A program made the translations under genes and the position numbers. Below, piece by piece: positions 1 through 64,000 of a stretch of DNA of 64,000 bases; position 1 is the first letter of the stretch; each line of letters begins with the position of its first letter. Where the stretch lies: the NCBI RefSeq assembly GCF_900116555.1, contig NZ_FPAT01000007.1, forward strand, positions 62,001 to 126,000. Reading direction: 5' to 3'. The notes below the pieces were generated by a model, which saw only the letters and a program-made list of their open reading frames with translations, did no database searches and was not told the DNA's origin. This stretch comes from Actinopolyspora lacussalsi subsp. righensis (GTDB lineage Bacteria; Actinomycetota; Actinomycetes; Mycobacteriales; Pseudonocardiaceae).

Positions 1-312
1 GAGATCGGTGACACCTCCCTGCCCAGGGGGACGACCGTGGTGTGCAGCATGGCCTCGGCCAACCGCGACGAGTCCGTCTTCGAGGGCGCCGACGACATGG
101 TGCTGGACCGCGGCCCCAATCCGCACCTGGCCTTCGGCGCGGGAGCGCACTCCTGCCTGGGGCAGTCGCTGGCCCGCACCGAGCTGCAAGGAGTGCTGGA
201 GGTGCTGCTCCGCAGGCTTCCCTCGCTCGAACTCGCCGTTCCCGCCGAGGAACTGCGGCAGGTCGAAGGGCTGGTCGTCGGCGGGCTGCGTGAAGTACCG
301 GTGCGATGGTGA
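1..312 (+). CDS. Cytochrome P450, C-terminal part (5' end outside window)
   Basis: The window opens inside this gene, and about 103 C-terminal residues are visible. They contain the P450 heme-binding loop FGAGAHSCLGQSLAR, with the axial Cys at visible residue 52, followed by a normal L-helix and C-terminus. Family knowledge makes it a heme monooxygenase that takes electrons from a ferredoxin. A ferredoxin and a ferredoxin reductase lie just downstream. Its stop codon (310-312) lies inside the start of the TetR gene, so the two genes overlap and are probably co-transcribed. The substrate cannot be told from this fragment. Confidence 0.93.
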   Translation, partial: EIGDTSLPRGTTVVCSMASANRDESVFEGADDMVLDRGPNPHLAFGAGAHSCLGQSLARTELQGVLEVLLRRLPSLELAVPAEELRQVEGLVVGGLREVPVRW

Positions 313-965
313 GAGCCATGACTGGCAGAACCGTACGGGAAGAACGCATCAACGCCACGCGGCAGGCGATCCTGCTCGCGGCGGAACGACTGTTCGCCGA
401 GCACGGCGTACTGGCCGTGTCCAACCGGCAGATCAGCGAGGCCGCCGAACAGGGCAACAACACCGCGGTCAGCTACCACTTCGGGACCAAGGCGGACCTG
501 GTCCGGGCCATCGTGCGCAAGCGCAACGAACCGGTCGAGGGGCTGCGCATCGAGTGGCTGAAGGAGATCGGCGACAGTCCGCGGGTCCGGGACTGGGTCA
601 CCTGCCTGGTGCGTCCCAGCGCCGACAACCTGGCGGCGCTGGACAGCCCCACCTGGTTCGCCAGGTTCAGCGCGCAGGTGATGACCGAGCCCTCGCTGCG
701 GAACATCGCCGTCGAGGAGTCGCTGAGCTCTCCGGCCATGCACCGCATCCTCGACGGACTGCACCGGTGCCTTCCCGAACTGCCGGACGAGGTACGGGCC
801 GAGCGCTCCGACATGGCCAGGCAGCTGATCGTGCACACCTACGCCGAACGGGAACGTGCCCTCGCGGAGGGAACCCCCACCCCACGGGCCAGCTGGCAGG
901 AGGCGGCCACCGGGCTGATCGACGCCATCACCGGACTGTGGTTGGCACACGTCACCGAGTCCTGA
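306..965 (+). CDS. TetR/AcrR-family transcriptional regulator
   Basis: This is a 219-residue protein with an N-terminal helix-turn-helix (about residues 12-60: RQAILLAAERLFAEHG, then SNRQISEAAEQ and SYHFGTKADL) and a variable ligand-binding C-terminus. TetR proteins are dimeric repressors released by small ligands. ATG at 306 overlaps the P450 stop; a second in-frame ATG at 318 is equally possible. Its position between two P450 genes and ahead of the ferredoxin suggests that it controls this cassette. The recognition helix carries an extra GNN stretch (AAEQGNNTAVSYHF), as in a subgroup of TetR proteins. I found no convincing operator inside the cassette. Confidence 0.9.
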   Translation: MVRAMTGRTVREERINATRQAILLAAERLFAEHGVLAVSNRQISEAAEQGNNTAVSYHFGTKADLVRAIVRKRNEPVEGLRIEWLKEIGDSPRVRDWVTCLVRPSADNLAALDSPTWFARFSAQVMTEPSLRNIAVEESLSSPAMHRILDGLHRCLPELPDEVRAERSDMARQLIVHTYAERERALAEGTPTPRASWQEAATGLIDAITGLWLAHVTES

Positions 966-1027
966 GCACCTGCCGGGCTCCACGGTCGCGTGGCGGGCGA
1001 GACCGATACGACGAGAAGGGAGTACCA

Positions 1028-1228
1028 GTGAAGATCGCTGTCGACGAGGAGAAGTGCTGCGGTGCCGGGCAGTGTGTGCTGCTCGCTCCGGAGGTGTTCG
1101 ACCAGCGCGACGACGACGGAGTGGTGATCCTGCTGGACGAGCGGCCTCCCGAGAACCTGTACGGCCCGGTCCGGGAGGCCGCGGCCGTCTGCCCGGCCGC
1201 CGCCATCGAAGTGGGCGAGGGCGCATGA
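1028..1228 (+). CDS. P450-type [3Fe-4S] ferredoxin
   Basis: This is a 66-residue acidic protein starting at GTG 1028 after a purine-rich stretch (gagaaggga). The cluster ligands are visible as Cys10, Cys16 and the Cys55-Pro pair. Cys11 is an extra neighbouring cysteine. This is the layout of the small 3Fe-4S ferredoxins that serve actinobacterial P450s, in which one of the four classical ligands is missing. It probably carries electrons from the reductase encoded next (ATGA overlap) to one or both P450s. The length is typical for the family. Confidence 0.93.
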   Translation: MKIAVDEEKCCGAGQCVLLAPEVFDQRDDDGVVILLDERPPENLYGPVREAAAVCPAAAIEVGEGA

Positions 1229-2412
1229 GCGAGCCGAGCAGTGTGCTGGTGGTCGGTGCCTCGGCAGCCGGGCTCGCCACGGTGGAGTCCCTGCGACGCG
1301 GCGGGTACTCGGGAACGGTCACGGTGGTGGGTGAAGAGGAACACGCGCCCTATGACCGACCACCCCTGTCCAAACAGGTCCTCTCCGGCAGCTGGAACCC
1401 CGAGCGCAGCAGGCTGCGCACGGAGTCCGCGCTGGTCGAAACCGGCGCCGAGTTCGTCCTCGCCGACCCGGCGGTCCGGCTGGACCCGGCCGACCGCACC
1501 GTCCACACCGCATCCGGTCGCACGCTGCGCGCCGAGGCCGTCGTGCTCGCCACGGGACTTCGGCCGAAGCGGCTACCCGGTTGGGACGCGGCGGGTGTTC
1601 ACGTGCTGCGCACCCTCGACGACTCGCTGCGGCTGCGGGCAGAGCTGGCGCGGGCGCGACGTGTCGTGGTCGTCGGCGACGGCGTGCTCGGATCGGAGAT
1701 CGCCGCCACCGCCCGCGGCACGGACTCGGGCGTCACCCTGGTGGGGCCGCAGGCCGCACCCATGACCGACCAGCTCGGTCCGCGTGTCGCCGGGATGCTG
1801 GGCGAGCTGCACGCCGAACGGGGCGTTCGACTCCGCCCCCGTGCCGGTGTCGAGGCGCTGGAGGCGGACCACGGCCGGGTGACGGGGGTTCGGCTGGAAA
1901 CCGGCGAGACGCTGCCCGCCGACGCCGTGGTGGTGGCGATCGGCGCCGCCCCCGCCACGGACTGGCTCGCCGACAGCGGACTTCGACTCGACGACGGGGT
2001 GGTGTGCGACTCGCGTTGCCGCGCGGCGGCGGGAATCTACGCGGTCGGTGACGTGGCGCGCTGGCACCACGAGGGACTCGACGAGTCGATGCGGCTGGAG
2101 AACCGGACCAACGCCACCGAACAGGCCGCTGCCGTGGCCCGCAATCTGCTCGGCGCCGATCGCCCCTACGCGCCGGTTCCGCACTTCTGGACAGACCAGT
2201 TCGACGCCAAGATCCAGGTGCACGGCGTGCCGCACGCCGAATCCGAAGTGACCGTCGTGGAGGGCGATCCGGCCGAGCGCCGTTTCGTCGTGCGCTACAC
2301 CAGGCAAGGAACTCCGGTCGCCGTGCTCGGCTGGAACAGGCCCAAACAGGTCCGTGCGCATCGCCAGGAGGTCGTCGACACCTTCGGCGTGCCCGCCCTC
2401 GAACCGAACTGA
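1225..2412 (+). CDS. FAD-dependent NAD(P)H ferredoxin reductase
   Basis: This is a 395-residue flavoprotein of the rubredoxin/putidaredoxin reductase type. An N-terminal FAD-binding loop (GASAAG, residues 11-16) is followed by YDRPPLSK, a central NAD(P)-binding loop (VVVGDGVLGSEIA, about residue 150) and the second FAD motif GIYAVGDVARW (about residue 270). It would pass electrons from NAD(P)H to the upstream ferredoxin. The ATG at 1225 overlaps the ferredoxin stop (ATGA), which implies translational coupling. The presence of ferredoxin, reductase and P450 together makes this a self-sufficient class I P450 cassette. Confidence 0.93.
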   Translation: MSEPSSVLVVGASAAGLATVESLRRGGYSGTVTVVGEEEHAPYDRPPLSKQVLSGSWNPERSRLRTESALVETGAEFVLADPAVRLDPADRTVHTASGRTLRAEAVVLATGLRPKRLPGWDAAGVHVLRTLDDSLRLRAELARARRVVVVGDGVLGSEIAATARGTDSGVTLVGPQAAPMTDQLGPRVAGMLGELHAERGVRLRPRAGVEALEADHGRVTGVRLETGETLPADAVVVAIGAAPATDWLADSGLRLDDGVVCDSRCRAAAGIYAVGDVARWHHEGLDESMRLENRTNATEQAAAVARNLLGADRPYAPVPHFWTDQFDAKIQVHGVPHAESEVTVVEGDPAERRFVVRYTRQGTPVAVLGWNRPKQVRAHRQEVVDTFGVPALEPN

Positions 2413-2506
2413 TCGTGCTCACCCCGTTCGCACCGTAAGGACGGGACGGGGCTCCGTGCCGCCCCACCACCGGGAATCCGTGTCCCGGATCTCATTGGAG
2501 GAGTTG

Positions 2507-3748
2507 ATGACCAGCACGTTGGATTCGGCCGACCAGCACGCGGCCGAGGTCCCCGAATACCCCATGAACCGGGCCGAGGGATGCCCGTTCGACCCGCCGC
2601 CGCACCTGCGGACCATGCAGCGGGAGGCTCCGTTGCGTCGGGTCCGGTTGTGGGACGGCAGCACACCCTGGCTGGTGACCCGTTACGGCGAGCAGCGGGC
2701 ACTGCTGGCCGATTCCAGGATCAGTTCCGACCCGACCAACCCCGGCTATCCGGCTCCGGCACCGGTCAGTGACGAGCACAGCGAGGGCTCCCCCGTCAGC
2801 TTCATCCTGATGGACGATCCCGAGCACGCGCGGCTGCGCCGCATGGTCACGGCCCCCTTCACCATCAAACGGGTGGAGGCGATGCGCCCGTTCGTGCAGC
2901 GGATCGTCGACGAGCGGATCGACGAGATGCTGACCGCCGACGAACCGGTGGACCTGGTGGATGCCTTCGCGCTGCCGGTCCCGTCACTGGTGATCTGCGA
3001 GTTGCTCGGTGTGCCCTACTCCGACCACGATTTCTTCCAGCGCAACAGCAAGGTCATCGTCCACCGGGACTCGACCACCGAGCAGCGTTCCGCCGCCCTC
3101 GGCACACTGGCCGAGTACCTGGACGGGTTGGTGGGCGAAAAACTCACCGATCCGGGGGAGGACCTGCTCTCCGACCTGGCGGCGCGCGTCGAGTCCGGCG
3201 AGCTGCCGAGGCGGGAGGCCTCCCGCATGGGCGTGCTGCTGCTGATCGCCGGGCACGAGACCACCGCGAACATGATCGCCCTCGGCACGCTGGCCCTGCT
3301 GGAGAGCCCCGAGCAGCTGGCGGAGCTGCGCGAGCGCAGCGACGACTCCGAACTGGTCGCCTCGACCGTGGAGGAGTTGCTGCGCTACCTGCACATCACC
3401 CACAACGGTCGGCGTCGGGTGGCCCTGGAGGACATCGAGATCGCCGGTGAGGTCATCCGTGCCGGTGAAGGGGTGATCGTGCCCAACGACATCGGTAACC
3501 GCGATCCCGACGCCTTCGCCGAGCCCGACCGGCTCGACATCCGGCGCGATGCCCGGCACCACATGGCTTTCGGGTTCGGGGTTCACCAGTGCCTGGGGCA
3601 GCCACTGGCCAGGATGGAGCTGCGGGTCGTCTACAGCACGCTCTACCGGCGGATCCCCACCCTGCGGTTGGCCACCGAGCGGGAGAACATCTCGTTCAAG
3701 CACGACGGTTCGGTCTACGGGGTATACGAGCTGCCGGTCACCTGGTGA
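2507..3748 (+). CDS. Cytochrome P450
   Basis: This is a 413-residue soluble bacterial P450. Visible signatures are the I-helix oxygen-binding motif AGHETTAN (from about residue 248), the K-helix EELLR (about 288-292) and the heme loop FGFGVHQCLGQPLAR with axial Cys362. The N-terminus (EYPMNRAEGCPFDPPP) resembles CYP105/CYP107-like actinobacterial enzymes. I chose ATG 2507 because a ggagga ribosome site lies 5 nt upstream; the frame is open further upstream but without a ribosome site. It lies 94 bp after the reductase and is probably in the same operon. The substrate is unknown. Confidence 0.95.
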   Translation: MTSTLDSADQHAAEVPEYPMNRAEGCPFDPPPHLRTMQREAPLRRVRLWDGSTPWLVTRYGEQRALLADSRISSDPTNPGYPAPAPVSDEHSEGSPVSFILMDDPEHARLRRMVTAPFTIKRVEAMRPFVQRIVDERIDEMLTADEPVDLVDAFALPVPSLVICELLGVPYSDHDFFQRNSKVIVHRDSTTEQRSAALGTLAEYLDGLVGEKLTDPGEDLLSDLAARVESGELPRREASRMGVLLLIAGHETTANMIALGTLALLESPEQLAELRERSDDSELVASTVEELLRYLHITHNGRRRVALEDIEIAGEVIRAGEGVIVPNDIGNRDPDAFAEPDRLDIRRDARHHMAFGFGVHQCLGQPLARMELRVVYSTLYRRIPTLRLATERENISFKHDGSVYGVYELPVTW

Positions 3749-3827
3749 CCCACTCCGATCGTCGCCCATGGGGCGGGCCTCGGCCTGTCGTCGTTCCGGC
3801 CGGGGCGGGTCACCTTGCCAGGGGTGT

Positions 3828-3845
3828 CGATCTCTCGCGAAATCG
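3828..3845 (-). repeat. Copy E of the dispersed 3'-end hairpin
   Basis: Arms CGATCTC and GAAATCG flank the loop TCGC. Read on the minus strand it is CGATTTC-GCGA-GAGATCG, where the altered base still pairs as a T-G (U-G) wobble. It lies 114 bp downstream of the minus-strand pentapeptide gene. The sequence between (about 3860-3890) contains, in reverse, the gtggtgggagttcgg stretch also found in the 31.1-kb copy. It may act as a bidirectional 3' end between convergent genes. Confidence 0.7.
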
Positions 3846-3958
3846 TCGCGCCGCTAGGACGTGGTGCCGAACTCCCACCACTCGCGCGGTCGGCACCGTC
3901 ACCAGCACCTCCAGGCGAACCGGGCAGGCATCCGAGTCCCGTTGTGGCTCCCCGCGTC

Positions 3959-4621
3959 TCAGTCCCGGATCCACAGCCCGACCTCGGTGGCCAGCAGCAC
4001 CGCCGTCGAGGCGGCCTGGTCCACCGAGATCCGTGCCCCGTTCATCCGGGACAGCCCACGCGTGTTGTCCAGTGTCGATCCGCGCAGGTCGCAGCCGTTC
4101 GCCCCACTGGGATCGAACTCGGCGTCGTCCAACGCGCAATTCCGGAGAACCACGTTCGACAGATCGCCGGTGAACACGGTCTCGCGCAAGTCGCACTCGT
4201 CGAACACGAGCAGACCCTTGACTTTGTTCACGTGGATCATCGCGTAGTCGAACCGGCATTCCGCGGCGTAGACGTCCAGCGCCGATTCCAACGAGATTCG
4301 CAGTCCGATGGCCCGACTGCGTTCGAACTCGACCCGTCTCGCGTGAACCGCCTGCCAGGAGGCGTTGGACAGATCCGTGTTGCCGAACCGGACGTCGGAA
4401 AGCACCAGCCGTGCGAACCGGGATCCGGAAAGGTCGGTGTCGCGGACCAGCGCACGCGCCAGCTGTCCGCTCCCCTCGGCACCGGCGCACTCGCCGGAGG
4501 AAACCCTGATCTCCTCCTCCTCGAACTCGCCCCGGAACGTCACTTCCCTCGGGTAGAGTCGTTCGACGTCGAACTCGGGACGTCGCATCCGTTGCTCGTC
4601 CGACAGCTCGCGGAACTCCAC
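3959..4621 (-). CDS. Pentapeptide-repeat protein
   Basis: This is a 220-residue protein. From about residue 55 it has tandem A(D/N)LXX-like units, for example DTDLSGSRFARLVLSDVRF, NTDLSNASW, CDLRETVFTGDLSN and GCDLRGSTLD. They predict a right-handed quadrilateral beta-helix. Pentapeptide proteins include DNA mimics that protect gyrase (the Qnr/MfpA type) and many proteins of unknown role; no specific role can be assigned. The repeats are irregular, and a Glu-rich strand precedes them (EFEEEEIRV). It is convergent with the upstream P450. No predicted signal or membrane segment is seen. Confidence 0.85.
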   Translation of the reverse strand: MEFRELSDEQRMRRPEFDVERLYPREVTFRGEFEEEEIRVSSGECAGAEGSGQLARALVRDTDLSGSRFARLVLSDVRFGNTDLSNASWQAVHARRVEFERSRAIGLRISLESALDVYAAECRFDYAMIHVNKVKGLLVFDECDLRETVFTGDLSNVVLRNCALDDAEFDPSGANGCDLRGSTLDNTRGLSRMNGARISVDQAASTAVLLATEVGLWIRD

Positions 4622-4879
4622 GGCAGGATGCTATTAGGGCTTCCGCCGCCCGGTTTCCCCGGCGCTCGCTCGGCGGGGCCGCTCATGGCTCTCGCCGTGG
4701 TCGTCCCCGGACTCGGGCAGCGCCGCACACCTCGTCGGGCTGTCCTCGCGAAGTCACCGTGGTTGGCGGAAACGGCGGAACACGCCATGCTCGGTTCGGC
4801 CGTTCCCGCCGGCGCCTTCCGGGGGTAGATTTCGGGAGGTGCCAATCAATCGGCCGGTCGATCGAGAGGCGAGTCCGAA

Positions 4880-7800
4880 GTGTCCAGTGGTGAACCCAAC
4901 TCGCATTCCTCGCGGCAGTTGCGACTCGCGCTGGCGTTGCGTGGTGGCGCCAGCATGGCTGTCTGGATCGGGGGAGCGGTAGCCGAGATCGACCGGTTGC
5001 GCCGCTGGGCCCCGGTGGAAAGCGCCGGAGCGAAGCGGGCGGAGGAGCGCCACCCCTGGGCCGAGCTGGCCGAGCTGGCCGGTTACGAGTCCGTCGAGGT
5101 GGACGTGCTCGCCGGTACTTCGGCGGGAGGTCTCAACGCGACACTGCTCTCGGCATCGTTGGTCTACGGCATGCCGTTCACGACCACGCGCCGCGCCTGG
5201 ATCCGCCTGGCCGACCTGGAGGCGATGGCGCGCACGGTTCCCCGGCCCTGGCAGCCCAAACCGGAATCGCTGCTGGAGGGCGACGAGTACTTCCGTTCGG
5301 AGCTGACCGAACTGCTCACCGAGCAGATCGGCCGCGAACGGCGGACCGAACCGGTCGAACGCGTCGAACTCCTGCTGACCGCGACACTGCTGGACCCCGT
5401 GGCCGAGCGGCATTTCGACGCGGTGGGCAGTGAGTTCGGCAAAGCACGCAGGCGAGCGATGTTCCGGTTCCGGCACCGCGGGCGGCCGGGCGAACCGCTC
5501 AGCGACTTCGGTCCTGCCGAGCGGGCCCGAACCACCGCGCGGCTGCTCGCACAGGCCGCCAGAGCCACCTCCTCGTTCCCGATGGCCTTCGAACCCGCCG
5601 TGTTCCGCGCCGACGATTCCGGCGACACGCCGGGCCACCGGAACAGTGATTCCCGGGACGGTTCGGTGCCCAACCTGTACGGTCGGTTCTCCGAGATCGC
5701 CGCCTCCGAGGAGCAGCGTTTCCGGGTGATCGACGGTGGAGTGCTGGACAACATCCCCGTCACCGCTGCGGTCGATGCCATCCGGCGCGTCGAGGCCGAC
5801 GCGCCGACCGAACGCTGGTTGCTCTACCTCAATCCGGAGCCGGACTCGCCCGGTGCCGAGACCCGTGGCGAACGGTTCGCCCGAGCCGTCACCGCGACGG
5901 CGCTGCGGGCGAAACTCGGCCAGGAGAGTCTGCTGACCGACATCGACAGCATCGGCAGGCACAACGACTCGGTACGCCGGGCCGTCGGCCGCAGGGACGC
6001 CGTGCTCACCGAACTAGCCGTGACACCGCGATCCCGCCGCGCTCGCTTGCTCGGCGACCGGGTGCGGGCGGTTTCCGCCGAGTACGCCTCACGGCTCGCC
6101 GAGAGCAGGGCCTTCCGGGTGCACGAGCTGCTCACCGCCCCCGAGGACACCACCGGCACCCCGTTGCTGGACCCGATCCCGAAACAGCCGCTGCTGGAGT
6201 GGCCCGCGACCGCGTGCACCGGGCTGCGCGATCGACTGACCGAGCAGTACCGCTCGCGCGCCCTGCGGCGTCCCGGTGAGGTCTTCGACGACGTGCGCAC
6301 GCTGCTGTCCGCCGTGGACGAATGCCTGCGCTGGGTCCGCGAACTGGAGGCGCACCGGCGGTCCCCGCGGATCGCCGCCGTGAAGGCTTCGCTGTACCGA
6401 CTGCGCACCGTCGCCGAGACCGTGTGCGGGCACACCGACCGTTGCTGGATCCACGCGGCCGGTACCGAACCCGTTTTCGTGCGGGCCGAGCTGGACGGCT
6501 GGATCGAGTGCGTGCTCGATCGGCACCACAGGTTGCAGCACGCGCTGCCCTCCCCGGTGGGGGCGCTGCTCGCGCCGCTGCTGGACAGCGTCCTCGACGA
6601 GAGGGGGCTCGACGAGCGGAACCCCGATGGCGGGAGTGCCGAGCCCGGGGAGCACGGCGAGGGGAACCTCGACACCGCCTCGCTCGACAGTGGGGCCGAG
6701 CTCGGATCGCTGTTTCGGCATCGACTGGCGGAGTTCAACGCCGAACTGTCCGCCATAGTGAACTCCTCGGGTGTGGAAGCCGCCGAGAACGACGTCGGCG
6801 TGGACGCGGTCGCCGAGAGCTGGGCCATTCTGGAGCGCCTGGTGGGTGACCTGATGGCGGCCCTCTCCCCGGGCGATCTCGTCGAGATCGACGGGGTGAC
6901 GCGCTCGCTGCTCGAACTCGCCGCCGACGTCGACCCGATGCGGCTGCTCCGCGATCTGGTCGTACTCACCACGCCCATGCAGGTCGACACCGGCGCGGAT
7001 TCACACATCCTGCTGCACCGCCTGGCCGGTGACAACTCGAGCCCGTTGCCGTTCACCGCGTTACGTGACTCGGCGGGTGAGATCCCGCTGGCGGACAAGG
7101 TGCGCGGCTCCGGTCTGGGCAACTTCGGTGCCTTCCTGTCCGCCAAGTGGCGTGCCAACGACTGGATGTGGGGCAGGCTGGACGCGGTGGCCGGTCTGGT
7201 CCCCATGCTGATCGAACCGGACCGATTGGTCCGGCACAACGAGCAGTTGGGAGCCGACGGTCTGGGGGACGCGCTGCGGCGAATCCTCAGCCGGCCGACC
7301 GAGGCGGAACTGGGAGAACTCGACGAGACCAGCGCGAGAAAGTGGCACGAGTTCCTCGCTGAGCGCTGGGCGGAGCACTCCGGCGCGGTGCGGACCGAGC
7401 TCGAGGCCCTGTTCGCCAACCCCACCGATGAGCACCCGCTGACCGTGACCCGCCGTGCGGTGGTGGAGCGGTTGCAGTGGACGGTTGTCGCCGAGGAGAT
7501 CCCGTTCGTGGCCGCCGTCGGCTCCGGGGCCGACCCGAACGCGGGCGACGCCCGGGCGGTACGGGATCCCGAATTGCTGGACCAGCAGGTACGTGCCTAC
7601 GACGTGGGCAAACAGCGTCCGAGTGACCTGGAAGAACGGCGGATGGCTTCCCTGGCCACCCGTTGCGCGCTGCTCGCCCACCGAGCGCTGCTGCCCGGCT
7701 GGCGGGGGTTCCGCCGGTCCCTCGCCACCGCGAGCATGATCGTGCTCAAACCGCTCTCGATGCTGCTCGCCTTCGCGCTCGCCGCTCCCCGCCGTGCCGC

Positions 7801-8455
7801 GCTCGGCACGGCGCTGAGCGGCACGGCCGTCGCGTTGACCGAATTCATGCGTTCCCCGGTGATCGGCTCCCTGTCCAGTGGCGAACTGTCCAATGACGAG
7901 TCAGCCTCGCCAGGCGCGAACGAGTTCGCGTTCATCACGATGAGCGAGGCGCGACGGATCGAGGAACTCCAAACCTGGCGCTGGCTGCACGTGGTCGAGA
8001 TGTCCGACTCGTGGCCCGGGGCGGTGGGGTGGATCGCCGCGCTGCTCGCGGTGGTAGCCGCGCTGCGCTGGGGATGGTTGAAGACCTCCGGTACGGCCGC
8101 CCTCACCCGAGCGTTGTCCGGGCTGGCGGCAGCCGGTCTGCTGGCCGCCGTCGGCTGCTGGTTGTTCGGTCTCGGAGTGCGGTTGGGACCGTTGGGGCTG
8201 ACGCTGGTCGGGGCCGCGGTCACCTGGTACGCCGCCTTCGCCCTGCGCACGGCCGGCAGAGTGGGCGCGACTGTGCTCAGCGCGGTGATCCCCGGCCTGC
8301 TGTTGATTCCCGCGCTGCTGCAGAACTGGTCGGTTTCGTTCTGGCTCCTGGCTGCGCTGCTCCTCACGGCCTGGGGGCAGACGATGTTGTTGAGCATCGC
8401 CGATGTGCTCGAACCGCGACCGCGTGGTTCGCTGGACACACCCTCGCGCACCTGA
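4880..8455 (+). CDS. Large patatin-like phospholipase-related membrane protein (DUF3376 type)
   Basis: This is a 1,191-residue protein starting at GTG 4880 (gagaggcgag upstream). The N-terminal patatin domain has the oxyanion segment LRGGASMAVW (20-29), the nucleophile elbow GTSAGG (79-84, Ser81) and the catalytic DGG motif (about 285-287, VIDGGVLDNIP), so a Ser-Asp dyad is intact. The long middle part carries no motif I know beyond the actinobacterial patatin-related family. The C-terminal 240 residues contain about five or six hydrophobic helices. A membrane-anchored acyl hydrolase acting on lipid substrates is likely; the substrate is unknown. The gene is flanked by gaps and appears monocistronic. 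Confidence 0.88.
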   Translation: MSSGEPNSHSSRQLRLALALRGGASMAVWIGGAVAEIDRLRRWAPVESAGAKRAEERHPWAELAELAGYESVEVDVLAGTSAGGLNATLLSASLVYGMPFTTTRRAWIRLADLEAMARTVPRPWQPKPESLLEGDEYFRSELTELLTEQIGRERRTEPVERVELLLTATLLDPVAERHFDAVGSEFGKARRRAMFRFRHRGRPGEPLSDFGPAERARTTARLLAQAARATSSFPMAFEPAVFRADDSGDTPGHRNSDSRDGSVPNLYGRFSEIAASEEQRFRVIDGGVLDNIPVTAAVDAIRRVEADAPTERWLLYLNPEPDSPGAETRGERFARAVTATALRAKLGQESLLTDIDSIGRHNDSVRRAVGRRDAVLTELAVTPRSRRARLLGDRVRAVSAEYASRLAESRAFRVHELLTAPEDTTGTPLLDPIPKQPLLEWPATACTGLRDRLTEQYRSRALRRPGEVFDDVRTLLSAVDECLRWVRELEAHRRSPRIAAVKASLYRLRTVAETVCGHTDRCWIHAAGTEPVFVRAELDGWIECVLDRHHRLQHALPSPVGALLAPLLDSVLDERGLDERNPDGGSAEPGEHGEGNLDTASLDSGAELGSLFRHRLAEFNAELSAIVNSSGVEAAENDVGVDAVAESWAILERLVGDLMAALSPGDLVEIDGVTRSLLELAADVDPMRLLRDLVVLTTPMQVDTGADSHILLHRLAGDNSSPLPFTALRDSAGEIPLADKVRGSGLGNFGAFLSAKWRANDWMWGRLDAVAGLVPMLIEPDRLVRHNEQLGADGLGDALRRILSRPTEAELGELDETSARKWHEFLAERWAEHSGAVRTELEALFANPTDEHPLTVTRRAVVERLQWTVVAEEIPFVAAVGSGADPNAGDARAVRDPELLDQQVRAYDVGKQRPSDLEERRMASLATRCALLAHRALLPGWRGFRRSLATASMIVLKPLSMLLAFALAAPRRAALGTALSGTAVALTEFMRSPVIGSLSSGELSNDESASPGANEFAFITMSEARRIEELQTWRWLHVVEMSDSWPGAVGWIAALLAVVAALRWGWLKTSGTAALTRALSGLAAAGLLAAVGCWLFGLGVRLGPLGLTLVGAAVTWYAAFALRTAGRVGATVLSAVIPGLLLIPALLQNWSVSFWLLAALLLTAWGQTMLLSIADVLEPRPRGSLDTPSRT

Positions 8456-8534
8456 CCGGGGAGGCGCTTGGCTGAGAGTGCCGCCCGCGCGCGTCGTCAT
8501 GGGACGGTGAACCGAGTTCTCCTAGGATGCTGTT

Positions 8535-9575
8535 GTGGCCGACCCCGCTGCTTACCCCTCCCACAACAGTGGTGACTCCCGACCGGTGTCCCCAAGACGC
8601 CCTCCGCCGAAGCCAGGCTTTCCGGCCCCGGTGCCGGAGGGAACGCCCTTTCACCTGCTCGCGCGCAACTCGGCCCATCGCTGGTGGCGCCCCGTCGTGG
8701 CGCTGCTGGTGTTGCTCGGCCTGACCCTGGCGGCCTCGGTGTTGGCCGCCGTGCTGCTGGTCGGGATGATCGTTTTCGCCGGGCCGTTGGGGACGCTTAA
8801 CGTCGTGCTGCCCCCGGGGCATCTCGTGGAAGTGCTCTCGTCACCGTTGCCGACGCTGTTCCTGAGCTTCGCCGTGCTGATCGCGCTCATCCCCCCGGTG
8901 GCGCTGACGGCACGATGGGTGCAGCGGCGTGGCTTCGGCAGCGTGGTCGGGGTCCTCGGAACGCCCCGGGTTCGTTGGTTCGGCGAGACGATGCTCTGGG
9001 CGCTGCTGGTGTTCGGCGTGCTGTTCGCCGCGATCATCACACTGCAGCTGATGTCCGGGGCGCCGATGCCCGCTTTCCCCGGTTGGCGACGCTATCTGGC
9101 GGTGGCGCTGCTGGCCGTGCTCGTGGTGCCGGCGCAGAGTGCCGCGGAGGAACTGTTCTTCCGCGGTCTGCTGCTGCAGACGCTGACGGCCTGGTTCCGC
9201 ACCCCCTGGCCGGGGATTCTGCTGTCCTCGCTGGTGTTTCTGCTGGGCCACGGCTACACCGACCCGCTCGTGTGGGTCGAGCTCTTCCTGATGGCCACGA
9301 TCATGTGCTGGCTGAGCATCCGCACCGGAGGTCTGGAGGCGGCGGTGGCCATGCACACCGCCAACAACGCGCTGAGTCTGCTCGTCGCCGGACTGAGCGG
9401 GGTTCCCAGTACCGAGCAGTCGGGGGACTACCCGGTGATCCAGGTGATTCCGATGATCGTCGCGGTGCTGCTCTTCGCCTGGGTGGTCGATCGCCGAGCG
9501 GCACGTCGTGGAGTCGGGACCGTGGTCGGCGGCCGGGTCCGGATCGATCCGGTCACCCTCGCGCCGCGTCACTGA
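8535..9575 (+). CDS. CPBP-family intramembrane metalloprotease (Abi)
   Basis: This is a 346-residue polytopic membrane protein starting at GTG 8535. The CPBP signatures are in order: EELFFRG (EExxxR motif), FLLGHG, and HTANN in a late helix. The N-terminus is Pro-rich and cytosolic (about 50 residues), followed by roughly eight hydrophobic segments. The family contains CAAX prenyl proteases and bacteriocin-immunity proteins; in actinobacteria the substrates are mostly unknown. It lies 79 bp after the patatin gene on the same strand. Confidence 0.9.
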   Translation: MADPAAYPSHNSGDSRPVSPRRPPPKPGFPAPVPEGTPFHLLARNSAHRWWRPVVALLVLLGLTLAASVLAAVLLVGMIVFAGPLGTLNVVLPPGHLVEVLSSPLPTLFLSFAVLIALIPPVALTARWVQRRGFGSVVGVLGTPRVRWFGETMLWALLVFGVLFAAIITLQLMSGAPMPAFPGWRRYLAVALLAVLVVPAQSAAEELFFRGLLLQTLTAWFRTPWPGILLSSLVFLLGHGYTDPLVWVELFLMATIMCWLSIRTGGLEAAVAMHTANNALSLLVAGLSGVPSTEQSGDYPVIQVIPMIVAVLLFAWVVDRRAARRGVGTVVGGRVRIDPVTLAPRH

Positions 9576-9628
9576 TCCGTTCGGGGCTCTCGCGGTCCCG
9601 TACCGTCCCGCTCGCATCGGGGGAGGGG

Positions 9629-9675
9629 CATATCAGGGGCCGGCCATGTCAGGGACCGGCCATATCGGGGCCGGC
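9629..9675. repeat. Tandem repeat, three units of 15-16 bp
   Basis: Units are catatcaggggccggc, catgtcagggaccggc and catatcggggccggc. The internal GGCCGGCC blocks also let the units fold on one another. It lies 54 bp after the CPBP gene, so it may mark the 3' end of that transcript. Confidence 0.75.
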
Positions 9676-9799
9676 CGATTCATTACCGATCGTTCCCGAA
9701 CGGCGGGGCGATCATCATGGACGCTGCCCGCCGCGGCGGGCGAGGTAGACTGGTGGTGAAGGGACATTCGGCAGGTTTCGGGCCGTGCCGCGGTGCGAA

Positions 9800-9819
9800 C
9801 CCGGCTCGTACGAGCCGGG
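9800..9819. promoter_or_regulatory. Perfect 20-bp palindrome upstream of stress-protein gene
   Basis: The sequence CCCGGCTCGTACGAGCCGGG is its own reverse complement. It lies 99 bp upstream of the start at 9919. It could be an operator for a dimeric regulator or the stem of an RNA hairpin in the leader. No flanking T-run is present, so an intrinsic terminator is less likely. Confidence 0.5.
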
Positions 9820-9918
9820 GAGCAACGTGGTCCGGTCACCGGAGCAACCGGTTGTGCCTCGTGAACAACACTGACGACGCTCCTGCGCGGGACGTCGGTC
9901 TCTACGGAGGTGTCTACG

Positions 9919-10443
9919 GTGAGCAGCCTGTTTCCCGGCTCCGCCCGGTCGGCTCCGGGGCTTCCCAGCTTGCCCACGCCGCCGACCGGTTGGCCGATAG
10001 GTTCCTACGGCACGTACGAGGAGGCGCAGCGTGCCGTCGATCACCTCGCCGACAACAATTTTCCGGTGCAGGAAGTAACGATCGTCGGGGTCGACCTCAT
10101 GCTGGTCGAACGTGTCACGGGACGGTTGAACTGGGCAAGGGTGCTCGGCAGCGGAGCGCTCTCCGGGGGTTGGTTCGGACTGTTCATCGGGTTGGTGATC
10201 AGTATCCTGACGGTGCAGGACCCCTGGTTCGGTCCGGTGCTGGTGGTGCTGGCGGCGGGGATCGTTTTCGGTATGGTCTCGGCCGCGATCACGTACGCCT
10301 CCATGCGCGGTCGCCGTGACTTCTCCTCGTCCAGTCAGGTCGTGGCCGGACGGTACGACGTACTGAGTCAACCCAGCCACGCCGAACAGGCCCGGGACAT
10401 GTTGGCTCGACTCGCCATGGGCGGCCAGGCTTCGCAGCAGTGA
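9919..10443 (+). CDS. General stress protein-like (YflT-type) membrane protein
   Basis: This is a 174-residue protein. An N-terminal domain (GSYGTYEEAQRAVDHLADNNFPVQEVTIVGVDL, about residues 27-60) matches the small YflT/GSP17M-type fold. Two hydrophobic helices follow with glycine-rich sequence (GALSGGWFGLFIGLVISI and VLVVLAAGIVFGMVSAA). The C-terminus (VVAGRYDVLS, about 138-147) is soluble. I chose GTG 9919 because ggagg at 9906-9910 is correctly spaced; GTG 9910 overlaps that site. The family is widespread in actinobacteria and its function is unclear. Confidence 0.75.
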   Translation: MSSLFPGSARSAPGLPSLPTPPTGWPIGSYGTYEEAQRAVDHLADNNFPVQEVTIVGVDLMLVERVTGRLNWARVLGSGALSGGWFGLFIGLVISILTVQDPWFGPVLVVLAAGIVFGMVSAAITYASMRGRRDFSSSSQVVAGRYDVLSQPSHAEQARDMLARLAMGGQASQQ

Positions 10444-10448
10444 CCCAT

Positions 10449-10498
10449 CTACTCGATGTCGGGCCTCGCCGGAGCGAGAGCCCGCGAGAGGTTCCGCC
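10449..10498 (-). repeat. Diverged, inverted copy of dispersed repeat module 1
   Basis: On the minus strand this reads ggcggaacctctcgcgggct and ends with gcccgacatcgagtag. It aligns with the module at 18318, 31047 and 56156 with a few substitutions. It begins 6 bp after the stop of the plus-strand gene, so the module is cut off at its distal end. It is oriented downstream of the minus-strand CAP gene, like the other copies relative to their genes. Confidence 0.7.
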
Positions 10499-10579
10499 AC
10501 GGGAACGACTACGAGAACCGGGTCGACGAAGTACTACTACCGACTGTGCGTGAGTTTCGCACAGCTGTCGGGGAGCCGG

Positions 10580-10611
10580 CGGATGTGTCGGCGCGGCAGT
10601 CGACACATCCG
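10580..10611. terminator. Hairpin between convergent genes
   Basis: An 11-bp perfect inverted repeat (CGGATGTGTCG and CGACACATCCG) is separated by 10 nt. It lies in the 326-bp gap between convergent genes (10444-10769) and probably ends transcripts from either side. It lacks a T-run, so it would be an imperfect intrinsic terminator. The rest of the gap holds the inverted repeat module and a short duplicated atcggagtgctg motif near 10730. Confidence 0.5.
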
Positions 10612-10769
10612 TAGCTTCGCCCGCCGGGACGACATTCGGCGGGCCGCCACCTTCCGGTTCCCGCGACGAGTCTGTCCTTGATCGTGCCGGGCCGCGTCCC
10701 GCTGTGGCCCCTGGAGCGCTGGGAGATCGGAGTGCTGGGGTATCGGAGTGCTGTGACACCGGACCGATG

Positions 10770-11606
10770 TCATTCCGTTGAGTCGGTCTTACCGAACATC
10801 TGGGTCCAGTAGTGGGTCCACCGGCTTTCCCGATCGCTGGCGTATCCCACACCGAGTTCGGTGAACGAGCAGTTCAGGATGTTCTGCCGGTGTTCCGGGC
10901 TGCTGAGCCACTGCCGGAACGTCTTCACCGCGTCGGCGTTGCCCGCCGCCACGTTCTCTCCCACGTAGACCGAGGGATAGCCGGCTCGGTTGGCACGATT
11001 GATGTGATCGGCACCGTCGGCGCTCCGGTGACCGAGATAGTCCTGCCGGGCCATCTGTGCGCTGTGCCGCTCCGCGGCATCGTTCAGCGTCTCGTTCAAC
11101 CGCAGGTCCGGACAATCGGCCCGGCCGCGCGCCTCGTTGGTCAACCGGAGTATCCGCTCGGCCTTGCTGAGACGGTCCGCCTCACCGGGCTCGGCAGTAT
11201 CGTCTGGTTTGGCAGTGTTCCCGGGCCGCTCGATCTCGCCGGAAGAGTCGGCCTCGCCGGACGAACCCGGCTCGTCGGGCCTGTCGGTCTCACTCGGCTC
11301 GTGGGTGCTCCCGGTATCGTCGGGCCGTTCATTCCCGCTCGCGCTCTCGGTTGTTCCGGCAGCGGCGGACTCCCCGGTACCGTCCGGTCGTTCGAGCTGG
11401 TCGATCTCGTGTGGATCGTGGAACTCGTCGTCGCTGTCGGTCCTGTCGGTCCGCTCCGGCTCGGTGACCTCCTTGGTGTGGGCGATCTCCTCGGCCTGTT
11501 TGGTCGTTTCGGCGTCGTGTTGCTCGGCCGGGGCCAACTGCCACGCACCGAGCAGCAGTGTCAGTGGTGCGGCGGCGAGCAACAACCGTGGCGGTGTCCT
11601 GACCAT
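10770..11606 (-). CDS. Secreted CAP/SCP-domain protein
   Basis: This is a 278-residue protein. The start ATG at 11606 has GGAAG upstream; the frame stays open further upstream but without a ribosome site. An N-terminal hydrophobic signal or anchor (PPRLLLAAAPLTLLLGAW) is followed by a long acidic, Ser/Thr/Pro/Glu/Asp-rich linker of about 130 residues. The C-terminal CAP domain has HSAQMARQDYLGHRS, VGENVAAG, WLSSPEHRQNIL and YWTQMFG. CAP proteins are extracellular and may bind lipids or act as proteases or toxins; the role here is unknown. The acidic linker suggests exposure outside the membrane. Confidence 0.88.
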   Translation of the reverse strand: MVRTPPRLLLAAAPLTLLLGAWQLAPAEQHDAETTKQAEEIAHTKEVTEPERTDRTDSDDEFHDPHEIDQLERPDGTGESAAAGTTESASGNERPDDTGSTHEPSETDRPDEPGSSGEADSSGEIERPGNTAKPDDTAEPGEADRLSKAERILRLTNEARGRADCPDLRLNETLNDAAERHSAQMARQDYLGHRSADGADHINRANRAGYPSVYVGENVAAGNADAVKTFRQWLSSPEHRQNILNCSFTELGVGYASDRESRWTHYWTQMFGKTDSTE

Positions 11607-11887
11607 ATACAACTTCCGTCGTTCACCTGTGCTGACAACGGAATTTGTACCGCATCCGGGCGCACGCACGTACTCAATCGGCTCCGCCGGGGGATAACCG
11701 ACGCCGTATTTTCACCCGTCGGGGGAATGGTTGCCTTCCCGGACCGGCATACACGCGAGGCGTGTTCGCACGGCTCGGCGAGCACCCGGACCGGCGGAGC
11801 AGTGGCTTCCTCGCGGAGTTCGCGTTTCCGCGGAATTCTTCGGCGGTGTGGCCGCGGTTCACACCGGAACGCGTCCCCGAGGAAGTT

Positions 11888-11983
11888 TCAGAGTTGACTC
11901 GCGATGATCACGAACAGCGTGAGAATCCAACCGTTGATCAGTGTGAACAACAGGGCGAGTTTGTTGGTGACCAGACGGGGCAT
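11888..11983 (-). CDS. 31-residue single-helix membrane peptide
   Basis: The small frame reads MPRLVTNKLALLFTLINGWI followed by LTLFVIIASQL. It has a short basic N-terminus and then one uninterrupted hydrophobic helix. A ggagt ribosome site lies about 9 nt upstream of the ATG. It lies in the gap between the CAP gene and corA, both on the same strand. Such peptides often regulate transporters or act as toxins. I do not recognise this one. Its reality rests on the ribosome site and the membrane-like composition. Confidence 0.55.
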   Translation of the reverse strand: MPRLVTNKLALLFTLINGWILTLFVIIASQL

Positions 11984-12559
11984 GACGGTACTCCCATTGT
12001 GCAGATCGAAACGATTTCCGCGTCCGGTATGAACCGCCGGACGAACGGGATTCGCCGCACGATGTGGCCCGTGGTGTCTCCCGGATGAATCAGTACGTCA
12101 CGGATTCCCCGCGCGCGGGTGTGGGAGTCACGTGCCACATCGCGCCGGGTTTTCGTTCGTGCCGGACGTTTCGCCGCTCTCGTGGCCCTGACGACGTCGC
12201 TGCCCGCGCCGTCGCCGGCCGGGTCGGTCCCGAGATCCGTCCACACCGAATGTGTCGCACGATTCCCTCCCAACCACGATCTTCGAGTCCGTGGAACTCC
12301 ACGGAACGGTTTCCCTGGGTCAGCGACGATCCCCTCGACTCGCCGCACGCGGTGCCGTCCGCCCGGAGCCGGCGGCACCACCACTCGTCCGATACGAGCC
12401 GTCCGGGGTCTTTCAGCGGAGTACCCACCGGTGAATTACCCGCCCGCGGTCGTTCGTCGTGGCTTTCCGCTTTCGCCGGCCGGGTCCGATCGGCCCCGGC
12501 CTCCGGGATTGGCCCCGCCCGGTGTGTCGTTGTCGATTCGCGATTCGTTACCGCACTGG
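11984..12559. other. Intergenic region, no convincing gene
   Basis: This 576-bp stretch separates the small membrane ORF from corA. It shows a short 7-bp hairpin (TCCGTGG-aact-CCACGGA, 12288-12305). The open frames across it have random-looking composition and no ribosome sites, so I leave them out. Confidence 0.5.
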
Positions 12560-13645
12560 TCACAGCCAGTCGTTCTTGCGGAATATCTTGAACAGCACCA
12601 CGCAGCACACCATCATCACCAGCAGTGTCACGGGATAGCCGAACGCCCAATTCGTCTCCGGCATTCTGTCGAAGTTCATCCCGTATATGCCGGCGATCAT
12701 GGTGGGGGTGGAGATGATCGCCACCCACGCGGAGATCTTGCGCATGTCGGTGTTCTGCTGCAGCGTGATCTTGGCGAGTGTCGCGTCGACCAGGGTCGTC
12801 AGCAGCTCGTCGAAGGATGCCACCCGTTCCGAGACGGTGGCGAGGTGGTCCTCGACGTCGCGGAAGTAGGACCGAACCTGATCGGCGACGTGCGGGGTGT
12901 ACCCGCCCGCGAGCCGTTGCAGCGGCTGCGAAAGCGGCATGACCGCACGACGCAGCTGCATGACCTCGCGCTTCATCAGATAGATCTGTTCCGCGTCGAT
13001 GCTGGTGCGCGGTGCGAAGACCTCGGTCTCGATCGAATCGATGTCGTCCTGGATCGACTCGGTGACCTCGAGGTAGCTGTCCACCACGTGGTCCGCGATA
13101 CCGTGCACCACGGCCGACGGTCCCAGGGCCAACTGCTCGGGTGACTCTTCGAGCTCGGTCCGCACCCGGGTGAGCGCGGCCTGGCTGCCGTGTCGCACGG
13201 TGATCACGAAGTCCCGGCCGAGGAAGATCATGAGCTCGCCGCTCTTGACGATCTCACTGTTGGTGGCCCTGGCCCGGTCCGGTACGTACCGCACCGTTTT
13301 GAGCACCATGAACAGTGTCTCGTCGTAGCGTTCCAGCTTGGGGCGCTGGTGCGCGTGCACCGCGTCCTCCACGGCGAGCTCGTGCAGCCCGAAGGTGTCC
13401 GCGACTCCGTTGATGCGATCCTGCTCCGGCTCGTGCAGTCCGATCCAGACGAAGCCGTTCCGTCTGCTGCGGACCTCGGCCATCGCGTCCTCGTAGGACC
13501 ATTCACCGGGCAATCGCTTGCCCTCGACATAAACGGCGCAGTCCACGACAGAGGCTGGGCGAGCCGTGACGGCCGAGACGTTTCGGGAACCGCGTTCACC
13601 GCGGCTGACGCGGTTACGCAACCCCAGATTGGGCAGACTTGGCAC
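12560..13645 (-). CDS. corA: Magnesium/cobalt transporter CorA
   Basis: This is a 361-residue protein. Start GTG 13645 is preceded by ggagg at 6 nt; the frame is open further upstream but lacks such a site. A large cytosolic domain leads to the stalk helix and two C-terminal membrane helices. The selectivity motif YGMNF (GMN at 322-324) ends TM1 and the basic tail FRKNDWL ends the protein. CorA forms a homopentamer for Mg2+ (and Co2+) uptake. The upstream region carries a strong hairpin and a repeated site, annotated separately. Confidence 0.95.
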   Translation of the reverse strand: MPSLPNLGLRNRVSRGERGSRNVSAVTARPASVVDCAVYVEGKRLPGEWSYEDAMAEVRSRRNGFVWIGLHEPEQDRINGVADTFGLHELAVEDAVHAHQRPKLERYDETLFMVLKTVRYVPDRARATNSEIVKSGELMIFLGRDFVITVRHGSQAALTRVRTELEESPEQLALGPSAVVHGIADHVVDSYLEVTESIQDDIDSIETEVFAPRTSIDAEQIYLMKREVMQLRRAVMPLSQPLQRLAGGYTPHVADQVRSYFRDVEDHLATVSERVASFDELLTTLVDATLAKITLQQNTDMRKISAWVAIISTPTMIAGIYGMNFDRMPETNWAFGYPVTLLVMMVCCVVLFKIFRKNDWL

Positions 13646-13679
13646 GGTGGACCTCCGGGCGGGATTTCGTGGCTGTTCC

Positions 13680-13702
13680 GTGACACCCGGATCCGGTGTC
13701 AC
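13680..13702 (-). promoter_or_regulatory. Hairpin in corA 5' leader
   Basis: Arms GTGACACC and GGTGTCAC surround CGGATCC, giving an 8-bp stem 35 bp before the corA start and about 24 bp before its ribosome site. It could be an operator or a translation-control hairpin. It does not resemble the M-box riboswitch, which is far larger. Confidence 0.45.
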
Positions 13703-13723
13703 GTCTGCGCATCCCCGCCCGTT

Positions 13724-13758
13724 CCGGTGGATCACCGGAGTCGGCCCGGTGGATCACC
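13724..13758. repeat. Two direct repeats upstream of corA
   Basis: The 13-bp sequence CCGGTGGATCACC occurs at 13724-13736 and 13746-13758. The centre-to-centre distance of 22 bp is about two helical turns. This is the arrangement of paired regulator sites. The promoter itself was not identified. Confidence 0.5.
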
Positions 13759-14214
13759 CGCGAACCGCGGCACGCCCCGAGCCGTGCCGACCGAATCGCT
13801 CGGCGGGGATGCGGCCGATACTGCACGGCAGTGCGCTGTCCGCACTGCTTGAGCCGCCGGCAGCGTCTGGCACGTATCCTCACCTCCGTTCGGTTCGACT
13901 ACGAGTCCTGGGTCGGTGGCCGACCACCCGTGTATCCTACTCGCCGGTCGGCGGAGTGCCCGAACCGGTGTGCTCCGCGTGTTCACTTGACCGCCGGGCG
14001 CGCAACCGCTTCGGGCGGAGCGACGGTTCGACGCCGGTCCTCCCGGTTCCCGCCCGTATTGCATAGTGCGACGACCCGTCTTTTCGAGTGAAATTTGGAG
14101 GTTTCAGGGACGAGTGTCGATCAATGTGGTTACCCCCGTTGTTGGGCCGTGGTCGACAACATGTGTGCGCCAGCATCGCAACGTCCCCCGATAAGGGGTT
14201 TCTCAGGATTCGGG

Positions 14215-14643
14215 TCAGGCTTCGCGGGGCAGGCAGTTCCACTGCTCCAACAGCTCCGCCAGCCCCTCGGTGAGCGCATCGGATCGGTGCAGTGTGGCGA
14301 ATGTCGCATGATCCGTCCACATCGCATCACTAGCGTCGTCACCTGGGGTGATGTTCGATTCTGTCACACGACAGGAGTAATCGACTATGTCGTACGTGCA
14401 GTGTGATCCCGCTCGCGTCAGTCGTCCCACCGCCGGGCCGATCGTCACCGACAGCCCCGTCTCCTCCGCGAGCTCACGCCGCAGGGCCGACTCGTCGTCC
14501 TCGCTCTCCTCGACCTTGCCGCCTGGAAGCGACCATTTCCCCTGACCAGGATCGTTGGCTCGTTTGATCAACAACAACCGGCCGTGCCGATCGTGTACCA
14601 CCGCCCCCACGCAGCGGATCACCACGTTCCCGAAGTCCGTCAT
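14215..14643 (-). CDS. Nudix hydrolase (NUDIX/MutT-like)
   Basis: This is a 142-residue protein from ATG 14643; GTG 14649 is the alternative start. The Nudix box is complete: GGKVEESEDDESALRRELAE followed by ETGL, matching GX5EX7REUXEEXGU. The N-terminal strand (VIRCVGAVVHDRHGRLLLIKR) and the WSLPGGK approach are typical of small MutT-like nucleotide pyrophosphatases. It may clean oxidised nucleotides or act on other nucleoside diphosphate derivatives. There is no obvious operon partner; the flanking regions are gaps. Confidence 0.9.
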   Translation of the reverse strand: MTDFGNVVIRCVGAVVHDRHGRLLLIKRANDPGQGKWSLPGGKVEESEDDESALRRELAEETGLSVTIGPAVGRLTRAGSHCTYDIVDYSCRVTESNITPGDDASDAMWTDHATFATLHRSDALTEGLAELLEQWNCLPREA

Positions 14644-14788
14644 GGACACACAGGGTAGTGAATTCGATGCCGGTTCCCGCCCACTGACCCAAGTGCGCTA
14701 AAAACCTGCCGTACAGGCGATGAGTGCGGTACAACGGATCAGCAGGTGCCAGCACTAATACAGGTCAGATCAGACGGGGTGCGTGACA

Positions 14789-14950
14789 GTGAACATCAAG
14801 AAGATCCTCACCTGGGCCGGGATCGCGTTCCTGCTGTTTTTCCTCATCTCCGCGCCGAACGAGGCCAGTGATGTCGTCGACGGCATCCTCGACAGCCTGC
14901 GTCAGTCCGCGGAGGCGGTGATCACGTTCATGCGCAATCTGTTCCGCTGA
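14789..14950 (+). CDS. Small membrane protein (53 residues)
   Basis: Translation from GTG 14789 gives 53 residues. The N-terminus is basic (MNIKKIL), then one hydrophobic helix (TWAGIAFLLFFLISAP), then an amphipathic charged tail ending in MRNLFR. The length and layout resemble small single-pass proteins found next to PH-domain genes in actinobacteria. It precedes the PH-domain gene on the same strand by 156 bp. Its function is unknown. Confidence 0.7.
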   Translation: MNIKKILTWAGIAFLLFFLISAPNEASDVVDGILDSLRQSAEAVITFMRNLFR

Positions 14951-15106
14951 GTGAGACGTTCTTCTCCGGGCGGGGCATCGGCCGAACGGCCACGCGACCG
15001 GTGAAGAGCCGCACAAGGGCACAGCCCGGCTCGGGGCCGTGACTGGCACTGTGAACACCGTGATCGGTCCCGGGCGGGAAAGTCGAACCACGCGAGGGTG
15101 GTGGCT

Positions 15107-15679
15107 ATGTTCGCACCACGGGATCCGGACGAGTACCTACTGGAGACCGAGCGACGGGTTATCAGAGTGCGCAGGCACTGGGCCTGTCTCGTGTGGGACA
15201 TCTTCGAGGCCGCCGGTTTGCTCGCGGGCTTCATGATGATCTCCTACCTGTTCCCCGGAGAGAACTGGCTGCTGCAGAACATCCTGTGGTACGCGGGTCT
15301 CTTCGTGCTGCTGCGATTCATCTACCAGGTGCTGGACTGGTACGTGGAGCGCATCGTGGTAACGGACAAACGATTCATGATCACCGAAGGCATCCTGATG
15401 ACCTCGGTGCAGATGATGCCCGTGACCAAGGTCACCGATCTGACCTATTCCCGTAGCGTTCCCGGCCGGGTGTTCGGATACGGCACGCTGATCGTGGAGT
15501 CCGCCGGACAGATTCAGGCCCTCAACCGCATCGAGTACCTGCCCAACCCGGAAGATGTGTTCGACGCGATCTCCTCGCTCGTGTTCGGCGAGAAGAAGGC
15601 GCAGCAGGATCGTTTCTCGATGCTCAAGGCCCGGCGTGCCGCCGTCGGCAGGGGAAGGACCAAGGTCAAGACCGAGTAG
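15107..15679 (+). CDS. Bacterial PH-domain membrane protein
   Basis: This is a 190-residue protein. ATG 15107 sits 8 nt after a gaggg ribosome site; GTG 15098 is the alternative start. Two membrane helices follow (WDIFEAAGLLAGFMMISYLF and ILWYAGLFVLLRFIYQVLDW). A bacterial PH (YdbS/DUF304-like) domain comes next: VVTDKRFMITEGILMTSVQM, then VTKVTDLTYSRSVPGRVFGY. The tail is basic (KARRAAVGRGRTK). The family sits at the inner membrane and its exact role is unknown. Confidence 0.85.
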   Translation: MFAPRDPDEYLLETERRVIRVRRHWACLVWDIFEAAGLLAGFMMISYLFPGENWLLQNILWYAGLFVLLRFIYQVLDWYVERIVVTDKRFMITEGILMTSVQMMPVTKVTDLTYSRSVPGRVFGYGTLIVESAGQIQALNRIEYLPNPEDVFDAISSLVFGEKKAQQDRFSMLKARRAAVGRGRTKVKTE

Positions 15680-15887
15680 CGCGGAACGCGGGGTGGTCCT
15701 TTCGGGGCTCCGCTGAGCCGGTTTCCGGGGCGACGGACGTCTGCCCCCGCGGCCGGGCTCGACAGCGCGGGCGACGCTCCAACAGTCCGAACCGTTCCGG
15801 TGCGACGTTGCCGCTCACGCTCCCGGGCCGGGAGAGTGATCGGACGGACCGTGTCGAACGGAACCCGTATCGGTCACACTGGGGGGC

Positions 15888-16757
15888 GTGCGAATCGACA
15901 TGCACGTCCACTCCAGTGAATCCGACGGCACCGACACGCCCGCCGGTGTCGTGCGAACGGCGGTGGCGGCTGGACTGGACGTCGTTGCCCTGACCGATCA
16001 CGACACCTCGGCGGGTTGGGCGGAAGCCGAGCAGGCGGTGCGCGAGTCCGACCCACCGGCGCTACGGCTGGTGCCCGGAGCGGAGCTCTCCTGCGAGAGC
16101 TCCGACGGGCGGGGCGGTACCGTCACCGTTCATCTGCTGGCGTATCTGTTCGACCCCGATTCGCCCGCGTTGCGGGACGAGCAGCTGCGATTGCGGGCGG
16201 AGCGTCGCGGACGCCTCGAACAGATGGCCCGGCGCATGGCCGACGACGGGTTCCCGGTCGATCCCGAGGCGCTGATGGCGGGGCTGCCGCCGGACTCACC
16301 GGGGGGACGCCCCCATCTGGCGCGGGCGCTCGTCGAGGGGGGCACCGTAAGCACCGTCAGCGAGGCCTTCGACAGGTACCTGGGTACCCACGCGCCTTAC
16401 TACATGCCACGCACCGACACACCGGTCGAACGCGCCATCCGCATGATCGCCGATGCGGGCGGCACCACCGTGCTGGCACACCCCTTCGCGGTCACCCGGG
16501 GGCAGACGGTCACCGCCGAAGTGATCACCGAACTCGCGGGCCACGGCCTGCGTGGTGTGGAGGTCGAGCACCCCGACCACGACGAACCGGCCAGGCACCG
16601 GCTGCGCGAGCTCGTCGCCGAACTCGATCTGGTCCCCACCGGGGGCAGCGACTACCACGGTACGAACAAGAACATCCGGATAGGTAGCGAGAACACTCCG
16701 CCCGACTCGCTGGACCGACTGCTCGGCGACTGCACCGGAAGCAAGATCATCGGCTAG
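15888..16757 (+). CDS. PHP-domain metal phosphoesterase
   Basis: This is a 289-residue protein from GTG 15888. PHP motifs are visible: IDMHVHSSESDG (motif I), LTDHDT, GAELSCE, VLAHPFAVT and the last motif GGSDYHG. This is a complete metal-binding set. The closest family resembles the YciV/RnaAM and TrpH-type phosphatases that hydrolyse 3',5'-nucleoside bisphosphates or single-stranded RNA 5' ends. It is followed at 51 bp by the RecB-like gene on the same strand. Confidence 0.88.
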   Translation: MRIDMHVHSSESDGTDTPAGVVRTAVAAGLDVVALTDHDTSAGWAEAEQAVRESDPPALRLVPGAELSCESSDGRGGTVTVHLLAYLFDPDSPALRDEQLRLRAERRGRLEQMARRMADDGFPVDPEALMAGLPPDSPGGRPHLARALVEGGTVSTVSEAFDRYLGTHAPYYMPRTDTPVERAIRMIADAGGTTVLAHPFAVTRGQTVTAEVITELAGHGLRGVEVEHPDHDEPARHRLRELVAELDLVPTGGSDYHGTNKNIRIGSENTPPDSLDRLLGDCTGSKIIG

Positions 16758-16807
16758 TAACGCTTCGTCGATCCACTTTCCCCACCGGCACGCGACCCGC
16801 CCAGGTC

Positions 16808-17674
16808 GTGGCGGCGGAGCGGCTGCGTAGTGTGGAACTCGTGCAGGAGCAACTCGCTTTCGACGGGATTCCGGAACGGCTCGTGCGGGTCACGCCTGCC
16901 AAGCTGACCACTTGGTCGTCCTGCCCCCGGCGGTACCGGTTCAACTACGTGGACCGTCCCCAACCGTCGCGGGGACCCGCGATGGCGCACACCACGCTGG
17001 GGGCGGTGCTGCACAACGCGCTGCGCGCCTACTACGAGCTGCCCTCCGAACAACGCACGGCCGCCCGCCTGCGCGAACTGATCAACCGGTACTGGAAATC
17101 CGACGGATTCGCCGGAGCGGAACAGTCGGCGGATTACCTGGCACGAGCCCTGGACTGGCTGAGCGACTACGTCGAGCGGGACCGCCTCCGGGGGGAGCCC
17201 GTGGGAGTCGAGAAGTGGGTCAGCGCTACGGTCGGTACGATCATCGTGCAGGGGCGAGTGGATCGCATCGACGAGCGCGACGGTGAACTGGTGATCGTCG
17301 ACTACAAGGCGGGCAGGAAGCCTCCCGACGTCGACGCCGCGCGGAACTCGTTACCGCTCGCGCTGTACGCCCTGGCTACCCAGCGCATGCTGCACGCACC
17401 CTGCCCGCAGGTCGAGTTGCACCACCTCCGAACCTCGGAGATCGTGACATGGCGACACACCGCCGACTCGCTGGCCGAACACCGGCAACGAGCCGAACGG
17501 CTGGCCCGCGAATCCCGTGACGCGGCCACGTCGATCGCGGAAGGGGCCGATCCGGACCGGGTCTTTCCGGCACGGCCAGGTGCGCAGTGCGCGGGGTGTG
17601 AGTTCCGGCGGCATTGTCCGGAGGGAACGCGTGCCGTTCCCGAAACAGAGCCCTGGGCCCTGCTGGGGGAGTGA
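16808..17674 (+). CDS. RecB-family nuclease with Fe-S cluster motif
   Basis: This is a 288-residue stand-alone PD-(D/E)XK nuclease. The active site is GRVDRID then VIVDYKAGR (Asp and the DYK motif, about residues 140-163). An Fe-S cluster is predicted from four cysteines: one in SSCPRRYRF (about residue 39) and three in CAGCEFRRHC near the C-terminus. The same layout occurs in Cas4, AddB and AdnA nuclease domains. It lacks a helicase domain. No CRISPR is present, so a Cas role is unlikely; DNA repair is the simplest reading. The start is GTG 16808. Confidence 0.88.
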   Translation: MAAERLRSVELVQEQLAFDGIPERLVRVTPAKLTTWSSCPRRYRFNYVDRPQPSRGPAMAHTTLGAVLHNALRAYYELPSEQRTAARLRELINRYWKSDGFAGAEQSADYLARALDWLSDYVERDRLRGEPVGVEKWVSATVGTIIVQGRVDRIDERDGELVIVDYKAGRKPPDVDAARNSLPLALYALATQRMLHAPCPQVELHHLRTSEIVTWRHTADSLAEHRQRAERLARESRDAATSIAEGADPDRVFPARPGAQCAGCEFRRHCPEGTRAVPETEPWALLGE

Positions 17675-17677
17675 ATC

Positions 17678-18115
17678 GTGCGACCGACCGGAGCCGACGA
17701 GGACGGAGCGATGCGGGCATCGGCTGACCGAGGTGCCGACGAAGTGACCACACGCCCGCGAATCGCCGCCGGACGCTACCGGGAAAACGCGGACCGAGCG
17801 ACGGACGCCTTCCACATCGTCGACGGAGCCCGCCGACCAGGAGCTGTCGGCAGGGCGTTCCGTGGTTTGACGGGAGCGCTGACCGCTGGGCTGCTGGTGC
17901 TCGCGGTCGCTCTCGTCGGCGTGCAGCTCTGGGGGAGTGGCCTGGGAGGGGTTGGCCCCGGATGGCGGATGCTGTTGGGGCACGGTCTCGCCTCCGTCGC
18001 CGCGTTGCTGCTGCAGTTCGCGGCCGACAGGGGGAGCCGACCGGTGGCGGGGTGGTGCTCCCTCGCGGCCATGCTGGTAGTACTCGGAACCCTCACCTAC
18101 TGGTGGTGGCTTTAG
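17678..18115 (+). CDS. Hypothetical membrane protein
   Basis: This is a 145-residue protein. GTG 17678 follows the RecB-like stop by 3 bp, with gggggag upstream, so the two genes are probably one operon. The first 65 residues are polar. Three hydrophobic helices then follow (TAGLLVLAVALVGVQLW, MLLGHGLASVAALLLQFA and CSLAAMLVVLGTLTYWWW). No family motif is recognised. A role connected to the nuclease is only inferred from the spacing. Confidence 0.7.
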   Translation: MRPTGADEDGAMRASADRGADEVTTRPRIAAGRYRENADRATDAFHIVDGARRPGAVGRAFRGLTGALTAGLLVLAVALVGVQLWGSGLGGVGPGWRMLLGHGLASVAALLLQFAADRGSRPVAGWCSLAAMLVVLGTLTYWWWL

Positions 18116-18118
18116 AAC

Positions 18119-18411
18119 CCGCGGTACGGCTTGCCGGGGTGGTTGCGTAGCCGGCACGTGAGTCGGCGCCTTGCTTCGTTGGGCCGGCTCTTGAGTAGCG
18201 ACCTACGCGGCGAGCGGTCCGGCCTCGCAATGCATCCGACTCACGCACCGGAGACACTCGCGCTGCTTACGCGGCATGATGGGAGGTCTGCGGCTTGGTT
18301 CACGTAACTGGCCGCTTGGCGGAACCTCTCGCACGGCTCTCGCTGCGGGTCCGGCGACATCGGGTAGGTACCTACACAACGTCGGCGGCGCGGCGATTTC
18401 GCGAGAAATTG
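18119..18411 (+). repeat. Dispersed repeat copies D and A (3'-end element)
   Basis: Just after the stop at 18115 is a leading piece, ccgcggtacggcttgccggg (18119-18138). It is repeated at 31018 ahead of copy B. Module 1 begins at 18318 (ggcggaacctctcgcacggc) and ends near 18385. The hairpin CGATTTC-GCGA-GAAATTG follows at 18394-18411, with one G-U wobble. The middle module of copies B and C is absent. This accounts for most of the 328-bp gap before the minus-strand gene ending at 18444. Confidence 0.75.
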
Positions 18412-18443
18412 ACGGCGGCGTCGCCGCGCCGAAGAACACGGCG

Positions 18444-19652
18444 TCATCGGTAGGCGAAGACGGTGTCCCCGCGCTGTTCCAACACCACGTTTCCCACGGT
18501 CGCGACCCGGACGGGGGCCGTCGTGCTCTTCCGGTCGATCGGGATCTCGCCGAGCTTCTCACCCGCAGCGGAGTCGTGCACCGCCAGGCCACCCTCTACC
18601 GGAACCAGTAGATCCTCGGCCATCGCGGCGGGAGTTCCCAGGGTCTCGCGCACGGTCCAGCGCGGGCGCAGCGTGCTCTCGTCGAGCGCTATCGTATCCC
18701 GACCGGTGTACCAGTAGGTTCCCGCCGAGCCCGAGGTCGCTTCCACCCGCACGGCAGACCCCCGATCCGGGGTGGCGCCGAGACGGACGTCGTAACTCGC
18801 GCGGCGCTTTCCCGACATGTCGTAGATCACCAGCGTCGCGCTGTCCCGCAGCACCACGGCGACCCGCTCCCGGTTCACCGCCACCACGCCCGCTCGCTCA
18901 CCGCCGAGCAGGGTGGTCATCACTTCCTCGGGCTGTTCGCCGTCCTCGGGATTGGCCCTGAGCACGGTCAACCGGTCCCTGGCCGAACCCGCGCACTCGG
19001 CGATGACCGCGACCCTGCGATCACCGACCGCGGTTGCCGAGTAATCGCAGTTCGGGCGGCTCAGGTTGTTGTCGGGGTTCTTGATGTCGGTGGGGGTGCC
19101 GTACTGCTGTGTACGGACCATGTCCGAGCGCCACGTCTCGAACAGTCGCTGTCCGGTGGCGGTCACGTAGCTTCCGTCGGACAGCAGCCGGGTTCCGAAG
19201 CCCACGTCGGAGTTGCGTTGCGGACCGCGTTCCCCGTCGGAACCGTGCAGTGTGGTCACGGCACTGCAGTGGTGTGCCGTGCGGTAAACCGCGATCGCGT
19301 TACCCCATTCGGACCCCACCGTGCACAGTTCCCGTTCCCGGCTGTAACGCCACCGGATCTCACCGGTGGCGGGGTCACGGCCAACCACAGCACCGTCGTT
19401 CCCCGTCACCACGGCCGGTCCCGCGACCACGGGGTGAGGGGTCGCCGAACTCGGCGCCCGCCATACCGGGTTCAGATCCTCCGGCACGGTTCTCGCGCTC
19501 GGCACCGGCTCGATCGGTCGGTCGGCGGTGTGCAGCTCGGTCGCGCGGGCCGAGCTGAACCACCAGAGCGTTCCGGCGCCGCTCAGTACCGCGACGGTGA
19601 GCAACAGCGTCACGGCGATGTCGCTCTTCGTGCGCCGTTCGGGCCGTACCAC
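18444..19652 (-). CDS. Membrane-anchored beta-propeller-like protein (Rv3212-like)
   Basis: This is a 402-residue protein from GTG 19652. An N-terminal helix (DIAVTLLLTVAVLSGAGTLW) anchors it and the rest is predicted outside. The body has PQQ/WD-like blades, such as GAVVGRDPATGEIRWRYSRE and TIALDESTLRPRWTVRETLG, consistent with a propeller. Four cysteines (CTVG, HHCSA, PNCDYS and AECAG) may form disulfides. It sits next to rhlE, as Rv3212 does next to Rv3211 in M. tuberculosis. The biochemical role is not known to me. Confidence 0.75.
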   Translation of the reverse strand: MVRPERRTKSDIAVTLLLTVAVLSGAGTLWWFSSARATELHTADRPIEPVPSARTVPEDLNPVWRAPSSATPHPVVAGPAVVTGNDGAVVGRDPATGEIRWRYSRERELCTVGSEWGNAIAVYRTAHHCSAVTTLHGSDGERGPQRNSDVGFGTRLLSDGSYVTATGQRLFETWRSDMVRTQQYGTPTDIKNPDNNLSRPNCDYSATAVGDRRVAVIAECAGSARDRLTVLRANPEDGEQPEEVMTTLLGGERAGVVAVNRERVAVVLRDSATLVIYDMSGKRRASYDVRLGATPDRGSAVRVEATSGSAGTYWYTGRDTIALDESTLRPRWTVRETLGTPAAMAEDLLVPVEGGLAVHDSAAGEKLGEIPIDRKSTTAPVRVATVGNVVLEQRGDTVFAYR

Positions 19653-19834
19653 GTCGCTCCCGGTTGCTCGCTGTTACGACAGTTCCGTCCCCTCGAGACT
19701 AGTAGGACGTCGCCGGTTCGGTTCTCGCGGTGCACGATCGCCCGCGAGACCGCCAGTGGGCACCCGCCGCCGAGTTGATTCCCGCGGTTGTGGGCCCCGG
19801 GATCCCCGCGGCGGGTTCGTGGTGCGCAGCGGGC

Positions 19835-21463
19835 TCAGTGCCCTGAGGAACCCGCCACCTCCTCGGTGCGGCTCTTCGCCGGGGAACCGCGTCGCGTCCG
19901 GTTGCGCCTGCGCGCCGGTCGCTGCGAGTTCTGCTGTCCACCGTCCGCGTCGGAGGTGGACTCGGACTGGTTCACCGTCTCGTCGACCGGCTTGCCTCCC
20001 CGCGTACGACGCCGCTTCCGCCGTGCGGGCCGGTTCCCGGCATCGTCGTTGCTCTCGGCGCGGGCCGCTTGCTTCTCGGGCCGTCCCGAGCCGCGCTTCC
20101 TGCTCTTGCCCCGGTTGCCCTTGCCGCCGTCGTTCTCCTCCTCCTCGGACCCCAGACCGGTCCTGGTGCGCATCGACAGCGGCAGCCTGCCGCCCGCGTC
20201 GGAGGGAATGTCGAGATCCTCGAACAGGTGGGCCGAGGTGGAGTAGGTCTCCACGGGCTGGGGCATGTTCAACCCGAGCTCAGTGTTGATCAGCTGCCAG
20301 CGGCTCTCCTCGTCCCAGTCCACCAGCGTTACGGCCACCCCGGTGCGTCCGGCACGGCCGGTACGCCCGATCCGGTGCACGTAGGTCTTCTCGTCCTCGG
20401 GGCACTGCAGGTTGATCACGTGGGTCACGCCCGCGACGTCGATCCCGCGCGCGGCGACGTCGGTCGCCACCAGGATGTCGATCTTTCCGCTCCGGAACGC
20501 ACGCAGTGCCTTCTCCCTGGCGGTCTGCCCGAGATCACCATGTACCGAACCCGCGGCGAAACCCCGTTCGACGAGCTCGTCCGTCAGTTTCTGGGCCGAG
20601 CGCTTGGTGCGGCTGAAGATCATCGTCAGTCCGCGGTCGCGGGCCTGCAGCGTGCGAGCCAGCAGCTCCGGTTTGTCCATCGCGTGCGCTCGGTAGACGA
20701 ACTGGTGGGTCCGTTCGTGTACCGCGCTCTCGTCGGCCTGCTCGGCCCGGATCTGGGTCGGCTGGTGCAGGAAGTCGCGAGCGAGTTTGATGATCGCGTC
20801 GGGCATCGTTGCGGAGAACAGCATCGTCTGACGCTGCTCGGGGACCATGCTCAGAATCCGCTCGATGTCGGGCAGAAAACCCAGGTCGAGCATCTCGTCG
20901 GCCTCGTCGAGCACCAGGGTCTCGACCTTGCCGAGAACGAGATGTTTCTGCTCGGCGAGGTCCAGCAGTCTGCCCGGGGTGCCGATGACCACGTCCACGC
21001 CCGCTCGCAGCCCTTCGATCTGCGGTTCGTAGGGCCTGCCGCCGTAGACCGCGAGACTGCGCACCCCCAGATAGCTCGCTGCCGCTTCCAGGTCACGTGT
21101 GACCTGCATGCACAGTTCCCTGGTGGGAACCACGACCAGTGCCTGCGGTGTTCCGTCGCCGGGCAGCCGCATCCGTTGCAGCAGGGGAACGCCGAACCCG
21201 AGGGTCTTGCCCATACCCGTTCGGGCCTGCCCGATCAGGTCCGCTCCACGCAGCGCCAGCGGCAGGGTCATCTCCTGGATCGTGAAGGTGCGTTCGATAC
21301 CCGCTTCGCGCAGCGCACGCGTGATCTCCTCGTTCGCCCCCAACTCGGCGAAAGTGGGGCTGTTCGCGTTGACCGCCGCTTCCGGTTGCGTCGCTTCCCG
21401 CTGTTCGGTTGACCCCTGCTGCTCAGCAGCGGCCCCCGCACCGGAGTGATCGGGTTCGGTCAC
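19835..21463 (-). CDS. rhlE: DEAD-box RNA helicase RhlE
   Basis: This is a 542-residue protein. The motifs are complete: Q motif (FTIQEMTLPL, 60-69), Walker A (ARTGMGKT, 80-87), PTREL (113-117), TPGR (162-165), DEAD (186-189), SAT (217-219), then GDLGQ, ATDVAARGID and HRIGRTGRAG. The C-terminal 140 residues are basic and low complexity (RKRGSGRPEKQ, RRKRRRTRGGK), as in RNA-binding tails. It likely unwinds RNA in degradation or ribosome biogenesis. Start GTG 21463 lacks a strong ribosome site, so the exact N-terminus is uncertain. Confidence 0.93.
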   Translation of the reverse strand: MTEPDHSGAGAAAEQQGSTEQREATQPEAAVNANSPTFAELGANEEITRALREAGIERTFTIQEMTLPLALRGADLIGQARTGMGKTLGFGVPLLQRMRLPGDGTPQALVVVPTRELCMQVTRDLEAAASYLGVRSLAVYGGRPYEPQIEGLRAGVDVVIGTPGRLLDLAEQKHLVLGKVETLVLDEADEMLDLGFLPDIERILSMVPEQRQTMLFSATMPDAIIKLARDFLHQPTQIRAEQADESAVHERTHQFVYRAHAMDKPELLARTLQARDRGLTMIFSRTKRSAQKLTDELVERGFAAGSVHGDLGQTAREKALRAFRSGKIDILVATDVAARGIDVAGVTHVINLQCPEDEKTYVHRIGRTGRAGRTGVAVTLVDWDEESRWQLINTELGLNMPQPVETYSTSAHLFEDLDIPSDAGGRLPLSMRTRTGLGSEEEENDGGKGNRGKSRKRGSGRPEKQAARAESNDDAGNRPARRKRRRTRGGKPVDETVNQSESTSDADGGQQNSQRPARRRNRTRRGSPAKSRTEEVAGSSGH

Positions 21464-22208
21464 CTCGTCGCTGTTTGTCAGAATAATCGCCTCTCTCGTT
21501 CTCGCTCACACCGTGTTTCCGCAGGCTGTCGTTCCGATGCCTCGGCGTACCGACGGGTGGCGATATCGGTTTGTGACCACACTCGGGCTCGGGGGTCGGG
21601 ACGAGGGCCGTCTTCGACCGCACGATTCCCGGCTCCTGCCCTGCCGAGGTGGCGAACTGTGTCGGCGCCCGGTCCGCCTCGGCCCGTCGACCCGTACGCG
21701 CCGCGCGTGTCACGGAGTGCGAGCGATCTCCGCTCGCTCTCACGTGGCCGCGTTCGCCGAGCCGTGATCGGGCCGTGTGCCCGGTGTCCCACCGGCACAT
21801 CGGGCGGTGGCTGCCCACTTCGGTCCTGTAGCGAGGTGGTGGTGTCCGTGCGCGAAGTGCTCCGTCGGTCGGGCCGATAACCTCGGACCCCTGCCACCGG
21901 TGTACTGCCAACCGGGGTGGTCCACCGACGAGCGCCGTCCTCGGTCGCTCGCGGGATCGGCTGCCGCCGTCACGGTCTCCGCCTGACGCCAATAAACCTC
22001 CCTTCCCGGGAGCCTACCCGTTTTCCCATACCCTGCGGGCTCCGGATGGCGAACGCCACCTCTTGCGTAATCGGCGTGGATGCGTTAAAGGACGTTGGAG
22101 TTCTCTTGTCGTCCCAGGTCAGGAGGGGGTCGGGATCGGCGCTGCTCCCGACACGGCGGAAACCGTTCCGTAATCCCGCGTCCCGGGTGGGAGCGGTACG
22201 CTCGCGGC
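21464..22208. other. Divergent promoter region between rhlE and MiaE-like gene
   Basis: This 745-bp gap has no gene I can support. It contains a 7-bp hairpin GCGAGCG-atctc-CGCTCGC (21719-21737) and a longer one (21776-21799, TGTGCCCGGTG and CACCGGCACA with one bulge). The rhlE 5' leader may be long, as in cold-responsive helicases, but the promoter was not identified. Confidence 0.5.
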
Positions 22209-22928
22209 ATGAGCGAGGCTGAGCACAGCGTTGTGGCTTCCGGAGTGGCGGACTCCGAGGATGCGGCGGAGTCCGAAGAGCCGCATGCCGAGTACAACGA
22301 AGGGGTGAAGGATCTGCTCGGCGCGTTGGCCTACGGTGAGCTCTCCGCCTTCGACAGGCTGGCCGAGGACTCCAGGGAGGCGCCCACCCTGACGGGTCGA
22401 GCGGCGCTGGCGAGCATGGCCGCCGCCGAGATGGGGCACTTCCGGTTGCTGGAGGAACGGCTCGCGGACAGGGGCGTCGCGGTCGAGGACGCGATGCGTC
22501 CGTTCGCGAGTTCCTTCGACGCGTTCAACGCCTCGACCGCACCGCACTCCTGGTTGGAGTCGTTGGTGAAGGCCTATGTCGGGGACGGGCTGGCAGCCGA
22601 TTTCTACCGCGAGGTCGCCAACTGGCTCGACGAGGAGACCCGTGATCTGGTGCTGACGGTGTTGTCGGACACCGGGCACTCGGCCTTCGCGGAGCGCGAG
22701 GTCTCGGCCGCCTGCGCCGAGGACGAGACGTTGCGGGACAAACTGACCCTCTGGGGCCGCAGGCTGCTGGGGGAAGCGGTGACGAACGCGCAGTGGGTCG
22801 TGGCCGAGCGGGACGCGCTCGCCGAACTGATCATCAGGGGGTCGGGGGACCTCGCGGGGATCGGCTCGTTGTTCCGCAGGTTGCAGAACAACCACAACAA
22901 GCGGATGTCCCGGCTCGGGTTGGGTTGA
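22209..22928 (+). CDS. Ferritin-fold MiaE-like protein (Rv3210c-like)
   Basis: This is a 239-residue protein from ATG 22209. Its helical sequence has several candidate di-metal ligands ([34 protein letters not shown] and [12 protein letters not shown]). This matches the MiaE_2-type ferritin-like family. MiaE proper hydroxylates a modified adenosine in tRNA; whether this homologue does so is not known. The acidic N-terminal 30 residues precede the fold. It lies between rhlE and DUF3107, the same neighbourhood as in mycobacteria. Confidence 0.8.
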
Positions 22929-23184
22929 TCGTCCGACCGGGTGCGGAGGCTGACTGGCTGCGGGGTCTGACCGGGTGCGGGGATAGCGGAGCCGGTCTCC
23001 GGCACCGTGCCGTGTTCGTTCGGAACCCTCCGGTGGTGCCGGTGCCCGCATACCGTGCGGTTCCGCCGCGCGTCCGAGACGATCCGCGCCGGGGATCGTT
23101 CCGCCTCGTGCCCGGTCGAGCAGATAGTCTGTGGTCAACGCGGTAGACAGCTATGAGTGCACAGCTACGACAGGAGGCAGTGAC

Positions 23185-23409
23185 GTGGAGGTCAAGGTCG
23201 GCGTCGAGGGCTCGCGCGAGCTCACGCTGAACAGTGGTCAGTCCCAGGAGGAAGTCGAGAAGCTGGTTTCCGAGGCGCTGGGCAGCACCGAGGGGAACCT
23301 GCGGATCGACGACGAGAAGGGCACGCGCTACATCGTGCCCAGCGCCAAGATCACGTACGTCGAGATCGGTGCTTCGGAGACCCACCGCGTCGGTTTCGGA
23401 GTGGGTTGA
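23185..23409 (+). CDS. DUF3107 protein (TB9.4/Rv3208A-like)
   Basis: This is a 74-residue protein from GTG 23185, 7 nt after an aggagg ribosome site (23172-23177). The sequence is one small acidic alpha/beta domain (VKVGVEGSRELTLNSGQSQE, then RYIVPSAKITYVEIG). It matches the conserved actinobacterial DUF3107 family, which usually sits by a TetR gene. Function is unknown. It ends just before the pair of strong hairpins that separate it from the convergent DUF4873 gene. Confidence 0.85.
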   Translation: MEVKVGVEGSRELTLNSGQSQEEVEKLVSEALGSTEGNLRIDDEKGTRYIVPSAKITYVEIGASETHRVGFGVG

Positions 23410-23438
23410 TCCGGCCAGTGCCGGTGTGAACGTCGACA

Positions 23439-23468
23439 GCCGGTGCGTCGCGGTCGCGACGCACCGGC
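23439..23468. terminator. 14-bp stem hairpin after DUF3107 gene
   Basis: Arms GCCGGTGCGTCGCG and CGCGACGCACCGGC pair perfectly around a 2-nt centre (effectively a 4-nt loop). It is 29 bp past the stop at 23409. There is no T-run, but the stem is very stable. It probably ends the plus-strand transcript. Confidence 0.65.
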
Positions 23469-23519
23469 GTGCTCGAATGCTCTCCCGGTCTCCCGACGAG
23501 CCGTGCCGTCCCGGTCGGA

Positions 23520-23550
23520 CCGCTTCCCGACGGGCCCCGTCGGGAAGCGG
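23520..23550. terminator. 14-bp stem hairpin after DUF4873 gene
   Basis: Arms CCGCTTCCCGACGG and CCGTCGGGAAGCGG are separated by 3 nt. It lies 6 bp beyond the minus-strand stop (23557). It probably ends the minus transcript. Each of the two convergent genes thus has its own hairpin. Confidence 0.65.
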
Positions 23551-23556
23551 CGCCGT

Positions 23557-23910
23557 TCAGTCCGTCTCGCCGAGCTCGACCAGCTCCGAGTCGATCGGGA
23601 ACGGTGGGCGTCCCAGTCCGGTGATGCGATAGCGGTTCCACGGGTCCGGGTCGGAAAGCGTGGCCACGGCATCGCCGTGCGGGGTGCGCAGCACGACCTC
23701 TGCCTTGCGGCCGTCCACGAGCTCGTCCAGCTCGCTGCCAGCCGTCGCGCGGCCGTACCAGTGGAACCTTCCGTCGATGGGCTGGAAGTTGCCCCGCAGC
23801 ACCACCTCCACGTCGGCCTCTCGTTCGGCGGTGAAGACCACGGCGGAGCCGTGGTAGTCGTCGTCACCGTGTTCGTCGTCGCGCGGTGGTTCGTCGACCC
23901 GCTGTGCCAT
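23557..23910 (-). CDS. DUF4873-like small protein
   Basis: This is a 117-residue protein. ATG 23910 has AAGGG about 8 nt upstream. The sequence is a small beta-rich domain (GSAVVFTAEREADVEVVLRG, DGRFHWYGRA, WNRYRITGLGRPPFP). It resembles the DUF4873 family that also appears fused to flavin monooxygenases in actinobacteria; no activity is assigned. It is the last gene before the TetR-diiron module. Confidence 0.65.
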   Translation of the reverse strand: MAQRVDEPPRDDEHGDDDYHGSAVVFTAEREADVEVVLRGNFQPIDGRFHWYGRATAGSELDELVDGRKAEVVLRTPHGDAVATLSDPDPWNRYRITGLGRPPFPIDSELVELGETD

Positions 23911-24122
23911 CTGATCGCCCTTCGTTCCCTTGGCTCGAACCGGTGGTTGGGCCTGTCCGGTTCCCGTGTCGCCCTCCGATGACGGTCGCGCCGTCCACCG
24001 GGCGGTGGCCGTTCGATCCCGCGGCCGCCACGGGGGCGGTCGGTGGGAGTTTTCGCCCGTGGAGTTCCGCCAGGTGATTTCCGCTCGGTGAGCACCCGTC
24101 GAGTGCGCGCGGGAGATCCCGG

Positions 24123-24854
24123 TCAGTCCGCGTCGTCCTCGACGACCCGCAGGTGCGGGACGATCTCCAGTGGTTCGTCCGGGTCGATGACGATGCCCCC
24201 CGCGCGCAGCACCCCGTCGATGGCGAACCAGATGATCTTCGTCAGGTACTCGGTGAGGTCGTCCCTGCTCATCGAGTGTCGGTCCAGCCACCAGTCACCG
24301 CTGGCCTGCACCATTCCGACGAGACCGTGACTCCATGCCTCCACGCCGCCCGAATCCAGTTCCAGGCTGCGCATGTACTCGCCCAGTAGCCGGGAGAGCG
24401 AGTTGGCTATCACCGTCTTCTCGGTGGTGACGGGATCGGTCTGTACCGGCCTGTCGGCGAAGTTGCGTCGTACGACGAAGCGGTACAGCTCCGGGTACTC
24501 CTCGATGACCCCCAGATAGGTGCCGATGATTCGGCGGATCCGTTCGCGGGCGCTGCCCTCCTGTCGCAGGGTCGGGCTGATCCGCTCCATGAGCAGGTTC
24601 GTTCCCCACTCGCCGACGGCGAGGTACAGATCGCTCTTGTCGCTGAAGTGTCGGTACAGCACGGGCTTGCTCACCCCCGCCTCGGCGGCGATGTCGTCCA
24701 TGCCGACTTCAGCCCCGCAGCTGCCGATGGCCCGCACGGCTGCCTCGACGAACTCGGCTCGCCTGGCCTGCCGGTGTCCGCGCCAGCGTTCCCTGCGGGC
24801 GTCGCCGTGTCCCGTTGACTGCTTGGCCTTGACAGGCCGGGAGATCTGGCTCAC
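24123..24854 (-). CDS. TetR/AcrR-family regulator
   Basis: This is a 243-residue protein. I chose GTG 24854 because the sequence upstream of it is occupied by the divergent promoter and a palindrome. HTH: VGMDDIAAEAGVSKPVLYRHFSDKSDLY (about residues 49-76). A long variable C-terminal domain follows. It is divergent from the diiron oxygenase gene, and a perfect inverted repeat lies in the 76-bp interval (24870-24886). Autoregulation and control of the oxygenase-hydrolase pair are the simplest reading. Confidence 0.88.
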   Translation of the reverse strand: MSQISRPVKAKQSTGHGDARRERWRGHRQARRAEFVEAAVRAIGSCGAEVGMDDIAAEAGVSKPVLYRHFSDKSDLYLAVGEWGTNLLMERISPTLRQEGSARERIRRIIGTYLGVIEEYPELYRFVVRRNFADRPVQTDPVTTEKTVIANSLSRLLGEYMRSLELDSGGVEAWSHGLVGMVQASGDWWLDRHSMSRDDLTEYLTKIIWFAIDGVLRAGGIVIDPDEPLEIVPHLRVVEDDAD

Positions 24855-24869
24855 GCTACCCAAGGTAGC

Positions 24870-24886
24870 TGTTACTTGCCGTAACA
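24870..24886. promoter_or_regulatory. Operator-like inverted repeat
   Basis: TGTTAC-TTGCC-GTAACA is a perfect 6-bp inverted repeat with a 5-nt spacer. It lies between the divergent TetR and diiron oxygenase genes, 16 bp from the TetR start. This is typical of a TetR-family site. A related sequence occurs upstream of the TetR gene at 28 kb. Confidence 0.65.
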
Positions 24887-24930
24887 CGCAATTGTCCGCA
24901 GGGTTTCCCTCCGAAAGGTGACCAGCGATC

Positions 24931-25830
24931 ATGACCAAGGCTCTCCAGGTCAACGACAGGGAAAAGACGGCTTCCCGATTACTCAAGTCATCGGCCAAGA
25001 ACAGCTACGACCCCGAGGTCGACATCGACTGGGACGCGCCACTGGCGCAGGATCAGCCCTACATCCCCTTCCACCGCAGCACGCTCTACGGCACTCGGCT
25101 CTGGGATCGGCTCACCGAGCAGCAGCGCGTCGAACTCACCAAGCACGAGTTCGCCAGCATCGCCTCGAACGGTCTCTGGTTCGAGGTGCTGCTGATGCAG
25201 ATGCTGCTCAAGGACTTCTACAACCGGGACCCGCGCACCAATCACGCCCAGTACGCGTTGACCGAGGTGGCCGACGAGTGCAGGCACTCCACCATGTTCG
25301 CCAAGGCCTGCGACCGCATCGGCGCCCCCGCGTACGGGCCGGTCCGGATCCTGCACGCCGGGGGGCGGGTGCTGCCCGCCATTCTGAAGGGCCCTTCGGC
25401 CTATGCCTCCATCCTGGTCGCGGAGGAGATCCTGGACCGGGTGCAGCGCGACCAGATGTACGACGAGGCGGTGCAGCCGTTGGTGCGGATGGTCAACCGT
25501 ATCCACGTGATGGAGGAGGCGCGGCACGTCACCTTCGCCCGGGAGGAGGTCACCCGAGGGATGCGGGAGTGCAACGCCGCCCAGCGCGCCTACCACCAGT
25601 TCATGACGGCGCTGGTCGGGTTCTGCATCGTCAAGGCGCTGATCAATCCCAGGATCTACAAGTCGGTCGGGCTGCGCCCCAGGGACGCCTACGCGGCTGC
25701 CATGGCCAACCCGAACTGGCGCGAGACCGTGCGCTGGAGCGGTGAGAAGATCATGTCGTTTCTGGACGAGGTCGGCCTGATCGGCAAACCCGGGATGGCC
25801 CTGTGGCGGAAGGCTGGACTGATCCGTTGA
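24931..25830 (+). CDS. AurF-like diiron oxygenase
   Basis: This is a 299-residue protein from ATG 24931 with gaaagg upstream. Candidate ligands of the non-heme diiron centre are in E116-C-R-H119 (ADECRHS), EE166-167 and E195/E196 with H199 (MEEARHV). This is the ferritin-like arrangement of the p-aminobenzoate N-oxygenase AurF and relatives. Members oxidise amines or fatty acids; the substrate here cannot be named. Its stop overlaps the hydrolase start (TTGA), so the two are translated together. It is divergent from a TetR gene with a palindrome between. Confidence 0.85.
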   Translation: MTKALQVNDREKTASRLLKSSAKNSYDPEVDIDWDAPLAQDQPYIPFHRSTLYGTRLWDRLTEQQRVELTKHEFASIASNGLWFEVLLMQMLLKDFYNRDPRTNHAQYALTEVADECRHSTMFAKACDRIGAPAYGPVRILHAGGRVLPAILKGPSAYASILVAEEILDRVQRDQMYDEAVQPLVRMVNRIHVMEEARHVTFAREEVTRGMRECNAAQRAYHQFMTALVGFCIVKALINPRIYKSVGLRPRDAYAAAMANPNWRETVRWSGEKIMSFLDEVGLIGKPGMALWRKAGLIR

Positions 25831-26738
25831 CAGCACAACAACTCGAACAGGGAACACGGCTGCTGCGTACTTCCGACGGTACGCGCCTCGCGGTCGACGA
25901 GAGCGGCAGCCCGGACGCGCCGGTCACGGTTGTGCTGATACACGGCTGGACACTCACCCGGCACACCTGGGACCGGGTGACCGACCGGTTGCCCGCGGCT
26001 CTCGGGAGCCCGGTCCGGATCGTGCGGTTCGACCACCGTGGGCACGGTGACTCGGATCCCTCGCCCGAGGGAACGGCGACCATCGCGCAGTGCGCCGACG
26101 ACCTCGCCGAGGTGATAGCTGATCGGGTTCCGGAGGGACCGATCGTGCTGGCCGGTCACTCCATGGGAGGCATGACCATCATGGCGCTCGCGGAGCGGCA
26201 TCCGCGGCTGTTGGCGGAGCGTGTCACCGGTGTGGCGCTGGTGGCCACTTCCAGCGGTGGGCTCTCGGCCCCAGGGCTGCGGCTGCCGGACCCGCTCGCC
26301 AGGGTGTTCAACGCGGGGGAGCGAAAGCTGCGAGCCGTGCTGGCTCGTTCGTCCGCGCGCAGGGTCAGCCCACGTTCGGGGTGGATGCGCCCCGGGTTGC
26401 GCTGGTTGCTGTTCGGCAGCGGTCCCGCCGCGGCCGATGTCGCCGAGAGCGCGGAGTGGGTGGCCGGTTGTCATCCGGCCAGTTTCGCCGGTTTCCGGCA
26501 GTCCCTGGCCGAACACGAACGGGGAGCCGCGCTGGCAGGACTGCCCGCGGTGCCGACCGTGATCCTGGCCGGGCTGTCCGACAGGCTGTGTCCGCTGCCG
26601 CACGCTCGTCGCATGTCGGAGCGACTGCCCGAAGCGGGGTTCTACCTCTACGGCGGTGCCGGGCACATGCTCCCGATGGAGCGGGCCGACGAGGTCACCG
26701 ACCGCATCGCCGACGTCACGCGATCCGTGCCGGGCTGA
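25827..26738 (+). CDS. Alpha/beta hydrolase
   Basis: This is a 303-residue protein taken from TTG 25827, which overlaps the previous stop. ATG 25803 inside the oxygenase gene is the alternative start. Motifs: HGW (39-41), DHRGHGDSD, the nucleophile elbow GHSMGG (Ser112), late Asp in GLSDRLCPL, and the His in GAGHMLP. It is a complete triad. Its role could be an esterase, lipase or lactonase. Pairing with the diiron oxygenase suggests a joint pathway on an acyl or amine substrate. Confidence 0.88.
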   Translation: MTAQQLEQGTRLLRTSDGTRLAVDESGSPDAPVTVVLIHGWTLTRHTWDRVTDRLPAALGSPVRIVRFDHRGHGDSDPSPEGTATIAQCADDLAEVIADRVPEGPIVLAGHSMGGMTIMALAERHPRLLAERVTGVALVATSSGGLSAPGLRLPDPLARVFNAGERKLRAVLARSSARRVSPRSGWMRPGLRWLLFGSGPAAADVAESAEWVAGCHPASFAGFRQSLAEHERGAALAGLPAVPTVILAGLSDRLCPLPHARRMSERLPEAGFYLYGGAGHMLPMERADEVTDRIADVTRSVPG

Positions 26739-26953
26739 TCCGCACCGGACGGTTCCCACGGTTTCCCGCCCGCCCGAGAGCACCGAGAAGCCGGGCGGTT
26801 CACCGCCCCGCCGCGGTCGTGATCGGGTGATTCCGGTCCGACGTTCGGTACGGTGGCCAACGGCGGTACCCGTCGGTGGGGCGACCCGTCCCTCGGTTCG
26901 AGCAGCGGGTCGCCCCACCGTTCGGACGGAACCAACCGGCTGAAAGGACTTCC

Positions 26954-27313
26954 GTGGGACAGCACACCAGCGGTACTCATCATCACGGCTACGTCGAGGA
27001 CGCACCGTTGAACCAGGCGATGTCCGCTCACGAGCGGTTGTCCCGGCTCGACGCCGTGGAGATCCTGCACACTCCGGACGAGGTGGCGCAGTGGTTGGCC
27101 AGCACGCTGCGCGCCGCGATGGGTAAATCCGAGGAGGAGGTCGCGTTCAAGGACGAGTGGGACCAGTGGGTCAAATACGCCCATTCGGGCGAGACCATCA
27201 CCACCGGCCTGCTGCGCGGCCCCACCATCAGCGCCGTGTCCGTTCCCGAGGCGGAGTGTCGTTGCGCGTCCACCCCGTTGGTGCCGGTCGGGGGTAAGAA
27301 GCGCAGTCGGTGA
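26954..27313 (+). CDS. Hypothetical protein
   Basis: This is a 119-residue protein from GTG 26954 with gaaagga upstream. The N-terminus has GTHHHGY, the middle is a charged helical stretch (LSRLDAVEILHTPDEVAQWL, KDEWDQWVKY), and the end has ECRCAS followed by a basic GGKKRSR tail. I recognise no family. It follows the hydrolase by 215 bp. Its ribosome site and codon use fit a real gene. Confidence 0.6.
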   Translation: MGQHTSGTHHHGYVEDAPLNQAMSAHERLSRLDAVEILHTPDEVAQWLASTLRAAMGKSEEEVAFKDEWDQWVKYAHSGETITTGLLRGPTISAVSVPEAECRCASTPLVPVGGKKRSR

Positions 27314-27397
27314 CAACGGCCGTGGTGTGTGGGGAGCCACCGGGCGCTGTTCCGCTGACCCGGTACCCCACCACACGCTCCCGGCGGCGGACCTCGG

Positions 27398-28033
27398 TCA
27401 CCCCTGTTGCAGCGGGAAGCCCGCCAGCCCCTTCCACGCCAGGGTGGACATCAGGTGCACGGCCTCTTCCCTGGAGATGGAGCTGTTCGAGTCCAGCCAG
27501 TCGCGGGCCGTCACCTGGCTGAGGCCGACCAGCCCGACGGCCAGCAGCCGCGCCCGTTCGTTGTCCAGTCCCGCGTCGGCGGTGACTGCCTCGGCCACCG
27601 CGTCTATGCACCCGGAGGAGGCCTTCTCGACCGCCCGTTCCACCGCGGGTTCACCGCGCAGGTCCGATTCGAAGACCAGTCTGAAAGCCTGATCGTCCCG
27701 GTCGACGAACTCGTAGAGCGCCGCTACCGAGGCGCGCACCCGCTGCTTGTTCTCGGAGTTGGACTCGATGGCTTCCCTGACCCGATTGACCAGCTCGGCA
27801 CCGTGGGTCTCCAGCAGCGCGAGGTAGAGCTCCAGCTTGCCGGGGAAGTGCTGGTACAACACCGGTTTGCTCACGCCCGCGCGTTCGGCGATGTCGTCCA
27901 TCGCCGCCGCGTGGTAGCCGTTGTTGACGAACACTTCCTGAGCCGCGGAGAGCAGCTGGGCCCGCCGCGCGTCGCGCGGAAGCCGCACCCCCCGAGCGGG
28001 CTGATCGGTGCTCTGCTGCGCGGTCTCGGTCAT
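27398..28033 (-). CDS. TetR-family regulator (Rv3208-like)
   Basis: This is a 211-residue protein. HTH: MDDIAERAGVSKPVLYQHFP GK-type (about 44-66). The neighbourhood, between DUF3107 and DUF3152 genes, matches Rv3208 in M. tuberculosis from memory, apart from the inserted oxygenase module. Its own upstream region holds a partial inverted repeat (28093-28110) that may be its operator. Confidence 0.88.
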   Translation of the reverse strand: MTETAQQSTDQPARGVRLPRDARRAQLLSAAQEVFVNNGYHAAAMDDIAERAGVSKPVLYQHFPGKLELYLALLETHGAELVNRVREAIESNSENKQRVRASVAALYEFVDRDDQAFRLVFESDLRGEPAVERAVEKASSGCIDAVAEAVTADAGLDNERARLLAVGLVGLSQVTARDWLDSNSSISREEAVHLMSTLAWKGLAGFPLQQG

Positions 28034-28092
28034 TTGAAAGCCTCCACCGAAGGATGTCGACCCGGCGGTCGTGTGCGTGTCGGGCTCCCCAA

Positions 28093-28110
28093 CTTTACTT
28101 GTCGGTAGAG
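28093..28110. promoter_or_regulatory. Candidate TetR operator (imperfect)
   Basis: CTTTAC-ttgtcg-GTAGAG is an inverted repeat with one mismatch. Its core TTACTTGTCGGTA resembles the perfect site at 24870 (TTACTTGCCGTAA). It lies 60 bp upstream of the TetR start at 28033. Confidence 0.45.
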
Positions 28111-28216
28111 CGATTGTGCCGGTTACCTGATCGGCTTACCCGTGCTACGGGCCCCTCGAATCCACGAGGGAAAGCGTAGGTTCCCGCTGTTGAGCAGTGA
28201 ATCATCGCGGGCAACC

Positions 28217-28243
28217 TGGCACGGCGACCGCGTCGCCGTGCCA
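28217..28243. other. Strong hairpin in divergent gap
   Basis: A 12-bp stem (TGGCACGGCGAC and GTCGCCGTGCCA) with loop CGC lies in the 453-bp gap (28034-28486) between divergent TetR and DUF3152 genes. No clear promoter or T-run accompanies it. It might be the 3' end of an unannotated small RNA. The rest of the gap shows only a poor open frame (28142-28465) that I do not call. Confidence 0.45.
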
Positions 28244-28486
28244 ACGGTTCGTCACTCTCCGGGCCCGGAACACGCCGAGGCACGCCGAATGTCCCGGCTT
28301 CGCAGGTCAACTCGCATAGTGTGGCAACCTGAACGGGGCAAGTACGAGTCCGGGATCCGGTGGTGGTCCGGCCACGTCGGAACGGGTGATCGTGGCTGTT
28401 CGATACCCGGTCCCGCGGCGGAGGCCGAAGGGATCACCGAGTGGTCACCTCGACGAACGAGGTAACGAAGTTCTACTAGGAGTTCA

Positions 28487-29467
28487 TTGAGATCCGGGAA
28501 AGGTGGGCGGCACAGGGGGGACCCCCTGGCGGCGTCCTGGCAACCGCGGCCGGAAGAGGACACCGCGGGCGATGGGTCCCGCCGCAGGGGAGGCAGCCGC
28601 CGCGCTCGTCGCGGATGGTCTCGCTACGGCTGGGGGGTCTACGCGATTCCCGTACTGCTGGTGCTGACCGTTTTCGCGGTGCTGCGGGTTCCCGGAGACG
28701 ATTCGGATCAGGACCGGCGAGCGGAGTCGGCGGGGAGCTCTTCCTCCGACGACAAGGCCGCCGTCGTCACCGAGGGGAACAAGAGCCGGGAGTACCCCGA
28801 CGACATTCACTCCGCGAAGTTGCCACCGGGAGCGCCGGTACCGAAACAGGGAAGTGGAACGTTCCGGGTCGTGCCGGGCAGCACCGGTCCGGCCGGTTCG
28901 GGCGAGTTGTACCGCTACGCCGTCGAGATCGAGCAGGGAGTCCGGCTCACCGAGGGCAGCGACTCCTTCGGACGGCTGGTGCAGCAGACCATGTCCGATC
29001 CGCGTGGCTGGACCAACCCCAGCGGCGGCGACATCTCGGTGCAGCGGGTCGGACCGGACGGTCCCGAGCCCGATTTCCGGGTGACCCTGGTCAGCCGGAA
29101 CACCGCGCGCGAGGTGTGTGGCTACGGGAACGGGCTGCCCTACGACTCCTCCTGCCACATCGAGGGTCGGGCCTACATCAGCGCCGCGCGCTGGGTCCGG
29201 GGCGCGATCGCGTTCGACGGGGACATCGGCAGTTACCGGCGCTACGTCATCAACCACGAGGTCGGTCACTTCTTCGGCAACGGTCACGTCCCCTGCGGCG
29301 CGCAGGGCGAACTCGCCCCGGTGATGATGCAGCAGACCTTCAGTGTCTCCAACGACGTGCTGCACCGGCTCAACGAACGGGTTTCGCAGGGCACCGAGAT
29401 TCCCGCCAACGGCTTCGTGTGCAAACCGAACGCGTGGCCCTTCCCGCTGGGGAACAATTCGAATTGA
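28487..29467 (+). CDS. DUF3152 membrane-anchored zincin-like protein (Rv3207c-like)
   Basis: This is a 326-residue protein. TTG 28487 has aggag about 6-8 nt upstream. A basic N-terminus (residues 1-46) precedes one membrane helix (YAIPVLLVLTVFAVL, 52-66). The extracellular domain has NHEVGHFFGNGH (256-267), which matches HExxHxxGxxH of metzincin-type proteases. Four cysteines (about 211, 223, 270 and one near the C-terminus) may form disulfides. It is likely a secreted or surface metalloprotease. No substrate is known. Confidence 0.82.
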   Translation: MRSGKGGRHRGDPLAASWQPRPEEDTAGDGSRRRGGSRRARRGWSRYGWGVYAIPVLLVLTVFAVLRVPGDDSDQDRRAESAGSSSSDDKAAVVTEGNKSREYPDDIHSAKLPPGAPVPKQGSGTFRVVPGSTGPAGSGELYRYAVEIEQGVRLTEGSDSFGRLVQQTMSDPRGWTNPSGGDISVQRVGPDGPEPDFRVTLVSRNTAREVCGYGNGLPYDSSCHIEGRAYISAARWVRGAIAFDGDIGSYRRYVINHEVGHFFGNGHVPCGAQGELAPVMMQQTFSVSNDVLHRLNERVSQGTEIPANGFVCKPNAWPFPLGNNSN

Positions 29468-29529
29468 GCCCGCGTTGGTATCCCGGGCGGGAGCTCGGTC
29501 GTGGGCGCTTCCGTGGTCCGCCGCGGTGT

Positions 29530-29587
29530 GTGAATCCCGGCGTGAATCCCGACGTGAATCCCGACGTGAATCTGGCGTGATTCCGGC
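29530..29587. repeat. Tandem 11-12-bp repeat, five units
   Basis: Units are GTGAATCCCGGC, GTGAATCCCGAC (twice), GTGAATCTGGC and GTGATTCCGGC. They lie 63-120 bp past the DUF3152 stop in the 341-bp gap before moeZ (29468-29808). The array shortens slightly along its length. No hairpin or coding frame is implied; slipped-strand expansion is the likely origin. Confidence 0.75.
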
Positions 29588-29808
29588 GTGGGTACCGGGA
29601 GCCATCGGTCCCGGAATCGTCCGTCGACGCCCCGAGTCGTCCCAATTCCTGGGAACGGTTTGGGGGCGGGAAGACCATCGGCCAGGCTTGCGTTACACGG
29701 AGCGGTGGCGCGGTTGGTACCGGCCGGGAGCTTCCGGGACGAGACAACCGCCGAACGGACACGGCCGTACGGCACCGTACATCCAGGCAACGGAGGAGGA
29801 GCTGGGAG

Positions 29809-31011
29809 ATGACCGGCAACACATCCCCACAGGGCTCCGACGGCGGCGGGACCACGCTCCCGCCGTTGGTGGAGCCCGCCGCGGAACTGACGAAGGACGA
29901 GGTGGCGCGCTACAGCCGTCATCTGATCATCCCGGACGTCGGGATGGTGGGGCAGAAGCGGCTCAAGAACGCCAAGGTGCTGGTTATCGGAGCGGGCGGT
30001 CTCGGCAGCCCCGCCCTGCTGTATCTCGCCGCCGCCGGGGTGGGCACGCTGGGCGTCGTGGAGTTCGACGAGGTCGACGAGTCGAACCTGCACCGCCAGA
30101 TCATCCACGGCCAGTCCGACCTCGGGCGTTCCAAGGCCGAGTCGGCGCGTGACTCCATCGCCGAGGTCAACCCGTTCGTGCGGGTCAACCTGCACCAGAC
30201 CAACCTGACCTCCGACAACGCGCTCGAGATCTTCGACGACTACGACCTGATCCTGGACGGCACCGACAACTTCGCGACGCGTTACCTGGTCAACGACGCG
30301 GCGGTGCTGCAGGGCAAGCCCTACGTGTGGGGCTCGATCTTCCGCTTCGAGGGCCAGGCCAGCGTGTTCTGGGAGGCCTACGGCCCGAACTACCGTGACC
30401 TCTACCCCGAACCGCCGCCGCCCGGGATGGTGCCCTCCTGCGCCGAGGGCGGTGTGCTGGGCGTGCTGTGCGCCTCCATCGGCTCGATCATGGTCAACGA
30501 GGCCATCAAGCTCATCACCGGTATCGGTGAGACCCTGCTCGGTAGGTTGATGATCTACGACGCGCTGGAGATGAGCTACCGCACGGTCAAGATCCGCAAG
30601 GACCCGAACGCGGACAAGGTCACCGAGCTGATCGACTACGAGACCTTCTGCGGAGTGGTCTCCGACGACGCGCAGCAGGCCGCCGCGGACAGCACGATCA
30701 CGCCCCAGGAGCTCAAGGACAAGTTCGACTCCGAGCAGAAGTTCGAGTTGATCGACGTCCGGGAGCCGCACGAGTATGACATCGTGCACATCGAGGGGTC
30801 CAAGCTCATCCCGAAGGACCGGATCATGTCCGGTGAGGCACTGGCCGAGCTGCCGCAGGATCGCCAGATCGTGTTGCACTGCAAGTCCGGCGGACGTTCG
30901 GCCGAGGCGCTGTCGGCACTGCACAAGGCGGGCTTCTCCGACGCCGTGCATGTCGGTGGCGGGGTGCTCGGATGGGCCAATCAGGTGGATCAGAGCCTCC
31001 CGACGTATTGA
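29809..31011 (+). CDS. moeZ: Adenylyltransferase/sulfurtransferase MoeZ
   Basis: This is a 400-residue protein from ATG 29809 with ggaggag upstream. The N-terminal ThiF/MoeB-type E1 domain has the nucleotide loop GAGGLGSP (61-68), FDEVDESNLHRQ and DGTDNFATRY. The C-terminal rhodanese domain starts near residue 300 (FELIDVREPHEYD) with the active Cys358 in CKSGGRS. It activates and sulfurates small carrier proteins (MoaD, CysO, ThiS types) for molybdopterin, thiamine or cysteine synthesis. The fused layout is the actinobacterial form. Confidence 0.95.
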   Translation: MTGNTSPQGSDGGGTTLPPLVEPAAELTKDEVARYSRHLIIPDVGMVGQKRLKNAKVLVIGAGGLGSPALLYLAAAGVGTLGVVEFDEVDESNLHRQIIHGQSDLGRSKAESARDSIAEVNPFVRVNLHQTNLTSDNALEIFDDYDLILDGTDNFATRYLVNDAAVLQGKPYVWGSIFRFEGQASVFWEAYGPNYRDLYPEPPPPGMVPSCAEGGVLGVLCASIGSIMVNEAIKLITGIGETLLGRLMIYDALEMSYRTVKIRKDPNADKVTELIDYETFCGVVSDDAQQAAADSTITPQELKDKFDSEQKFELIDVREPHEYDIVHIEGSKLIPKDRIMSGEALAELPQDRQIVLHCKSGGRSAEALSALHKAGFSDAVHVGGGVLGWANQVDQSLPTY

Positions 31012-31017
31012 GGAGTC

Positions 31018-31247
31018 CGCGGTACGGCTTGCCGGGGTGCTTCCGTGGCGGAACCTCTCGCACGGCTCTCGCTGCGGGTGCCCCGACATCGGGTAGGTAC
31101 TACACAACGTCGGGCCTTCCTCGCGAGAGTCGCACGGGAGAACCCGCGGGTTTCTTGGGCTGCGTGCGTGGTGGGAGTTCGGCTCGCGGGAGTGGTGGGA
31201 GTGCGGCCCCGTGCCGTCCCACCGCCCGGCGATTTCGCGAGAAATCG
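31018..31247 (+). repeat. Dispersed repeat copy B, full length
   Basis: Starting 6 bp after the moeZ stop, the element has the leading piece (ccgcggtacggcttgccggg), module 1 (31047-31114), a middle module (ttcctcgcgagagtcgcacg, then gtggtgggagttcggctcgc), and the hairpin CGATTTC-GCGA-GAAATCG at 31230-31247. It is the longest copy in the window. The rest of the 390-bp gap is the promoter region of the next gene. Confidence 0.78.
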
Positions 31248-31401
31248 ACACCGCGCGGACCCCGCTCCGGAAGTGGGGACGGGGCCGGGCTTCCACATCG
31301 GGACCGCGGCACCCCGGCGCGTCGGTTTGATCGTGTCGAATCGCGCGGTTGATCGGAGCGTCTGCGACCGTGCGAATTCGAGTACGGGTAGCGTTTGGCG
31401 C

Positions 31402-32208
31402 GTGAGTGCTACGGCCGAGCCACCTCCCACGCACGTGCGTGCCGCCTTCGGCGCGCCGGGGGAGGACGTCGAACTGCTCGAGGGTGGTCTCGCCTGGCGT
31501 TGCGGCGCCGACGGGGACGTGCTGATCAAGCCCGCCACGGACACCGCCGAGGCGGCCTGGGTGGCGCAGGCACTGGACACGCTCGATCCGGAGGAGACGC
31601 GGGTCGCGCGGCCGCTGCGGTCCACCGACGGCAGGTGGGTCGTTTCCGGCTGGTCGGCGTGCCGTGACATGGCGGGACGACCAGAGCCGCGACACGACGA
31701 GGTCATCGCCATGTCGCTGCGGTTGCACAGCGCGAGCAGTGTGCTCGACAGACCCAGGATGGTGGACTCCAGGCAGGACATCTATGCCATCGCCGACCGG
31801 ATGGCCTGGGGCGAGACCTACGTGTCGTTGTCACCGGAGAAGGGCGGACGGCTGTTCGACGTGCTGGCGGCCTCCCGCCGGAGCGTTTCGCTGCGGCCGC
31901 AGGTGGTGCACGGCGACCTATTCGGAAACGTGTTGTTCTCCGGCAACGCGCCCCCGGGGCTGATCGATTTCGTGCCCTACTGGCGTCCCCCGGAGTGGGC
32001 CGCCGCCGTGGTGGTGATCGACGCGATGGCCTGGGGAGGCTCCGATCCGGCCATAGTGGAGCGCTGGTCCCATCTGTCCGAGTGGCCGCAGATGCTGTTG
32101 CGGGCGTTGCTGTTCCGGCTGGCGCTGCACGCGCTGCATCCGAGGGCGACGACGACCTCCCTCGGGGGGCTGGAAACCGCCTCGCAGACCGTACTGGAAG
32201 TGCTCTAG
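31402..32208 (+). CDS. Aminoglycoside phosphotransferase-like protein (TIGR02569 type)
   Basis: This is a 268-residue protein starting at GTG 31402; the frame is open further upstream, but the repeat element occupies that region. The kinase-like motif VVHGDLFGNVLF contains the catalytic Asp of the APH fold and LIDFVPYWRPPEW resembles the metal-binding segment. No typical glycine loop is visible. The same family lies by moeZ in M. tuberculosis (Rv3205c). Substrate unknown. Confidence 0.8.
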   Translation: MSATAEPPPTHVRAAFGAPGEDVELLEGGLAWRCGADGDVLIKPATDTAEAAWVAQALDTLDPEETRVARPLRSTDGRWVVSGWSACRDMAGRPEPRHDEVIAMSLRLHSASSVLDRPRMVDSRQDIYAIADRMAWGETYVSLSPEKGGRLFDVLAASRRSVSLRPQVVHGDLFGNVLFSGNAPPGLIDFVPYWRPPEWAAAVVVIDAMAWGGSDPAIVERWSHLSEWPQMLLRALLFRLALHALHPRATTTSLGGLETASQTVLEVL

Positions 32209-32252
32209 GAGAGCACGGGAAGCCACCGGCAGTGACGTGCGAGGATGTGGGT

Positions 32253-33080
32253 GTGGACTCGACCGCACCGGAGCCGTTGCGCGGCTTTACCGTGGGTATA
32301 ACCGCGGAACGCAAGGCTGACGAACTGGCGTCGTTGCTGACCAGGCGGGGTGCGCGGGTGGTGCACGCTCCCGCGATGCACACCGTACCGCTGCCGCAGG
32401 ACGGCGAGCTGGCCGCTTCCACCCGCGAAGTGCTGGCAGGCGACGTGGATTTCGTGGTCGCCTCCACCGGCATGGGGTTCCGGGGTTGGATGGATGCCGC
32501 GGACGAGACGGGCAGCGGCGAGGCGCTCCGTCGTCATCTCGCCACCGCGACGCTGCTGGCACGGGGATCGAAGGCGACCGGAGCCATCCACGGTGCCGGG
32601 CTGCGGACCGAGTGGAGTGCGCCTTCGGAGGAGTCCGCCGAGGTGCTGCGGTACCTGCTGGACCACGAGCTCGGCGGCAGACGCGTGGTGGTGCAGGTGC
32701 ACGGTGATCCCATGCTTTCGTTCCGGCAACGCCTCACCGAAGCGGGTGCCGAGGTGATTCCGGTGATGGTCTACCGCTGGACCGACCCGCTGGAACCGCA
32801 CAAGCTCGACGACCTGATCGACCGCACCGTCGCCGGTGAAGTGCACGCCCTGACGTTCACCAGCGCTCCGGCCGCCGCCAACCTGCTGACCAGAGCCGAG
32901 CGTGACGGCCGCTTCGAATCGCTGCGAACCGCCGTGCTCGACGGTGTGCTGCTGGGATGTGTCGGCCCGGTCACGGCCGCCCCGGTGGAGAAGGCAGGAT
33001 TGCCCTACGTGACACCGGAACGCTCCAGGACGAGTTCGTTGGTGAGGCTGCTGGCCGAACGCCTGTCCAGCGGTTCCTGA
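32253..33080 (+). CDS. Uroporphyrinogen-III synthase (HemD)-like protein
   Basis: This is a 275-residue protein. GTG 32253 has gagga at 7 nt; GTG 32247 is the alternative. Features of the HemD fold are visible: FTVGITAERKADELASLLTR at the start, GDVDFVVASTGMGFRGWMDA, then GRRVVVQVHGDPMLSF and ALTFTSAPAAANLL. HemD cyclises hydroxymethylbilane in haem synthesis. No other haem gene is nearby, and some actinobacterial HemD-like proteins have other roles. Function is therefore moderately sure only. Confidence 0.75.
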   Translation: MDSTAPEPLRGFTVGITAERKADELASLLTRRGARVVHAPAMHTVPLPQDGELAASTREVLAGDVDFVVASTGMGFRGWMDAADETGSGEALRRHLATATLLARGSKATGAIHGAGLRTEWSAPSEESAEVLRYLLDHELGGRRVVVQVHGDPMLSFRQRLTEAGAEVIPVMVYRWTDPLEPHKLDDLIDRTVAGEVHALTFTSAPAAANLLTRAERDGRFESLRTAVLDGVLLGCVGPVTAAPVEKAGLPYVTPERSRTSSLVRLLAERLSSGS

Positions 33081-33175
33081 CCGTTTCCTCGGGGGTGGCA
33101 GTTCCTTCGCCCGTGACGGGGCCTTCGCCCGCGGTGGGGCCTTCGCTCGTGGTTGGCGGGTCGATCGCGACCGGT

Positions 33176-33475
33176 CTACTGCTCCGACGCGGGTTCCCAT
33201 CGATAGCGGCGCATGTCGACCCTGCCGTTGTCGGCGAGAACCCCCTCGGCCCGCAGCTCCGCGAGCTGTCGGTGCCGCAACTGCTCGGCCACCGTTCCGT
33301 TCGAGCGCAGTACGCGGTGCCAGGGAAGGTCGGCACCGTCCTCGGCCAGGATTCGTCCCACCAGCCGCGCCGAACGTATTCCGGCGTGTCGGGCCACGTC
33401 GCCGTAGCCGAGCACTCTCCCGGTGGGGATCCCGGCGACCACCTCCCGCACCCGCTCCCACGTCCGCTCGTCCAT
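33176..33475 (-). CDS. Alkyltransferase-like protein (ATL), Cys replaced by Trp
   Basis: This is a 99-residue protein from ATG 33475. It keeps the MGMT DNA-binding region (VVAGIPTGRVLGYGDVARHA, RSARLVGRILAEDG). The active-site motif is PWHRV (51-55) where methyltransferases have PCHRV. The replacement makes it catalytically inactive and typical of ATL proteins, which flag O6-alkylguanine for nucleotide excision repair. The neighbouring gene in M. tuberculosis (Rv3204) is of this type. It is convergent to the HemD-like gene and divergent from adnA. Confidence 0.9.
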   Translation of the reverse strand: MDERTWERVREVVAGIPTGRVLGYGDVARHAGIRSARLVGRILAEDGADLPWHRVLRSNGTVAEQLRHRQLAELRAEGVLADNGRVDMRRYRWEPASEQ

Positions 33476-33566
33476 CCGGCCAGTCTCGCACGGGAACCGG
33501 TGATGTCCGCGACACGCTCGTGACCAGGTTCGCTGGGCGGTAGCTCCCACATGGTTACATCGAAGA

Positions 33567-36500
33567 GTGGCGACATTCTCCGCACCGACTCTCGTGCGCT
33601 CCGCCGCTCCGGCGGTCGAGCAGTGTGACTGGTCCGAGGCGGGACGTCGTGCGTTGCGGCACGAGGACGGTTTCCTGCGTGTTCTCGGCGGTCCCGGAAC
33701 GGGGAAGACGACCCTACTGGCCGAAGTGGTCGTCGATCGGTTGGCGAGCGGCCGGGCCGACGCCGACAACACCCTCGTGCTGGCATCGAACCGCACCAAC
33801 GCGGCGTTGCTGCGCAGTGCCATCAACAGTAGGTTGCTGTCCGCCGGAGTCGACATCAGCACCGGCGGGGGGCAGTTGGTACGCACCGTGCACTCCTATG
33901 CGTACGGTGTGCTGCGGTTGCTGGCGGCACGCGACGGGAAGCCGCAACCGAAGCTGCTCAACGGCCCCGAGCAGGACCTGTGGATTCGTGAACTCCTCGC
34001 CGGTGACATCGAGGACCAGGTCGACCACTGGCCGGATTCGTTGCGTGCCGCGCTGGGTACCGAGGGTTTCGTCGGTGAGCTCAGGGATCTGCTGCTGCGT
34101 GCCGCCGAACGCGGTGTCGGGCCGGATCGGTTGGTTCGGCTCGGCAGGCACCACGAACGTCCCGAGTGGGTGGCCGCCGGTGTTTTCGGTGCGCAGTACG
34201 AACGTGTGCGGCAACTCGCAGGTGCTTCCGGTGAGACCGCCGCTCCGCTGGACGCGGCGGAACTGGTCTCCACCGCGCTGCTCGCGCTCGACAACGATCC
34301 CGACCTGCTGCGTACCGAACGGGCCAGGGTGCGGCACCTGCTGGTCGACGACGCGCAGAACCTGGACCCCCAGCAGTACCGACTCTGCCGCCGTGTCGGT
34401 GATACCGCCGCGGAGTTCCTGCTGGTCGGTGACCCGGATCAGGCGGTGTTCTCCTTCCGCGGCGCCGATCCGCGCTGTCTGTCCGAAGCCGACCCCGACG
34501 GTGACCGGACCAGCGTGCTCACCACCGGTCACCGCATGTCGCGACGTATCCGCACCGCCGTCCGAAGGCTGTTGACGAGGCTGCCGGGCGCGGGTGAGCA
34601 GCGCGGGCTGACGGGGCCGGAATCCGCCGAGACCACCGATGGCGCGGAACCGGACGGTGCCGAGCCCGACTCCGGCGGTTCGGTGCGGGTACGACTGCTG
34701 GCGTCCCAGGCGCAGCAGGCCGCGTGGGTGGCGGACCAGCTTCGCCGTGCCCACCTGCTGCGGGGAGTCGCGTGGTCGGACATGGCCGTCATCGTCAAGT
34801 CCACCGGACTGTCGCTGCCGGTGCTGCGCAGAGCGCTGCTGGCCGCCGGCGTGCCGCTGGTACTCGACGACGAGGAACTGCCGCTCGCCCAGCGTCCCAC
34901 CGTGCGGCCGTTGCTCACCCTGCTGCGCTGTGCCGCGCGTCCATCCGATCTGGACTCGGAGACCGCGGAGTACCTGCTGGGCTCGATACTGGGCGGGGCC
35001 GATTCGCTCGCGCTGCGCCGGTTGCGCCGGGGTCTGCGCAGGCTGGACCAGGCCGCCGGCAACGACCGTCCCAGCGGGGAGCTGCTGGTCGAGGCGCTGT
35101 GGCAACGGGACGCGCTCACCGCGCTGCGGGACGTCGCCGCCGAGCCCGCCCGAAGAGTGGCAGCGTTGCTGGCATCGGCGACCCGCTCCTGCCAGGATCG
35201 GCGCAGCGTCGAGGAAACACTCTGGGAGGTGTGGCGCGAGAGCGGAGTGGAACGGACCCTGTTGTCCCGTTCCGAACGCGGCGGGGTGCACGGTGCGCGG
35301 GCCGATCGCGACCTCGACGCCGTGGTCGCGCTGTTCGAGGAGGCCGCCCGCTACGTCGACAGGCTGCCCGGTGCGGACGCGGCCGCCTTCGCGGATCATC
35401 TGGCCGGCCAGCGGATCTCCGGCGACTCGTTGGCGCCGCGCGCACCGACCGGGGACGGTGTGGCGGTGCTGACCGCGCACGCCTCGGTCGGCAGGGAGTG
35501 GGAAGTGGTCGCCGTTCCCGACGTGCAGGAGGGCATCTGGCCGGACCTGCGGCTGCGTGGCTCGCTGTTGGGGACGGAACGGCTCGTCGACGTGCTGTCC
35601 GGGCTGGACTCCGACGAGGTGGTTTCCGCCTCGGCGCCACTGCTGGCCGAGGAACGGCGGCTGTTGCTCGTGGCGGCCAGCCGCGCCCGCGGGAGTCTGC
35701 TGGTCAGCGCGGTACGCGGTGAGGACGAGCAGCCCTCCCGATTCCTGGACGAGCTGGACGGCCTCGCCGACGAGCCGGAAGCGGCCGAGCGCCCCGTGTC
35801 CACTCCGGAACGCGGACTGAGCCTGCCCGAGCTGGTGGGCGAACTGCGCAGGGTGGTCACCGACGGCGGGACGGAGCCCGCGCGACGCGAGCGGGCCGCC
35901 GGCCAGCTCGCCAGACTGGCGCGGGCCGGCGTGCCCGGTGCCGACCCCGACACCTGGTACGGCCTGCCCGAACCCTCCAGCACGGCCCCGCTGGTCGACG
36001 GCGCCGAACCGGTTCGGGTGACACCGTCCACGGTCGACGTGCTCGCCACCTGCCCGCTACGCTGGATGATCGAGCGCCACGGCGGCAGGGACGCCGCCGA
36101 GCTGGCCTCGGTGGCGGGCACCGTGGTGCACGCCCTGGTGCAGGCGGCCGCGGAGGGAGCGGATCGCGAGCACCTGGAACAGGCACTGGACCGGGCGTGG
36201 GAATCGGTCGACGCGGGTGCCCCCTGGTACTCCCGCCGCGAACGCGAACGGGTCAGGTCCATGTTGGACTCCTTTCTGAACTGGCTGCGGCAGTCCCGCG
36301 CCGAACTCACACAGCTCGGGGTGGAACACGATCTGGACCTGAAGATCCCCGCCCGGGAGGACGGCCCGTGGCTGCGCCTGCGCGGCAGGGTCGACCGGCT
36401 CGAGGCCGACGAGCGGGGCAGACCAGTCGTCATCGACGTCAAGACGTCCAAGACCCCGGTCAGCAAGGACAGCGCCGAACAGCACACCCAGCTCGCGGTG

Positions 36501-36791
36501 TACCAGCTGGCGGCGGCGCTGGGCGCCTTCGGCTCGGACGGGGAGACGCAACCGGGCGGTGCGCGGTTGTTGTACGTGGCCAAACCCGACTCCCGTGACG
36601 GTGCGGCCACCGAGCGGGGCCAGAGCGGGCTCGGTGAGGAGGGCTTCCGGGTCTGGCTGGACGTGGTCCACGACGCCGCCGCCGCCAGCACCGGCCCCGG
36701 TTTCCTCGCGGTGGAGAACTCCGACTGCGCCCGGTGCCCGGTGCGCACCAGCTGTCCGGTTCGTTCCGAGGGAAGGCAGGTCGGACAGTGA
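33567..36791 (+). CDS. adnA: AdnA: ATP-dependent helicase/nuclease subunit with Fe-S motif
   Basis: This is a 1,074-residue protein from GTG 33567. Walker A: GGPGTGKTTL (41-50); motif II: LLVDDAQNLDP (from about 256); GDPDQAVFSFRGADP. The C-terminal RecB-type nuclease has GRVDRLEADERG then VVIDVKTSKTP (about 953). Cysteines C828 (TCPLRW) and about 1053-1063 (CARCPVRTSC) form an Fe-S set. It pairs with AdnB in double-strand break end resection, as in mycobacteria. Its stop overlaps the adnB start (GTGA). Confidence 0.92.
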   Translation: MATFSAPTLVRSAAPAVEQCDWSEAGRRALRHEDGFLRVLGGPGTGKTTLLAEVVVDRLASGRADADNTLVLASNRTNAALLRSAINSRLLSAGVDISTGGGQLVRTVHSYAYGVLRLLAARDGKPQPKLLNGPEQDLWIRELLAGDIEDQVDHWPDSLRAALGTEGFVGELRDLLLRAAERGVGPDRLVRLGRHHERPEWVAAGVFGAQYERVRQLAGASGETAAPLDAAELVSTALLALDNDPDLLRTERARVRHLLVDDAQNLDPQQYRLCRRVGDTAAEFLLVGDPDQAVFSFRGADPRCLSEADPDGDRTSVLTTGHRMSRRIRTAVRRLLTRLPGAGEQRGLTGPESAETTDGAEPDGAEPDSGGSVRVRLLASQAQQAAWVADQLRRAHLLRGVAWSDMAVIVKSTGLSLPVLRRALLAAGVPLVLDDEELPLAQRPTVRPLLTLLRCAARPSDLDSETAEYLLGSILGGADSLALRRLRRGLRRLDQAAGNDRPSGELLVEALWQRDALTALRDVAAEPARRVAALLASATRSCQDRRSVEETLWEVWRESGVERTLLSRSERGGVHGARADRDLDAVVALFEEAARYVDRLPGADAAAFADHLAGQRISGDSLAPRAPTGDGVAVLTAHASVGREWEVVAVPDVQEGIWPDLRLRGSLLGTERLVDVLSGLDSDEVVSASAPLLAEERRLLLVAASRARGSLLVSAVRGEDEQPSRFLDELDGLADEPEAAERPVSTPERGLSLPELVGELRRVVTDGGTEPARRERAAGQLARLARAGVPGADPDTWYGLPEPSSTAPLVDGAEPVRVTPSTVDVLATCPLRWMIERHGGRDAAELASVAGTVVHALVQAAAEGADREHLEQALDRAWESVDAGAPWYSRRERERVRSMLDSFLNWLRQSRAELTQLGVEHDLDLKIPAREDGPWLRLRGRVDRLEADERGRPVVIDVKTSKTPVSKDSAEQHTQLAVYQLAAALGAFGSDGETQPGGARLLYVAKPDSRDGAATERGQSGLGEEGFRVWLDVVHDAAAASTGPGFLAVENSDCARCPVRTSCPVRSEGRQVGQ

Positions 36792-39700
36792 TCACGCCGC
36801 AGCGCATCGCCCAGGCGCTCGGGATGCCCACACCCACCGAGGAACAGGCGGCAGTGGTCGGAGCGCCCGCCCGGCCCGCGCTGGTCGTGGCCGGGGCGGG
36901 GGCGGGCAAGACCGAGACGATGGCCGCCAGGGTGCTCTGGCTCGTCGCCAACCGGATCGTGACGCCCGAGCGGGTACTGGGGTTGACGTTCACCCGCAAG
37001 GCGGCACGACAGCTCTCCGACCGGGTGCGGGCCAGGCTGCGGCGGCTGGCGGGCTCCGGGCTGCTGGAGGAGGTGGACCCCTCGGGCACGCTGCGCTCGG
37101 TGGTGCTGGCAGAGGAGCCCACGGTGCTCACCTACCACTCCTACGCGGGCAGAATCGTCTCCGAGCACGGGCTGCGTGTTCCCGTGGAGCCGGGTGCCAG
37201 GCTGCTTCCCGGCACGGCCTCCTGGCAGCTGGCGCACAGTGTCGTCTCGAACTGGACCGAGGACCTCGACACCGACCGGGTTCCGTCCACCGTGACCGCG
37301 AACGTGCTCTCGTTGGCGGGGGAACTGGCCGAGCATCTGGTCGAACCGGAGCGGGTACGCGACCACGCGGAGCTGCTCACCGGAATACTGGACAACGCGC
37401 CCCGCGAGAAGGGACAGCGGGCCGATCCGCCGCAGGAACTGCGACGGATCCGCTCCGCCCAGCGGCTGCGCGCCGCGCTGCTGCCGCTGGTCGAGGCTTA
37501 CACCAGGCGAAAGCGCGCCGACGGCGCCATGGATTTCTCCGACCAGATGTCGCTGGCGGCCCTGTTGGCGCGGCGCCACCCGGAAGTGGCGCTCGGCGAG
37601 CGCGAGCGGTTCGCGGCCGTGCTGCTGGACGAGTACCAGGACACCGGGCACTCGCAACGTGTGATGCTGCGCTCGCTGTTCGGCGACTCCGCGAGCACGC
37701 CGTCACTGCCGGTCACCGCGGTGGGAGACCCCGCGCAGGCCATCTACGGTTGGCGCGGTGCCAGCGCGGCCAACCTGCCCAGATTCACCACCGATTTCCC
37801 CGAGAGGGATGACGCGAAGGGGCACGACGGGGAGCACAGCGGTGTTCACGACGGGGAGCACGGCGGCGACCGGGAGTGGGACCGACAGGACTCCGCCGAC
37901 TCGGACGCCACGTCCTCCCGGCCGACTCCCGCCGCGCGTTACGGCCTGCTGACGAGCTTCCGCAATCCGGCCGGGATCCTGCGGTTGGCCAACGTCGTCG
38001 CCGAACCGTTGCGCGAGTCGGGGTTGGACGTCGAACCACTGCGTGCCAGGGACGACGCGCCACCCGCCGATGTCCGCGCCGCACTGCTCGGCGACGTGCG
38101 CGCGGAGCGTCGCTGGGTGGCGGAACGACTGGCGCTGCGTTGGCACGAGGCGGTGGCGCGGGACGGCGAGCCGCCGACCGCCGCCGTGCTGGTGCGGCGC
38201 CGGGCCGACATGGCCGAGATGGCCGACGCGTTGCGCGCCGAGGGACTGCCGGTCGAGGTGGTCGGGCTCGGCGGTCTGCTGGACGAGCCGGAGGTGCGGG
38301 ATCTGGTCAGTGCGCTGCGGGCGCTGGTGGACCCGCTGGCCGGAACCGCGGCCGTGCGGTTGCTGACCGGTTCCCGGTGGCGCATCGGAGCCGCGGACCT
38401 GGCCGCGCTGTCGGCGCGGGCGAGCGAGCTCGGGGCGCGTACTGCTCCGGGTGAGGAGGGCGGTGACGTCGACGAAGCGCTCGCCGCCGCCCTTCCCGGC
38501 GAACAGTCCGAACAGGCCGGTCTGGTGGACGCGATCGACGATCCGGGCGAGCACACGCGCTACTCGGCCGAGGGGTATCGCCGTATCACCAGACTGGGCG
38601 GCGAGCTCGCCTCGCTGCGGCAGCGGCTGGAGCAGCCCCTGCCGGAGTTGGTGGCCGACGTGGAGCGCACCCTGCTGCTGGACATCGAGAGCATGTCCCG
38701 GACCGACGGGGTCGGCAGGGCCCACCTGGACGCCTTCTCGCGGGTGGTGACCGAGTTCGCCACCGCGACTCCCACGGCGACGCTTCCGGCACTGCTGGAC
38801 TATCTCACCACGGCAGAACACGCCGAGGACGGCTTGGAGCCGGGCGAGGTCGAGGTGGTGGAAGGCCGTGTCCAGTTGCTGACCGTCCATTCGGCCAAGG
38901 GGCTGGAGTGGCAGTTGGTGGCCCTGCCGCACCTGGTGGCCGATGTGTTTCCCGGTAAACGCAAGTCCTCCTGCTGGTTGCGCTCGGTCTCCGAACTTCC
39001 CCCCGAACTGCGCGGTGACGGGGCCGACCTGCCCGCGCTGGACGCGCAGCGGCTCGCCGGTATGACCCGCAAGGAACTGCAGCGGGAGCTGCGCGAGCAC
39101 GACGAGGAGTTCGAGCAGCGGCGTCTGACCGAGGAGCGCCGGTTGTTCTACGTGGCGCTGACCCGTTCGGAGCGGACGCTGTTGCTCTCCGGGCACTGGT
39201 GGGCCGAGATCGGACGCGAACCAAAGGGGCCGTCCACCTTCCTCACCGAGGCGGCACGGCAGCTGGACGGTTCCCCGGCGGAACTCGCGGACAACGAGCT
39301 GGGGCACGGCGAGCTGGAGCACGGCGAGCTGGAGCACTGGGAGCCCGAGCCGGACGAGACGGCGGAGAACCCGCTCGCCGAGATCGAGCGCAGTGTGCGA
39401 TGGCCCGTCGACCCACTGGGGGCCCGCCGGGGTGAGGTCGCCGAAGGAGCCGACCTGGTTCGTCGCGCGATGGTGGAAGCAGCGGCGGAAAGCGCCGCCT
39501 CGGCTTCCGAGGCGGGGGAAGCGGGACGACCCGCCGAGGCCGAACCGGACGGCGAGGTTCCGGTGGACGAGTCGTCGGTGGACGAGCAGCGGGTCGATGA
39601 CGAGGAGACGGCACGGTGGCGGCGCGACGTCGATGTGCTGCTCGCGGAACGCGACCGTGCCGTGCGGGGTGAACGGGTGCTGCTGCCGGAACAGCTCTCG

Positions 39701-40282
39701 GTGAGTCAGTTGGTGGAGCTCGCCGATTCCCCCGAGGCGTTCGCGCGGAAACTGCGTCGCCCGTTGCCCACCCGTCCCAATCCGGTCACGCGGCGCGGTA
39801 CCGCCTTTCACACGTGGTTGGAGCGACGGTTCACCTCCGACGCGTTGCTGGAGGTGGACGAGCTGCCCGGTGCGGGGGACGACTCGGCACCGCGGGAGGA
39901 GGATCTGGAACGGCTGCGCGCGGCTTTCCTGGACAGCGAATGGGCCGAGCGTACCCCCCACCGGATCGAGGTTCCGTTCGAGACGCGTATCGCCGGGGTG
40001 GTCGTACGCGGGCGGATGGACGCCGTGTTCGCGGATGCGGACGGGGGTTGGACCGTGGTCGACTGGAAGACCGGTGCGGTGCCGGACGAGCACCGGATGC
40101 CCGCCGCGGCGGTGCAGCTGGCAGCGTACCGACTGGCCTGGTCGGAGATGACCGGTGTTCCGCTGGAGCGGGTTCGCGCGGCCATGCACTACGTGCGCCA
40201 CGATCGCACGTTGCACCCCGCGGACTCGCACGACGCGGAAGGACTTCGGAAGCTCATCCTGACGGTGCCGTCCGAGAGTTGA
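36788..40282 (+). CDS. adnB: AdnB: ATP-dependent helicase/nuclease subunit
   Basis: This is a 1,164-residue protein from GTG 36788, overlapping adnA. All SF1 motifs are clear: VAGAGAGKTE (34-43), GLTFTRKAARQL, LLDEYQD (about 279-285), GDPAQAIYGWRGAS, VHSAKGLEWQ and FYVALTRS. The C-terminal nuclease has GTAFHTWLERRF, RGRMDAVFADADG and VVDWKTGAVP (about 1,091). It has no Fe-S cysteines. In mycobacteria the AdnB motor is the main translocase of the heterodimer. Acidic repeat inserts (around residues 340-375 and 830-860) are less conserved. Confidence 0.92.
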   Translation: MITPQRIAQALGMPTPTEEQAAVVGAPARPALVVAGAGAGKTETMAARVLWLVANRIVTPERVLGLTFTRKAARQLSDRVRARLRRLAGSGLLEEVDPSGTLRSVVLAEEPTVLTYHSYAGRIVSEHGLRVPVEPGARLLPGTASWQLAHSVVSNWTEDLDTDRVPSTVTANVLSLAGELAEHLVEPERVRDHAELLTGILDNAPREKGQRADPPQELRRIRSAQRLRAALLPLVEAYTRRKRADGAMDFSDQMSLAALLARRHPEVALGERERFAAVLLDEYQDTGHSQRVMLRSLFGDSASTPSLPVTAVGDPAQAIYGWRGASAANLPRFTTDFPERDDAKGHDGEHSGVHDGEHGGDREWDRQDSADSDATSSRPTPAARYGLLTSFRNPAGILRLANVVAEPLRESGLDVEPLRARDDAPPADVRAALLGDVRAERRWVAERLALRWHEAVARDGEPPTAAVLVRRRADMAEMADALRAEGLPVEVVGLGGLLDEPEVRDLVSALRALVDPLAGTAAVRLLTGSRWRIGAADLAALSARASELGARTAPGEEGGDVDEALAAALPGEQSEQAGLVDAIDDPGEHTRYSAEGYRRITRLGGELASLRQRLEQPLPELVADVERTLLLDIESMSRTDGVGRAHLDAFSRVVTEFATATPTATLPALLDYLTTAEHAEDGLEPGEVEVVEGRVQLLTVHSAKGLEWQLVALPHLVADVFPGKRKSSCWLRSVSELPPELRGDGADLPALDAQRLAGMTRKELQRELREHDEEFEQRRLTEERRLFYVALTRSERTLLLSGHWWAEIGREPKGPSTFLTEAARQLDGSPAELADNELGHGELEHGELEHWEPEPDETAENPLAEIERSVRWPVDPLGARRGEVAEGADLVRRAMVEAAAESAASASEAGEAGRPAEAEPDGEVPVDESSVDEQRVDDEETARWRRDVDVLLAERDRAVRGERVLLPEQLSVSQLVELADSPEAFARKLRRPLPTRPNPVTRRGTAFHTWLERRFTSDALLEVDELPGAGDDSAPREEDLERLRAAFLDSEWAERTPHRIEVPFETRIAGVVVRGRMDAVFADADGGWTVVDWKTGAVPDEHRMPAAAVQLAAYRLAWSEMTGVPLERVRAAMHYVRHDRTLHPADSHDAEGLRKLILTVPSES

Positions 40283-40431
40283 CCGGGGCCCGCCCCGATG
40301 CCGCGAGGAGCGCCACCGGGCCGGGAAGAAACCCCGATCGGGATGGAATCTCCCCGGTCAACGATTCGAAAACCACACTTTCGAGTGGCTCAGCTTGTCT
40401 CGGGTGTCGATCACGCAGGAATATGCCCGCG

Positions 40432-41046
40432 ATGGCGCAGAACACGGAGAACAGGCTGGACGCCTCCATGCAGCAAGAGGTGTCCGTGGACGAGGACGTC
40501 CTCGCGTTGCGCGCACCGCTGGTGCTGGTGCGGCGGAACGATCAGGGTGAGTGGATCTTCGAGGGGCCGGGCGAGTCCCCCCGCCCCACGGTGCGAACCG
40601 TGCTCGGTGCCGTGGTCAACGCATGGCCGCACGTCTCGGCCCTGGCCGAGTTGGAACCGGGGTCCGCCGCGGTGTGGTCCTGGGACAACCACGGCTGGAC
40701 GAGCGAGTTCGAGTGCACCTGCGGCGAGTGCGAGCAGCCGGTGGCCACGGATCTGGATCGCCGTACCTGGCCCGGTGAACTGGATCCCGAGGATCTCGTC
40801 AGCGTGGAGGAGACGGCGCTCTCGGGGCAGGAGGTGCTTACCAACATCCTCTACACCTCCGGCAGGATCGCGATGCTCGGTCCCGGCGAGCAGCACCGCA
40901 CCAGTGACCAACTGGCCTCGGTGGCGATGGCCAACGTGATTCGCCGTTGGCCCCACACCATGCGTGCGCTGTGCTCGGTGCGCTCCGGCTATCTGCTGCG
41001 GTGGAACGCGGAGAGCCTCAACTGGCACGAGTACGAGGCGGTCTGA
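40432..41046 (+). CDS. Hypothetical protein
   Basis: This is a 204-residue acidic protein. ATG 40432 has a correctly spaced agga; ATG 40423 is closer to the ribosome site. The sequence has many Trp (SWDNHGW, TWPGEL, WPHTM, RWNAES, WHEYEA) and a cysteine pair (CTCGECEQ, about 95-101). No family is recognised. It is followed 9 bp later by the 3' hairpin that overlaps the convergent gene. Confidence 0.6.
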   Translation: MAQNTENRLDASMQQEVSVDEDVLALRAPLVLVRRNDQGEWIFEGPGESPRPTVRTVLGAVVNAWPHVSALAELEPGSAAVWSWDNHGWTSEFECTCGECEQPVATDLDRRTWPGELDPEDLVSVEETALSGQEVLTNILYTSGRIAMLGPGEQHRTSDQLASVAMANVIRRWPHTMRALCSVRSGYLLRWNAESLNWHEYEAV

Positions 41047-41055
41047 TCACCCGGC

Positions 41056-41077
41056 GTCGATTTCACGGGAAATCGGC
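41056..41077 (+). repeat. Dispersed hairpin copy F, overlapping convergent gene end
   Basis: GTCGATTTC-ACGG-GAAATCGGC gives a 9-bp stem counting a T-G pair. It begins 9 bp after the stop at 41046. The stop codon of the minus-strand gene (41063-41065) is inside it. This is the shortest form of the family: hairpin only, without modules 1 or 2. Confidence 0.65.
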
Positions 41078-41629
41078 GCCCCCGCCCTCGGTGGTGTTGG
41101 AGGTGCTCTCGGTGCTGTGGAACTCCTGTCGCAGCACTCGCTGGTACAGCAGTTCCAACAGCCATCTCTCGAACAGCGAGGTGCCGAACTCGGCTCTTCG
41201 GTCCTCCGGGGACAGCACGAGTCTGGCGGGGCCGTCCCGGTAGGTGGTGACGGCGCCGATGCCGTAGTAGTCCAGCTCGGTGAGCGCCCAGGGCCGGTAG
41301 GGGTGGTCCCCGGGAAGCACAGCCGCGCACGGGGCGATCGTGAGCAGTGTTCCGCACGCTCTGGTGGCTCGCCGGGCCTTCGAGACGCGCACCATCACAC
41401 CGATCAGGTCCACGGCGGGCACCGGGACCTGCTCGGGACCGTCGGGTTCGGCCCAGGCGTGCACACCGGAGGGCTCCGCCTGTGGTGGCCAGTCGTGCGC
41501 GGTGCGCCACTGGTGCACGTCGGGGCGAAGCCGCGTGACGGCTGTGAAACGGGAGCCGAGAACCTCCACATTCGACACGAGATGACCGTGCCAGCCCAGT
41601 ACGCGGGCCGCGTGCTCGAACTGCTGCAC
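41063..41629 (-). CDS. Hypothetical protein
   Basis: This is a 188-residue protein from GTG 41629. It has several Trp and aromatic residues (GWHGHLV, WRTAHDWPPQ, VHAWAEP, PYRPWALTELDYYGIG). No motif or signal is recognised. A partner relation with the convergent gene ending at 41046 cannot be inferred from sequence. Composition and codon use fit a real gene. Confidence 0.6.
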   Translation of the reverse strand: MQQFEHAARVLGWHGHLVSNVEVLGSRFTAVTRLRPDVHQWRTAHDWPPQAEPSGVHAWAEPDGPEQVPVPAVDLIGVMVRVSKARRATRACGTLLTIAPCAAVLPGDHPYRPWALTELDYYGIGAVTTYRDGPARLVLSPEDRRAEFGTSLFERWLLELLYQRVLRQEFHSTESTSNTTEGGGADFP

Positions 41630-41693
41630 CTATGAATGGTAAGCAGGAAGGCTCAGCATTCAACAACTCCGCACGTGCGAGATTACGAAAGTG

Positions 41694-42065
41694 TTACCGA
41701 CCGGTGTTCCTGCGTACGCGTAGCGACCACTGGATCAGGGGCAGTTGCAGGGGGAGCCTGGCGTAGGCCACGAAGCGTAGCGGAGTGCTCCGATAGCGGT
41801 AGTCCAGTGCCATCTTCACGTTGGCCGGGAAAACGGCCGCGAACAGGGCGGTGGTGGCCGAGGCTCCTGCCCGCCGGGTCCGGGGGTGTGCCACGGCGGC
41901 GGCGCATCCCAGTTCCGCTGCTCCGGAGAGGTAGGTCCAGCCGCGCGGCGAGCCGGGCAGGCGGCGCGGCACGATCGAGTCGAACGGCCGTGGCAGCAGG
42001 AAGTGCAGCGCCCCGGTGAGCGTGAGCGAGCCCGCCAGCACAGTTGCAGAACTTGGGCGTTTCAT
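41694..42065 (-). CDS. DoxX-family small membrane protein
   Basis: This is a 123-residue protein from ATG 42065 with roughly four hydrophobic helices (SATVLAGSLTLTGALHFL, GWTYLSGAAELGCAAAVA, TTALFAAVFPANVKMAL, LPLQLPLIQWSLRV). The sequence ALHFLLPRPFDSIVPRRLPG followed by YLSGAAELGCAA resembles DoxX-like small proteins. Its function is usually unassigned; some members take part in thiol or oxidative stress. It lies between the hypothetical protein and the GH43 gene on the same strand. Confidence 0.75.
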   Translation of the reverse strand: MKRPSSATVLAGSLTLTGALHFLLPRPFDSIVPRRLPGSPRGWTYLSGAAELGCAAAVAHPRTRRAGASATTALFAAVFPANVKMALDYRYRSTPLRFVAYARLPLQLPLIQWSLRVRRNTGR

Positions 42066-42271
42066 AACGGCTACCGTGGCACGGAATCGCGTCGTCGGCA
42101 ATCGACGAGGTGCGGTGATCCGGTTTCGGGTGTCGTGAATCCGCGCGGCCAACTCGTCTCCGATCGCGCGACCGGAGACGAGTTGGCCGCTTGTTCGAGC
42201 TGGATCTCAGTGTGGATGTCGGCGGGAGGTTCGCCCGTGCGTCGGCACCACGGAAACCGTGGCAACAGGTG

Positions 42272-43438
42272 CTACCGATTCCCGTACTCGGTGCGCAGCC
42301 GTTGCAACTCGTCGGCGGTGACCGGGAGCACGGTGCCGTGTCGCGGGCTGTCCGGCAGGTCGTAGTTCTCCGGGATGGTCCACTCGCCGGAGTCCAGGTC
42401 GGTGGTCTCGAACGGGACGTAGCCACGACCACCGAACTCGTCGATGAACATGTACCACTTGTCCTCGGTGTTGGACTCGAAGACGGTCGGCCCCTCGCCG
42501 CGGCTGATTCCCGGTTCGGAACCCGATGGCTTGCCGACGCAGTCCGCTATGAGCTCGTAGTCGGTGCTGCGCAGGTTCGGTGACTTCTCCGCGGTGATGT
42601 ACTTGCCGCACGGGGCAGCGCCGGAGTTGGTTCGCTCGTCCTTGGTGAACCGGTAGTAGGTGCCGTCCTCCGAGATCACGGTGGAATCGATCACCGAGTG
42701 GCCGGGGTCCTGCCACACCCTCGGTTCGCTGAAGGTGTGGAAGTCGCGGGTGGTCGCGTACATCATGCGGTTGTAGCTGTCGCCGGTGTGGTTCGGGTCG
42801 TCCGCGTCGTACAGCTTGGACGCCCAGAACACCACGTAGGCGTCGATCGACTCGTCGTAGTAGGCCTCCGGAGCCCAGGTGTTGCCCGCGTTGTCGGGTG
42901 CCACCCGGACGTGGCGCTGTTCGGACCAGTGGATCAGGTCGGTCGATTCCCAGACCTCGATGTGCTTGCTGCCGTGCCGTTGTGCCTCGTCCCAGTTCCC
43001 GTCGCCGTGCATCCTCAGGTCGGTGGCGATGAGGTAGAACTTGTCACCCTCGGGCGAGCGAATGATGAACGGGTCACGGACCCCGTTCTCGCCCTTGGTG
43101 GAAGTCAGCACGGGGTCACCGTTGTTGAGCTCGTCCCAGCGCAGCGCGTCGTTGCCCCGGCTGACGGCGAAGTGCACCTGCTCGCCGTCGGCGCTGCCCG
43201 CTCCGGTGAAGTAGGTGAACAGGTAGCCCTTCTTCGGTCTCCGCTCCGGCGGCGGCGGAGCTTTCTCGCGTTCCTCGTCGGGCTCGTGCGCGGTCGGCCC
43301 GTGCGCCGGCGATGTCGTCCCCTCGGCCACGCCGGTTCCGAGCGGGGCGAGTGACACTCCACCGAGCAGCGACGACAACGCCAGAGCGGTGTACGCGGAC
43401 GCCGCTCGTATTCCGGTGCGAAACGAATTTCCTGGCAT
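42272..43438 (-). CDS. Secreted GH43-like beta-propeller glycosidase
   Basis: This is a 388-residue protein. A signal peptide (AYTALALSSLLGGVSLAPLG) is followed by a Pro-rich linker (EKAPPPPERRPKKG). The propeller has NGVRDPFI (the acid/base-region Asp), TWAPEAYYDE, VIDSTVI and GEGPTVFES. This fits the GH43 five-bladed fold (arabinan/xylan enzymes), but the substrate cannot be told. The ATG is at 43438. The gene stands alone without a transporter, and a palindrome lies upstream (43570-43593). Confidence 0.75.
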   Translation of the reverse strand: MPGNSFRTGIRAASAYTALALSSLLGGVSLAPLGTGVAEGTTSPAHGPTAHEPDEEREKAPPPPERRPKKGYLFTYFTGAGSADGEQVHFAVSRGNDALRWDELNNGDPVLTSTKGENGVRDPFIIRSPEGDKFYLIATDLRMHGDGNWDEAQRHGSKHIEVWESTDLIHWSEQRHVRVAPDNAGNTWAPEAYYDESIDAYVVFWASKLYDADDPNHTGDSYNRMMYATTRDFHTFSEPRVWQDPGHSVIDSTVISEDGTYYRFTKDERTNSGAAPCGKYITAEKSPNLRSTDYELIADCVGKPSGSEPGISRGEGPTVFESNTEDKWYMFIDEFGGRGYVPFETTDLDSGEWTIPENYDLPDSPRHGTVLPVTADELQRLRTEYGNR

Positions 43439-43569
43439 GCGCGAAATCTCCCCAACCTGAGCCGGTTCGACGGGTGTTTCTGTCGTGCGGTGCGATGCGC
43501 GGTCCGAAAACGCCGTGACGATCGGGGTCTGCTCCGGGACGGATTCCTGTCCTCCAACCGGGAGAATCT

Positions 43570-43593
43570 GTTCGGAATTCCGAACGATGTTCG
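43570..43593. promoter_or_regulatory. Two overlapping palindromes upstream of the GH43-like gene
   Basis: GTTCGGAATTCCGAAC is a perfect 16-bp palindrome (43570-43585). It is followed by CGAAC-GAT-GTTCG (43581-43593). They share the CGAAC bases. They lie 131 bp upstream of the GH43-like start and about 180 bp before the potassium channel start. A dimeric regulator site for either gene is likely. Confidence 0.5.
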
Positions 43594-43712
43594 AAAATGT
43601 AATGCGCGGACCGCGTACGAGTCAACGGCGGAGCGTGTCGATATCGATCAAGCTCGTGAGGCCCACGCGAGCGCGTGTTCCGCTCGGGGGAAGGATTCGG
43701 CACCGGCGAAAA

Positions 43713-43730
43713 CGCTCCCGGGCGGGAGCG
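43713..43730. other. GC-rich hairpin upstream of K+ channel
   Basis: CGCTCCC-GGGC-GGGAGCG lies 40 bp before the channel start. It may be a leader hairpin. With the palindromes at 43570 it fills most of the 332-bp gap (43439-43770), which otherwise holds no gene. Confidence 0.4.
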
Positions 43731-43770
43731 CGAGTACCCCTTCGCCGCCGGGGCGTTACCGTTTCCGCCC

Positions 43771-44883
43771 GTGGACAAGCACAAGGGCCGACCCGCGCGA
43801 CTCGGACGTCGTTCGCTGTCCGGACGTCGCTCCGAGGCAGCGCTGACCGACCGTCTGACGGACCGTCCGGACCACGCGCTGGTCGGGGTGGTTCGAATGC
43901 CCGCCACCGCCATCGGTCCGGTCAAATCGATCGTGCGCAGGGTGATCGGAGCCAGTCTGGCGCTCGCCGTCACCGTGCTGCTGGTGTATCTCGATCGGGG
44001 CGGTTACAGCGACACCGACGGGACCCCGTTGAGCGTGCTGGACGCGTTGTACTACGCGACGGTCTCGCTCTCCACCACCGGCTACGGGGACATCGCCCCG
44101 GTGACCCCTTCGGCGCGCCTGGTCAACGTGCTGGTCATCACGCCGCTGCGGGTGCTGTTCCTGATCGTGCTGGTCGGAACCACACTGGAAGTGCTCACCG
44201 AACGTTCCCGCCAAGCGTTCAAGATCCAACACTGGAGGTCCAGGGTGCGCGACCACGTCGTCGTGATCGGTTATGGCACCAAGGGCAGGTCCGCGGTGAC
44301 GGCCCTGCTCGGAGAGGGTGCCGAAGCGGGCAACATCGTCGTGGTGGACACCGAACCCACCGCGTTGGAGGCCGCGTCCTCACTGGGCCTGGTGACCGTC
44401 AACGGCTCCGGCACCAGATCGGACGTGCTGCGGGTCGCCGGAATCCCGCGGGCGCGTGCCGTGGTGGTGGCACCACCGCGGGACGACACCGCCGTGCTGG
44501 TGACGCTCACCGCCAGGGAGCTGGCTCCCAAGGCGCAGATCGTGGCCGCGGTGCGCGAGGCGGAGAACGTCCACCTGCTGCGGCAGTCGGGTGCCGATTC
44601 CGTGGTCATCTCCAGTGAGACCTCGGGCAGACTGCTGGGGATAGCCACTTCCACGCCCTCGGTCGTGGAGATGTTCGAGGACCTGCTCAGCCCGGACCTC
44701 GGGCTGGCCATCGCGGAGCGCGAGGTCGAGCGCACCGAAGTGGGAGGATCGCCGCGCCATCTCTCCGACATCGTGCTCGGGTTGGTCCGTGAGGGGCAGC
44801 TCTACCGGGTGGACGCTCCGGAGGCCGACGCGATCGAGGAGGGCGACCGGCTGCTCTACGTCAAGAAGGTCGCCACCGCCTGA
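43771..44883 (+). CDS. Two-helix potassium channel with RCK domain
   Basis: This is a 370-residue protein from GTG 43771. A basic N-terminus precedes TM1 (SLALAVTVLLVYL), the pore helix and filter TTGYGD (102-107), and TM2 (PLRVLFLIVLVG). The RCK/TrkA-N domain begins with VVVIGYGTKGR (about 163-173) and has VVVDTEP. It matches the Rv3200c type in the same neighbourhood. It probably passes K+ and is gated by cytosolic ligand. Confidence 0.93.
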   Translation: MDKHKGRPARLGRRSLSGRRSEAALTDRLTDRPDHALVGVVRMPATAIGPVKSIVRRVIGASLALAVTVLLVYLDRGGYSDTDGTPLSVLDALYYATVSLSTTGYGDIAPVTPSARLVNVLVITPLRVLFLIVLVGTTLEVLTERSRQAFKIQHWRSRVRDHVVVIGYGTKGRSAVTALLGEGAEAGNIVVVDTEPTALEAASSLGLVTVNGSGTRSDVLRVAGIPRARAVVVAPPRDDTAVLVTLTARELAPKAQIVAAVREAENVHLLRQSGADSVVISSETSGRLLGIATSTPSVVEMFEDLLSPDLGLAIAEREVERTEVGGSPRHLSDIVLGLVREGQLYRVDAPEADAIEEGDRLLYVKKVATA

Positions 44884-44940
44884 ACGCGCATCCGACGTGG
44901 AGCGACGATTCAAACCGACGGCTAACAAGATGCCCACTGT

Positions 44941-44955
44941 CGTGATCTAGTCACG
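44941..44955. promoter_or_regulatory. Short inverted repeat upstream of 45-kb small genes
   Basis: CGTGA-tctag-TCACG. It lies 102 bp before the small gene at 45057. It could be an operator; the evidence is the symmetry only. Confidence 0.35.
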
Positions 44956-45056
44956 GTTCGTCGATCTGCCGATACTCATGGTGATATGTGGAACAGGGGG
45001 ACATCCCCAGGTTCGTTCCGCGTACGCCGTGGCGGAACGTGTCGGGAGGTGAAGCG

Positions 45057-45311
45057 GTGACCGAGTACTCGACAGAACATCCCAGCATCTACTGGGTGAA
45101 ACCGGAGGGCGACCCGAATCAGCACGCCACAATGGACATACCTCCGAGTCGGGGTGGTCCGGTGGAGCCCCTCGGCCGGCACGCCTCGGTCGATGCTCCG
45201 CCCGCCGTCGACCCCCGGCAGTACCAGATGGCCCACAACCGGCCGTTCTGCGAGGAGTGTTTCACCGCCTATCTGAAGTTGCCCACCGCCCGGCCCACTT
45301 GGAAGCACTGA
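45057..45311 (+). CDS. Hypothetical small protein
   Basis: This is an 84-residue protein from GTG 45057 with gggagg at about 10 nt; the longer frame from 44988 is the alternative. It contains HPSIYWVKPEGDPNQHATMD and ends CEECFTAYLKLPTARPTWKH. No known family. The next gene begins 5 bp after its stop, so the pair is likely an operon. It may be a Cys-based metal-binding protein. Confidence 0.5.
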   Translation: MTEYSTEHPSIYWVKPEGDPNQHATMDIPPSRGGPVEPLGRHASVDAPPAVDPRQYQMAHNRPFCEECFTAYLKLPTARPTWKH

Positions 45312-45316
45312 TCCCG

Positions 45317-45550
45317 ATGGAGACACACCACTACTGGTTGCCCGTGAGCAGTCGTAGCTCCACTCGCCTGGTCCGTCACGCCTTCCGGGGTAAACGTTGG
45401 CAGGGCAGAGCCTCGGACACCTCGGTCTGCGGCGTGCAGTGCGCCATGGCCGAGCCCAGTGAGCTCGACTGGTTCCAGGCGCCGACGTGCTGGGACTGCA
45501 CGAACATCCTGATCGAGGAGCAGGAAGAGGCCGATGCCGCCCTCGAATGA
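45317..45550 (+). CDS. Hypothetical Cys-rich small protein
   Basis: This is a 77-residue protein from ATG 45317. Cysteines occur as C-x3-C (VCGVQCAM) and C-x2-C (TCWDCTN), the pattern of a zinc site. It follows the 45057 gene closely. The two proteins share polar, Trp-containing sequence but no alignable domain. Unknown function. Confidence 0.5.
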   Translation: METHHYWLPVSSRSSTRLVRHAFRGKRWQGRASDTSVCGVQCAMAEPSELDWFQAPTCWDCTNILIEEQEEADAALE

Positions 45551-45568
45551 GCGAAGCCGGTCGTCGGC

Positions 45569-46681
45569 TCAGGACACTTCGGATTCCTCGGCCCGCCATG
45601 TGTCGCACTCGGTGATCCGGTTCGTGCGGAATCCTCGGTGCGCCCAGAGCCTGTTGTGTTCTGTGCTGCCGTGGCTGCGGGCCTCACCTGCCTGGTCGCC
45701 CCGGTTGCTCGCGTCGCGCAGCGCGGACATGACGTGGTCGTTGTTCATTCCGCCGTGCTGCAACGCGGCCAGTGCCTGCCCGCCGTAGCAGGTTGCCTGC
45801 AGCTCGTTCCTGCGCGAGAGTTCGAGTCCTTCGGGGGTTTCGGCGCCGCCCGCCTCGTGCACCGCTCTGCCGTACGCCTCGCTGATCCCGGTCATTCCCT
45901 GGATGGCGTGGCCGAACTCGTGCGCGAACTGCCCCAGGTAAGGGCCTGCGGTTTCACGTCCCTCGACGCGCGAGTAGTGCCTGGCTGTCCAGTAGATCGT
46001 GTGGTCGCCGCCGCAGTACATGGCGGTCCGCTCCCAATCCCGATCGCCGCAGGGGCTGTGGATGTCTCCGTTCGTGACGACCACGTCCGGAGTCCTCACC
46101 GGAAGGTTCGCCTCGCGCAGTGCCGGGGTCCACATTTCCATCAGGCACGGTGTCAGCGACCGGAGGAAAGCCCGCTGTGCGGCCGTGTCCGTGTCGAAGG
46201 CGGGCAGGTCGCACTCGGTGTCGACCGCTCCGTTCCCCGGGATGTTGAACGGGTGCTCACCGAGCGAGGTGACCGGGCGGGGGCGCATCCCGGTGGTGGT
46301 GCGTTCGGAACGTCCGGTCCTCGCCGGACCGCGTTGCCGGCGGTCCTCCTCCAGCGCGTGTTCGGGGGCCGGATGACTGTCCGTCGTCGGGTCCGTGGTC
46401 GGAAGTGGTGAGGGATCGACCGGGGAGGTTCCGATCTCGTCGTCGCCGTACTGCTCGTAGCCGCGCTCGCTCGCCTCCGTTCCGAAGTCCGGAAGCAGCC
46501 CCGCCGACGAGAGGAACAGCAGAACCACGCCACTCAGGACAGCCACGATGACGGCGACGGCGCCGACTCCGTCATTCGCCCGAGAAGTGCGGTACGCCTC
46601 CGGGCGGTTCGGGTCGGTTCCGGAGCCGTTCACCGGAACATCGGGCTCGTGCGGCGGCTGTGGGCGCTGTGGTGGAGTCAT
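45569..46681 (-). CDS. Neutral zinc metallopeptidase (YpfJ-like)
   Basis: This is a 370-residue protein. A membrane helix near residues 41-63 (AVAVIVAVLSGVVLLFLSSA) anchors a Pro/Thr-rich linker and a C-terminal peptidase domain. The zinc motif HEFGH (254-258) and downstream Glu293 (SRRNELQATCYGG) fit the YpfJ/M-type family. The N-terminus is Pro-rich and cytosolic. It is convergent with the small gene pair. Confidence 0.88.
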   Translation of the reverse strand: MTPPQRPQPPHEPDVPVNGSGTDPNRPEAYRTSRANDGVGAVAVIVAVLSGVVLLFLSSAGLLPDFGTEASERGYEQYGDDEIGTSPVDPSPLPTTDPTTDSHPAPEHALEEDRRQRGPARTGRSERTTTGMRPRPVTSLGEHPFNIPGNGAVDTECDLPAFDTDTAAQRAFLRSLTPCLMEMWTPALREANLPVRTPDVVVTNGDIHSPCGDRDWERTAMYCGGDHTIYWTARHYSRVEGRETAGPYLGQFAHEFGHAIQGMTGISEAYGRAVHEAGGAETPEGLELSRRNELQATCYGGQALAALQHGGMNNDHVMSALRDASNRGDQAGEARSHGSTEHNRLWAHRGFRTNRITECDTWRAEESEVS

Positions 46682-47042
46682 GGAAGCGTGTTGTCGGTCT
46701 GCTCCGGCACTGTCCGTTGTGGACTGAGCTGTGGACTGTTTCGTCGTTCGTGTTCCGGTCCGCTGCTGTGCTTCCGGCGAGCCTAACTCCCGATCGGTGT
46801 CGTTCGGTGTCCTGCCGCCGAATCAACAGTGACCGGTCAGCTCGCGGGCCGAGCGGTTTTCCGGTAGGTGACGACTGGTGATCCGGACCACCGCCCTTGC
46901 CGGGACCGCTGGAATGACCTGACCGGGACCGCTGGACCTCCGACATGGCACGGGGCCGTCCCGAGGGAACACGTCCCACGCCGCGCGCCGTCGCGGCCGA
47001 GTTGCGAGTCGGGGAGCGCGGTTCCTCTGCGAGGATCGCGTC
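46682..47042. other. Intergenic gap with short repeats, no gene
   Basis: This 361-bp stretch has a duplicated tgtggactg near 46720 and a duplicated ccgggaccgctgga around 46900-46935. I see no hairpin, RNA gene or coding frame that I can support. It contains the divergent promoters of the metallopeptidase and the membrane gene at 47043. Confidence 0.5.
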
Positions 47043-47495
47043 GTGGCGCGAGGGCGTGGTTCCGCATCGGTGTTGCTGATCCTGGTGGTGTTGTTATCGG
47101 TCGGGATCGGCGCGGTGGTGATCGCTTGGTGGCCGCTGACCGACGCGTTCGGCGATGACACCACGGTGCGGACGCGCCGCACCACCGCGACGGTGGTCCA
47201 ATCCGCCTCCTGCGCGGAACGCGGCGCGCACGACCTCGTGGAGCTCACGGCGGACGGAGACGCGACCCGCGTCCCGTTCGACGGCTGCGGTCATTCCGAG
47301 GGGACGCGATTACGGGTCCGGGTGCCCGAACCGCTGGGAGACGACGCGCTCGCGCGTCCGGTCGACGCCGAACACGGGACCGGCGGCACCGGACTGAGCG
47401 GGCGGCTCGGTCGGGTGCTGCTGGTGCTCGCGGCCCTCTCCGGCGCCGGGTACGTACTGCTGCTGCGTTCCGCCCGCCCTCGGGAGCCGGGTTAG
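47043..47495 (+). CDS. Hypothetical two-helix membrane protein
   Basis: This is a 150-residue protein from GTG 47043. One helix at each end (SVLLILVVLLSVGIGAVVIAWW and VLLVLAALSGAGYVLLL) flanks a soluble middle domain with two cysteines (SASCAER, DGCGHSE), probably extracytoplasmic. The layout resembles DUF3592-type proteins, but I do not assign a family. Confidence 0.65.
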   Translation: MARGRGSASVLLILVVLLSVGIGAVVIAWWPLTDAFGDDTTVRTRRTTATVVQSASCAERGAHDLVELTADGDATRVPFDGCGHSEGTRLRVRVPEPLGDDALARPVDAEHGTGGTGLSGRLGRVLLVLAALSGAGYVLLLRSARPREPG

Positions 47496-47742
47496 GCCCC
47501 TCGATCCCGTTCTCCGTCTCACCCTCCGTTTCCCGACGTGGTCCACCGTGCTCACGGGGCGCCACTGCCCCGGCCGTGTTGCTCCCACCGCCGTATCCCG
47601 GCGTCCAGCCTCCGGTGGAATCTCCACGGGAATTCCGCCCATCGATCACGCGACCGGGTGGACGATTCGTCCGATCTCGGACACGCCGAGTGTTCAGCAG
47701 GGTGCTCACCGCTAGGGCTTCCCGCGCACGTAGGCTGAGGGC

Positions 47743-49065
47743 ATGGTCGAACCGCAACCGCATCGCGTCACCCTGCCCAACGGGCTGCGCGTGGTGCTCG
47801 CACCGGATGCCGAACCGGGCTCCACCGCACCCGGTGGGCCTCCGGTGGTCGGAGTCAGCGTGCACTACGACGTGGGCTTCCGTTCCGAGCCGGAAGGCCG
47901 AACCGGCTTCGCCCACCTGTTCGAACACCTGATGTTCCAGGGCAGCGAGAGTCTCGAGAAACTCGCGCACTTCCGTCACGTGCAGGGGTCCGGCGGAATC
48001 TTCAACGGTTCGACGCATCAGGACTACACGGACTACTTCCAGGTGCTGCCCTCCAACGCGCTGGAGCGCGCGCTGTTCCTGGAAGCCGACCGGATGCGTG
48101 CTCCCCGGCTCACCGAGGAGAACCTCCGCAACCAGGTGGACGTGGTCAAGGAGGAGATCCGGCTCAACGTCCTCAACCGTCCCTACGGCGGGTTCCCGTG
48201 GATTCTGCTGCCGCCCGTGCTCTACTCCACGTTCGCCAACGCCCACAACGGATACGGTGACTTCACCGATCTCGAACGAGCCACCGTCGACGACTGCGCC
48301 GCGTTCTTCGACACCTACTACGCCCCCGGGAACGCGGTACTGACCATCACCGGCGACATCGACGTCGACCACGCCACCGATCTGGTTCACAAGCACTTCG
48401 GGGACGTGCCCGCCCGTTCGGTGCCGCGACGTCCCTCCTTCGCGGAACCCGCCCCCTCGGGCGAGCTGCGGGATCGGCACCAGGACCCGCACGCCCCGCT
48501 GCCCGCGGTGGCGCTGGGCTACCGCCTGCCCGATCCGGTCGGCGAGTTGGACGAGTACCTCGCCAACGTCGTGCTCGCCGCCGTGCTCAGCGACGGTGAC
48601 GCCTCCCGGCTGCAGCAGCGGCTCGTCTACCGCGACTCGCTGGTGGTGGACGTGCACGCGGGCGCGGGGTTGATGGGAGCTCCCCTCGACGCCCGCGACC
48701 CGGACACCTTCACCATCACGGCCATCCACAGCCCGGAGGTGGCCACCGACCGCGTCGTCGACGCCGTCGACTCCGAGCTGGAGCGGTTGGCCACCGAAGG
48801 GCCCACGGCCGAGGAACTCTCCAGAGTGACCGCGCGGTGGTCCGCCGGACTGCACCGTGATCACGACCGGCTGGTTTCGCGCACCCTGGACCTCGGCAGC
48901 ACCGAACTGCTGCACGGGCGCGCCGAACTCGTCGGGGAGCTTCCCGCCAGGGTCGGCGCGGTCACCGCCGAGGAGGTGGCCTCCGCGGCCAAGGCGCTCC
49001 GGCCGGAAGCCCGCGCCGTCCTGGAAATCGAACCCACCGGCGACGCCGACGGAGGTGCCGCATGA
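47743..49065 (+). CDS. M16 zinc peptidase, catalytic subunit
   Basis: This is a 440-residue protein from ATG 47743 with gagg upstream. The M16 inverted zinc motif HLFEH is at residues 58-62, and the distal Glu lies in VDVVKEEIRL. It starts VTLPNGLRVVL, the typical N-terminal strand. The stop overlaps the next gene's ATG (ATGA), so it is made with the second M16 gene. M16 proteins of this pair type form heterodimers that degrade peptides; the substrate is unknown. Confidence 0.93.
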   Translation: MVEPQPHRVTLPNGLRVVLAPDAEPGSTAPGGPPVVGVSVHYDVGFRSEPEGRTGFAHLFEHLMFQGSESLEKLAHFRHVQGSGGIFNGSTHQDYTDYFQVLPSNALERALFLEADRMRAPRLTEENLRNQVDVVKEEIRLNVLNRPYGGFPWILLPPVLYSTFANAHNGYGDFTDLERATVDDCAAFFDTYYAPGNAVLTITGDIDVDHATDLVHKHFGDVPARSVPRRPSFAEPAPSGELRDRHQDPHAPLPAVALGYRLPDPVGELDEYLANVVLAAVLSDGDASRLQQRLVYRDSLVVDVHAGAGLMGAPLDARDPDTFTITAIHSPEVATDRVVDAVDSELERLATEGPTAEELSRVTARWSAGLHRDHDRLVSRTLDLGSTELLHGRAELVGELPARVGAVTAEEVASAAKALRPEARAVLEIEPTGDADGGAA

Positions 49066-50429
49066 CCAGCGCGACCCATCGCAGTGCCGAGCGGATCGGA
49101 CACACCGAGCAGGGACCGCGGCCGCTGCCGCCGCTGGCCGAGCCGCGTGCGGGCAGGCAGCCCGAGACAGTGGACACCGTGCTGGAGAACGGGCTGCGGG
49201 TTATCGCGGCGCGACACGGCGCGGTGCCGATGGTCGAGCTGCGGCTGCGGATTCCCTTCGCCGGTGAGGACGCCGCTCACCCGGCCAGGGCCGAAGTGCT
49301 CGCCGAGACCCTGCTCACCGGGACCGAACGTCGGGACCGGGTGCGTATGGACACCGACCTCGCCGCGGTCGGCGGCACGTTGCAGGCCGTGGTCGACCCC
49401 GAACGGCTCAGCATCACCGGGGACGCGCTCGCCAGCGGGATGGAAACCCTCCTCGACGTGCTCACCGACGCGCTGACCGAGGCTTCCTACCCGGAGCACG
49501 AGGTCTCGGGAGAGCGGGACCGGCTGGTCGAGCGGATCACGGTCGCCCGTTCCCAGCCCCGCACCATCGCCCGCGAGGAGTTGCAGTACCACCGCTACGG
49601 TGATCACCCGTTCGCCAGGGAGGTGCCGCAGGCCGCTGACGTGGCCGAGGTGACCCCCGAACAGGTGAGGCAGTTGCACCGGGACGCGGTCCTGCCGCGT
49701 GGCTCCACGCTGGTGCTGGTCGGCGACATCGACCCCGAGGCGACCGTGGAGACCGTGCGCCGCATGACGTCCGGCTGGCAGGCGGCCGGGGCGGCTCGTG
49801 AGCTCCCGGCGCTGCCCGAGGTGGTCGGCGGCGACGTCCGCCTGGTGCACCGGGAAGGCGCGGTGCAGTCGCAGCTGCGGTTCTCCGCTCAGGCGGTCCC
49901 CCGGACCGACGAACGCTACCCGGCGCTGCAGATCGCCAACCTGGTCTTCGGCGGCTACTTCTCCTCACGTCTGGTGGAGAACATCCGCGAGGACAAGGGC
50001 TACACCTACGGCGCGCACTCCACGTTCGAGTTCACTCCGGACAACGGCACGATCCTGGTGGACGCCGACACCGCCAGCGAGGTCACCGCGGCGGCGCTGC
50101 TGGAGATCCGTTACGAGCTGGGCAAACTCGCCCTGGTTCAGCCGAGTGAGGCCGAGGTCGAGTCCGCGCGGCAGTACGCCATCGGCGGGTTGCTGACCTC
50201 GACCTCCTCGCAGTCCGGCCTCGCCTCGATGCTGATGAACGTCGCGGCTCTCGGACTGGGGCAGGACTGGTTGTCCGAACACCCCGATCGGCTGCGTGCG
50301 GTCACTCACCAGCAGGTGGCCGAGGCCGCGCGCTGGTACGTCCCGACCGCGTTCACCGGGGTCGTGGTGGGAGACGCCGAACAGCTCGGGGAACAGCTGC
50401 GTGGCCTCGGTGGTGTGACGCTGCCGTGA
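49062..50429 (+). CDS. M16-family protein without zinc motif (partner subunit)
   Basis: This is a 455-residue protein. The region that carries HXXEH in its partner reads ARAEVLAETLL, so no metal site is expected. It keeps the substrate-side Arg/Tyr segment (NIREDKGYTYG) of M16B partner subunits. This is the non-catalytic half of an M16 pair, as in mitochondrial processing peptidase. It overlaps both neighbours (ATGA and GTGA), so the three genes form one translational unit with nudC. Confidence 0.9.
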   Translation: MTSATHRSAERIGHTEQGPRPLPPLAEPRAGRQPETVDTVLENGLRVIAARHGAVPMVELRLRIPFAGEDAAHPARAEVLAETLLTGTERRDRVRMDTDLAAVGGTLQAVVDPERLSITGDALASGMETLLDVLTDALTEASYPEHEVSGERDRLVERITVARSQPRTIAREELQYHRYGDHPFAREVPQAADVAEVTPEQVRQLHRDAVLPRGSTLVLVGDIDPEATVETVRRMTSGWQAAGAARELPALPEVVGGDVRLVHREGAVQSQLRFSAQAVPRTDERYPALQIANLVFGGYFSSRLVENIREDKGYTYGAHSTFEFTPDNGTILVDADTASEVTAAALLEIRYELGKLALVQPSEAEVESARQYAIGGLLTSTSSQSGLASMLMNVAALGLGQDWLSEHPDRLRAVTHQQVAEAARWYVPTAFTGVVVGDAEQLGEQLRGLGGVTLP

Positions 50430-51373
50430 CGACCTGCTCGGAGTTCGGTTCGGCATCGGAACGTGCCGCGGCCGAGGCGTTCCAGCTCGACAGCACACCG
50501 CTGCTGTCCCGTTCATCCGTGGCGCTGTCCGATCAGCAACGGGACGATCCGGAACACGCGGCGACCCTGTGGTCCGGTGGGCGGGTGCTGCCCGTCGACC
50601 AGCGCGGCCGCGCTCCACTGGAGTCGAGCGGGCGACTCGCCTGGCACCGGCCGGACGAGTTCTCCGACCACGGTGGCCACGCCGTACTGCTGGGCACGCA
50701 CGACGGAGTGGCCCACTGGGGTGTCCGGGTACGCCCCCGCGATTCCGGATCCGACTGGCAGGGGCTGCGCGCGGTGGGCGAGTGGTTGGGCGACGTGGAG
50801 GCAGCCCTGCTCACCACCGCGGTGGGGCTGCTCGCCTGGCACGATCGTGCCCGCTACTGCGCGCTGTGCGGTGCCGGAACCGAACGCATCCGCAGCGGTT
50901 GGGCCAGACGCTGCACCGGGTGCGGACACGAGGAGTACCCGCGCACCGACCCCTCCATGATCTGTCTGGTGCACGACGGTGCCGATCACGTGCTCCTCGC
51001 GCGCCAGGTCGTCTGGCCCGCCGAGCGGTTCTCGGTGCTGGCCGGATTCGTGGAGATGGGCGAGTCCCTGGAAGGGTGCGTGAGCCGCGAGGTCCACGAG
51101 GAGGTCGGGGTACCGGTCTCCGACATCAGGTACCTGGGCAGCCAGCCCTGGCCCTTCCCGCGATCACTGATGATGGGCTTCTCGGCCGTCGCGGACCCAC
51201 GCGAGCCGCTACGGCCGGCACCCGGCGAGATCGCCGAGGCGCACTGGGTATCGCGGGAGCACGTACGCGCGGCGCTGGGGCACGAGGAACCGGTCGACGG
51301 TCTGTGGCTGCCCCCGGGCATATCGATCGCGCACCGCATGCTGCGCGGCTGGGCCGACGCCGGTCCGCTGTAG
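50426..51373 (+). CDS. nudC: NAD(H) pyrophosphatase NudC
   Basis: This is a 315-residue protein from GTG 50426. Zinc ligands C145, C148, C163 and C166 lie before the Nudix box (GFVEMGESLEGCVSREVHEE, 207-226). The diagnostic SQPWPFPRS follows (239-247). It hydrolyses NADH to NMNH and AMP and can remove NAD caps from RNA in bacteria where this was tested. It ends the M16 operon. Confidence 0.95.
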   Translation: MTTCSEFGSASERAAAEAFQLDSTPLLSRSSVALSDQQRDDPEHAATLWSGGRVLPVDQRGRAPLESSGRLAWHRPDEFSDHGGHAVLLGTHDGVAHWGVRVRPRDSGSDWQGLRAVGEWLGDVEAALLTTAVGLLAWHDRARYCALCGAGTERIRSGWARRCTGCGHEEYPRTDPSMICLVHDGADHVLLARQVVWPAERFSVLAGFVEMGESLEGCVSREVHEEVGVPVSDIRYLGSQPWPFPRSLMMGFSAVADPREPLRPAPGEIAEAHWVSREHVRAALGHEEPVDGLWLPPGISIAHRMLRGWADAGPL

Positions 51374-51551
51374 TTCCGGCGTGGCGAACGGGCCCGCGAA
51401 GAGTCCGCACCCGTGAAGTGGGTTCCGGGACGGCTTTCCCGGGGAGCTCGGCGGTGTGCGTTCTCCCGGAGGTGTCGGTGGCGAGGCGTGTACCGCGTTC
51501 GCGGCGGGTGTGTCGGTCGCCACTCGTCGCGTTTCTGCGAGGATTCCCGGC

Positions 51552-53672
51552 ATGACCGATCAACCGGGCCTGCTGGAAGGTCTCGATCCGCAACAGCGTG
51601 CCGCGGTGACGGCTCCGCGCGGTCCGGTCTGCGTGCTGGCGGGCGCGGGGACGGGCAAGACCCGTACGATCACTCACCGCATCGCCTGGCTGGTGCAGCG
51701 CGGCCTGGTCGTCCCGCAGCAGGTGTTGGCCGTGACCTTCACCGCGCGCGCGGCGGGCGAGATGCGTACCAGATTGCGCGGTCTCGGTGCCCACGGAGTT
51801 CAGGCGCAGACCTTCCACGCGGCCGCTTTCCGGCAACTGCGGTACTTCTGGCCGAGAGTGATCGGCGACGAACTGTGGCCGCTGACCGAGCAGAAGTTCC
51901 GATTGGTCACCCAGGCCGCGGGCAGGCTGCGGCTGGCCACCGACCAGGACTCGGTGCGCGATCTGGCCACCGAGATCGAGTGGGCCAAGGCGACGCTGCT
52001 CACCCCCGAGCACTATCCCGCGTCCGCCGCTGAGCGGGGACGCGAGTGCCCGGTTCCGCCGGAACACTTCACGAAGGTCTTCGAGGGCTACGAGAAGCTC
52101 AAGAACTCGGCGAAGGTGCTGGACTTCGACGATCTGCTGCTGCACATCGCGGCCATCCTGGAGGAGAACACCGAGGTGGCCGAGCAGTTCCGCGCGCAGT
52201 ACCGCAGCTTCGTGGTGGACGAGTACCAGGACGTCACCCCGTTGCAGCAGCGAGTGCTCGATGCCTGGCTCGGGCAGCGTGACGACCTCACCGTGGTGGG
52301 CGATGCCAATCAGACGATCTACTCGTTCGCCGGCGCTTCGCCCCGCTGGCTGGTCGACTTTCCGCTGCGCTACCCGAACGCCGAGGTGGTCAAGCTAGAA
52401 CGCGACTACCGTTCCACACCGCAGGTGGTCACCCTGGCCAACCGGGTCATCGGCGCCGCGAGTCCGGATCGGGGAGCGGAGGGGGAGAACACCGGGTCGT
52501 CGGGAACCGAACTCACCCTGGTGGGGCAGCTGCCCGACGGGCCCGAACCGGAGTTCGCCGCGCACGACGACGAGGCCGAGGAGGCGCGTGCGGTGTCCCG
52601 CCGCATCGCCCGGCTGGCGGGCAACGGGGTGCCGTTCTCCGAGATGGTCGTGCTGTACCGCGTGAACGCGCAGTCGGAACTGTACGAGCAGACCCTGTCG
52701 GAGGCCGGTATTCCCTACCAGGTTCGCGGCGGCGAGCGGTTCTTCGCGCGCACCGAGGTGCGGCAGGCGATCGCCGCACTGCGCGGCGCGGCGAACCGGG
52801 GGAACACCGGGCCCGGTGAGCTTCCCAAGGTGGTGCGTGAGGTCCTTTCCGAGGTCGGCCTGACCGAACGGGCTCCCTCCGGCGGTGCCGCGCTGGAACG
52901 GTGGCAGTCGTTGAACGCGCTGGCCGAACTCGCCGACGAGCTGGCGGGACAGGTGGAGCAGGCCGACCTGACGCACTACGTGGCCGAGCTCGACACCCGT
53001 GCGTCCGCGCAGCATCCCCCCACGGTCGAAGGGGTCACGCTCGCCTCGCTGCACGCCGCCAAAGGGCTGGAATGGGACACGGTGTTCCTCGTCGGGCTCG
53101 TGGAGAAAACGCTGCCGATCCAGTACGCCGACGGGGACGAGGACGCCGTCGAGGAGGAGCGGCGGTTGTTCTACGTGGGAGTGACACGGGCCCGGCAGCG
53201 GGTTCGGCTGTCCTGGTCGACCTATCGGGGGCAGGGCGGTGGCCGCAAGCGCCGACGCAGTCGGTTCCTGCGTGAGCTCGACCCCGCCGAGAACTCCGCC
53301 CCGGCCCCGAAGTCGAAACGGCGGGAGAAGTCGGCCGGTTCCCGGCGGGTTCGCGAGGTTCACTGCCGGATCTGCTCGACACCGCTGACCGCGACCGCCG
53401 ATGTGAAGCTGGGGCGCTGCTCCGGTTGTCCCTCGGACGCGGACGAGGAACTGCTCACGAAACTGCGCGGCTGGCGCACCGAGCGGGCGCAGCAGCTGCG
53501 GGTACCCGCCTACGTGGTGTTCAGCGATGCCACGCTGCTGGCCATAGCGGAACAGCGACCGGACGATTCCGAGGCGCTGAGCAGGATCTCGGGAGTGGGA
53601 GCGACCAAACTGGAGCGGTTCGGGTCCGATGTGCTCGGACTCGTCAACGGGAGCGATCACAGCGGCGGTTAG
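51552..53672 (+). CDS. uvrD2: SF1 DNA helicase UvrD2 with HRDC domain
   Basis: This is a 706-residue protein from ATG 51552. Motifs: GAGTGKTRT (31-39), DEYQD (about 221-225), GDANQTIYSF, SLHAAKGLEW and FYVGVTRAR. A tetracysteine set (CRICS and CSGCP, about 604-625) and a C-terminal HRDC-like domain (about 630-700: RVPAYVVFSDATLLAIAEQR) are the hallmarks of mycobacterial UvrD2. It unwinds DNA 3'-5'; the homologue is essential in mycobacteria. It lies upstream of whiB7, as in M. tuberculosis but on the same strand. Confidence 0.93.
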   Translation: MTDQPGLLEGLDPQQRAAVTAPRGPVCVLAGAGTGKTRTITHRIAWLVQRGLVVPQQVLAVTFTARAAGEMRTRLRGLGAHGVQAQTFHAAAFRQLRYFWPRVIGDELWPLTEQKFRLVTQAAGRLRLATDQDSVRDLATEIEWAKATLLTPEHYPASAAERGRECPVPPEHFTKVFEGYEKLKNSAKVLDFDDLLLHIAAILEENTEVAEQFRAQYRSFVVDEYQDVTPLQQRVLDAWLGQRDDLTVVGDANQTIYSFAGASPRWLVDFPLRYPNAEVVKLERDYRSTPQVVTLANRVIGAASPDRGAEGENTGSSGTELTLVGQLPDGPEPEFAAHDDEAEEARAVSRRIARLAGNGVPFSEMVVLYRVNAQSELYEQTLSEAGIPYQVRGGERFFARTEVRQAIAALRGAANRGNTGPGELPKVVREVLSEVGLTERAPSGGAALERWQSLNALAELADELAGQVEQADLTHYVAELDTRASAQHPPTVEGVTLASLHAAKGLEWDTVFLVGLVEKTLPIQYADGDEDAVEEERRLFYVGVTRARQRVRLSWSTYRGQGGGRKRRRSRFLRELDPAENSAPAPKSKRREKSAGSRRVREVHCRICSTPLTATADVKLGRCSGCPSDADEELLTKLRGWRTERAQQLRVPAYVVFSDATLLAIAEQRPDDSEALSRISGVGATKLERFGSDVLGLVNGSDHSGG

Positions 53673-53909
53673 CGGAAGCGGTGGGTAGGATCTGTCACTT
53701 CCCTTCGCGGGAGGTCCGCCCACGGCCCCCGCCGATCCTCGCCACGGTGGTTCCGGTACCGGGTGGGTAACTCGTGCCACATCCGGCCCCGTGGGCGGGC
53801 TCGGTGCGGTGTGCTCCGCGCCGGTGATCCCCGGTTGTCCGGTCAGAATGCCGACCGGCCGGTGAAATCCACTCGGCGCGGGGGTTTCCACCGCTGGACA
53901 CAACGCTGT

Positions 53910-53949
53910 GAAAAATCACTTGCGCCGTGTGTGGCCCCCCGAATAATCT
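53910..53949 (+). promoter_or_regulatory. whiB7 promoter (A/T block, -35, -10)
   Basis: AAAAATCA precedes TTGCGC (53920-53925); an 18-nt spacer leads to TAATCT (53944-53949). The A/T stretch directly upstream of -35 is the known signature of WhiB7-activated, SigA-type promoters. It lies about 400 bp upstream of the whiB7 start, which implies a long leader. The 53673-53909 gap above it holds no gene. Confidence 0.75.
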
Positions 53950-54013
53950 GCCTGTTGGCAGGCCGGAGAGGACATGCTCGTCCGGCCGGGGTCACGAGAA
54001 GGCGGTGTGCGCG

Positions 54014-54193
54014 ATGCGTAGGAACGACTGGTTGTCGGCGGTGGACCAGCACGCGATCGCGTTGATGAGCACCGGTATGTCGACGTTCGCGAAGCGAGCC
54101 GCGAATATCGGCCCCGCGCGTCTGTGCACGCATCGTGATGTTGAGCCGAGCGAAACCTACCCGGGTCGGGTCGTGCCGGAGCGAAGTACCTGA
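54014..54193 (+). CDS. Upstream ORF in whiB7 leader
   Basis: This is a 59-residue frame from ATG 54014 (GTG 54005 is an alternative start with a closer gagaagg). Sequence begins MRRNDWLSAVDQHAIALMST and ends VPERST. It ends 1 bp before a small hairpin and 31 bp before the terminator. In other actinobacteria, translation of a leader ORF controls whiB7 attenuation in response to ribosome-targeting antibiotics. This is very likely that ORF; whether its protein matters is not known. Confidence 0.65.
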   Translation: MRRNDWLSAVDQHAIALMSTGMSTFAKRAANIGPARLCTHRDVEPSETYPGRVVPERST

Positions 54194-54211
54194 GTTACTC
54201 AGTCGAGTGAC
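54194..54211 (+). promoter_or_regulatory. Small hairpin before whiB7 attenuator
   Basis: GTTACTC-AGTC-GAGTGAC gives a 7-bp stem with a T-G wobble. It starts directly after the leader ORF stop. It could be the anti-terminator or pause stem of the attenuation system. It precedes the terminator by 13 nt. Confidence 0.5.
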
Positions 54212-54224
54212 AATCGCTCTTTCG

Positions 54225-54258
54225 GCCGCGGACCCGGTATCGGGTCCGCGGCTTTTTT
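54225..54258 (+). terminator. Intrinsic terminator (attenuator) upstream of whiB7
   Basis: A 12-bp perfect stem (GCCGCGGACCCG and CGGGTCCGCGGC) has loop GTAT and is followed by TTTTTT. This is the strongest intrinsic terminator in the window. It lies 93 bp upstream of the whiB7 ATG and after the leader ORF, the position of the known whiB7 attenuator. Confidence 0.9.
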
Positions 54259-54351
54259 AATGTGTCCCCGTTCTCGAATCTTCCGTCCAAATTGGATCAA
54301 GTTATAGCGCCGAACAGCGTAGAAGAATTCATCTCATCAGGAGGAGAACGC

Positions 54352-54723
54352 ATGTCGACCGGCAGTGCCCCTGCGGCAACCTGGGGCGAGACCGGCAATC
54401 ACGGCGGAGCCGTTTCCGCTCTGCTGCACACCGCGCCCGACACGGACGAGCGAGTCCCGTGTCGTCGGGATCCGGACCTGTGGTTCGCCGAGAACCCGTC
54501 CGAACTCGAACGCGCCAAGCAGCTGTGCGCCGAGTGCCCGATCAGGTCCGAGTGCCTGGCGGGAGCTCTGGCGCGGGCGGAGCCCTGGGGGGTCTGGGGC
54601 GGCGAGATCGTCGAACACGGCTCCGTGATCGCTCGCAAGCGGCCGAGGGGGCGGCCACGCAAGCACCGGTCGGCCGACACGGCCGGTGCGGGTGGTTCGA
54701 CGGTCCGCGGACGTGCCGCGTGA
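54352..54723 (+). CDS. whiB7: WhiB-family regulator WhiB7
   Basis: This is a 123-residue protein from ATG 54352 with ggaggag at 54340. Fe-S ligands are Cys37, 59, 62 and 68, followed by the GVWGG turn (80-84). An AT-hook (RPRGRPRKH, 97-105) distinguishes WhiB7 from other WhiB proteins. With SigA it activates intrinsic antibiotic-resistance genes. Promoter, leader ORF and terminator upstream match autoregulated attenuation. The N-terminal 35 residues are less conserved. Confidence 0.95.
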   Translation: MSTGSAPAATWGETGNHGGAVSALLHTAPDTDERVPCRRDPDLWFAENPSELERAKQLCAECPIRSECLAGALARAEPWGVWGGEIVEHGSVIARKRPRGRPRKHRSADTAGAGGSTVRGRAA

Positions 54724-54786
54724 TCACCGCGAGGCCGCTCCGAACAACAACCGAACAGCCATGTTCACGGAAGTGAGACCAGCAGA

Positions 54787-54942
54787 ATGTATCCCGAGGA
54801 AACCACGCGATTACGTTGTCGACAGTTCCGCGGTGAGGCCGAGCGCGCCAGACTGCCGCACCGGATCGCCGTCGTGCGGTTCTGGCGCCGGGTGGCGTGC
54901 TTCGCTTCCCGGCGGGCCGAACGTTACGAGCGGCGCATCTGA
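54787..54942 (+). CDS. Small basic protein downstream of whiB7
   Basis: This is a 51-residue frame from ATG 54787 with ggaagtgag upstream. It begins MYPEETTRLRCRQFRGEAER and is Arg-rich (15 Arg), ending in ERYERRI. I recall small MYPE-starting basic proteins in actinobacteria. It is 63 bp after whiB7 and may share its transcript. Function unknown; a DNA- or RNA-binding role is only suggested by charge. Confidence 0.55.
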   Translation: MYPEETTRLRCRQFRGEAERARLPHRIAVVRFWRRVACFASRRAERYERRI

Positions 54943-55251
54943 TCCGAGTTCCGAGCGGGGTGCCCGAGGGGCGCGGTTCGCGACCTCCCCGGCGCCCCTC
55001 GACCGCGGAACACAACCTCCTCCGGTCGACGACACGACCGGAGAAGTTCCGTCCGACGCGTGAGTTCGGACGAGCTCGATGAGCTGTCGTGGCCCGGCGA
55101 GTGCGCGGTGTTCGCGTACGAGCCGGCCACCGGTGTTCGCCCGGTTCGGGCGTGCCGAGGACTCCGCCCGGACGGTCACACAGTCGGAACCGGACCGGGT
55201 GCCGTTGTGCGGAGCGGAATTCGGTTGTCCGGCCGGCTAAGCTTGCTGATC
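54943..55251. other. Gap before methyltransferase, with hairpin
   Basis: This 309-bp stretch carries a 10-bp stem (CGAGGGGCGC and GCGCCCCTCG, 54965-55001) that may end the whiB7 transcript. I see no gene otherwise. The frame of the following methyltransferase is open upstream to 55060 but with no better start. Confidence 0.5.
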
Positions 55252-56121
55252 ATGCACCATCATTCGCACGACAACATCGACTGGGACACCCGGCTGCGGC
55301 AGCTGCGGGACGAGGACGGCCTCACCGCGACCCAGACACGGCGAATCGCGGAGACACTGGTCGCGGGGCAGGACGCCTGCCACTCGGTGATCGACGTCGG
55401 ATCAGGGGCGGGCGGCGCGGCCGCGGCGTTCGCCGCCACTCTGCCGGGTGGCACGGTTACCCTTGTCGATTCCGCGCCTGAGCTGCTCGCCGAGGCCGAG
55501 CGTCACGCCACCGAACACGCCGCCTCGGGGGTCGAGGTTCGCGGTGTGCGGGCCGATGCCGCCGACGAGGAGCTCGGTGCCGCGGTGGGCAGTGCCGATC
55601 TGGTTTTCTCCTCACTGGTCGTGCACCACCTGCCCGACCAGCTGGCCGGCTTGCGTCGGCTGGCGGAACTGGTCCGTCCGGGAGGCAGGCTGGTTATCGT
55701 GGAGTCCGGGCTGTGGGCGCACGTGCTGCCCTGGGACGTCGGTGTCGGTGAACCAGGACTGGAGGAGCGCCTGCTGGCGGCGCGGCACTCCTGGTTCCGC
55801 CGGATGCGCGCCGAGATGCCGGGTACGGTGCGGCTGCCCGTCGGTTGGTCGACCGCCCTGCGGCAGGCAGGGCTGGAAGACGTCGAGTCGTGGAGCTACC
55901 TGGTGGACTGGCCCGCCCCGGTCACCGGTTCGGTGCGCGACATCGTGCTGCGCAGGTTGGAGTGGCTGCGCGAGGCCGCCGTGGAGGAGTGCTCCGCCGA
56001 CGACCTGGCCGCGCTCGACCAGCTGCTCGACGAGCGGGGGCCGCACTACGCCGGGCGGCGCGACGATCTCTACTACCTGGCCGCGCACAGCGTGTTCGTC
56101 GGCCGCAAACCCGCCTTGTAA
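55252..56121 (+). CDS. Class I SAM-dependent methyltransferase
   Basis: This is a 289-residue protein. ATG 55252 begins a Rossmann fold: SAM motif VIDVGSGAGGAAAAFA (about 46-61), then VTLVDSAPELLAEAE and DLVFSSLVVHHLPDQ. The sequence resembles class I methyltransferases acting on small molecules. The N-terminus is His-rich (MHHHSHDN). The substrate is unknown. It lies between whiB7 and the ABC1 gene, with a full repeat element after its stop. Confidence 0.88.
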   Translation: MHHHSHDNIDWDTRLRQLRDEDGLTATQTRRIAETLVAGQDACHSVIDVGSGAGGAAAAFAATLPGGTVTLVDSAPELLAEAERHATEHAASGVEVRGVRADAADEELGAAVGSADLVFSSLVVHHLPDQLAGLRRLAELVRPGGRLVIVESGLWAHVLPWDVGVGEPGLEERLLAARHSWFRRMRAEMPGTVRLPVGWSTALRQAGLEDVESWSYLVDWPAPVTGSVRDIVLRRLEWLREAAVEECSADDLAALDQLLDERGPHYAGRRDDLYYLAAHSVFVGRKPAL

Positions 56122-56155
56122 CGTGTTGCCGCTCGGCTTTCGTGGTGGCTCGTTT

Positions 56156-56356
56156 GGCGGAACCTCTGGCACGGCTCTCGCTGCGGGTGCCCGACATCGG
56201 GTAGTCACTACACAACGTCGGGTCTTCCTCGCGAGAGCCGCACCGGAGAACCCGCGGCGGTGCGGGCTGCCTAGGTGGTAGGAGCTCGGCTTGCGGGAGT
56301 GGTGGGGGTGCGGCACCGCGTCGTTCCACAGCCCGGCGATTTCTCGTGAAATCGCC
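56156..56356 (+). repeat. Dispersed repeat copy C
   Basis: Module 1 (56156-56222: ggcggaacctctggcacggc, then cccgacatcgggtag), the middle module with gcgagagccgcaccggagaa and gtggtgggggtgcgg, and the hairpin GGCGATTTC-TCGT-GAAATCGCC (56335-56356, perfect 9-bp stem). It starts 34 bp after the methyltransferase stop and ends 5 bp before the ABC1 stop. Confidence 0.78.
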
Positions 56357-56361
56357 GCCGC

Positions 56362-57672
56362 TCAGTCCACGAACCCGGGCTGCCAGTTCGAGATGATCTC
56401 CCTGGCGGCCACTTCCGCGTCCAGCTGGCACAGGATTCCGGTCGCTCCCAGCGTCACCCGGTGTATCAGCAGGTAGTCCGGGGGCAGGTTCAGCGACCGG
56501 CCGGTGCGGAACTCGGGACTGCGCAGATCGCCCACCCGGTCGGCCTGCCGCTGTAGCCACGAACGGGTGAAGTGGAAGGTCTCGGTTCGCGCCGGATCCA
56601 CGAACGGCCCGAGGTACGCCTGCACGTCCTCGGCGCGGAGCTCGGAGTCCGTCTGCACGAACCGGTCGCTGCGCAGCAGTTCCATGAGCTCCTCGGCCCG
56701 GTCCTCGAGCGCCAGCCGCAGCATGCGTCCCAGCGTCCTCGGCAGTCCTTCCGGAAGTCTGGCGACCGCGCCGAAGTCGATCACTGTCAGCCTGCCGTCG
56801 GGAAGCAGCTGGAAGTTGCCGGGATGGGGATCGGCGTGCAGCAGGCCGACCCGGGCCGGGGACGAGAAGTGGAACTCGCCGAGCAGTTCGCCCGCCCGGT
56901 CGCGCTGTTCCCGGCTCCCGTTGTTGATGATCTCGGCGAAGGGCGTACCCGAGACCCACTCGGTGACCATGACCTTGGGTGAGCTCGCCACCACCCGGGG
57001 GACGTGCACCAGCTCGTCACCCTCGAAAGCCGTGGCGAACGAGCGCTGGTTGTCGGCCTCGGTGCGGTAGTCCAGCTCCTCGACCATCCTGTCCTGCAGC
57101 TCGCGCAGCAGCGGTTTGATCTCCGCACCGGGCAGCATCGACTGGAAGAGCCGGGAGAAGCGCATCAACTGACGCAGGTCGGAACGCAGTGCCTCGTCCG
57201 CGCCCGGGTACTGGATCTTGACGGCGACCTCCCTGCCGTCGTGCCAGACCGCCCGATGCACCTGGCCGATGCTCGCGGCCGCGGTGGGCGACTCGTCGAA
57301 CTCGGCGAAGCGCGCGTGCCAGCCGCTTCCCAACTGTTCGTCCAGGGTGCGTCGCACGCTGGACTCCGACATCGGCTGCGAGGTCGTCTGCAGCTTGGAG
57401 AGTGCGTCCCGGTAGGGCTCGGCGAGTTCATCGGGTACGGCGGCCTCGAACACGCTCAGCGCCTGCCCGAACTTCATCGCCCCACCCTTGAGCTGCCCGA
57501 GCACGGCGAACAGCTGTTCGGCCGTACGCGCGGAGAAATCGGCGCTGACGGTGTCCGCGTCCTGCCCGGTGAGCCGCTTTCCCCATCCCGCGGCCACTCT
57601 GCCCGCGGCACCGAGCGGCAGACTGGCGAGTTTGACGGTGCGCTGTGCTGCTCGGCGGGGGACGTCGCTCAC
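56362..57672 (-). CDS. ABC1/UbiB-like atypical kinase (Rv3197-like)
   Basis: This is a 436-residue protein. GTG 57672 has gggag at 6 nt; longer frames lack a site. ABC1-fold landmarks: KGGAMKFGQALS (the KxGQ motif), AAASIGQVHRA, EVAVKIQYPG, LLHADPHPGNF (catalytic loop) and VIDFGAVARL (metal-binding DFG). In bacteria this family includes UbiB, a partner of quinone synthesis. The actinobacterial member near whiB7 has also been linked to erythromycin tolerance; that is from memory, not shown here. Confidence 0.9.
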   Translation of the reverse strand: MSDVPRRAAQRTVKLASLPLGAAGRVAAGWGKRLTGQDADTVSADFSARTAEQLFAVLGQLKGGAMKFGQALSVFEAAVPDELAEPYRDALSKLQTTSQPMSESSVRRTLDEQLGSGWHARFAEFDESPTAAASIGQVHRAVWHDGREVAVKIQYPGADEALRSDLRQLMRFSRLFQSMLPGAEIKPLLRELQDRMVEELDYRTEADNQRSFATAFEGDELVHVPRVVASSPKVMVTEWVSGTPFAEIINNGSREQRDRAGELLGEFHFSSPARVGLLHADPHPGNFQLLPDGRLTVIDFGAVARLPEGLPRTLGRMLRLALEDRAEELMELLRSDRFVQTDSELRAEDVQAYLGPFVDPARTETFHFTRSWLQRQADRVGDLRSPEFRTGRSLNLPPDYLLIHRVTLGATGILCQLDAEVAAREIISNWQPGFVD

Positions 57673-57930
57673 GGGAACTCCCTTCCAGTCGGCAGGGCGC
57701 CGGGACAACGAGCCGTCCCGGAGCACACGCCTACGGACTCACCGACATGCTAGAGGTTTTCGCGTAGCCGTGTGCAAGATCGTCCTCGACGGATCGTTCC
57801 GCCGAACCGTTGAAAGGGGGCCGGAAACGAACGAATCGCCGTTCCAGGAGCCGTCGACGCGGTTGCGAGCGGCATTGTTCACCGCCGGGGCTCGCTCCTC
57901 GGCGGCGATGCGTGCTGGCTCTGGGGCGCG

Positions 57931-58095
57931 CTAGCCCTGGGTGTTGTGCGCCTTGCCGAGAATGCGGGTCATCTTGGTGCCGCAAACCGGGCAGGTCCCC
58001 TTGGCCATTCGTCTCCCGTTCGTCTCCGATATCTCACCGGTGAAGTCCCGCTTCTCCCGGCACTTTACGCAGTAACCGTTGTACGTCTCGGCCAC
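57931..58095 (-). CDS. DUF5679-like zinc-ribbon protein
   Basis: This is a 54-residue protein. GTG 58095 has ggagg at 5 nt; ATG 58107 is an alternative. Two CxxC pairs (C9-V-K-C12 and C35-P-V-C38) form a zinc ribbon around MAKGTCPVCGTKMTRILGKA. It matches the small DUF5679 family, often seen in this neighbourhood. Function unknown. Confidence 0.75.
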   Translation of the reverse strand: MAETYNGYCVKCREKRDFTGEISETNGRRMAKGTCPVCGTKMTRILGKAHNTQG

Positions 58096-58390
58096 GGCTG
58101 CCTCCATTGGGTAACTGTTCTTCCGAAGCGTTCAAGCGCGTCATGGCGGGCCTCGGAACTGTGCTGGGCAAAAGGTACCCGCGCCCGGAGCAGCGCGCAG
58201 GAGCTCGGCATATCGCGATTTCGGATGAATGTCTTAACCCGTTCAGGGGTAGCAGCGCGTGTTCGATTAGTGTCGATCAGTCATATTCGCAGCGCTCGCC
58301 CGATTCCTCGATGCGGAATGGGTAGTTGATCTGCGGTTCGGATCACAGCGGAACCCGCGAGCACGATCGGCCTCGCTAGGCTCTCCGGTC

Positions 58391-58945
58391 GTGACCGAAC
58401 CGCAAGTGGAGGTGCGCCGCAGCAAGCGGAGAAAGCAGACGGTCAGTGCCTACCGGGACGGTGGCAGGGTGGTCGTACTGCTACCCGCGCGGATGAGCCG
58501 TGCCGAGGAGCGGCGCTGGGTCGACGAGATGCTCAGCAGACTGCGTCGCAGCGAGACCCGCCGCAAGTCGCCGGCCAGGGCTTCCGACGACGCGTTGCTG
58601 AACCGGTGCGCCGAACTGTCCCAGCGCTACCTGGACGGGCTCGCCGTGGCGGCCGGAGTCCGGTGGGTCGCCCCGATGCGCACCAGATGGGCTTCCTGCA
58701 CACCCGCCGAGGGCACCATCCGCGTCAGTCGCAGGCTTCGGGAGGTCCCGAGCTGGGTGCTCGACTACGTGCTGGTGCACGAACTCGCGCACTTGCTGGT
58801 TCCGGGCCACGGAGCGGACTTCTGGGAGTGGGTGAACCGCTATCCCAGGACGGAACGGGCCATCGGCTATCTCGAAGGGCTGACCGCGGCCGCCGATCTC
58901 GGGACGGGAGTCGGGGAACCGGAATCCGGCGACGAAGTCGACTGA
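58391..58945 (+). CDS. YgjP-like (DUF45) metallopeptidase
   Basis: This is a 184-residue protein from GTG 58391. The motif VHELAHLLVPGHGADFWEWV has HExxH and a downstream His (GHG), the arrangement of YgjP/WLM-type zinc peptidases. MRTRWASC precedes the motif as in the family. The basic N-terminus (RRSKRRKQTVSAY) resembles homologues. Substrate unknown. Confidence 0.88.
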   Translation: MTEPQVEVRRSKRRKQTVSAYRDGGRVVVLLPARMSRAEERRWVDEMLSRLRRSETRRKSPARASDDALLNRCAELSQRYLDGLAVAAGVRWVAPMRTRWASCTPAEGTIRVSRRLREVPSWVLDYVLVHELAHLLVPGHGADFWEWVNRYPRTERAIGYLEGLTAAADLGTGVGEPESGDEVD

Positions 58946-59009
58946 CCGGAATCCGACCGTGTCGGCCCCACGGTGCGGCCGGTGATCGGGCGGCCTCGGT
59001 GCGCCCGAC

Positions 59010-59052
59010 GACGAACAGCTACCGGTGACGAACGGCTACCGGTGGCGAACAG
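59010..59052. repeat. Tandem 17-bp repeat
   Basis: Two full units (GACGAACAGCTACCGGT and GACGAACGGCTACCGGT) and a partial third (GGCGAACAG). It lies in the 290-bp gap between the convergent YgjP-like and DUF2342 genes. Confidence 0.7.
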
Positions 59053-59236
59053 CGCCCCGCGTCGCCCCGCCGTGCCGCCTCAGCGGGGCCCTCCTCACGG
59101 AAACGAGGCCCGACGTCGTGCGACCGCTCGATCGAACGCGGGCCGTTCCGCACACCGGATCGCCCGCGTTCGGTTCCGACGGAGCGAGTACCCGGCCGCG
59201 GGGCGGCCGAGCCCGGCAACAGGGCCGGGATGCCGA

Positions 59237-60694
59237 TCAGCGGTCGTCGTCCTCGCCGCGTTCCTCGCCGGTGGAATCCTCCGAACCGGACTCGCCCGCC
59301 TGCTCGGCGGCCTCGGCCCGTCGAATGGCCGCGATCGGATCGTCCAGATCCTCGTTGCTCTGTCCCCAGCGATCGGCGAAGTCCAGCGGCTCGTCCAGAT
59401 CGGAACCGTCCGGCAACAGATCCGGGTGATCCCAGACCCGGTCACGGCTCGTGACACCGTGCCGTTCCGTGAGCAGCCGCCACAGCGATGCCGCCGCCCG
59501 CAGCCGACGCGGACGCAGCTGCAGTCCCACGAGGGTCGCGAAGGTCTGCTCGGCGGGTCCGCCGGTGGCACGCCTGCGCCGCACCGTCTCGCTGAGCGCG
59601 TCGGCTCCGGGCAGTCGTTCCCCGACCGCGTCGGCGACCACCACGTCGACCCAGCCCTCGACCAGGGCCAGCAGCGTCTCCAACCGGGTCAGCGCGGCCT
59701 GCTGCTCGTCGGTGGTTCGCGGTTCCAGCATGCCGGAGTTCATCAACTCCTGCATCGAGTTCGGGTCGCTCGGATCGACCTTGCTCGCCAGGTCCTCCAG
59801 CGAGGAGGTGTCGATGTGGATACCGCGTGCGTACTCCTCGACGGTCGCCAGCAACCGCTGCCGCAGCCAGGGCACGTGACTGAACAGCCGGTGGTGCGCG
59901 GCCTCCCGTGCCGCCAGGAAGACGGTCACCTCACTGGCGGGGCGATCCAGGCCCTTCCCGAAACGCTCGATGTTGGCGGGCAGCAGCGCGGCCGTCCCGT
60001 CCGGGCCGAGTGGAAGCCCCACATCGGTGGAGGTGAGCACTTCACCGCCGAGCTGTGCCAGCCCGTTGCCCAGCTGGGACCCGAAGGTCAGCCCGCCCAT
60101 CTGGCCGAGCATGGACACGATCGGCCCCGCGGCCTGCTTGGCCTCGTCCGGCAGCGCTTCCAGCCACGCCTCGGAGACGCGCTCGGCCACCGGATCGCAC
60201 AGCCGCTTCCAAGTGGGCAGCGTGTTGTCCACCCAGTCGCCTGCCGACCAGGACCGCACCACGTGCGTACCGGTCGGGAAGGCGGTCGTGGGGTCCAGCC
60301 AGAGCTCGGCGAGCTGGATGCCGTCCTCGACGGCCTTGGTCTGCTGCTGGGTCGGTCGCTCGGTGTGCTTGTTGCTCTGCAGCTGCTGGTGGGCCAGCTG
60401 CTTGGCCAGGTCGTAGTTGACCGGCCCCGAATCGCCACTCGAGGAGTGGCTGAGGGCCTGCCCGAGCTGGGTCAGCATCTGGCCGAGCGCGCTGATGTCG
60501 AAATTCGGCATACCGCCGGAACCGGGCATGCCCCCGGGACCCGGCATCCCGCCGAAGCCGGGGAAGGAACCCGCTCCTCCGGAAAAGCCGGCGCCGCCCC
60601 CGGAGCCACCGTCCGATGAGTCGCCCCTGTTGCGATCATCGGGTTCCTCGTTGTCGGGATCTTGGGGGCCGAACCCGAAGGGCACATCACTCAT
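59237..60694 (-). CDS. Zincin-like DUF2342 protein (Rv3195-like)
   Basis: This is a 485-residue protein from ATG 60694. The N-terminus is Gly/Pro/Ser-rich (about 100 residues). The body matches the actinobacterial zincin_2 family, with REAAHHRLFSHVPWL as the metal-site region. The C-terminal tail is acidic (ESGSEDSTGEERGEDDD). It lies divergently to the PDZ-Lon gene, as in M. tuberculosis. It is a likely metal-dependent hydrolase; activity has not been shown to my knowledge. Confidence 0.82.
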   Translation of the reverse strand: MSDVPFGFGPQDPDNEEPDDRNRGDSSDGGSGGGAGFSGGAGSFPGFGGMPGPGGMPGSGGMPNFDISALGQMLTQLGQALSHSSSGDSGPVNYDLAKQLAHQQLQSNKHTERPTQQQTKAVEDGIQLAELWLDPTTAFPTGTHVVRSWSAGDWVDNTLPTWKRLCDPVAERVSEAWLEALPDEAKQAAGPIVSMLGQMGGLTFGSQLGNGLAQLGGEVLTSTDVGLPLGPDGTAALLPANIERFGKGLDRPASEVTVFLAAREAAHHRLFSHVPWLRQRLLATVEEYARGIHIDTSSLEDLASKVDPSDPNSMQELMNSGMLEPRTTDEQQAALTRLETLLALVEGWVDVVVADAVGERLPGADALSETVRRRRATGGPAEQTFATLVGLQLRPRRLRAAASLWRLLTERHGVTSRDRVWDHPDLLPDGSDLDEPLDFADRWGQSNEDLDDPIAAIRRAEAAEQAGESGSEDSTGEERGEDDDR

Positions 60695-60899
60695 GGTTCC
60701 ACCGTACGCGGAACAGGCGGGCGGGCAGTAGGTGAGCGGTCGGCCGCTCGCCGAGGGCGAACGTGGTGTCGAGATCGTCGTCACCCGACTCGAGATCGTC
60801 CCAGCCTGGGCTCGAGATCGTCCCCGCCGAACTCCACATCTCGGGCGCCACGCAAGTCGCCCGCCGGCCGTCAGTGTGCGGCACGTAGGGTGTCGTGCT

Positions 60900-61922
60900 G
60901 TGAGTCGCCGTACCTGGACCCTGCTTACGAGTGTCGTTCTGGTCGTGGTCTTCGGGCTGCTGGGAGTTTTCGTTCCGGTGCCCTACGTGGCACTGGGACC
61001 CGGGCCCACCCATGACACGCTCGGCTCTTCACAGGGCAGGCAGGTAGTCCGGATCGATGGTACGAAGACCTTCCCGACGGATGGCCACCTCAACATGACC
61101 ACCGTCTCGGTCACCGACGAGCTGTCGATCTTCAGCGCGCTGACCTTCTGGGTGAGCGGTGACTACGCCCTGGCGCCCCGCGAGCTCTACTTCCCGCCGG
61201 ACAAGACCGAGCAGCAGGTCCAACGGACCAACACGCGCGCTTTCCGCGACTCGCAGAACGCCGCCGAGACCGCGGCGCTGCGTCATCTCGGTTACCCCAC
61301 CGAGCTCGTCGCCGAGGAGATAGTCGCCGACAGCCCCGCCGAAGGGGTGATCCAGCCGGGGGACGAGCTGATCGCGGCGAACGGCACCGAGCTGAGCGAC
61401 CCGCGGTCGTTGGTGGACGCCCTGTCGGGCATCGAGCCGGGCCAGCGGGTCACCATCCGGTTCAGACACGAGCAGCAGCCGCAGCGGACCACCATCCGGC
61501 TCGCGCAACCGCCGGACGACCGCTCCCAGGGGTTCCTGGGTGTGCAACCCGGGCTGCGTCCGCGGGTCGATTTCGATGTCGACATCAGGCTGCCCGACAT
61601 CGGTGGCCCCTCAGCCGGGCTGATGTTCTCGCTGGCCGTGGTGGACAAACTCACCCCGGGCCAACTCACGGACGGCAAGTTCATCGCGGGCACCGGTGAG
61701 ATCGACTCGCAGGGCAACGTGGGCCGCATCGGCGGTATCGGTTTCAAGATAACCAAGGCCCACGAGGCGGGCGCCGAGATCTTCCTGGTTCCGGAGGGCA
61801 ACTGCGCCGCGGCCGAGTCCCAGGCCCCCGAGGACATGCGGCTGATCGAGGTGGGAACCCTCGACGAGGCGGTCGACGCGCTCGAGTCCGTACGGGCGGG
61901 GGAGACACCCCCGCGCTGCTGA
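60900..61922 (+). CDS. PDZ-domain Lon-like serine protease (Rv3194c-like)
   Basis: This is a 340-residue protein from GTG 60900. One N-terminal helix (TLLTSVVLVVVFGLLGVFVP) anchors it. A PDZ domain (about 140-215; DSPAEGVIQPGDELIAANGT) precedes the S16 Lon-type domain. The Ser-Lys dyad is visible as Ser238 (GGPSAGLMFSL) and Lys283 (GFKITKAHEAG), spaced as in Lon. It has no ATPase part. It probably cleaves membrane or secreted proteins. Confidence 0.92.
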   Translation: MSRRTWTLLTSVVLVVVFGLLGVFVPVPYVALGPGPTHDTLGSSQGRQVVRIDGTKTFPTDGHLNMTTVSVTDELSIFSALTFWVSGDYALAPRELYFPPDKTEQQVQRTNTRAFRDSQNAAETAALRHLGYPTELVAEEIVADSPAEGVIQPGDELIAANGTELSDPRSLVDALSGIEPGQRVTIRFRHEQQPQRTTIRLAQPPDDRSQGFLGVQPGLRPRVDFDVDIRLPDIGGPSAGLMFSLAVVDKLTPGQLTDGKFIAGTGEIDSQGNVGRIGGIGFKITKAHEAGAEIFLVPEGNCAAAESQAPEDMRLIEVGTLDEAVDALESVRAGETPPRC

Positions 61923-62014
61923 TTCGGCGCGGCACCCGGTGGGATCCGGGTGCCGACAGCCGTGCGATCAGGATCCGAAGTGGCGCTCACCGGCCTCGGA
62001 TCCCCGACGGAACG

Positions 62015-62578
62015 TCACTCCTCGAAGGTGGCGTGCATCGCGTTGAGCAGGTTCGGTGCCAGAGCGCTGTCCTCGACGAGCTCACCCTCCTCCCGCTCCG
62101 GATCACCGTCGAAGCCGTCGTCGACCTCGGGATCCTTGTTGCGCAACCGCAGCAGGCAGGTCTGCGTTCCGCCGCGCAGTACGGCGGCGACCAGCCGTGC
62201 TTCCCGGCGTTCCGGATGTTGCGCGGCGGCGCTCCGCGCGGCGTCGTCCTCGCTCGGGAGCTCCTGCTCTGCCTCCGGGGGCAACACCACGATCTCCTGG
62301 ACCAGCGCGCAGCCCAGTACCCGTTCCGGCCAGCCGATACCAGCCAGGGCCTCTCCGATGTCGTTGCCGGGCAGCTCTTCCTGCTCCACCGGCGTCAGTG
62401 TCGAACTCGTGTTGAGCTGTTCGGCCAGGCCGGGCTCGGCCTCCAGCAGCTCCGCGGTATCGACCAGCGCGAACATTCTGGCCGGCCGTTCCCAGCCTTC
62501 CGAAGCCACGAACTGCTCGATCTCGCGTGCCACCGCGGGCAACCCCGCGGTCATTTCCTCGGTGATAGCGGACGACAT
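62015..62578 (-). CDS. PPA1309-like protein
   Basis: This is a 187-residue protein from ATG 62578. It is acidic, with MFALVDTAELLEAEPGLAEQ near the start and GWPERVLGCALVQEIVVLPP in the middle. It matches an actinobacterial family of unknown function (PPA1309 type). It is convergent with the PDZ-Lon gene and divergent from UPF0182. Confidence 0.75.
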   Translation of the reverse strand: MSSAITEEMTAGLPAVAREIEQFVASEGWERPARMFALVDTAELLEAEPGLAEQLNTSSTLTPVEQEELPGNDIGEALAGIGWPERVLGCALVQEIVVLPPEAEQELPSEDDAARSAAAQHPERREARLVAAVLRGGTQTCLLRLRNKDPEVDDGFDGDPEREEGELVEDSALAPNLLNAMHATFEE

Positions 62579-62816
62579 TCGCCCATCGTCGCACCGCCGA
62601 GACCTCCCGGTTCGATCCCCGTGACAGCGCTCGTCGCAGGTGATCGGCACACCTTTCCACCTGGTGATCCCACGCTGGGCGGGATGTCCGTTTGATGCGA
62701 ATTCGCGGGCGCGTCCCACCATCTCGTGACGAGGTCGTAGAGTTGTCCGCACGGGAGCCCGGGTCGCACCGGTGACCCGGCCCCGTTGCCCGCGGATCGT
62801 CACCAGGGAGTGCGCT

Positions 62817-64000
62817 GTGGCCACGAGGCCGGTAGGAGTACCCAATTTGTCCCGGCGAAGCCGGATCCTTCTGATCCTGGGCGCGGTCGTGCTGGTAGGA
62901 CTGATAGTCGGATCACGCCTGATCGGGACATACGTCAATTGGCTGTGGTTCGGCAGTATCGACTACCGGGGGATCTTCACGACGATCGTGCTCACCCGGA
63001 TCGTGTTGTTCGTCTGTGCGGCCGTTTTCCTCGCCGGAGTCCTGGCGTTGAACCTCTGGCTGGCCTATCGCACCAGACCCGTGTTCGTGCCGCTCGGAAG
63101 TGGGCAGGACGACCCGTTGATGCGGTACCGCACCGTCATCACGCAGCGGTCCAAGTGGTTCGGCATCGGAATCCCGGCGATCGTCGGTGCCATCGGTGGT
63201 CTGGCCGCCACCGGTGACTGGCGCATGGTGCAGCTGTTCCTGAACCGCACCCCGTTCGGGACCGAGGACCCGGTCTTCGGCCACGACATCAGCCTCTACA
63301 TCTTCCAGCTGCCGTTCTTCCGCTGGCTGCTGGCATGGGCGTTCATCGCCGTCACGCTGTCGTTCTTCGGCGCACTGGCCGTGCACTACATCTTCGGTGG
63401 CATCAAGCTCGCGGGCAGGTCCGGGCAGATCTCGCAGCCCGCCCGGATCCAGCTCGCCCTGTTGGCCGGGATCTTCGTGCTGCTCAAGGCCGTCGACTTC
63501 TTCTTCGACCGCTGGGATCTGCTGCTTTCGCAGCGCAGTGAGCTGTTCACCGGTGCCAGCTACACCGACCTCAACGCGGTGATGCCCGCGAAGGTGATCC
63601 TGCTGTGCATCTCCATCATCTGCGCCCTGGCCTTCTTCGCCGTCGTGTTCCTGCGCAACCTGCAGATTCCGGCGTTGGCGACGGTGTTGCTGGTGCTGTC
63701 CAGTCTGGTCATCGGCGCGCTGTGGCCCGCACTGCTGCAGCAGTTCTCGGTCGAACCCAACGCCAACCAGCGCGAGGCGACCTCGATCGAGCGCAACATA
63801 GCCGCCACCAGGCAGGCCTTCGGTATCAGCAAGGAGGACGTGACAGTTCGCGAGAACTACACGCAGGGCGGTGGCTCGGACTCTGGTGACTCCGGCTCCG
63901 GCTCCGACTCCGGTTCGAGCGGCTCCGATGTAACTCCGGAGGACGTCGCCGAGGACACCGGCACCGTCTCCAACGTGCGACTGCTCGACCCGAGCCTGCT
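62817..64000 (+). CDS. UPF0182-family membrane protein, 3' end outside window
   Basis: Start GTG 62817 has agggag at 6 nt. 394 residues are visible before the window ends. A short basic N-terminus (MATRPVGVPNLSRRSR) is followed by about seven hydrophobic helices, with VNWLWFGSIDYRGIFTTIVL as a family mark. Just before the edge there is a Ser/Gly/Asp-rich stretch (about 353-375). The complete family is roughly 950-1,000 residues. Function unknown. Confidence 0.9.
   Translation, partial: MATRPVGVPNLSRRSRILLILGAVVLVGLIVGSRLIGTYVNWLWFGSIDYRGIFTTIVLTRIVLFVCAAVFLAGVLALNLWLAYRTRPVFVPLGSGQDDPLMRYRTVITQRSKWFGIGIPAIVGAIGGLAATGDWRMVQLFLNRTPFGTEDPVFGHDISLYIFQLPFFRWLLAWAFIAVTLSFFGALAVHYIFGGIKLAGRSGQISQPARIQLALLAGIFVLLKAVDFFFDRWDLLLSQRSELFTGASYTDLNAVMPAKVILLCISIICALAFFAVVFLRNLQIPALATVLLVLSSLVIGALWPALLQQFSVEPNANQREATSIERNIAATRQAFGISKEDVTVRENYTQGGGSDSGDSGSGSDSGSSGSDVTPEDVAEDTGTVSNVRLLDPSL

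Follow-up and report, generated by a model that had tools for sequence, protein, structure and literature searches.

Some actinobacteria carry many copies, up to more than 100, of a hairpin-forming sequence that lies behind the ends of unrelated genes at an almost fixed distance. What such a sequence does there is the question raised by the 64,000-nt stretch of Actinopolyspora DNA analysed here (the window), in which an earlier note had described a dispersed module and interpreted it as either a structured 3′-UTR RNA or an intergenic element of mobile origin, not an insertion sequence. How transcripts end in high-GC actinobacteria, often without T-run terminators, is to our knowledge poorly known. 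Our data point to a family that is an unrecognised gene-end signal spread by copying.

The element has a leader of ~30 nt followed by an imperfect hairpin of ~100 nt, which comes in two related classes, A and B. It often continues into a G-rich middle stretch and then a short palindrome, for a total of about 100-240 nt (Table 1). Class A hairpins measure 99-104 nt in the 86 full copies of the window's own genome, with single-base variation. At 31047..31149, outer stems GCGG..CCGC and CCTCTCG..CGGGAG are followed by the main stem CGGCTCTCGC..GCGAGAGTCG, then by an inner stem and the apical GTAG..CTAC. The module starts reported in the earlier note (18318, 31047 and 56156) coincide exactly with those of the 26-nt core, and its inverted piece at 10449-10498 proved to be an inverted, truncated copy. 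The leading piece that it had listed separately at 18119 and 31018 is a real repeat but does not stand alone: the 31018 occurrence belongs to the class A copy as its leader, and the 18119 one leads a class B copy, located after the stop codon and before the 18318 copy. Two further items had escaped that list: at ~3823-3935 (-) a copy with leader and tail but lacking the hairpin, and at 41058-41075 a palindrome on its own. The palindrome gave 10 matches in the window (0.07 expected), corresponding to five sites that are each read on both strands. The 18318 copy is present in a longer form in a same-species genome, G041 (spacer 455 vs. 328 nt).

Table 1. Parts of the repeat family in the window, in positions of the window.
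Feature	Position	Strand	Context or support
Leader	31012..31046	+	Directly behind stop codon of ThiF/rhodanese gene 29809-31011 (Pfam)
Class A hairpin	31047..31149	+	149 bits to model R1; pair counts
Middle stretch, G-rich	31150..31223	+	Repeat match D1
Terminal palindrome GGCGATTTCGCGAGAAATCGAC	31224..31252	+	Repeat match D5
Leader	56122..56155	+	Behind stop codon of methyltransferase gene 55243-56121 (Pfam)
Class A hairpin	56156..56258	+	153.9 bits to R1
Middle stretch	56259..56330	+	Repeat match D1
Terminal palindrome	56331..56357	+	Ends 5 nt before end of convergent gene 56362-57726
Leader	18116..18149	+	Behind stop codon of gene 17678-18115
Class B hairpin GGCACGTGAGTCGG..CCGACTCACGCACCGG, layout related to A	18150..18251	+	152.6 bits to R2 (match 18118-18257), 36.6 to R1
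Second leader (class A copy that follows class B)	18282..18317	+	Left limit approximate
Class A copy, internal deletion	18318..18387	+	75.6 bits to R1
Terminal palindrome	18388..18413	+	Palindrome match
Truncated class A copy	10446..10498	-	38.5 bits to R1 (match 10384-10530 (-), E 1e-6)
Leader, middle stretch and palindrome, without class A hairpin	3823..3935	-	Limits approximate, by eye
Lone terminal palindrome	41046..41080	.	Junction of two convergent genes; overlaps called end of 41063-41629

The family reaches far beyond the window. With up to 3 mismatches, the core had 135 matches in the window's genome and none when the pattern was reversed, in line with the earlier view that the copies are too similar for chance. 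The same core had 0-2 matches in each of four sister species, in which the covariance model nevertheless found at least 52 matches in three and 4 in the fourth (counts of 52, like those of 53 per genome with the class B model, are lower bounds). Altogether, all nine of the Actinopolyspora genomes scanned with the model had the element, as did six other genera in the same family, so that copies are not confined to the window; the class B model also gave matches in G016, G034, G035, G045 and G049. The largest number in any carrier was 124 model matches in G021, where near-palindromic sites may be read twice. By eye, and with the origin assumed at 0, G021 displayed a replichore bias (77/96 among the matches listed). 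The palindrome had 273 + 260 matches, or 273 to 533 sites given possible reading on both strands. Two model matches, L247 in another family and L248, lacked the family motifs and were set aside as apparent chance matches. Rfam release 15 gave 0 matches above the gathering cut-off in the window and, at 13 further loci, nothing beyond neighbouring tRNA genes and sub-threshold matches to four animal RNA families. No description of the family was found in the open PMC literature, as judged by titles and the starts of abstracts.

To place the copies relative to genes, called in-house with a program trained on these genomes, we read 110 distinct own-genome copies with up to 4 mismatches to the core (100 of the 135 core matches being listed with their places). 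None lay within a called gene, and 93/110 followed a gene on the same strand. The absence from called genes and the single-base length variation of class A bear on the shared peptide that the earlier note had named as a refuting finding. Of these sense copies, 85/93 started 29-49 nt behind the stop codon, compared to 12.5 expected if evenly placed in the gap. The spacing to the preceding stop codon had a standard deviation of 3.9 nt among sense copies closer than 60 nt, against 97 nt for the spacing to the other gene end. A similar picture was obtained in three named species: among the 70 sense copies for which the downstream gene was called, 63 had this placement (6.3 expected), and 68/74 of all sense copies lay at 27-48 nt. 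At least 78 matches in named species came from Actinopolyspora mzabensis, alba or xinjiangensis, the only species among the matches listed. Class B behaved likewise at the loci examined (29/30 sense, 20 of those at 25-60 nt). The 10449 copy, in contrast, has no stop codon immediately before it on its strand.

The orientation of neighbouring genes adds to this. Between genes of the same direction, 35 copies ran in the gene direction vs. 9 opposite (p 1e-4), and 31 vs. 12 in the named species (p 0.005). A convergent gene was faced by 58/93 sense copies vs. 51/142 element-free gene ends (p 1e-4), the latter taken from one contig with gaps of at least 100 nt. The gene upstream was on the opposite strand for 17/110 own-genome copies and 15/91 in the named species, leaving no obvious sense transcript there. 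An intrinsic terminator, i.e. a GC-rich hairpin followed by a T run, was considered and rejected for the window elements at 18, 31 and 56 kb: four hairpin plus T-run sites were found at 17900-31500, none within elements, and none at 56000-56500, a search that addresses T-run terminators alone. At least two copies (L162 in the window's genome and one behind a tRNA-Met gene in G002) are preceded by a terminator-like hairpin with T run, and a second terminator would be idle there. The stop-codon spacing, the convergent enrichment and sense-strand folding z-scores of -1.5 to -4.5 in four copies are all as found for ribosome termination structures (RTS).

If the fold matters, its pairs should be kept where the sequence is not. 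The covariance model that the earlier note had suggested was built successfully, and paired double changes exceeded those in shuffles. In 29 copies from six other genera, aligned by sequence only, the stem sequence differs and pairing is kept: 162 cells carried paired double changes vs. 51.7 in shuffles (0/500), and 23/37 pairs had double changes. Within Actinopolyspora there were 53 such cells vs. 17.3 in shuffles, with inner-stem swaps such as GGCCC/GGGCC, GCCCC/GGGGC and CCGGA/TCCGG. RNAalifold performed poorly on 170 copies, whose inner stem is offset from one subfamily to the next, and pairs were then read by segment; alignments A2-A4, which are reverse-strand hairpin readings, were left out of the counts. 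Pairing between leader and tail was supported by RNAalifold in the other genera, but not in Actinopolyspora (mean -11.38 vs. -11.47 shuffled).

Both strands fold, the complement at least as well as the sense strand. In 4/4 copies its z-scores (-4.3, -5.7, -4.3 and -6.6) were lower than those of the sense strand (-1.5, -3.5, -3.4 and -4.5), and the six-genus consensus folded at -62.3 vs. -50.2 kcal/mol. Mismatched cells give a mixed answer, A-C cells being wobble pairs in the complement only. The six-genus set had 29 A-C vs. 7 G-T cells, with 17/29 of the A-C cells at one internal-loop region; Actinopolyspora class A had 28 A-C vs. 20 G-T once fixed pairs were set aside (one T-G, in 108/158 copies, and two C-A); class B had 67 G-T vs. 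11 A-C, although the structure used for this count was itself a sense-strand prediction.

Comparison of the same sites between genomes showed both turnover and retention. Some sites carry the element in one species but lack it in another, pieces are exchanged and lost at fixed sites, and orthologous genes keep their place with or without the element. One site holds class A in the window's genome, class B in a same-species genome and class A plus a class B remnant in A. alba, and an A/B chimera unable to form the whole fold occupies the same site in two species. Retention is seen in one additional genus, g53, where four genomes gave one match each and 3/4 of these lie 15 nt behind gatB. The GatB proteins of those three are 94-96% identical to the first, and the three gatB copies have 6/17 stem pairs changed on both sides with 48/51 cells paired. 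The g53 scan, which left 168 genomes without a match, scored the best 16 candidates per genome under strict filters, and g53 may hold further copies or matchless genomes.

The best explanation of the whole, on which we are nearly evenly divided and lean slightly to the sceptical side, is that the repeats are copied gene-end hairpins that act as a 3′-end signal. From sequence comparison we infer the element's transcription, acting strand, mobility and function, and it most likely acts in the 3′ end of the transcript. The hairpin would form there while polymerase and ribosome leave the gene and, once folded, would end or trim the transcript and protect its end, possibly also preventing the ribosome from reading on. 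Since both strands fold, one element could act for each of two convergent genes. New copies would be made by copying and come to rest near gene ends, host genes later coming to rely on some of them. Counting against this reading are the copies with an opposite-strand gene upstream, those behind a terminator-like hairpin, the absence of T-run sites from the window's elements, the strong fold of the complement, the unsupported leader-tail pairing in Actinopolyspora and the A/B chimera. More tentatively, the family may be a new class of dispersible gene-end element, a single homologous fold in two related forms that copies itself to a fixed distance after stop codons, spread over no fewer than eight genera within the family, adopted by its hosts as a 3′-end signal and, in one genus, domesticated at gatB.

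A selfish, non-autonomous mobile hairpin, with no host function and a fold needed for mobilisation by a trans-acting enzyme as single-stranded DNA or RNA, is a possibility to be taken seriously, gene ends being either preferred or the only place of survival. It would account for the patchy spread and lineage-specific forms (135 core matches vs. 0-2), for the filled and empty sites and the A/B exchange, and for the good fold of the complement. It fits poorly with the gatB copy kept in three species with compensatory changes in place, and with the search for traces of a mover. A stop-codon target duplication was suspected from CCTGA on both sides of the class A element at the A. alba site C3:49360, but was set aside: flank duplication was at chance level, with 1-2/153 copies for 4-/5-mers vs. 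permutation means of 3.3/1.1, at this position only, the outer ends of the element not being sharply defined. A reverse-transcriptase partner was likewise rejected; the window's genome has none, and RVT_1 matched in 2/15 carriers and not in the other 13, a result that leaves room for group II introns without ORF, whose domains were covered by the Rfam scans only. Group IIC introns insert near terminators in the gene direction; the placement is shared with our element, whereas 13/15 element carriers are without a reverse-transcriptase match. Spread and covariance together favour the earlier proposal of a mobile-derived element or structured 3′-UTR RNA, not an insertion sequence, and the distribution of the element matches neither that of reverse transcriptase nor that of Y1 transposase.

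It is unlikely that the transcript is irrelevant and that the repeats are DNA-level structures or protein-binding sites (cruciform, nucleoid or gyrase sites) collecting supercoils behind genes. Folding of both strands, convergent-gene enrichment and the palindromic tail would suit such sites, but a narrow range of distances from one stop codon (sd 3.9 nt) combined with a wide range from the far gene end (97 nt) is not expected of them, nor is a direction bias between same-direction genes.

It is very improbable that the repeats are ordinary REP/BIME sequences mobilised by a REP-associated Y1 transposase. REPs are high-copy, extragenic sequences between convergent or same-direction genes with compensatory stem changes, defined as 20-40 bp palindromes with a GTAG or CGTC tag (PMC3733652); 446/4,072 of those in E. 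coli lie within 15 nt of a stop codon and the others further (PMC12306157), and REPs are linked to REP-associated transposases. Copy number, extragenic sites near gene ends and paired stem variants are thus common to both, and Y1_Tnp genes occur in 10/15 carriers. Our element is far larger, however (~100-240 nt, the class A hairpin alone being ~100 nt plus leader), has conserved internal and apical loops, mostly points one way relative to the preceding gene and starts 29-49 nt behind its stop codon. Y1, the one transposase family searched for in carriers, was rejected as a required partner, with no Y1_Tnp match in G002, G008, G022, G051 and the highest-count carrier, G021.

The element also resembles RTS, stable structures just behind stop codons that are favoured at the ends of transcription units or next to opposite-strand neighbours (PMC7518266), and the L17 downstream element, a structured 3′-UTR candidate of uncertain strand argued from G-U pairs (PMC2864571). 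RTS are a folding tendency of unrelated sequences and the L17 element belongs to one gene only, whereas ours, likewise enriched at unit ends and convergent neighbours, forms a single family of homologous copies that share conserved motifs and lie at many unrelated genes. Its size, too, sets it apart from REPs. Mycobacterial interspersed repetitive units, short tandem repeats at coupled start-stop sites, are similarly actinobacterial repeats at stop codons in the gene direction, but are not known to have the conserved complex hairpin.

Integron attC sites, which have R boxes RYYYAAC..GTTRRRY in inverse order, form a hairpin behind each cassette gene, and the bottom strand is recombined. That our repeats are such sites is barely credible, despite their position behind stop codons, a variable stem of conserved shape and a good bottom-strand fold, given that copies are dispersed in both orientations and not arrayed, orthologous genes stay put with or without the element, and AAC runs the same way in the two arms, which do not show AAC..GTT.

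As copied gene-end hairpins, the repeats bear on how small repeats come to lie at gene ends. They also offer natural replicates, the same gene with or without an element, or with class A vs. class B, in close strains, making a 3′-end function directly testable. If this reading is right, many unrelated genes would share a single folded module as an exchangeable punctuation mark at their ends.

An earlier note had placed three copies of the gene-end repeat in the window, all recovered exactly as claimed on re-reading, and an inverted, diverged fourth, which was confirmed as an inverted and truncated copy and also matched by our model. The window is part of contig C3 of its genome, taken as an Actinopolyspora (4.92 Mb, 22 contigs), and the family extends well beyond it: a genome-wide search gave 135 hits to the 26-nt core pattern at ≤3 mismatches (62 forward, 73 reverse), vs. 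0 matches for the reversed pattern in the same search. A core scan of public genomes gave at least 78 matches and, among the matches listed, all were in A. mzabensis, A. alba or A. xinjiangensis. In one complete relative, G003 (5.24 Mb), the element seems restricted to part of the chromosome, with a 1.91-Mb gap among the 53 of 78 core copies listed; a gap that large arose in 0 of 20,000 random placements.

Features discussed, with coordinates (window unless stated otherwise)
Feature	Position	Strand	Remark
Copy	18318
Copy	31047
Copy	56156
Copy	10449-10498		inverted, truncated
Leader and tail	3823-3935	-	hairpin missing
ThiF gene	29809-31011
Methyltransferase gene	55243-56121
tRNA-Met pair, G002	L301 11894-12435		class A element behind first gene's T-run hairpin
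Gap between listed core copies, G003	C1 1344315-3257344

Read from the stop codon, a full copy consists of a degenerate leader (consensus GctCGGtttgCgtgG.tGgTcgcgT), a class A hairpin of 99-104 nt (86 full own-genome copies), a middle stretch rich in G and, last, the palindrome GATTTCGCGAGAAATC, which also occurs alone. Class A pairs as a single long irregular hairpin, with 17 of 19 stem pairs kept in more than 150 of 158 distinct copies. One exchangeable position is CG in 93 copies and GC in 45 (138 of 158 paired), and the adjoining pair is formed in 134, mostly as T-G. The inner stems come in matched sets (GGCCC/GGGCC, 64; GCCCC/GGGGC, 23; CCGGC or CCGGA/TCCGG, 31), with mismatches in a minority of copies. 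Internal-loop letters of the class A apical loop in Actinopolyspora co-vary, mostly from CGG..ACAA to CGA..GCCA, as if in two linked states, which could reflect a tertiary or protein-binding motif. The related class B (GGCACGTGAGTCGG..CCGACTCACGCACCGG) resembles class A in layout, including an apical GTAG..CTAC, and each class model matches the other class weakly. An A/B chimera at loci L148 and L064, joined at the common apical GTAGCGACC and unable to form either full hairpin, follows one and the same gene in both the window's genome and A. alba. Short GGCGG repeats, read by eye, flank the class A hairpin; slippage across it could therefore cleanly delete the hairpin, as may have happened at 3823-3935.

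Placement is regular. None of 110 distinct own-genome copies lies inside a called gene; 93 follow a same-strand gene (sense copies) and 17 an opposite-strand gene. Most sense copies (85/93) begin 29-49 nt past the stop codon, vs. 12.5 (sd 2.9) predicted by even placement; where the neighbour is convergent (58 cases), the spacing to that gene's end has an sd of 97 nt. Among the 8 sense copies farther off, at least 6 follow class B, whole or in remnants, and 1 a terminator-like hairpin. The three named species repeat this pattern (91 copies: 74 sense, 15 opposite and 2 for which no upstream gene was called), with 68 of the sense copies 27-48 nt past the stop codon. Between same-direction genes, 35 copies share the genes' direction and 9 oppose it, and a convergent neighbour is found for 58/93 sense copies vs. 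51/142 element-free gene ends (a one-contig background). In the loci studied, 29 of 30 class B elements are sense, 20 of them at 25-60 nt.

Spacers were compared one by one with G041 (same species, 97.4% identity over aligned blocks) and A. alba (G007, 96.2%). Sites are common to the three genomes and their content is not: one genome carries A, another B, and the third A plus a B remnant. Palindrome number also varies, and at 18318 the window has a shortened version of the copy in the other two. Across ten genus genomes, the element is present behind the ThiF gene in six (absent in four) and behind the methyltransferase gene in five; at the latter site, G004 has a reduced element and G001 keeps a diverged leader-like piece. 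Six copies were found in 100 kb of G002; at four of five comparable ones, the other three genomes have shorter, element-free spacers, and at the fifth the window's genome, G041 and G007 have the tRNA-Met pair without the element.

The class A covariance model (E ≤0.01) matched 17 of 61 relatives: nine of Actinopolyspora, six that each represent a further genus of the family, and two with single, weak matches that look like chance. A deeper search of the six at 1e-4 gave 16 (G013), 41 (G020), 124 (G021), 7 (G022), 17 (G050) and 10 (G051) matches. Their stem sequences differ, yet pair, and the motifs GCGGAACCT, TGTCCTCGC and GAACCC recur. Paired changes, which the earlier note had proposed to look for, were indeed found: RNAalifold on a sequence-only alignment of 29 of these copies gave 37 pairs, 23 with double changes, with 93.8% of cells paired vs. 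76.6% shuffled, 162 double-change cells vs. 51.7, and covariation of 0.416 vs. 0.129, reached by 0/500 shuffles, in a test that favours the structure since it was predicted from the alignment scored; slid structures drop to 38-50%. A gene caller trained on Actinopolyspora put 18 of the 29 in sense orientation at 25-60 nt and none within a gene; among the remaining 11, inspection by eye showed several with a stop codon at the usual position but no called gene. Under strict filters, a later model matched 12 of 200 genomes drawn evenly from the order (3/60 genera, all of the same family), for a total of eight genera with both models. The class B model gave 1-3 candidate matches each (best E 1e-6 to 1e-8) in G034 (from another family of the order), G016 and G045, outside the known carriers.

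In the further genus g53 (16 candidates scored per genome, matching genomes only listed), four genomes gave one match each. Three of these copies lie 15 nt past gatB, a spacing shorter than usual because gatB ends within the leader; the fourth follows a different gene. Behind gatB, 6/17 stem pairs are altered on both sides and 48/51 cells pair. Such in-place paired changes speak for selection acting on the fold at a fixed site, beyond recent copying.

We tentatively favour a reading in which the element would act as a transcript 3′-end signal, consistent with the fixed spacing to one stop codon, the direction bias in same-direction pairs, the transcription-unit-end enrichment and the compensation behind gatB. 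However, the 17 own copies without a same-strand upstream gene, two copies behind terminator-like T-run hairpins and the lack of a T run in the elements themselves at 18, 31 and 56 kb count against it, as does the better folding of the complement described below. A purely selfish hairpin is somewhat less likely; among 15 carriers, profile searches found no reverse transcriptase or Y1 transposase distributed like the element, and stop-codon duplication does not exceed chance among 153 copies. A bidirectional, DNA or mobilisation role is possible, since the complement folds better than the sense strand (4/4 copies tested and the six-genus consensus) and wobble cells in the other genera are A-C in 29 vs. 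G-T in 7 (a single internal-loop region holds 17 of these A-C cells); they are near even in Actinopolyspora class A (28 vs. 20) and lean to G-T in class B, whose structure was derived from the sense strand.

Two known structures are comparable: the ribosome termination structure shares the element's place and possibly its job but is not a homologous family (PMC7518266), and the L17 downstream element is a 3′-UTR candidate raising the same strand question (PMC2864571). REPs are similar in high copy number and gene-end preference but measure 20-40 bp (PMC3733652; PMC12306157), and have been linked to Y1-type transposases. Rfam gave no match above threshold for the window and 13 further loci, and open PMC titles and abstract openings held no description of the family. 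The kind, extragenic repeats and 3′-end structures, is itself known; this form of it lies outside Rfam and the literature searched, and the folded repeat family at gene ends is real and widely conserved.
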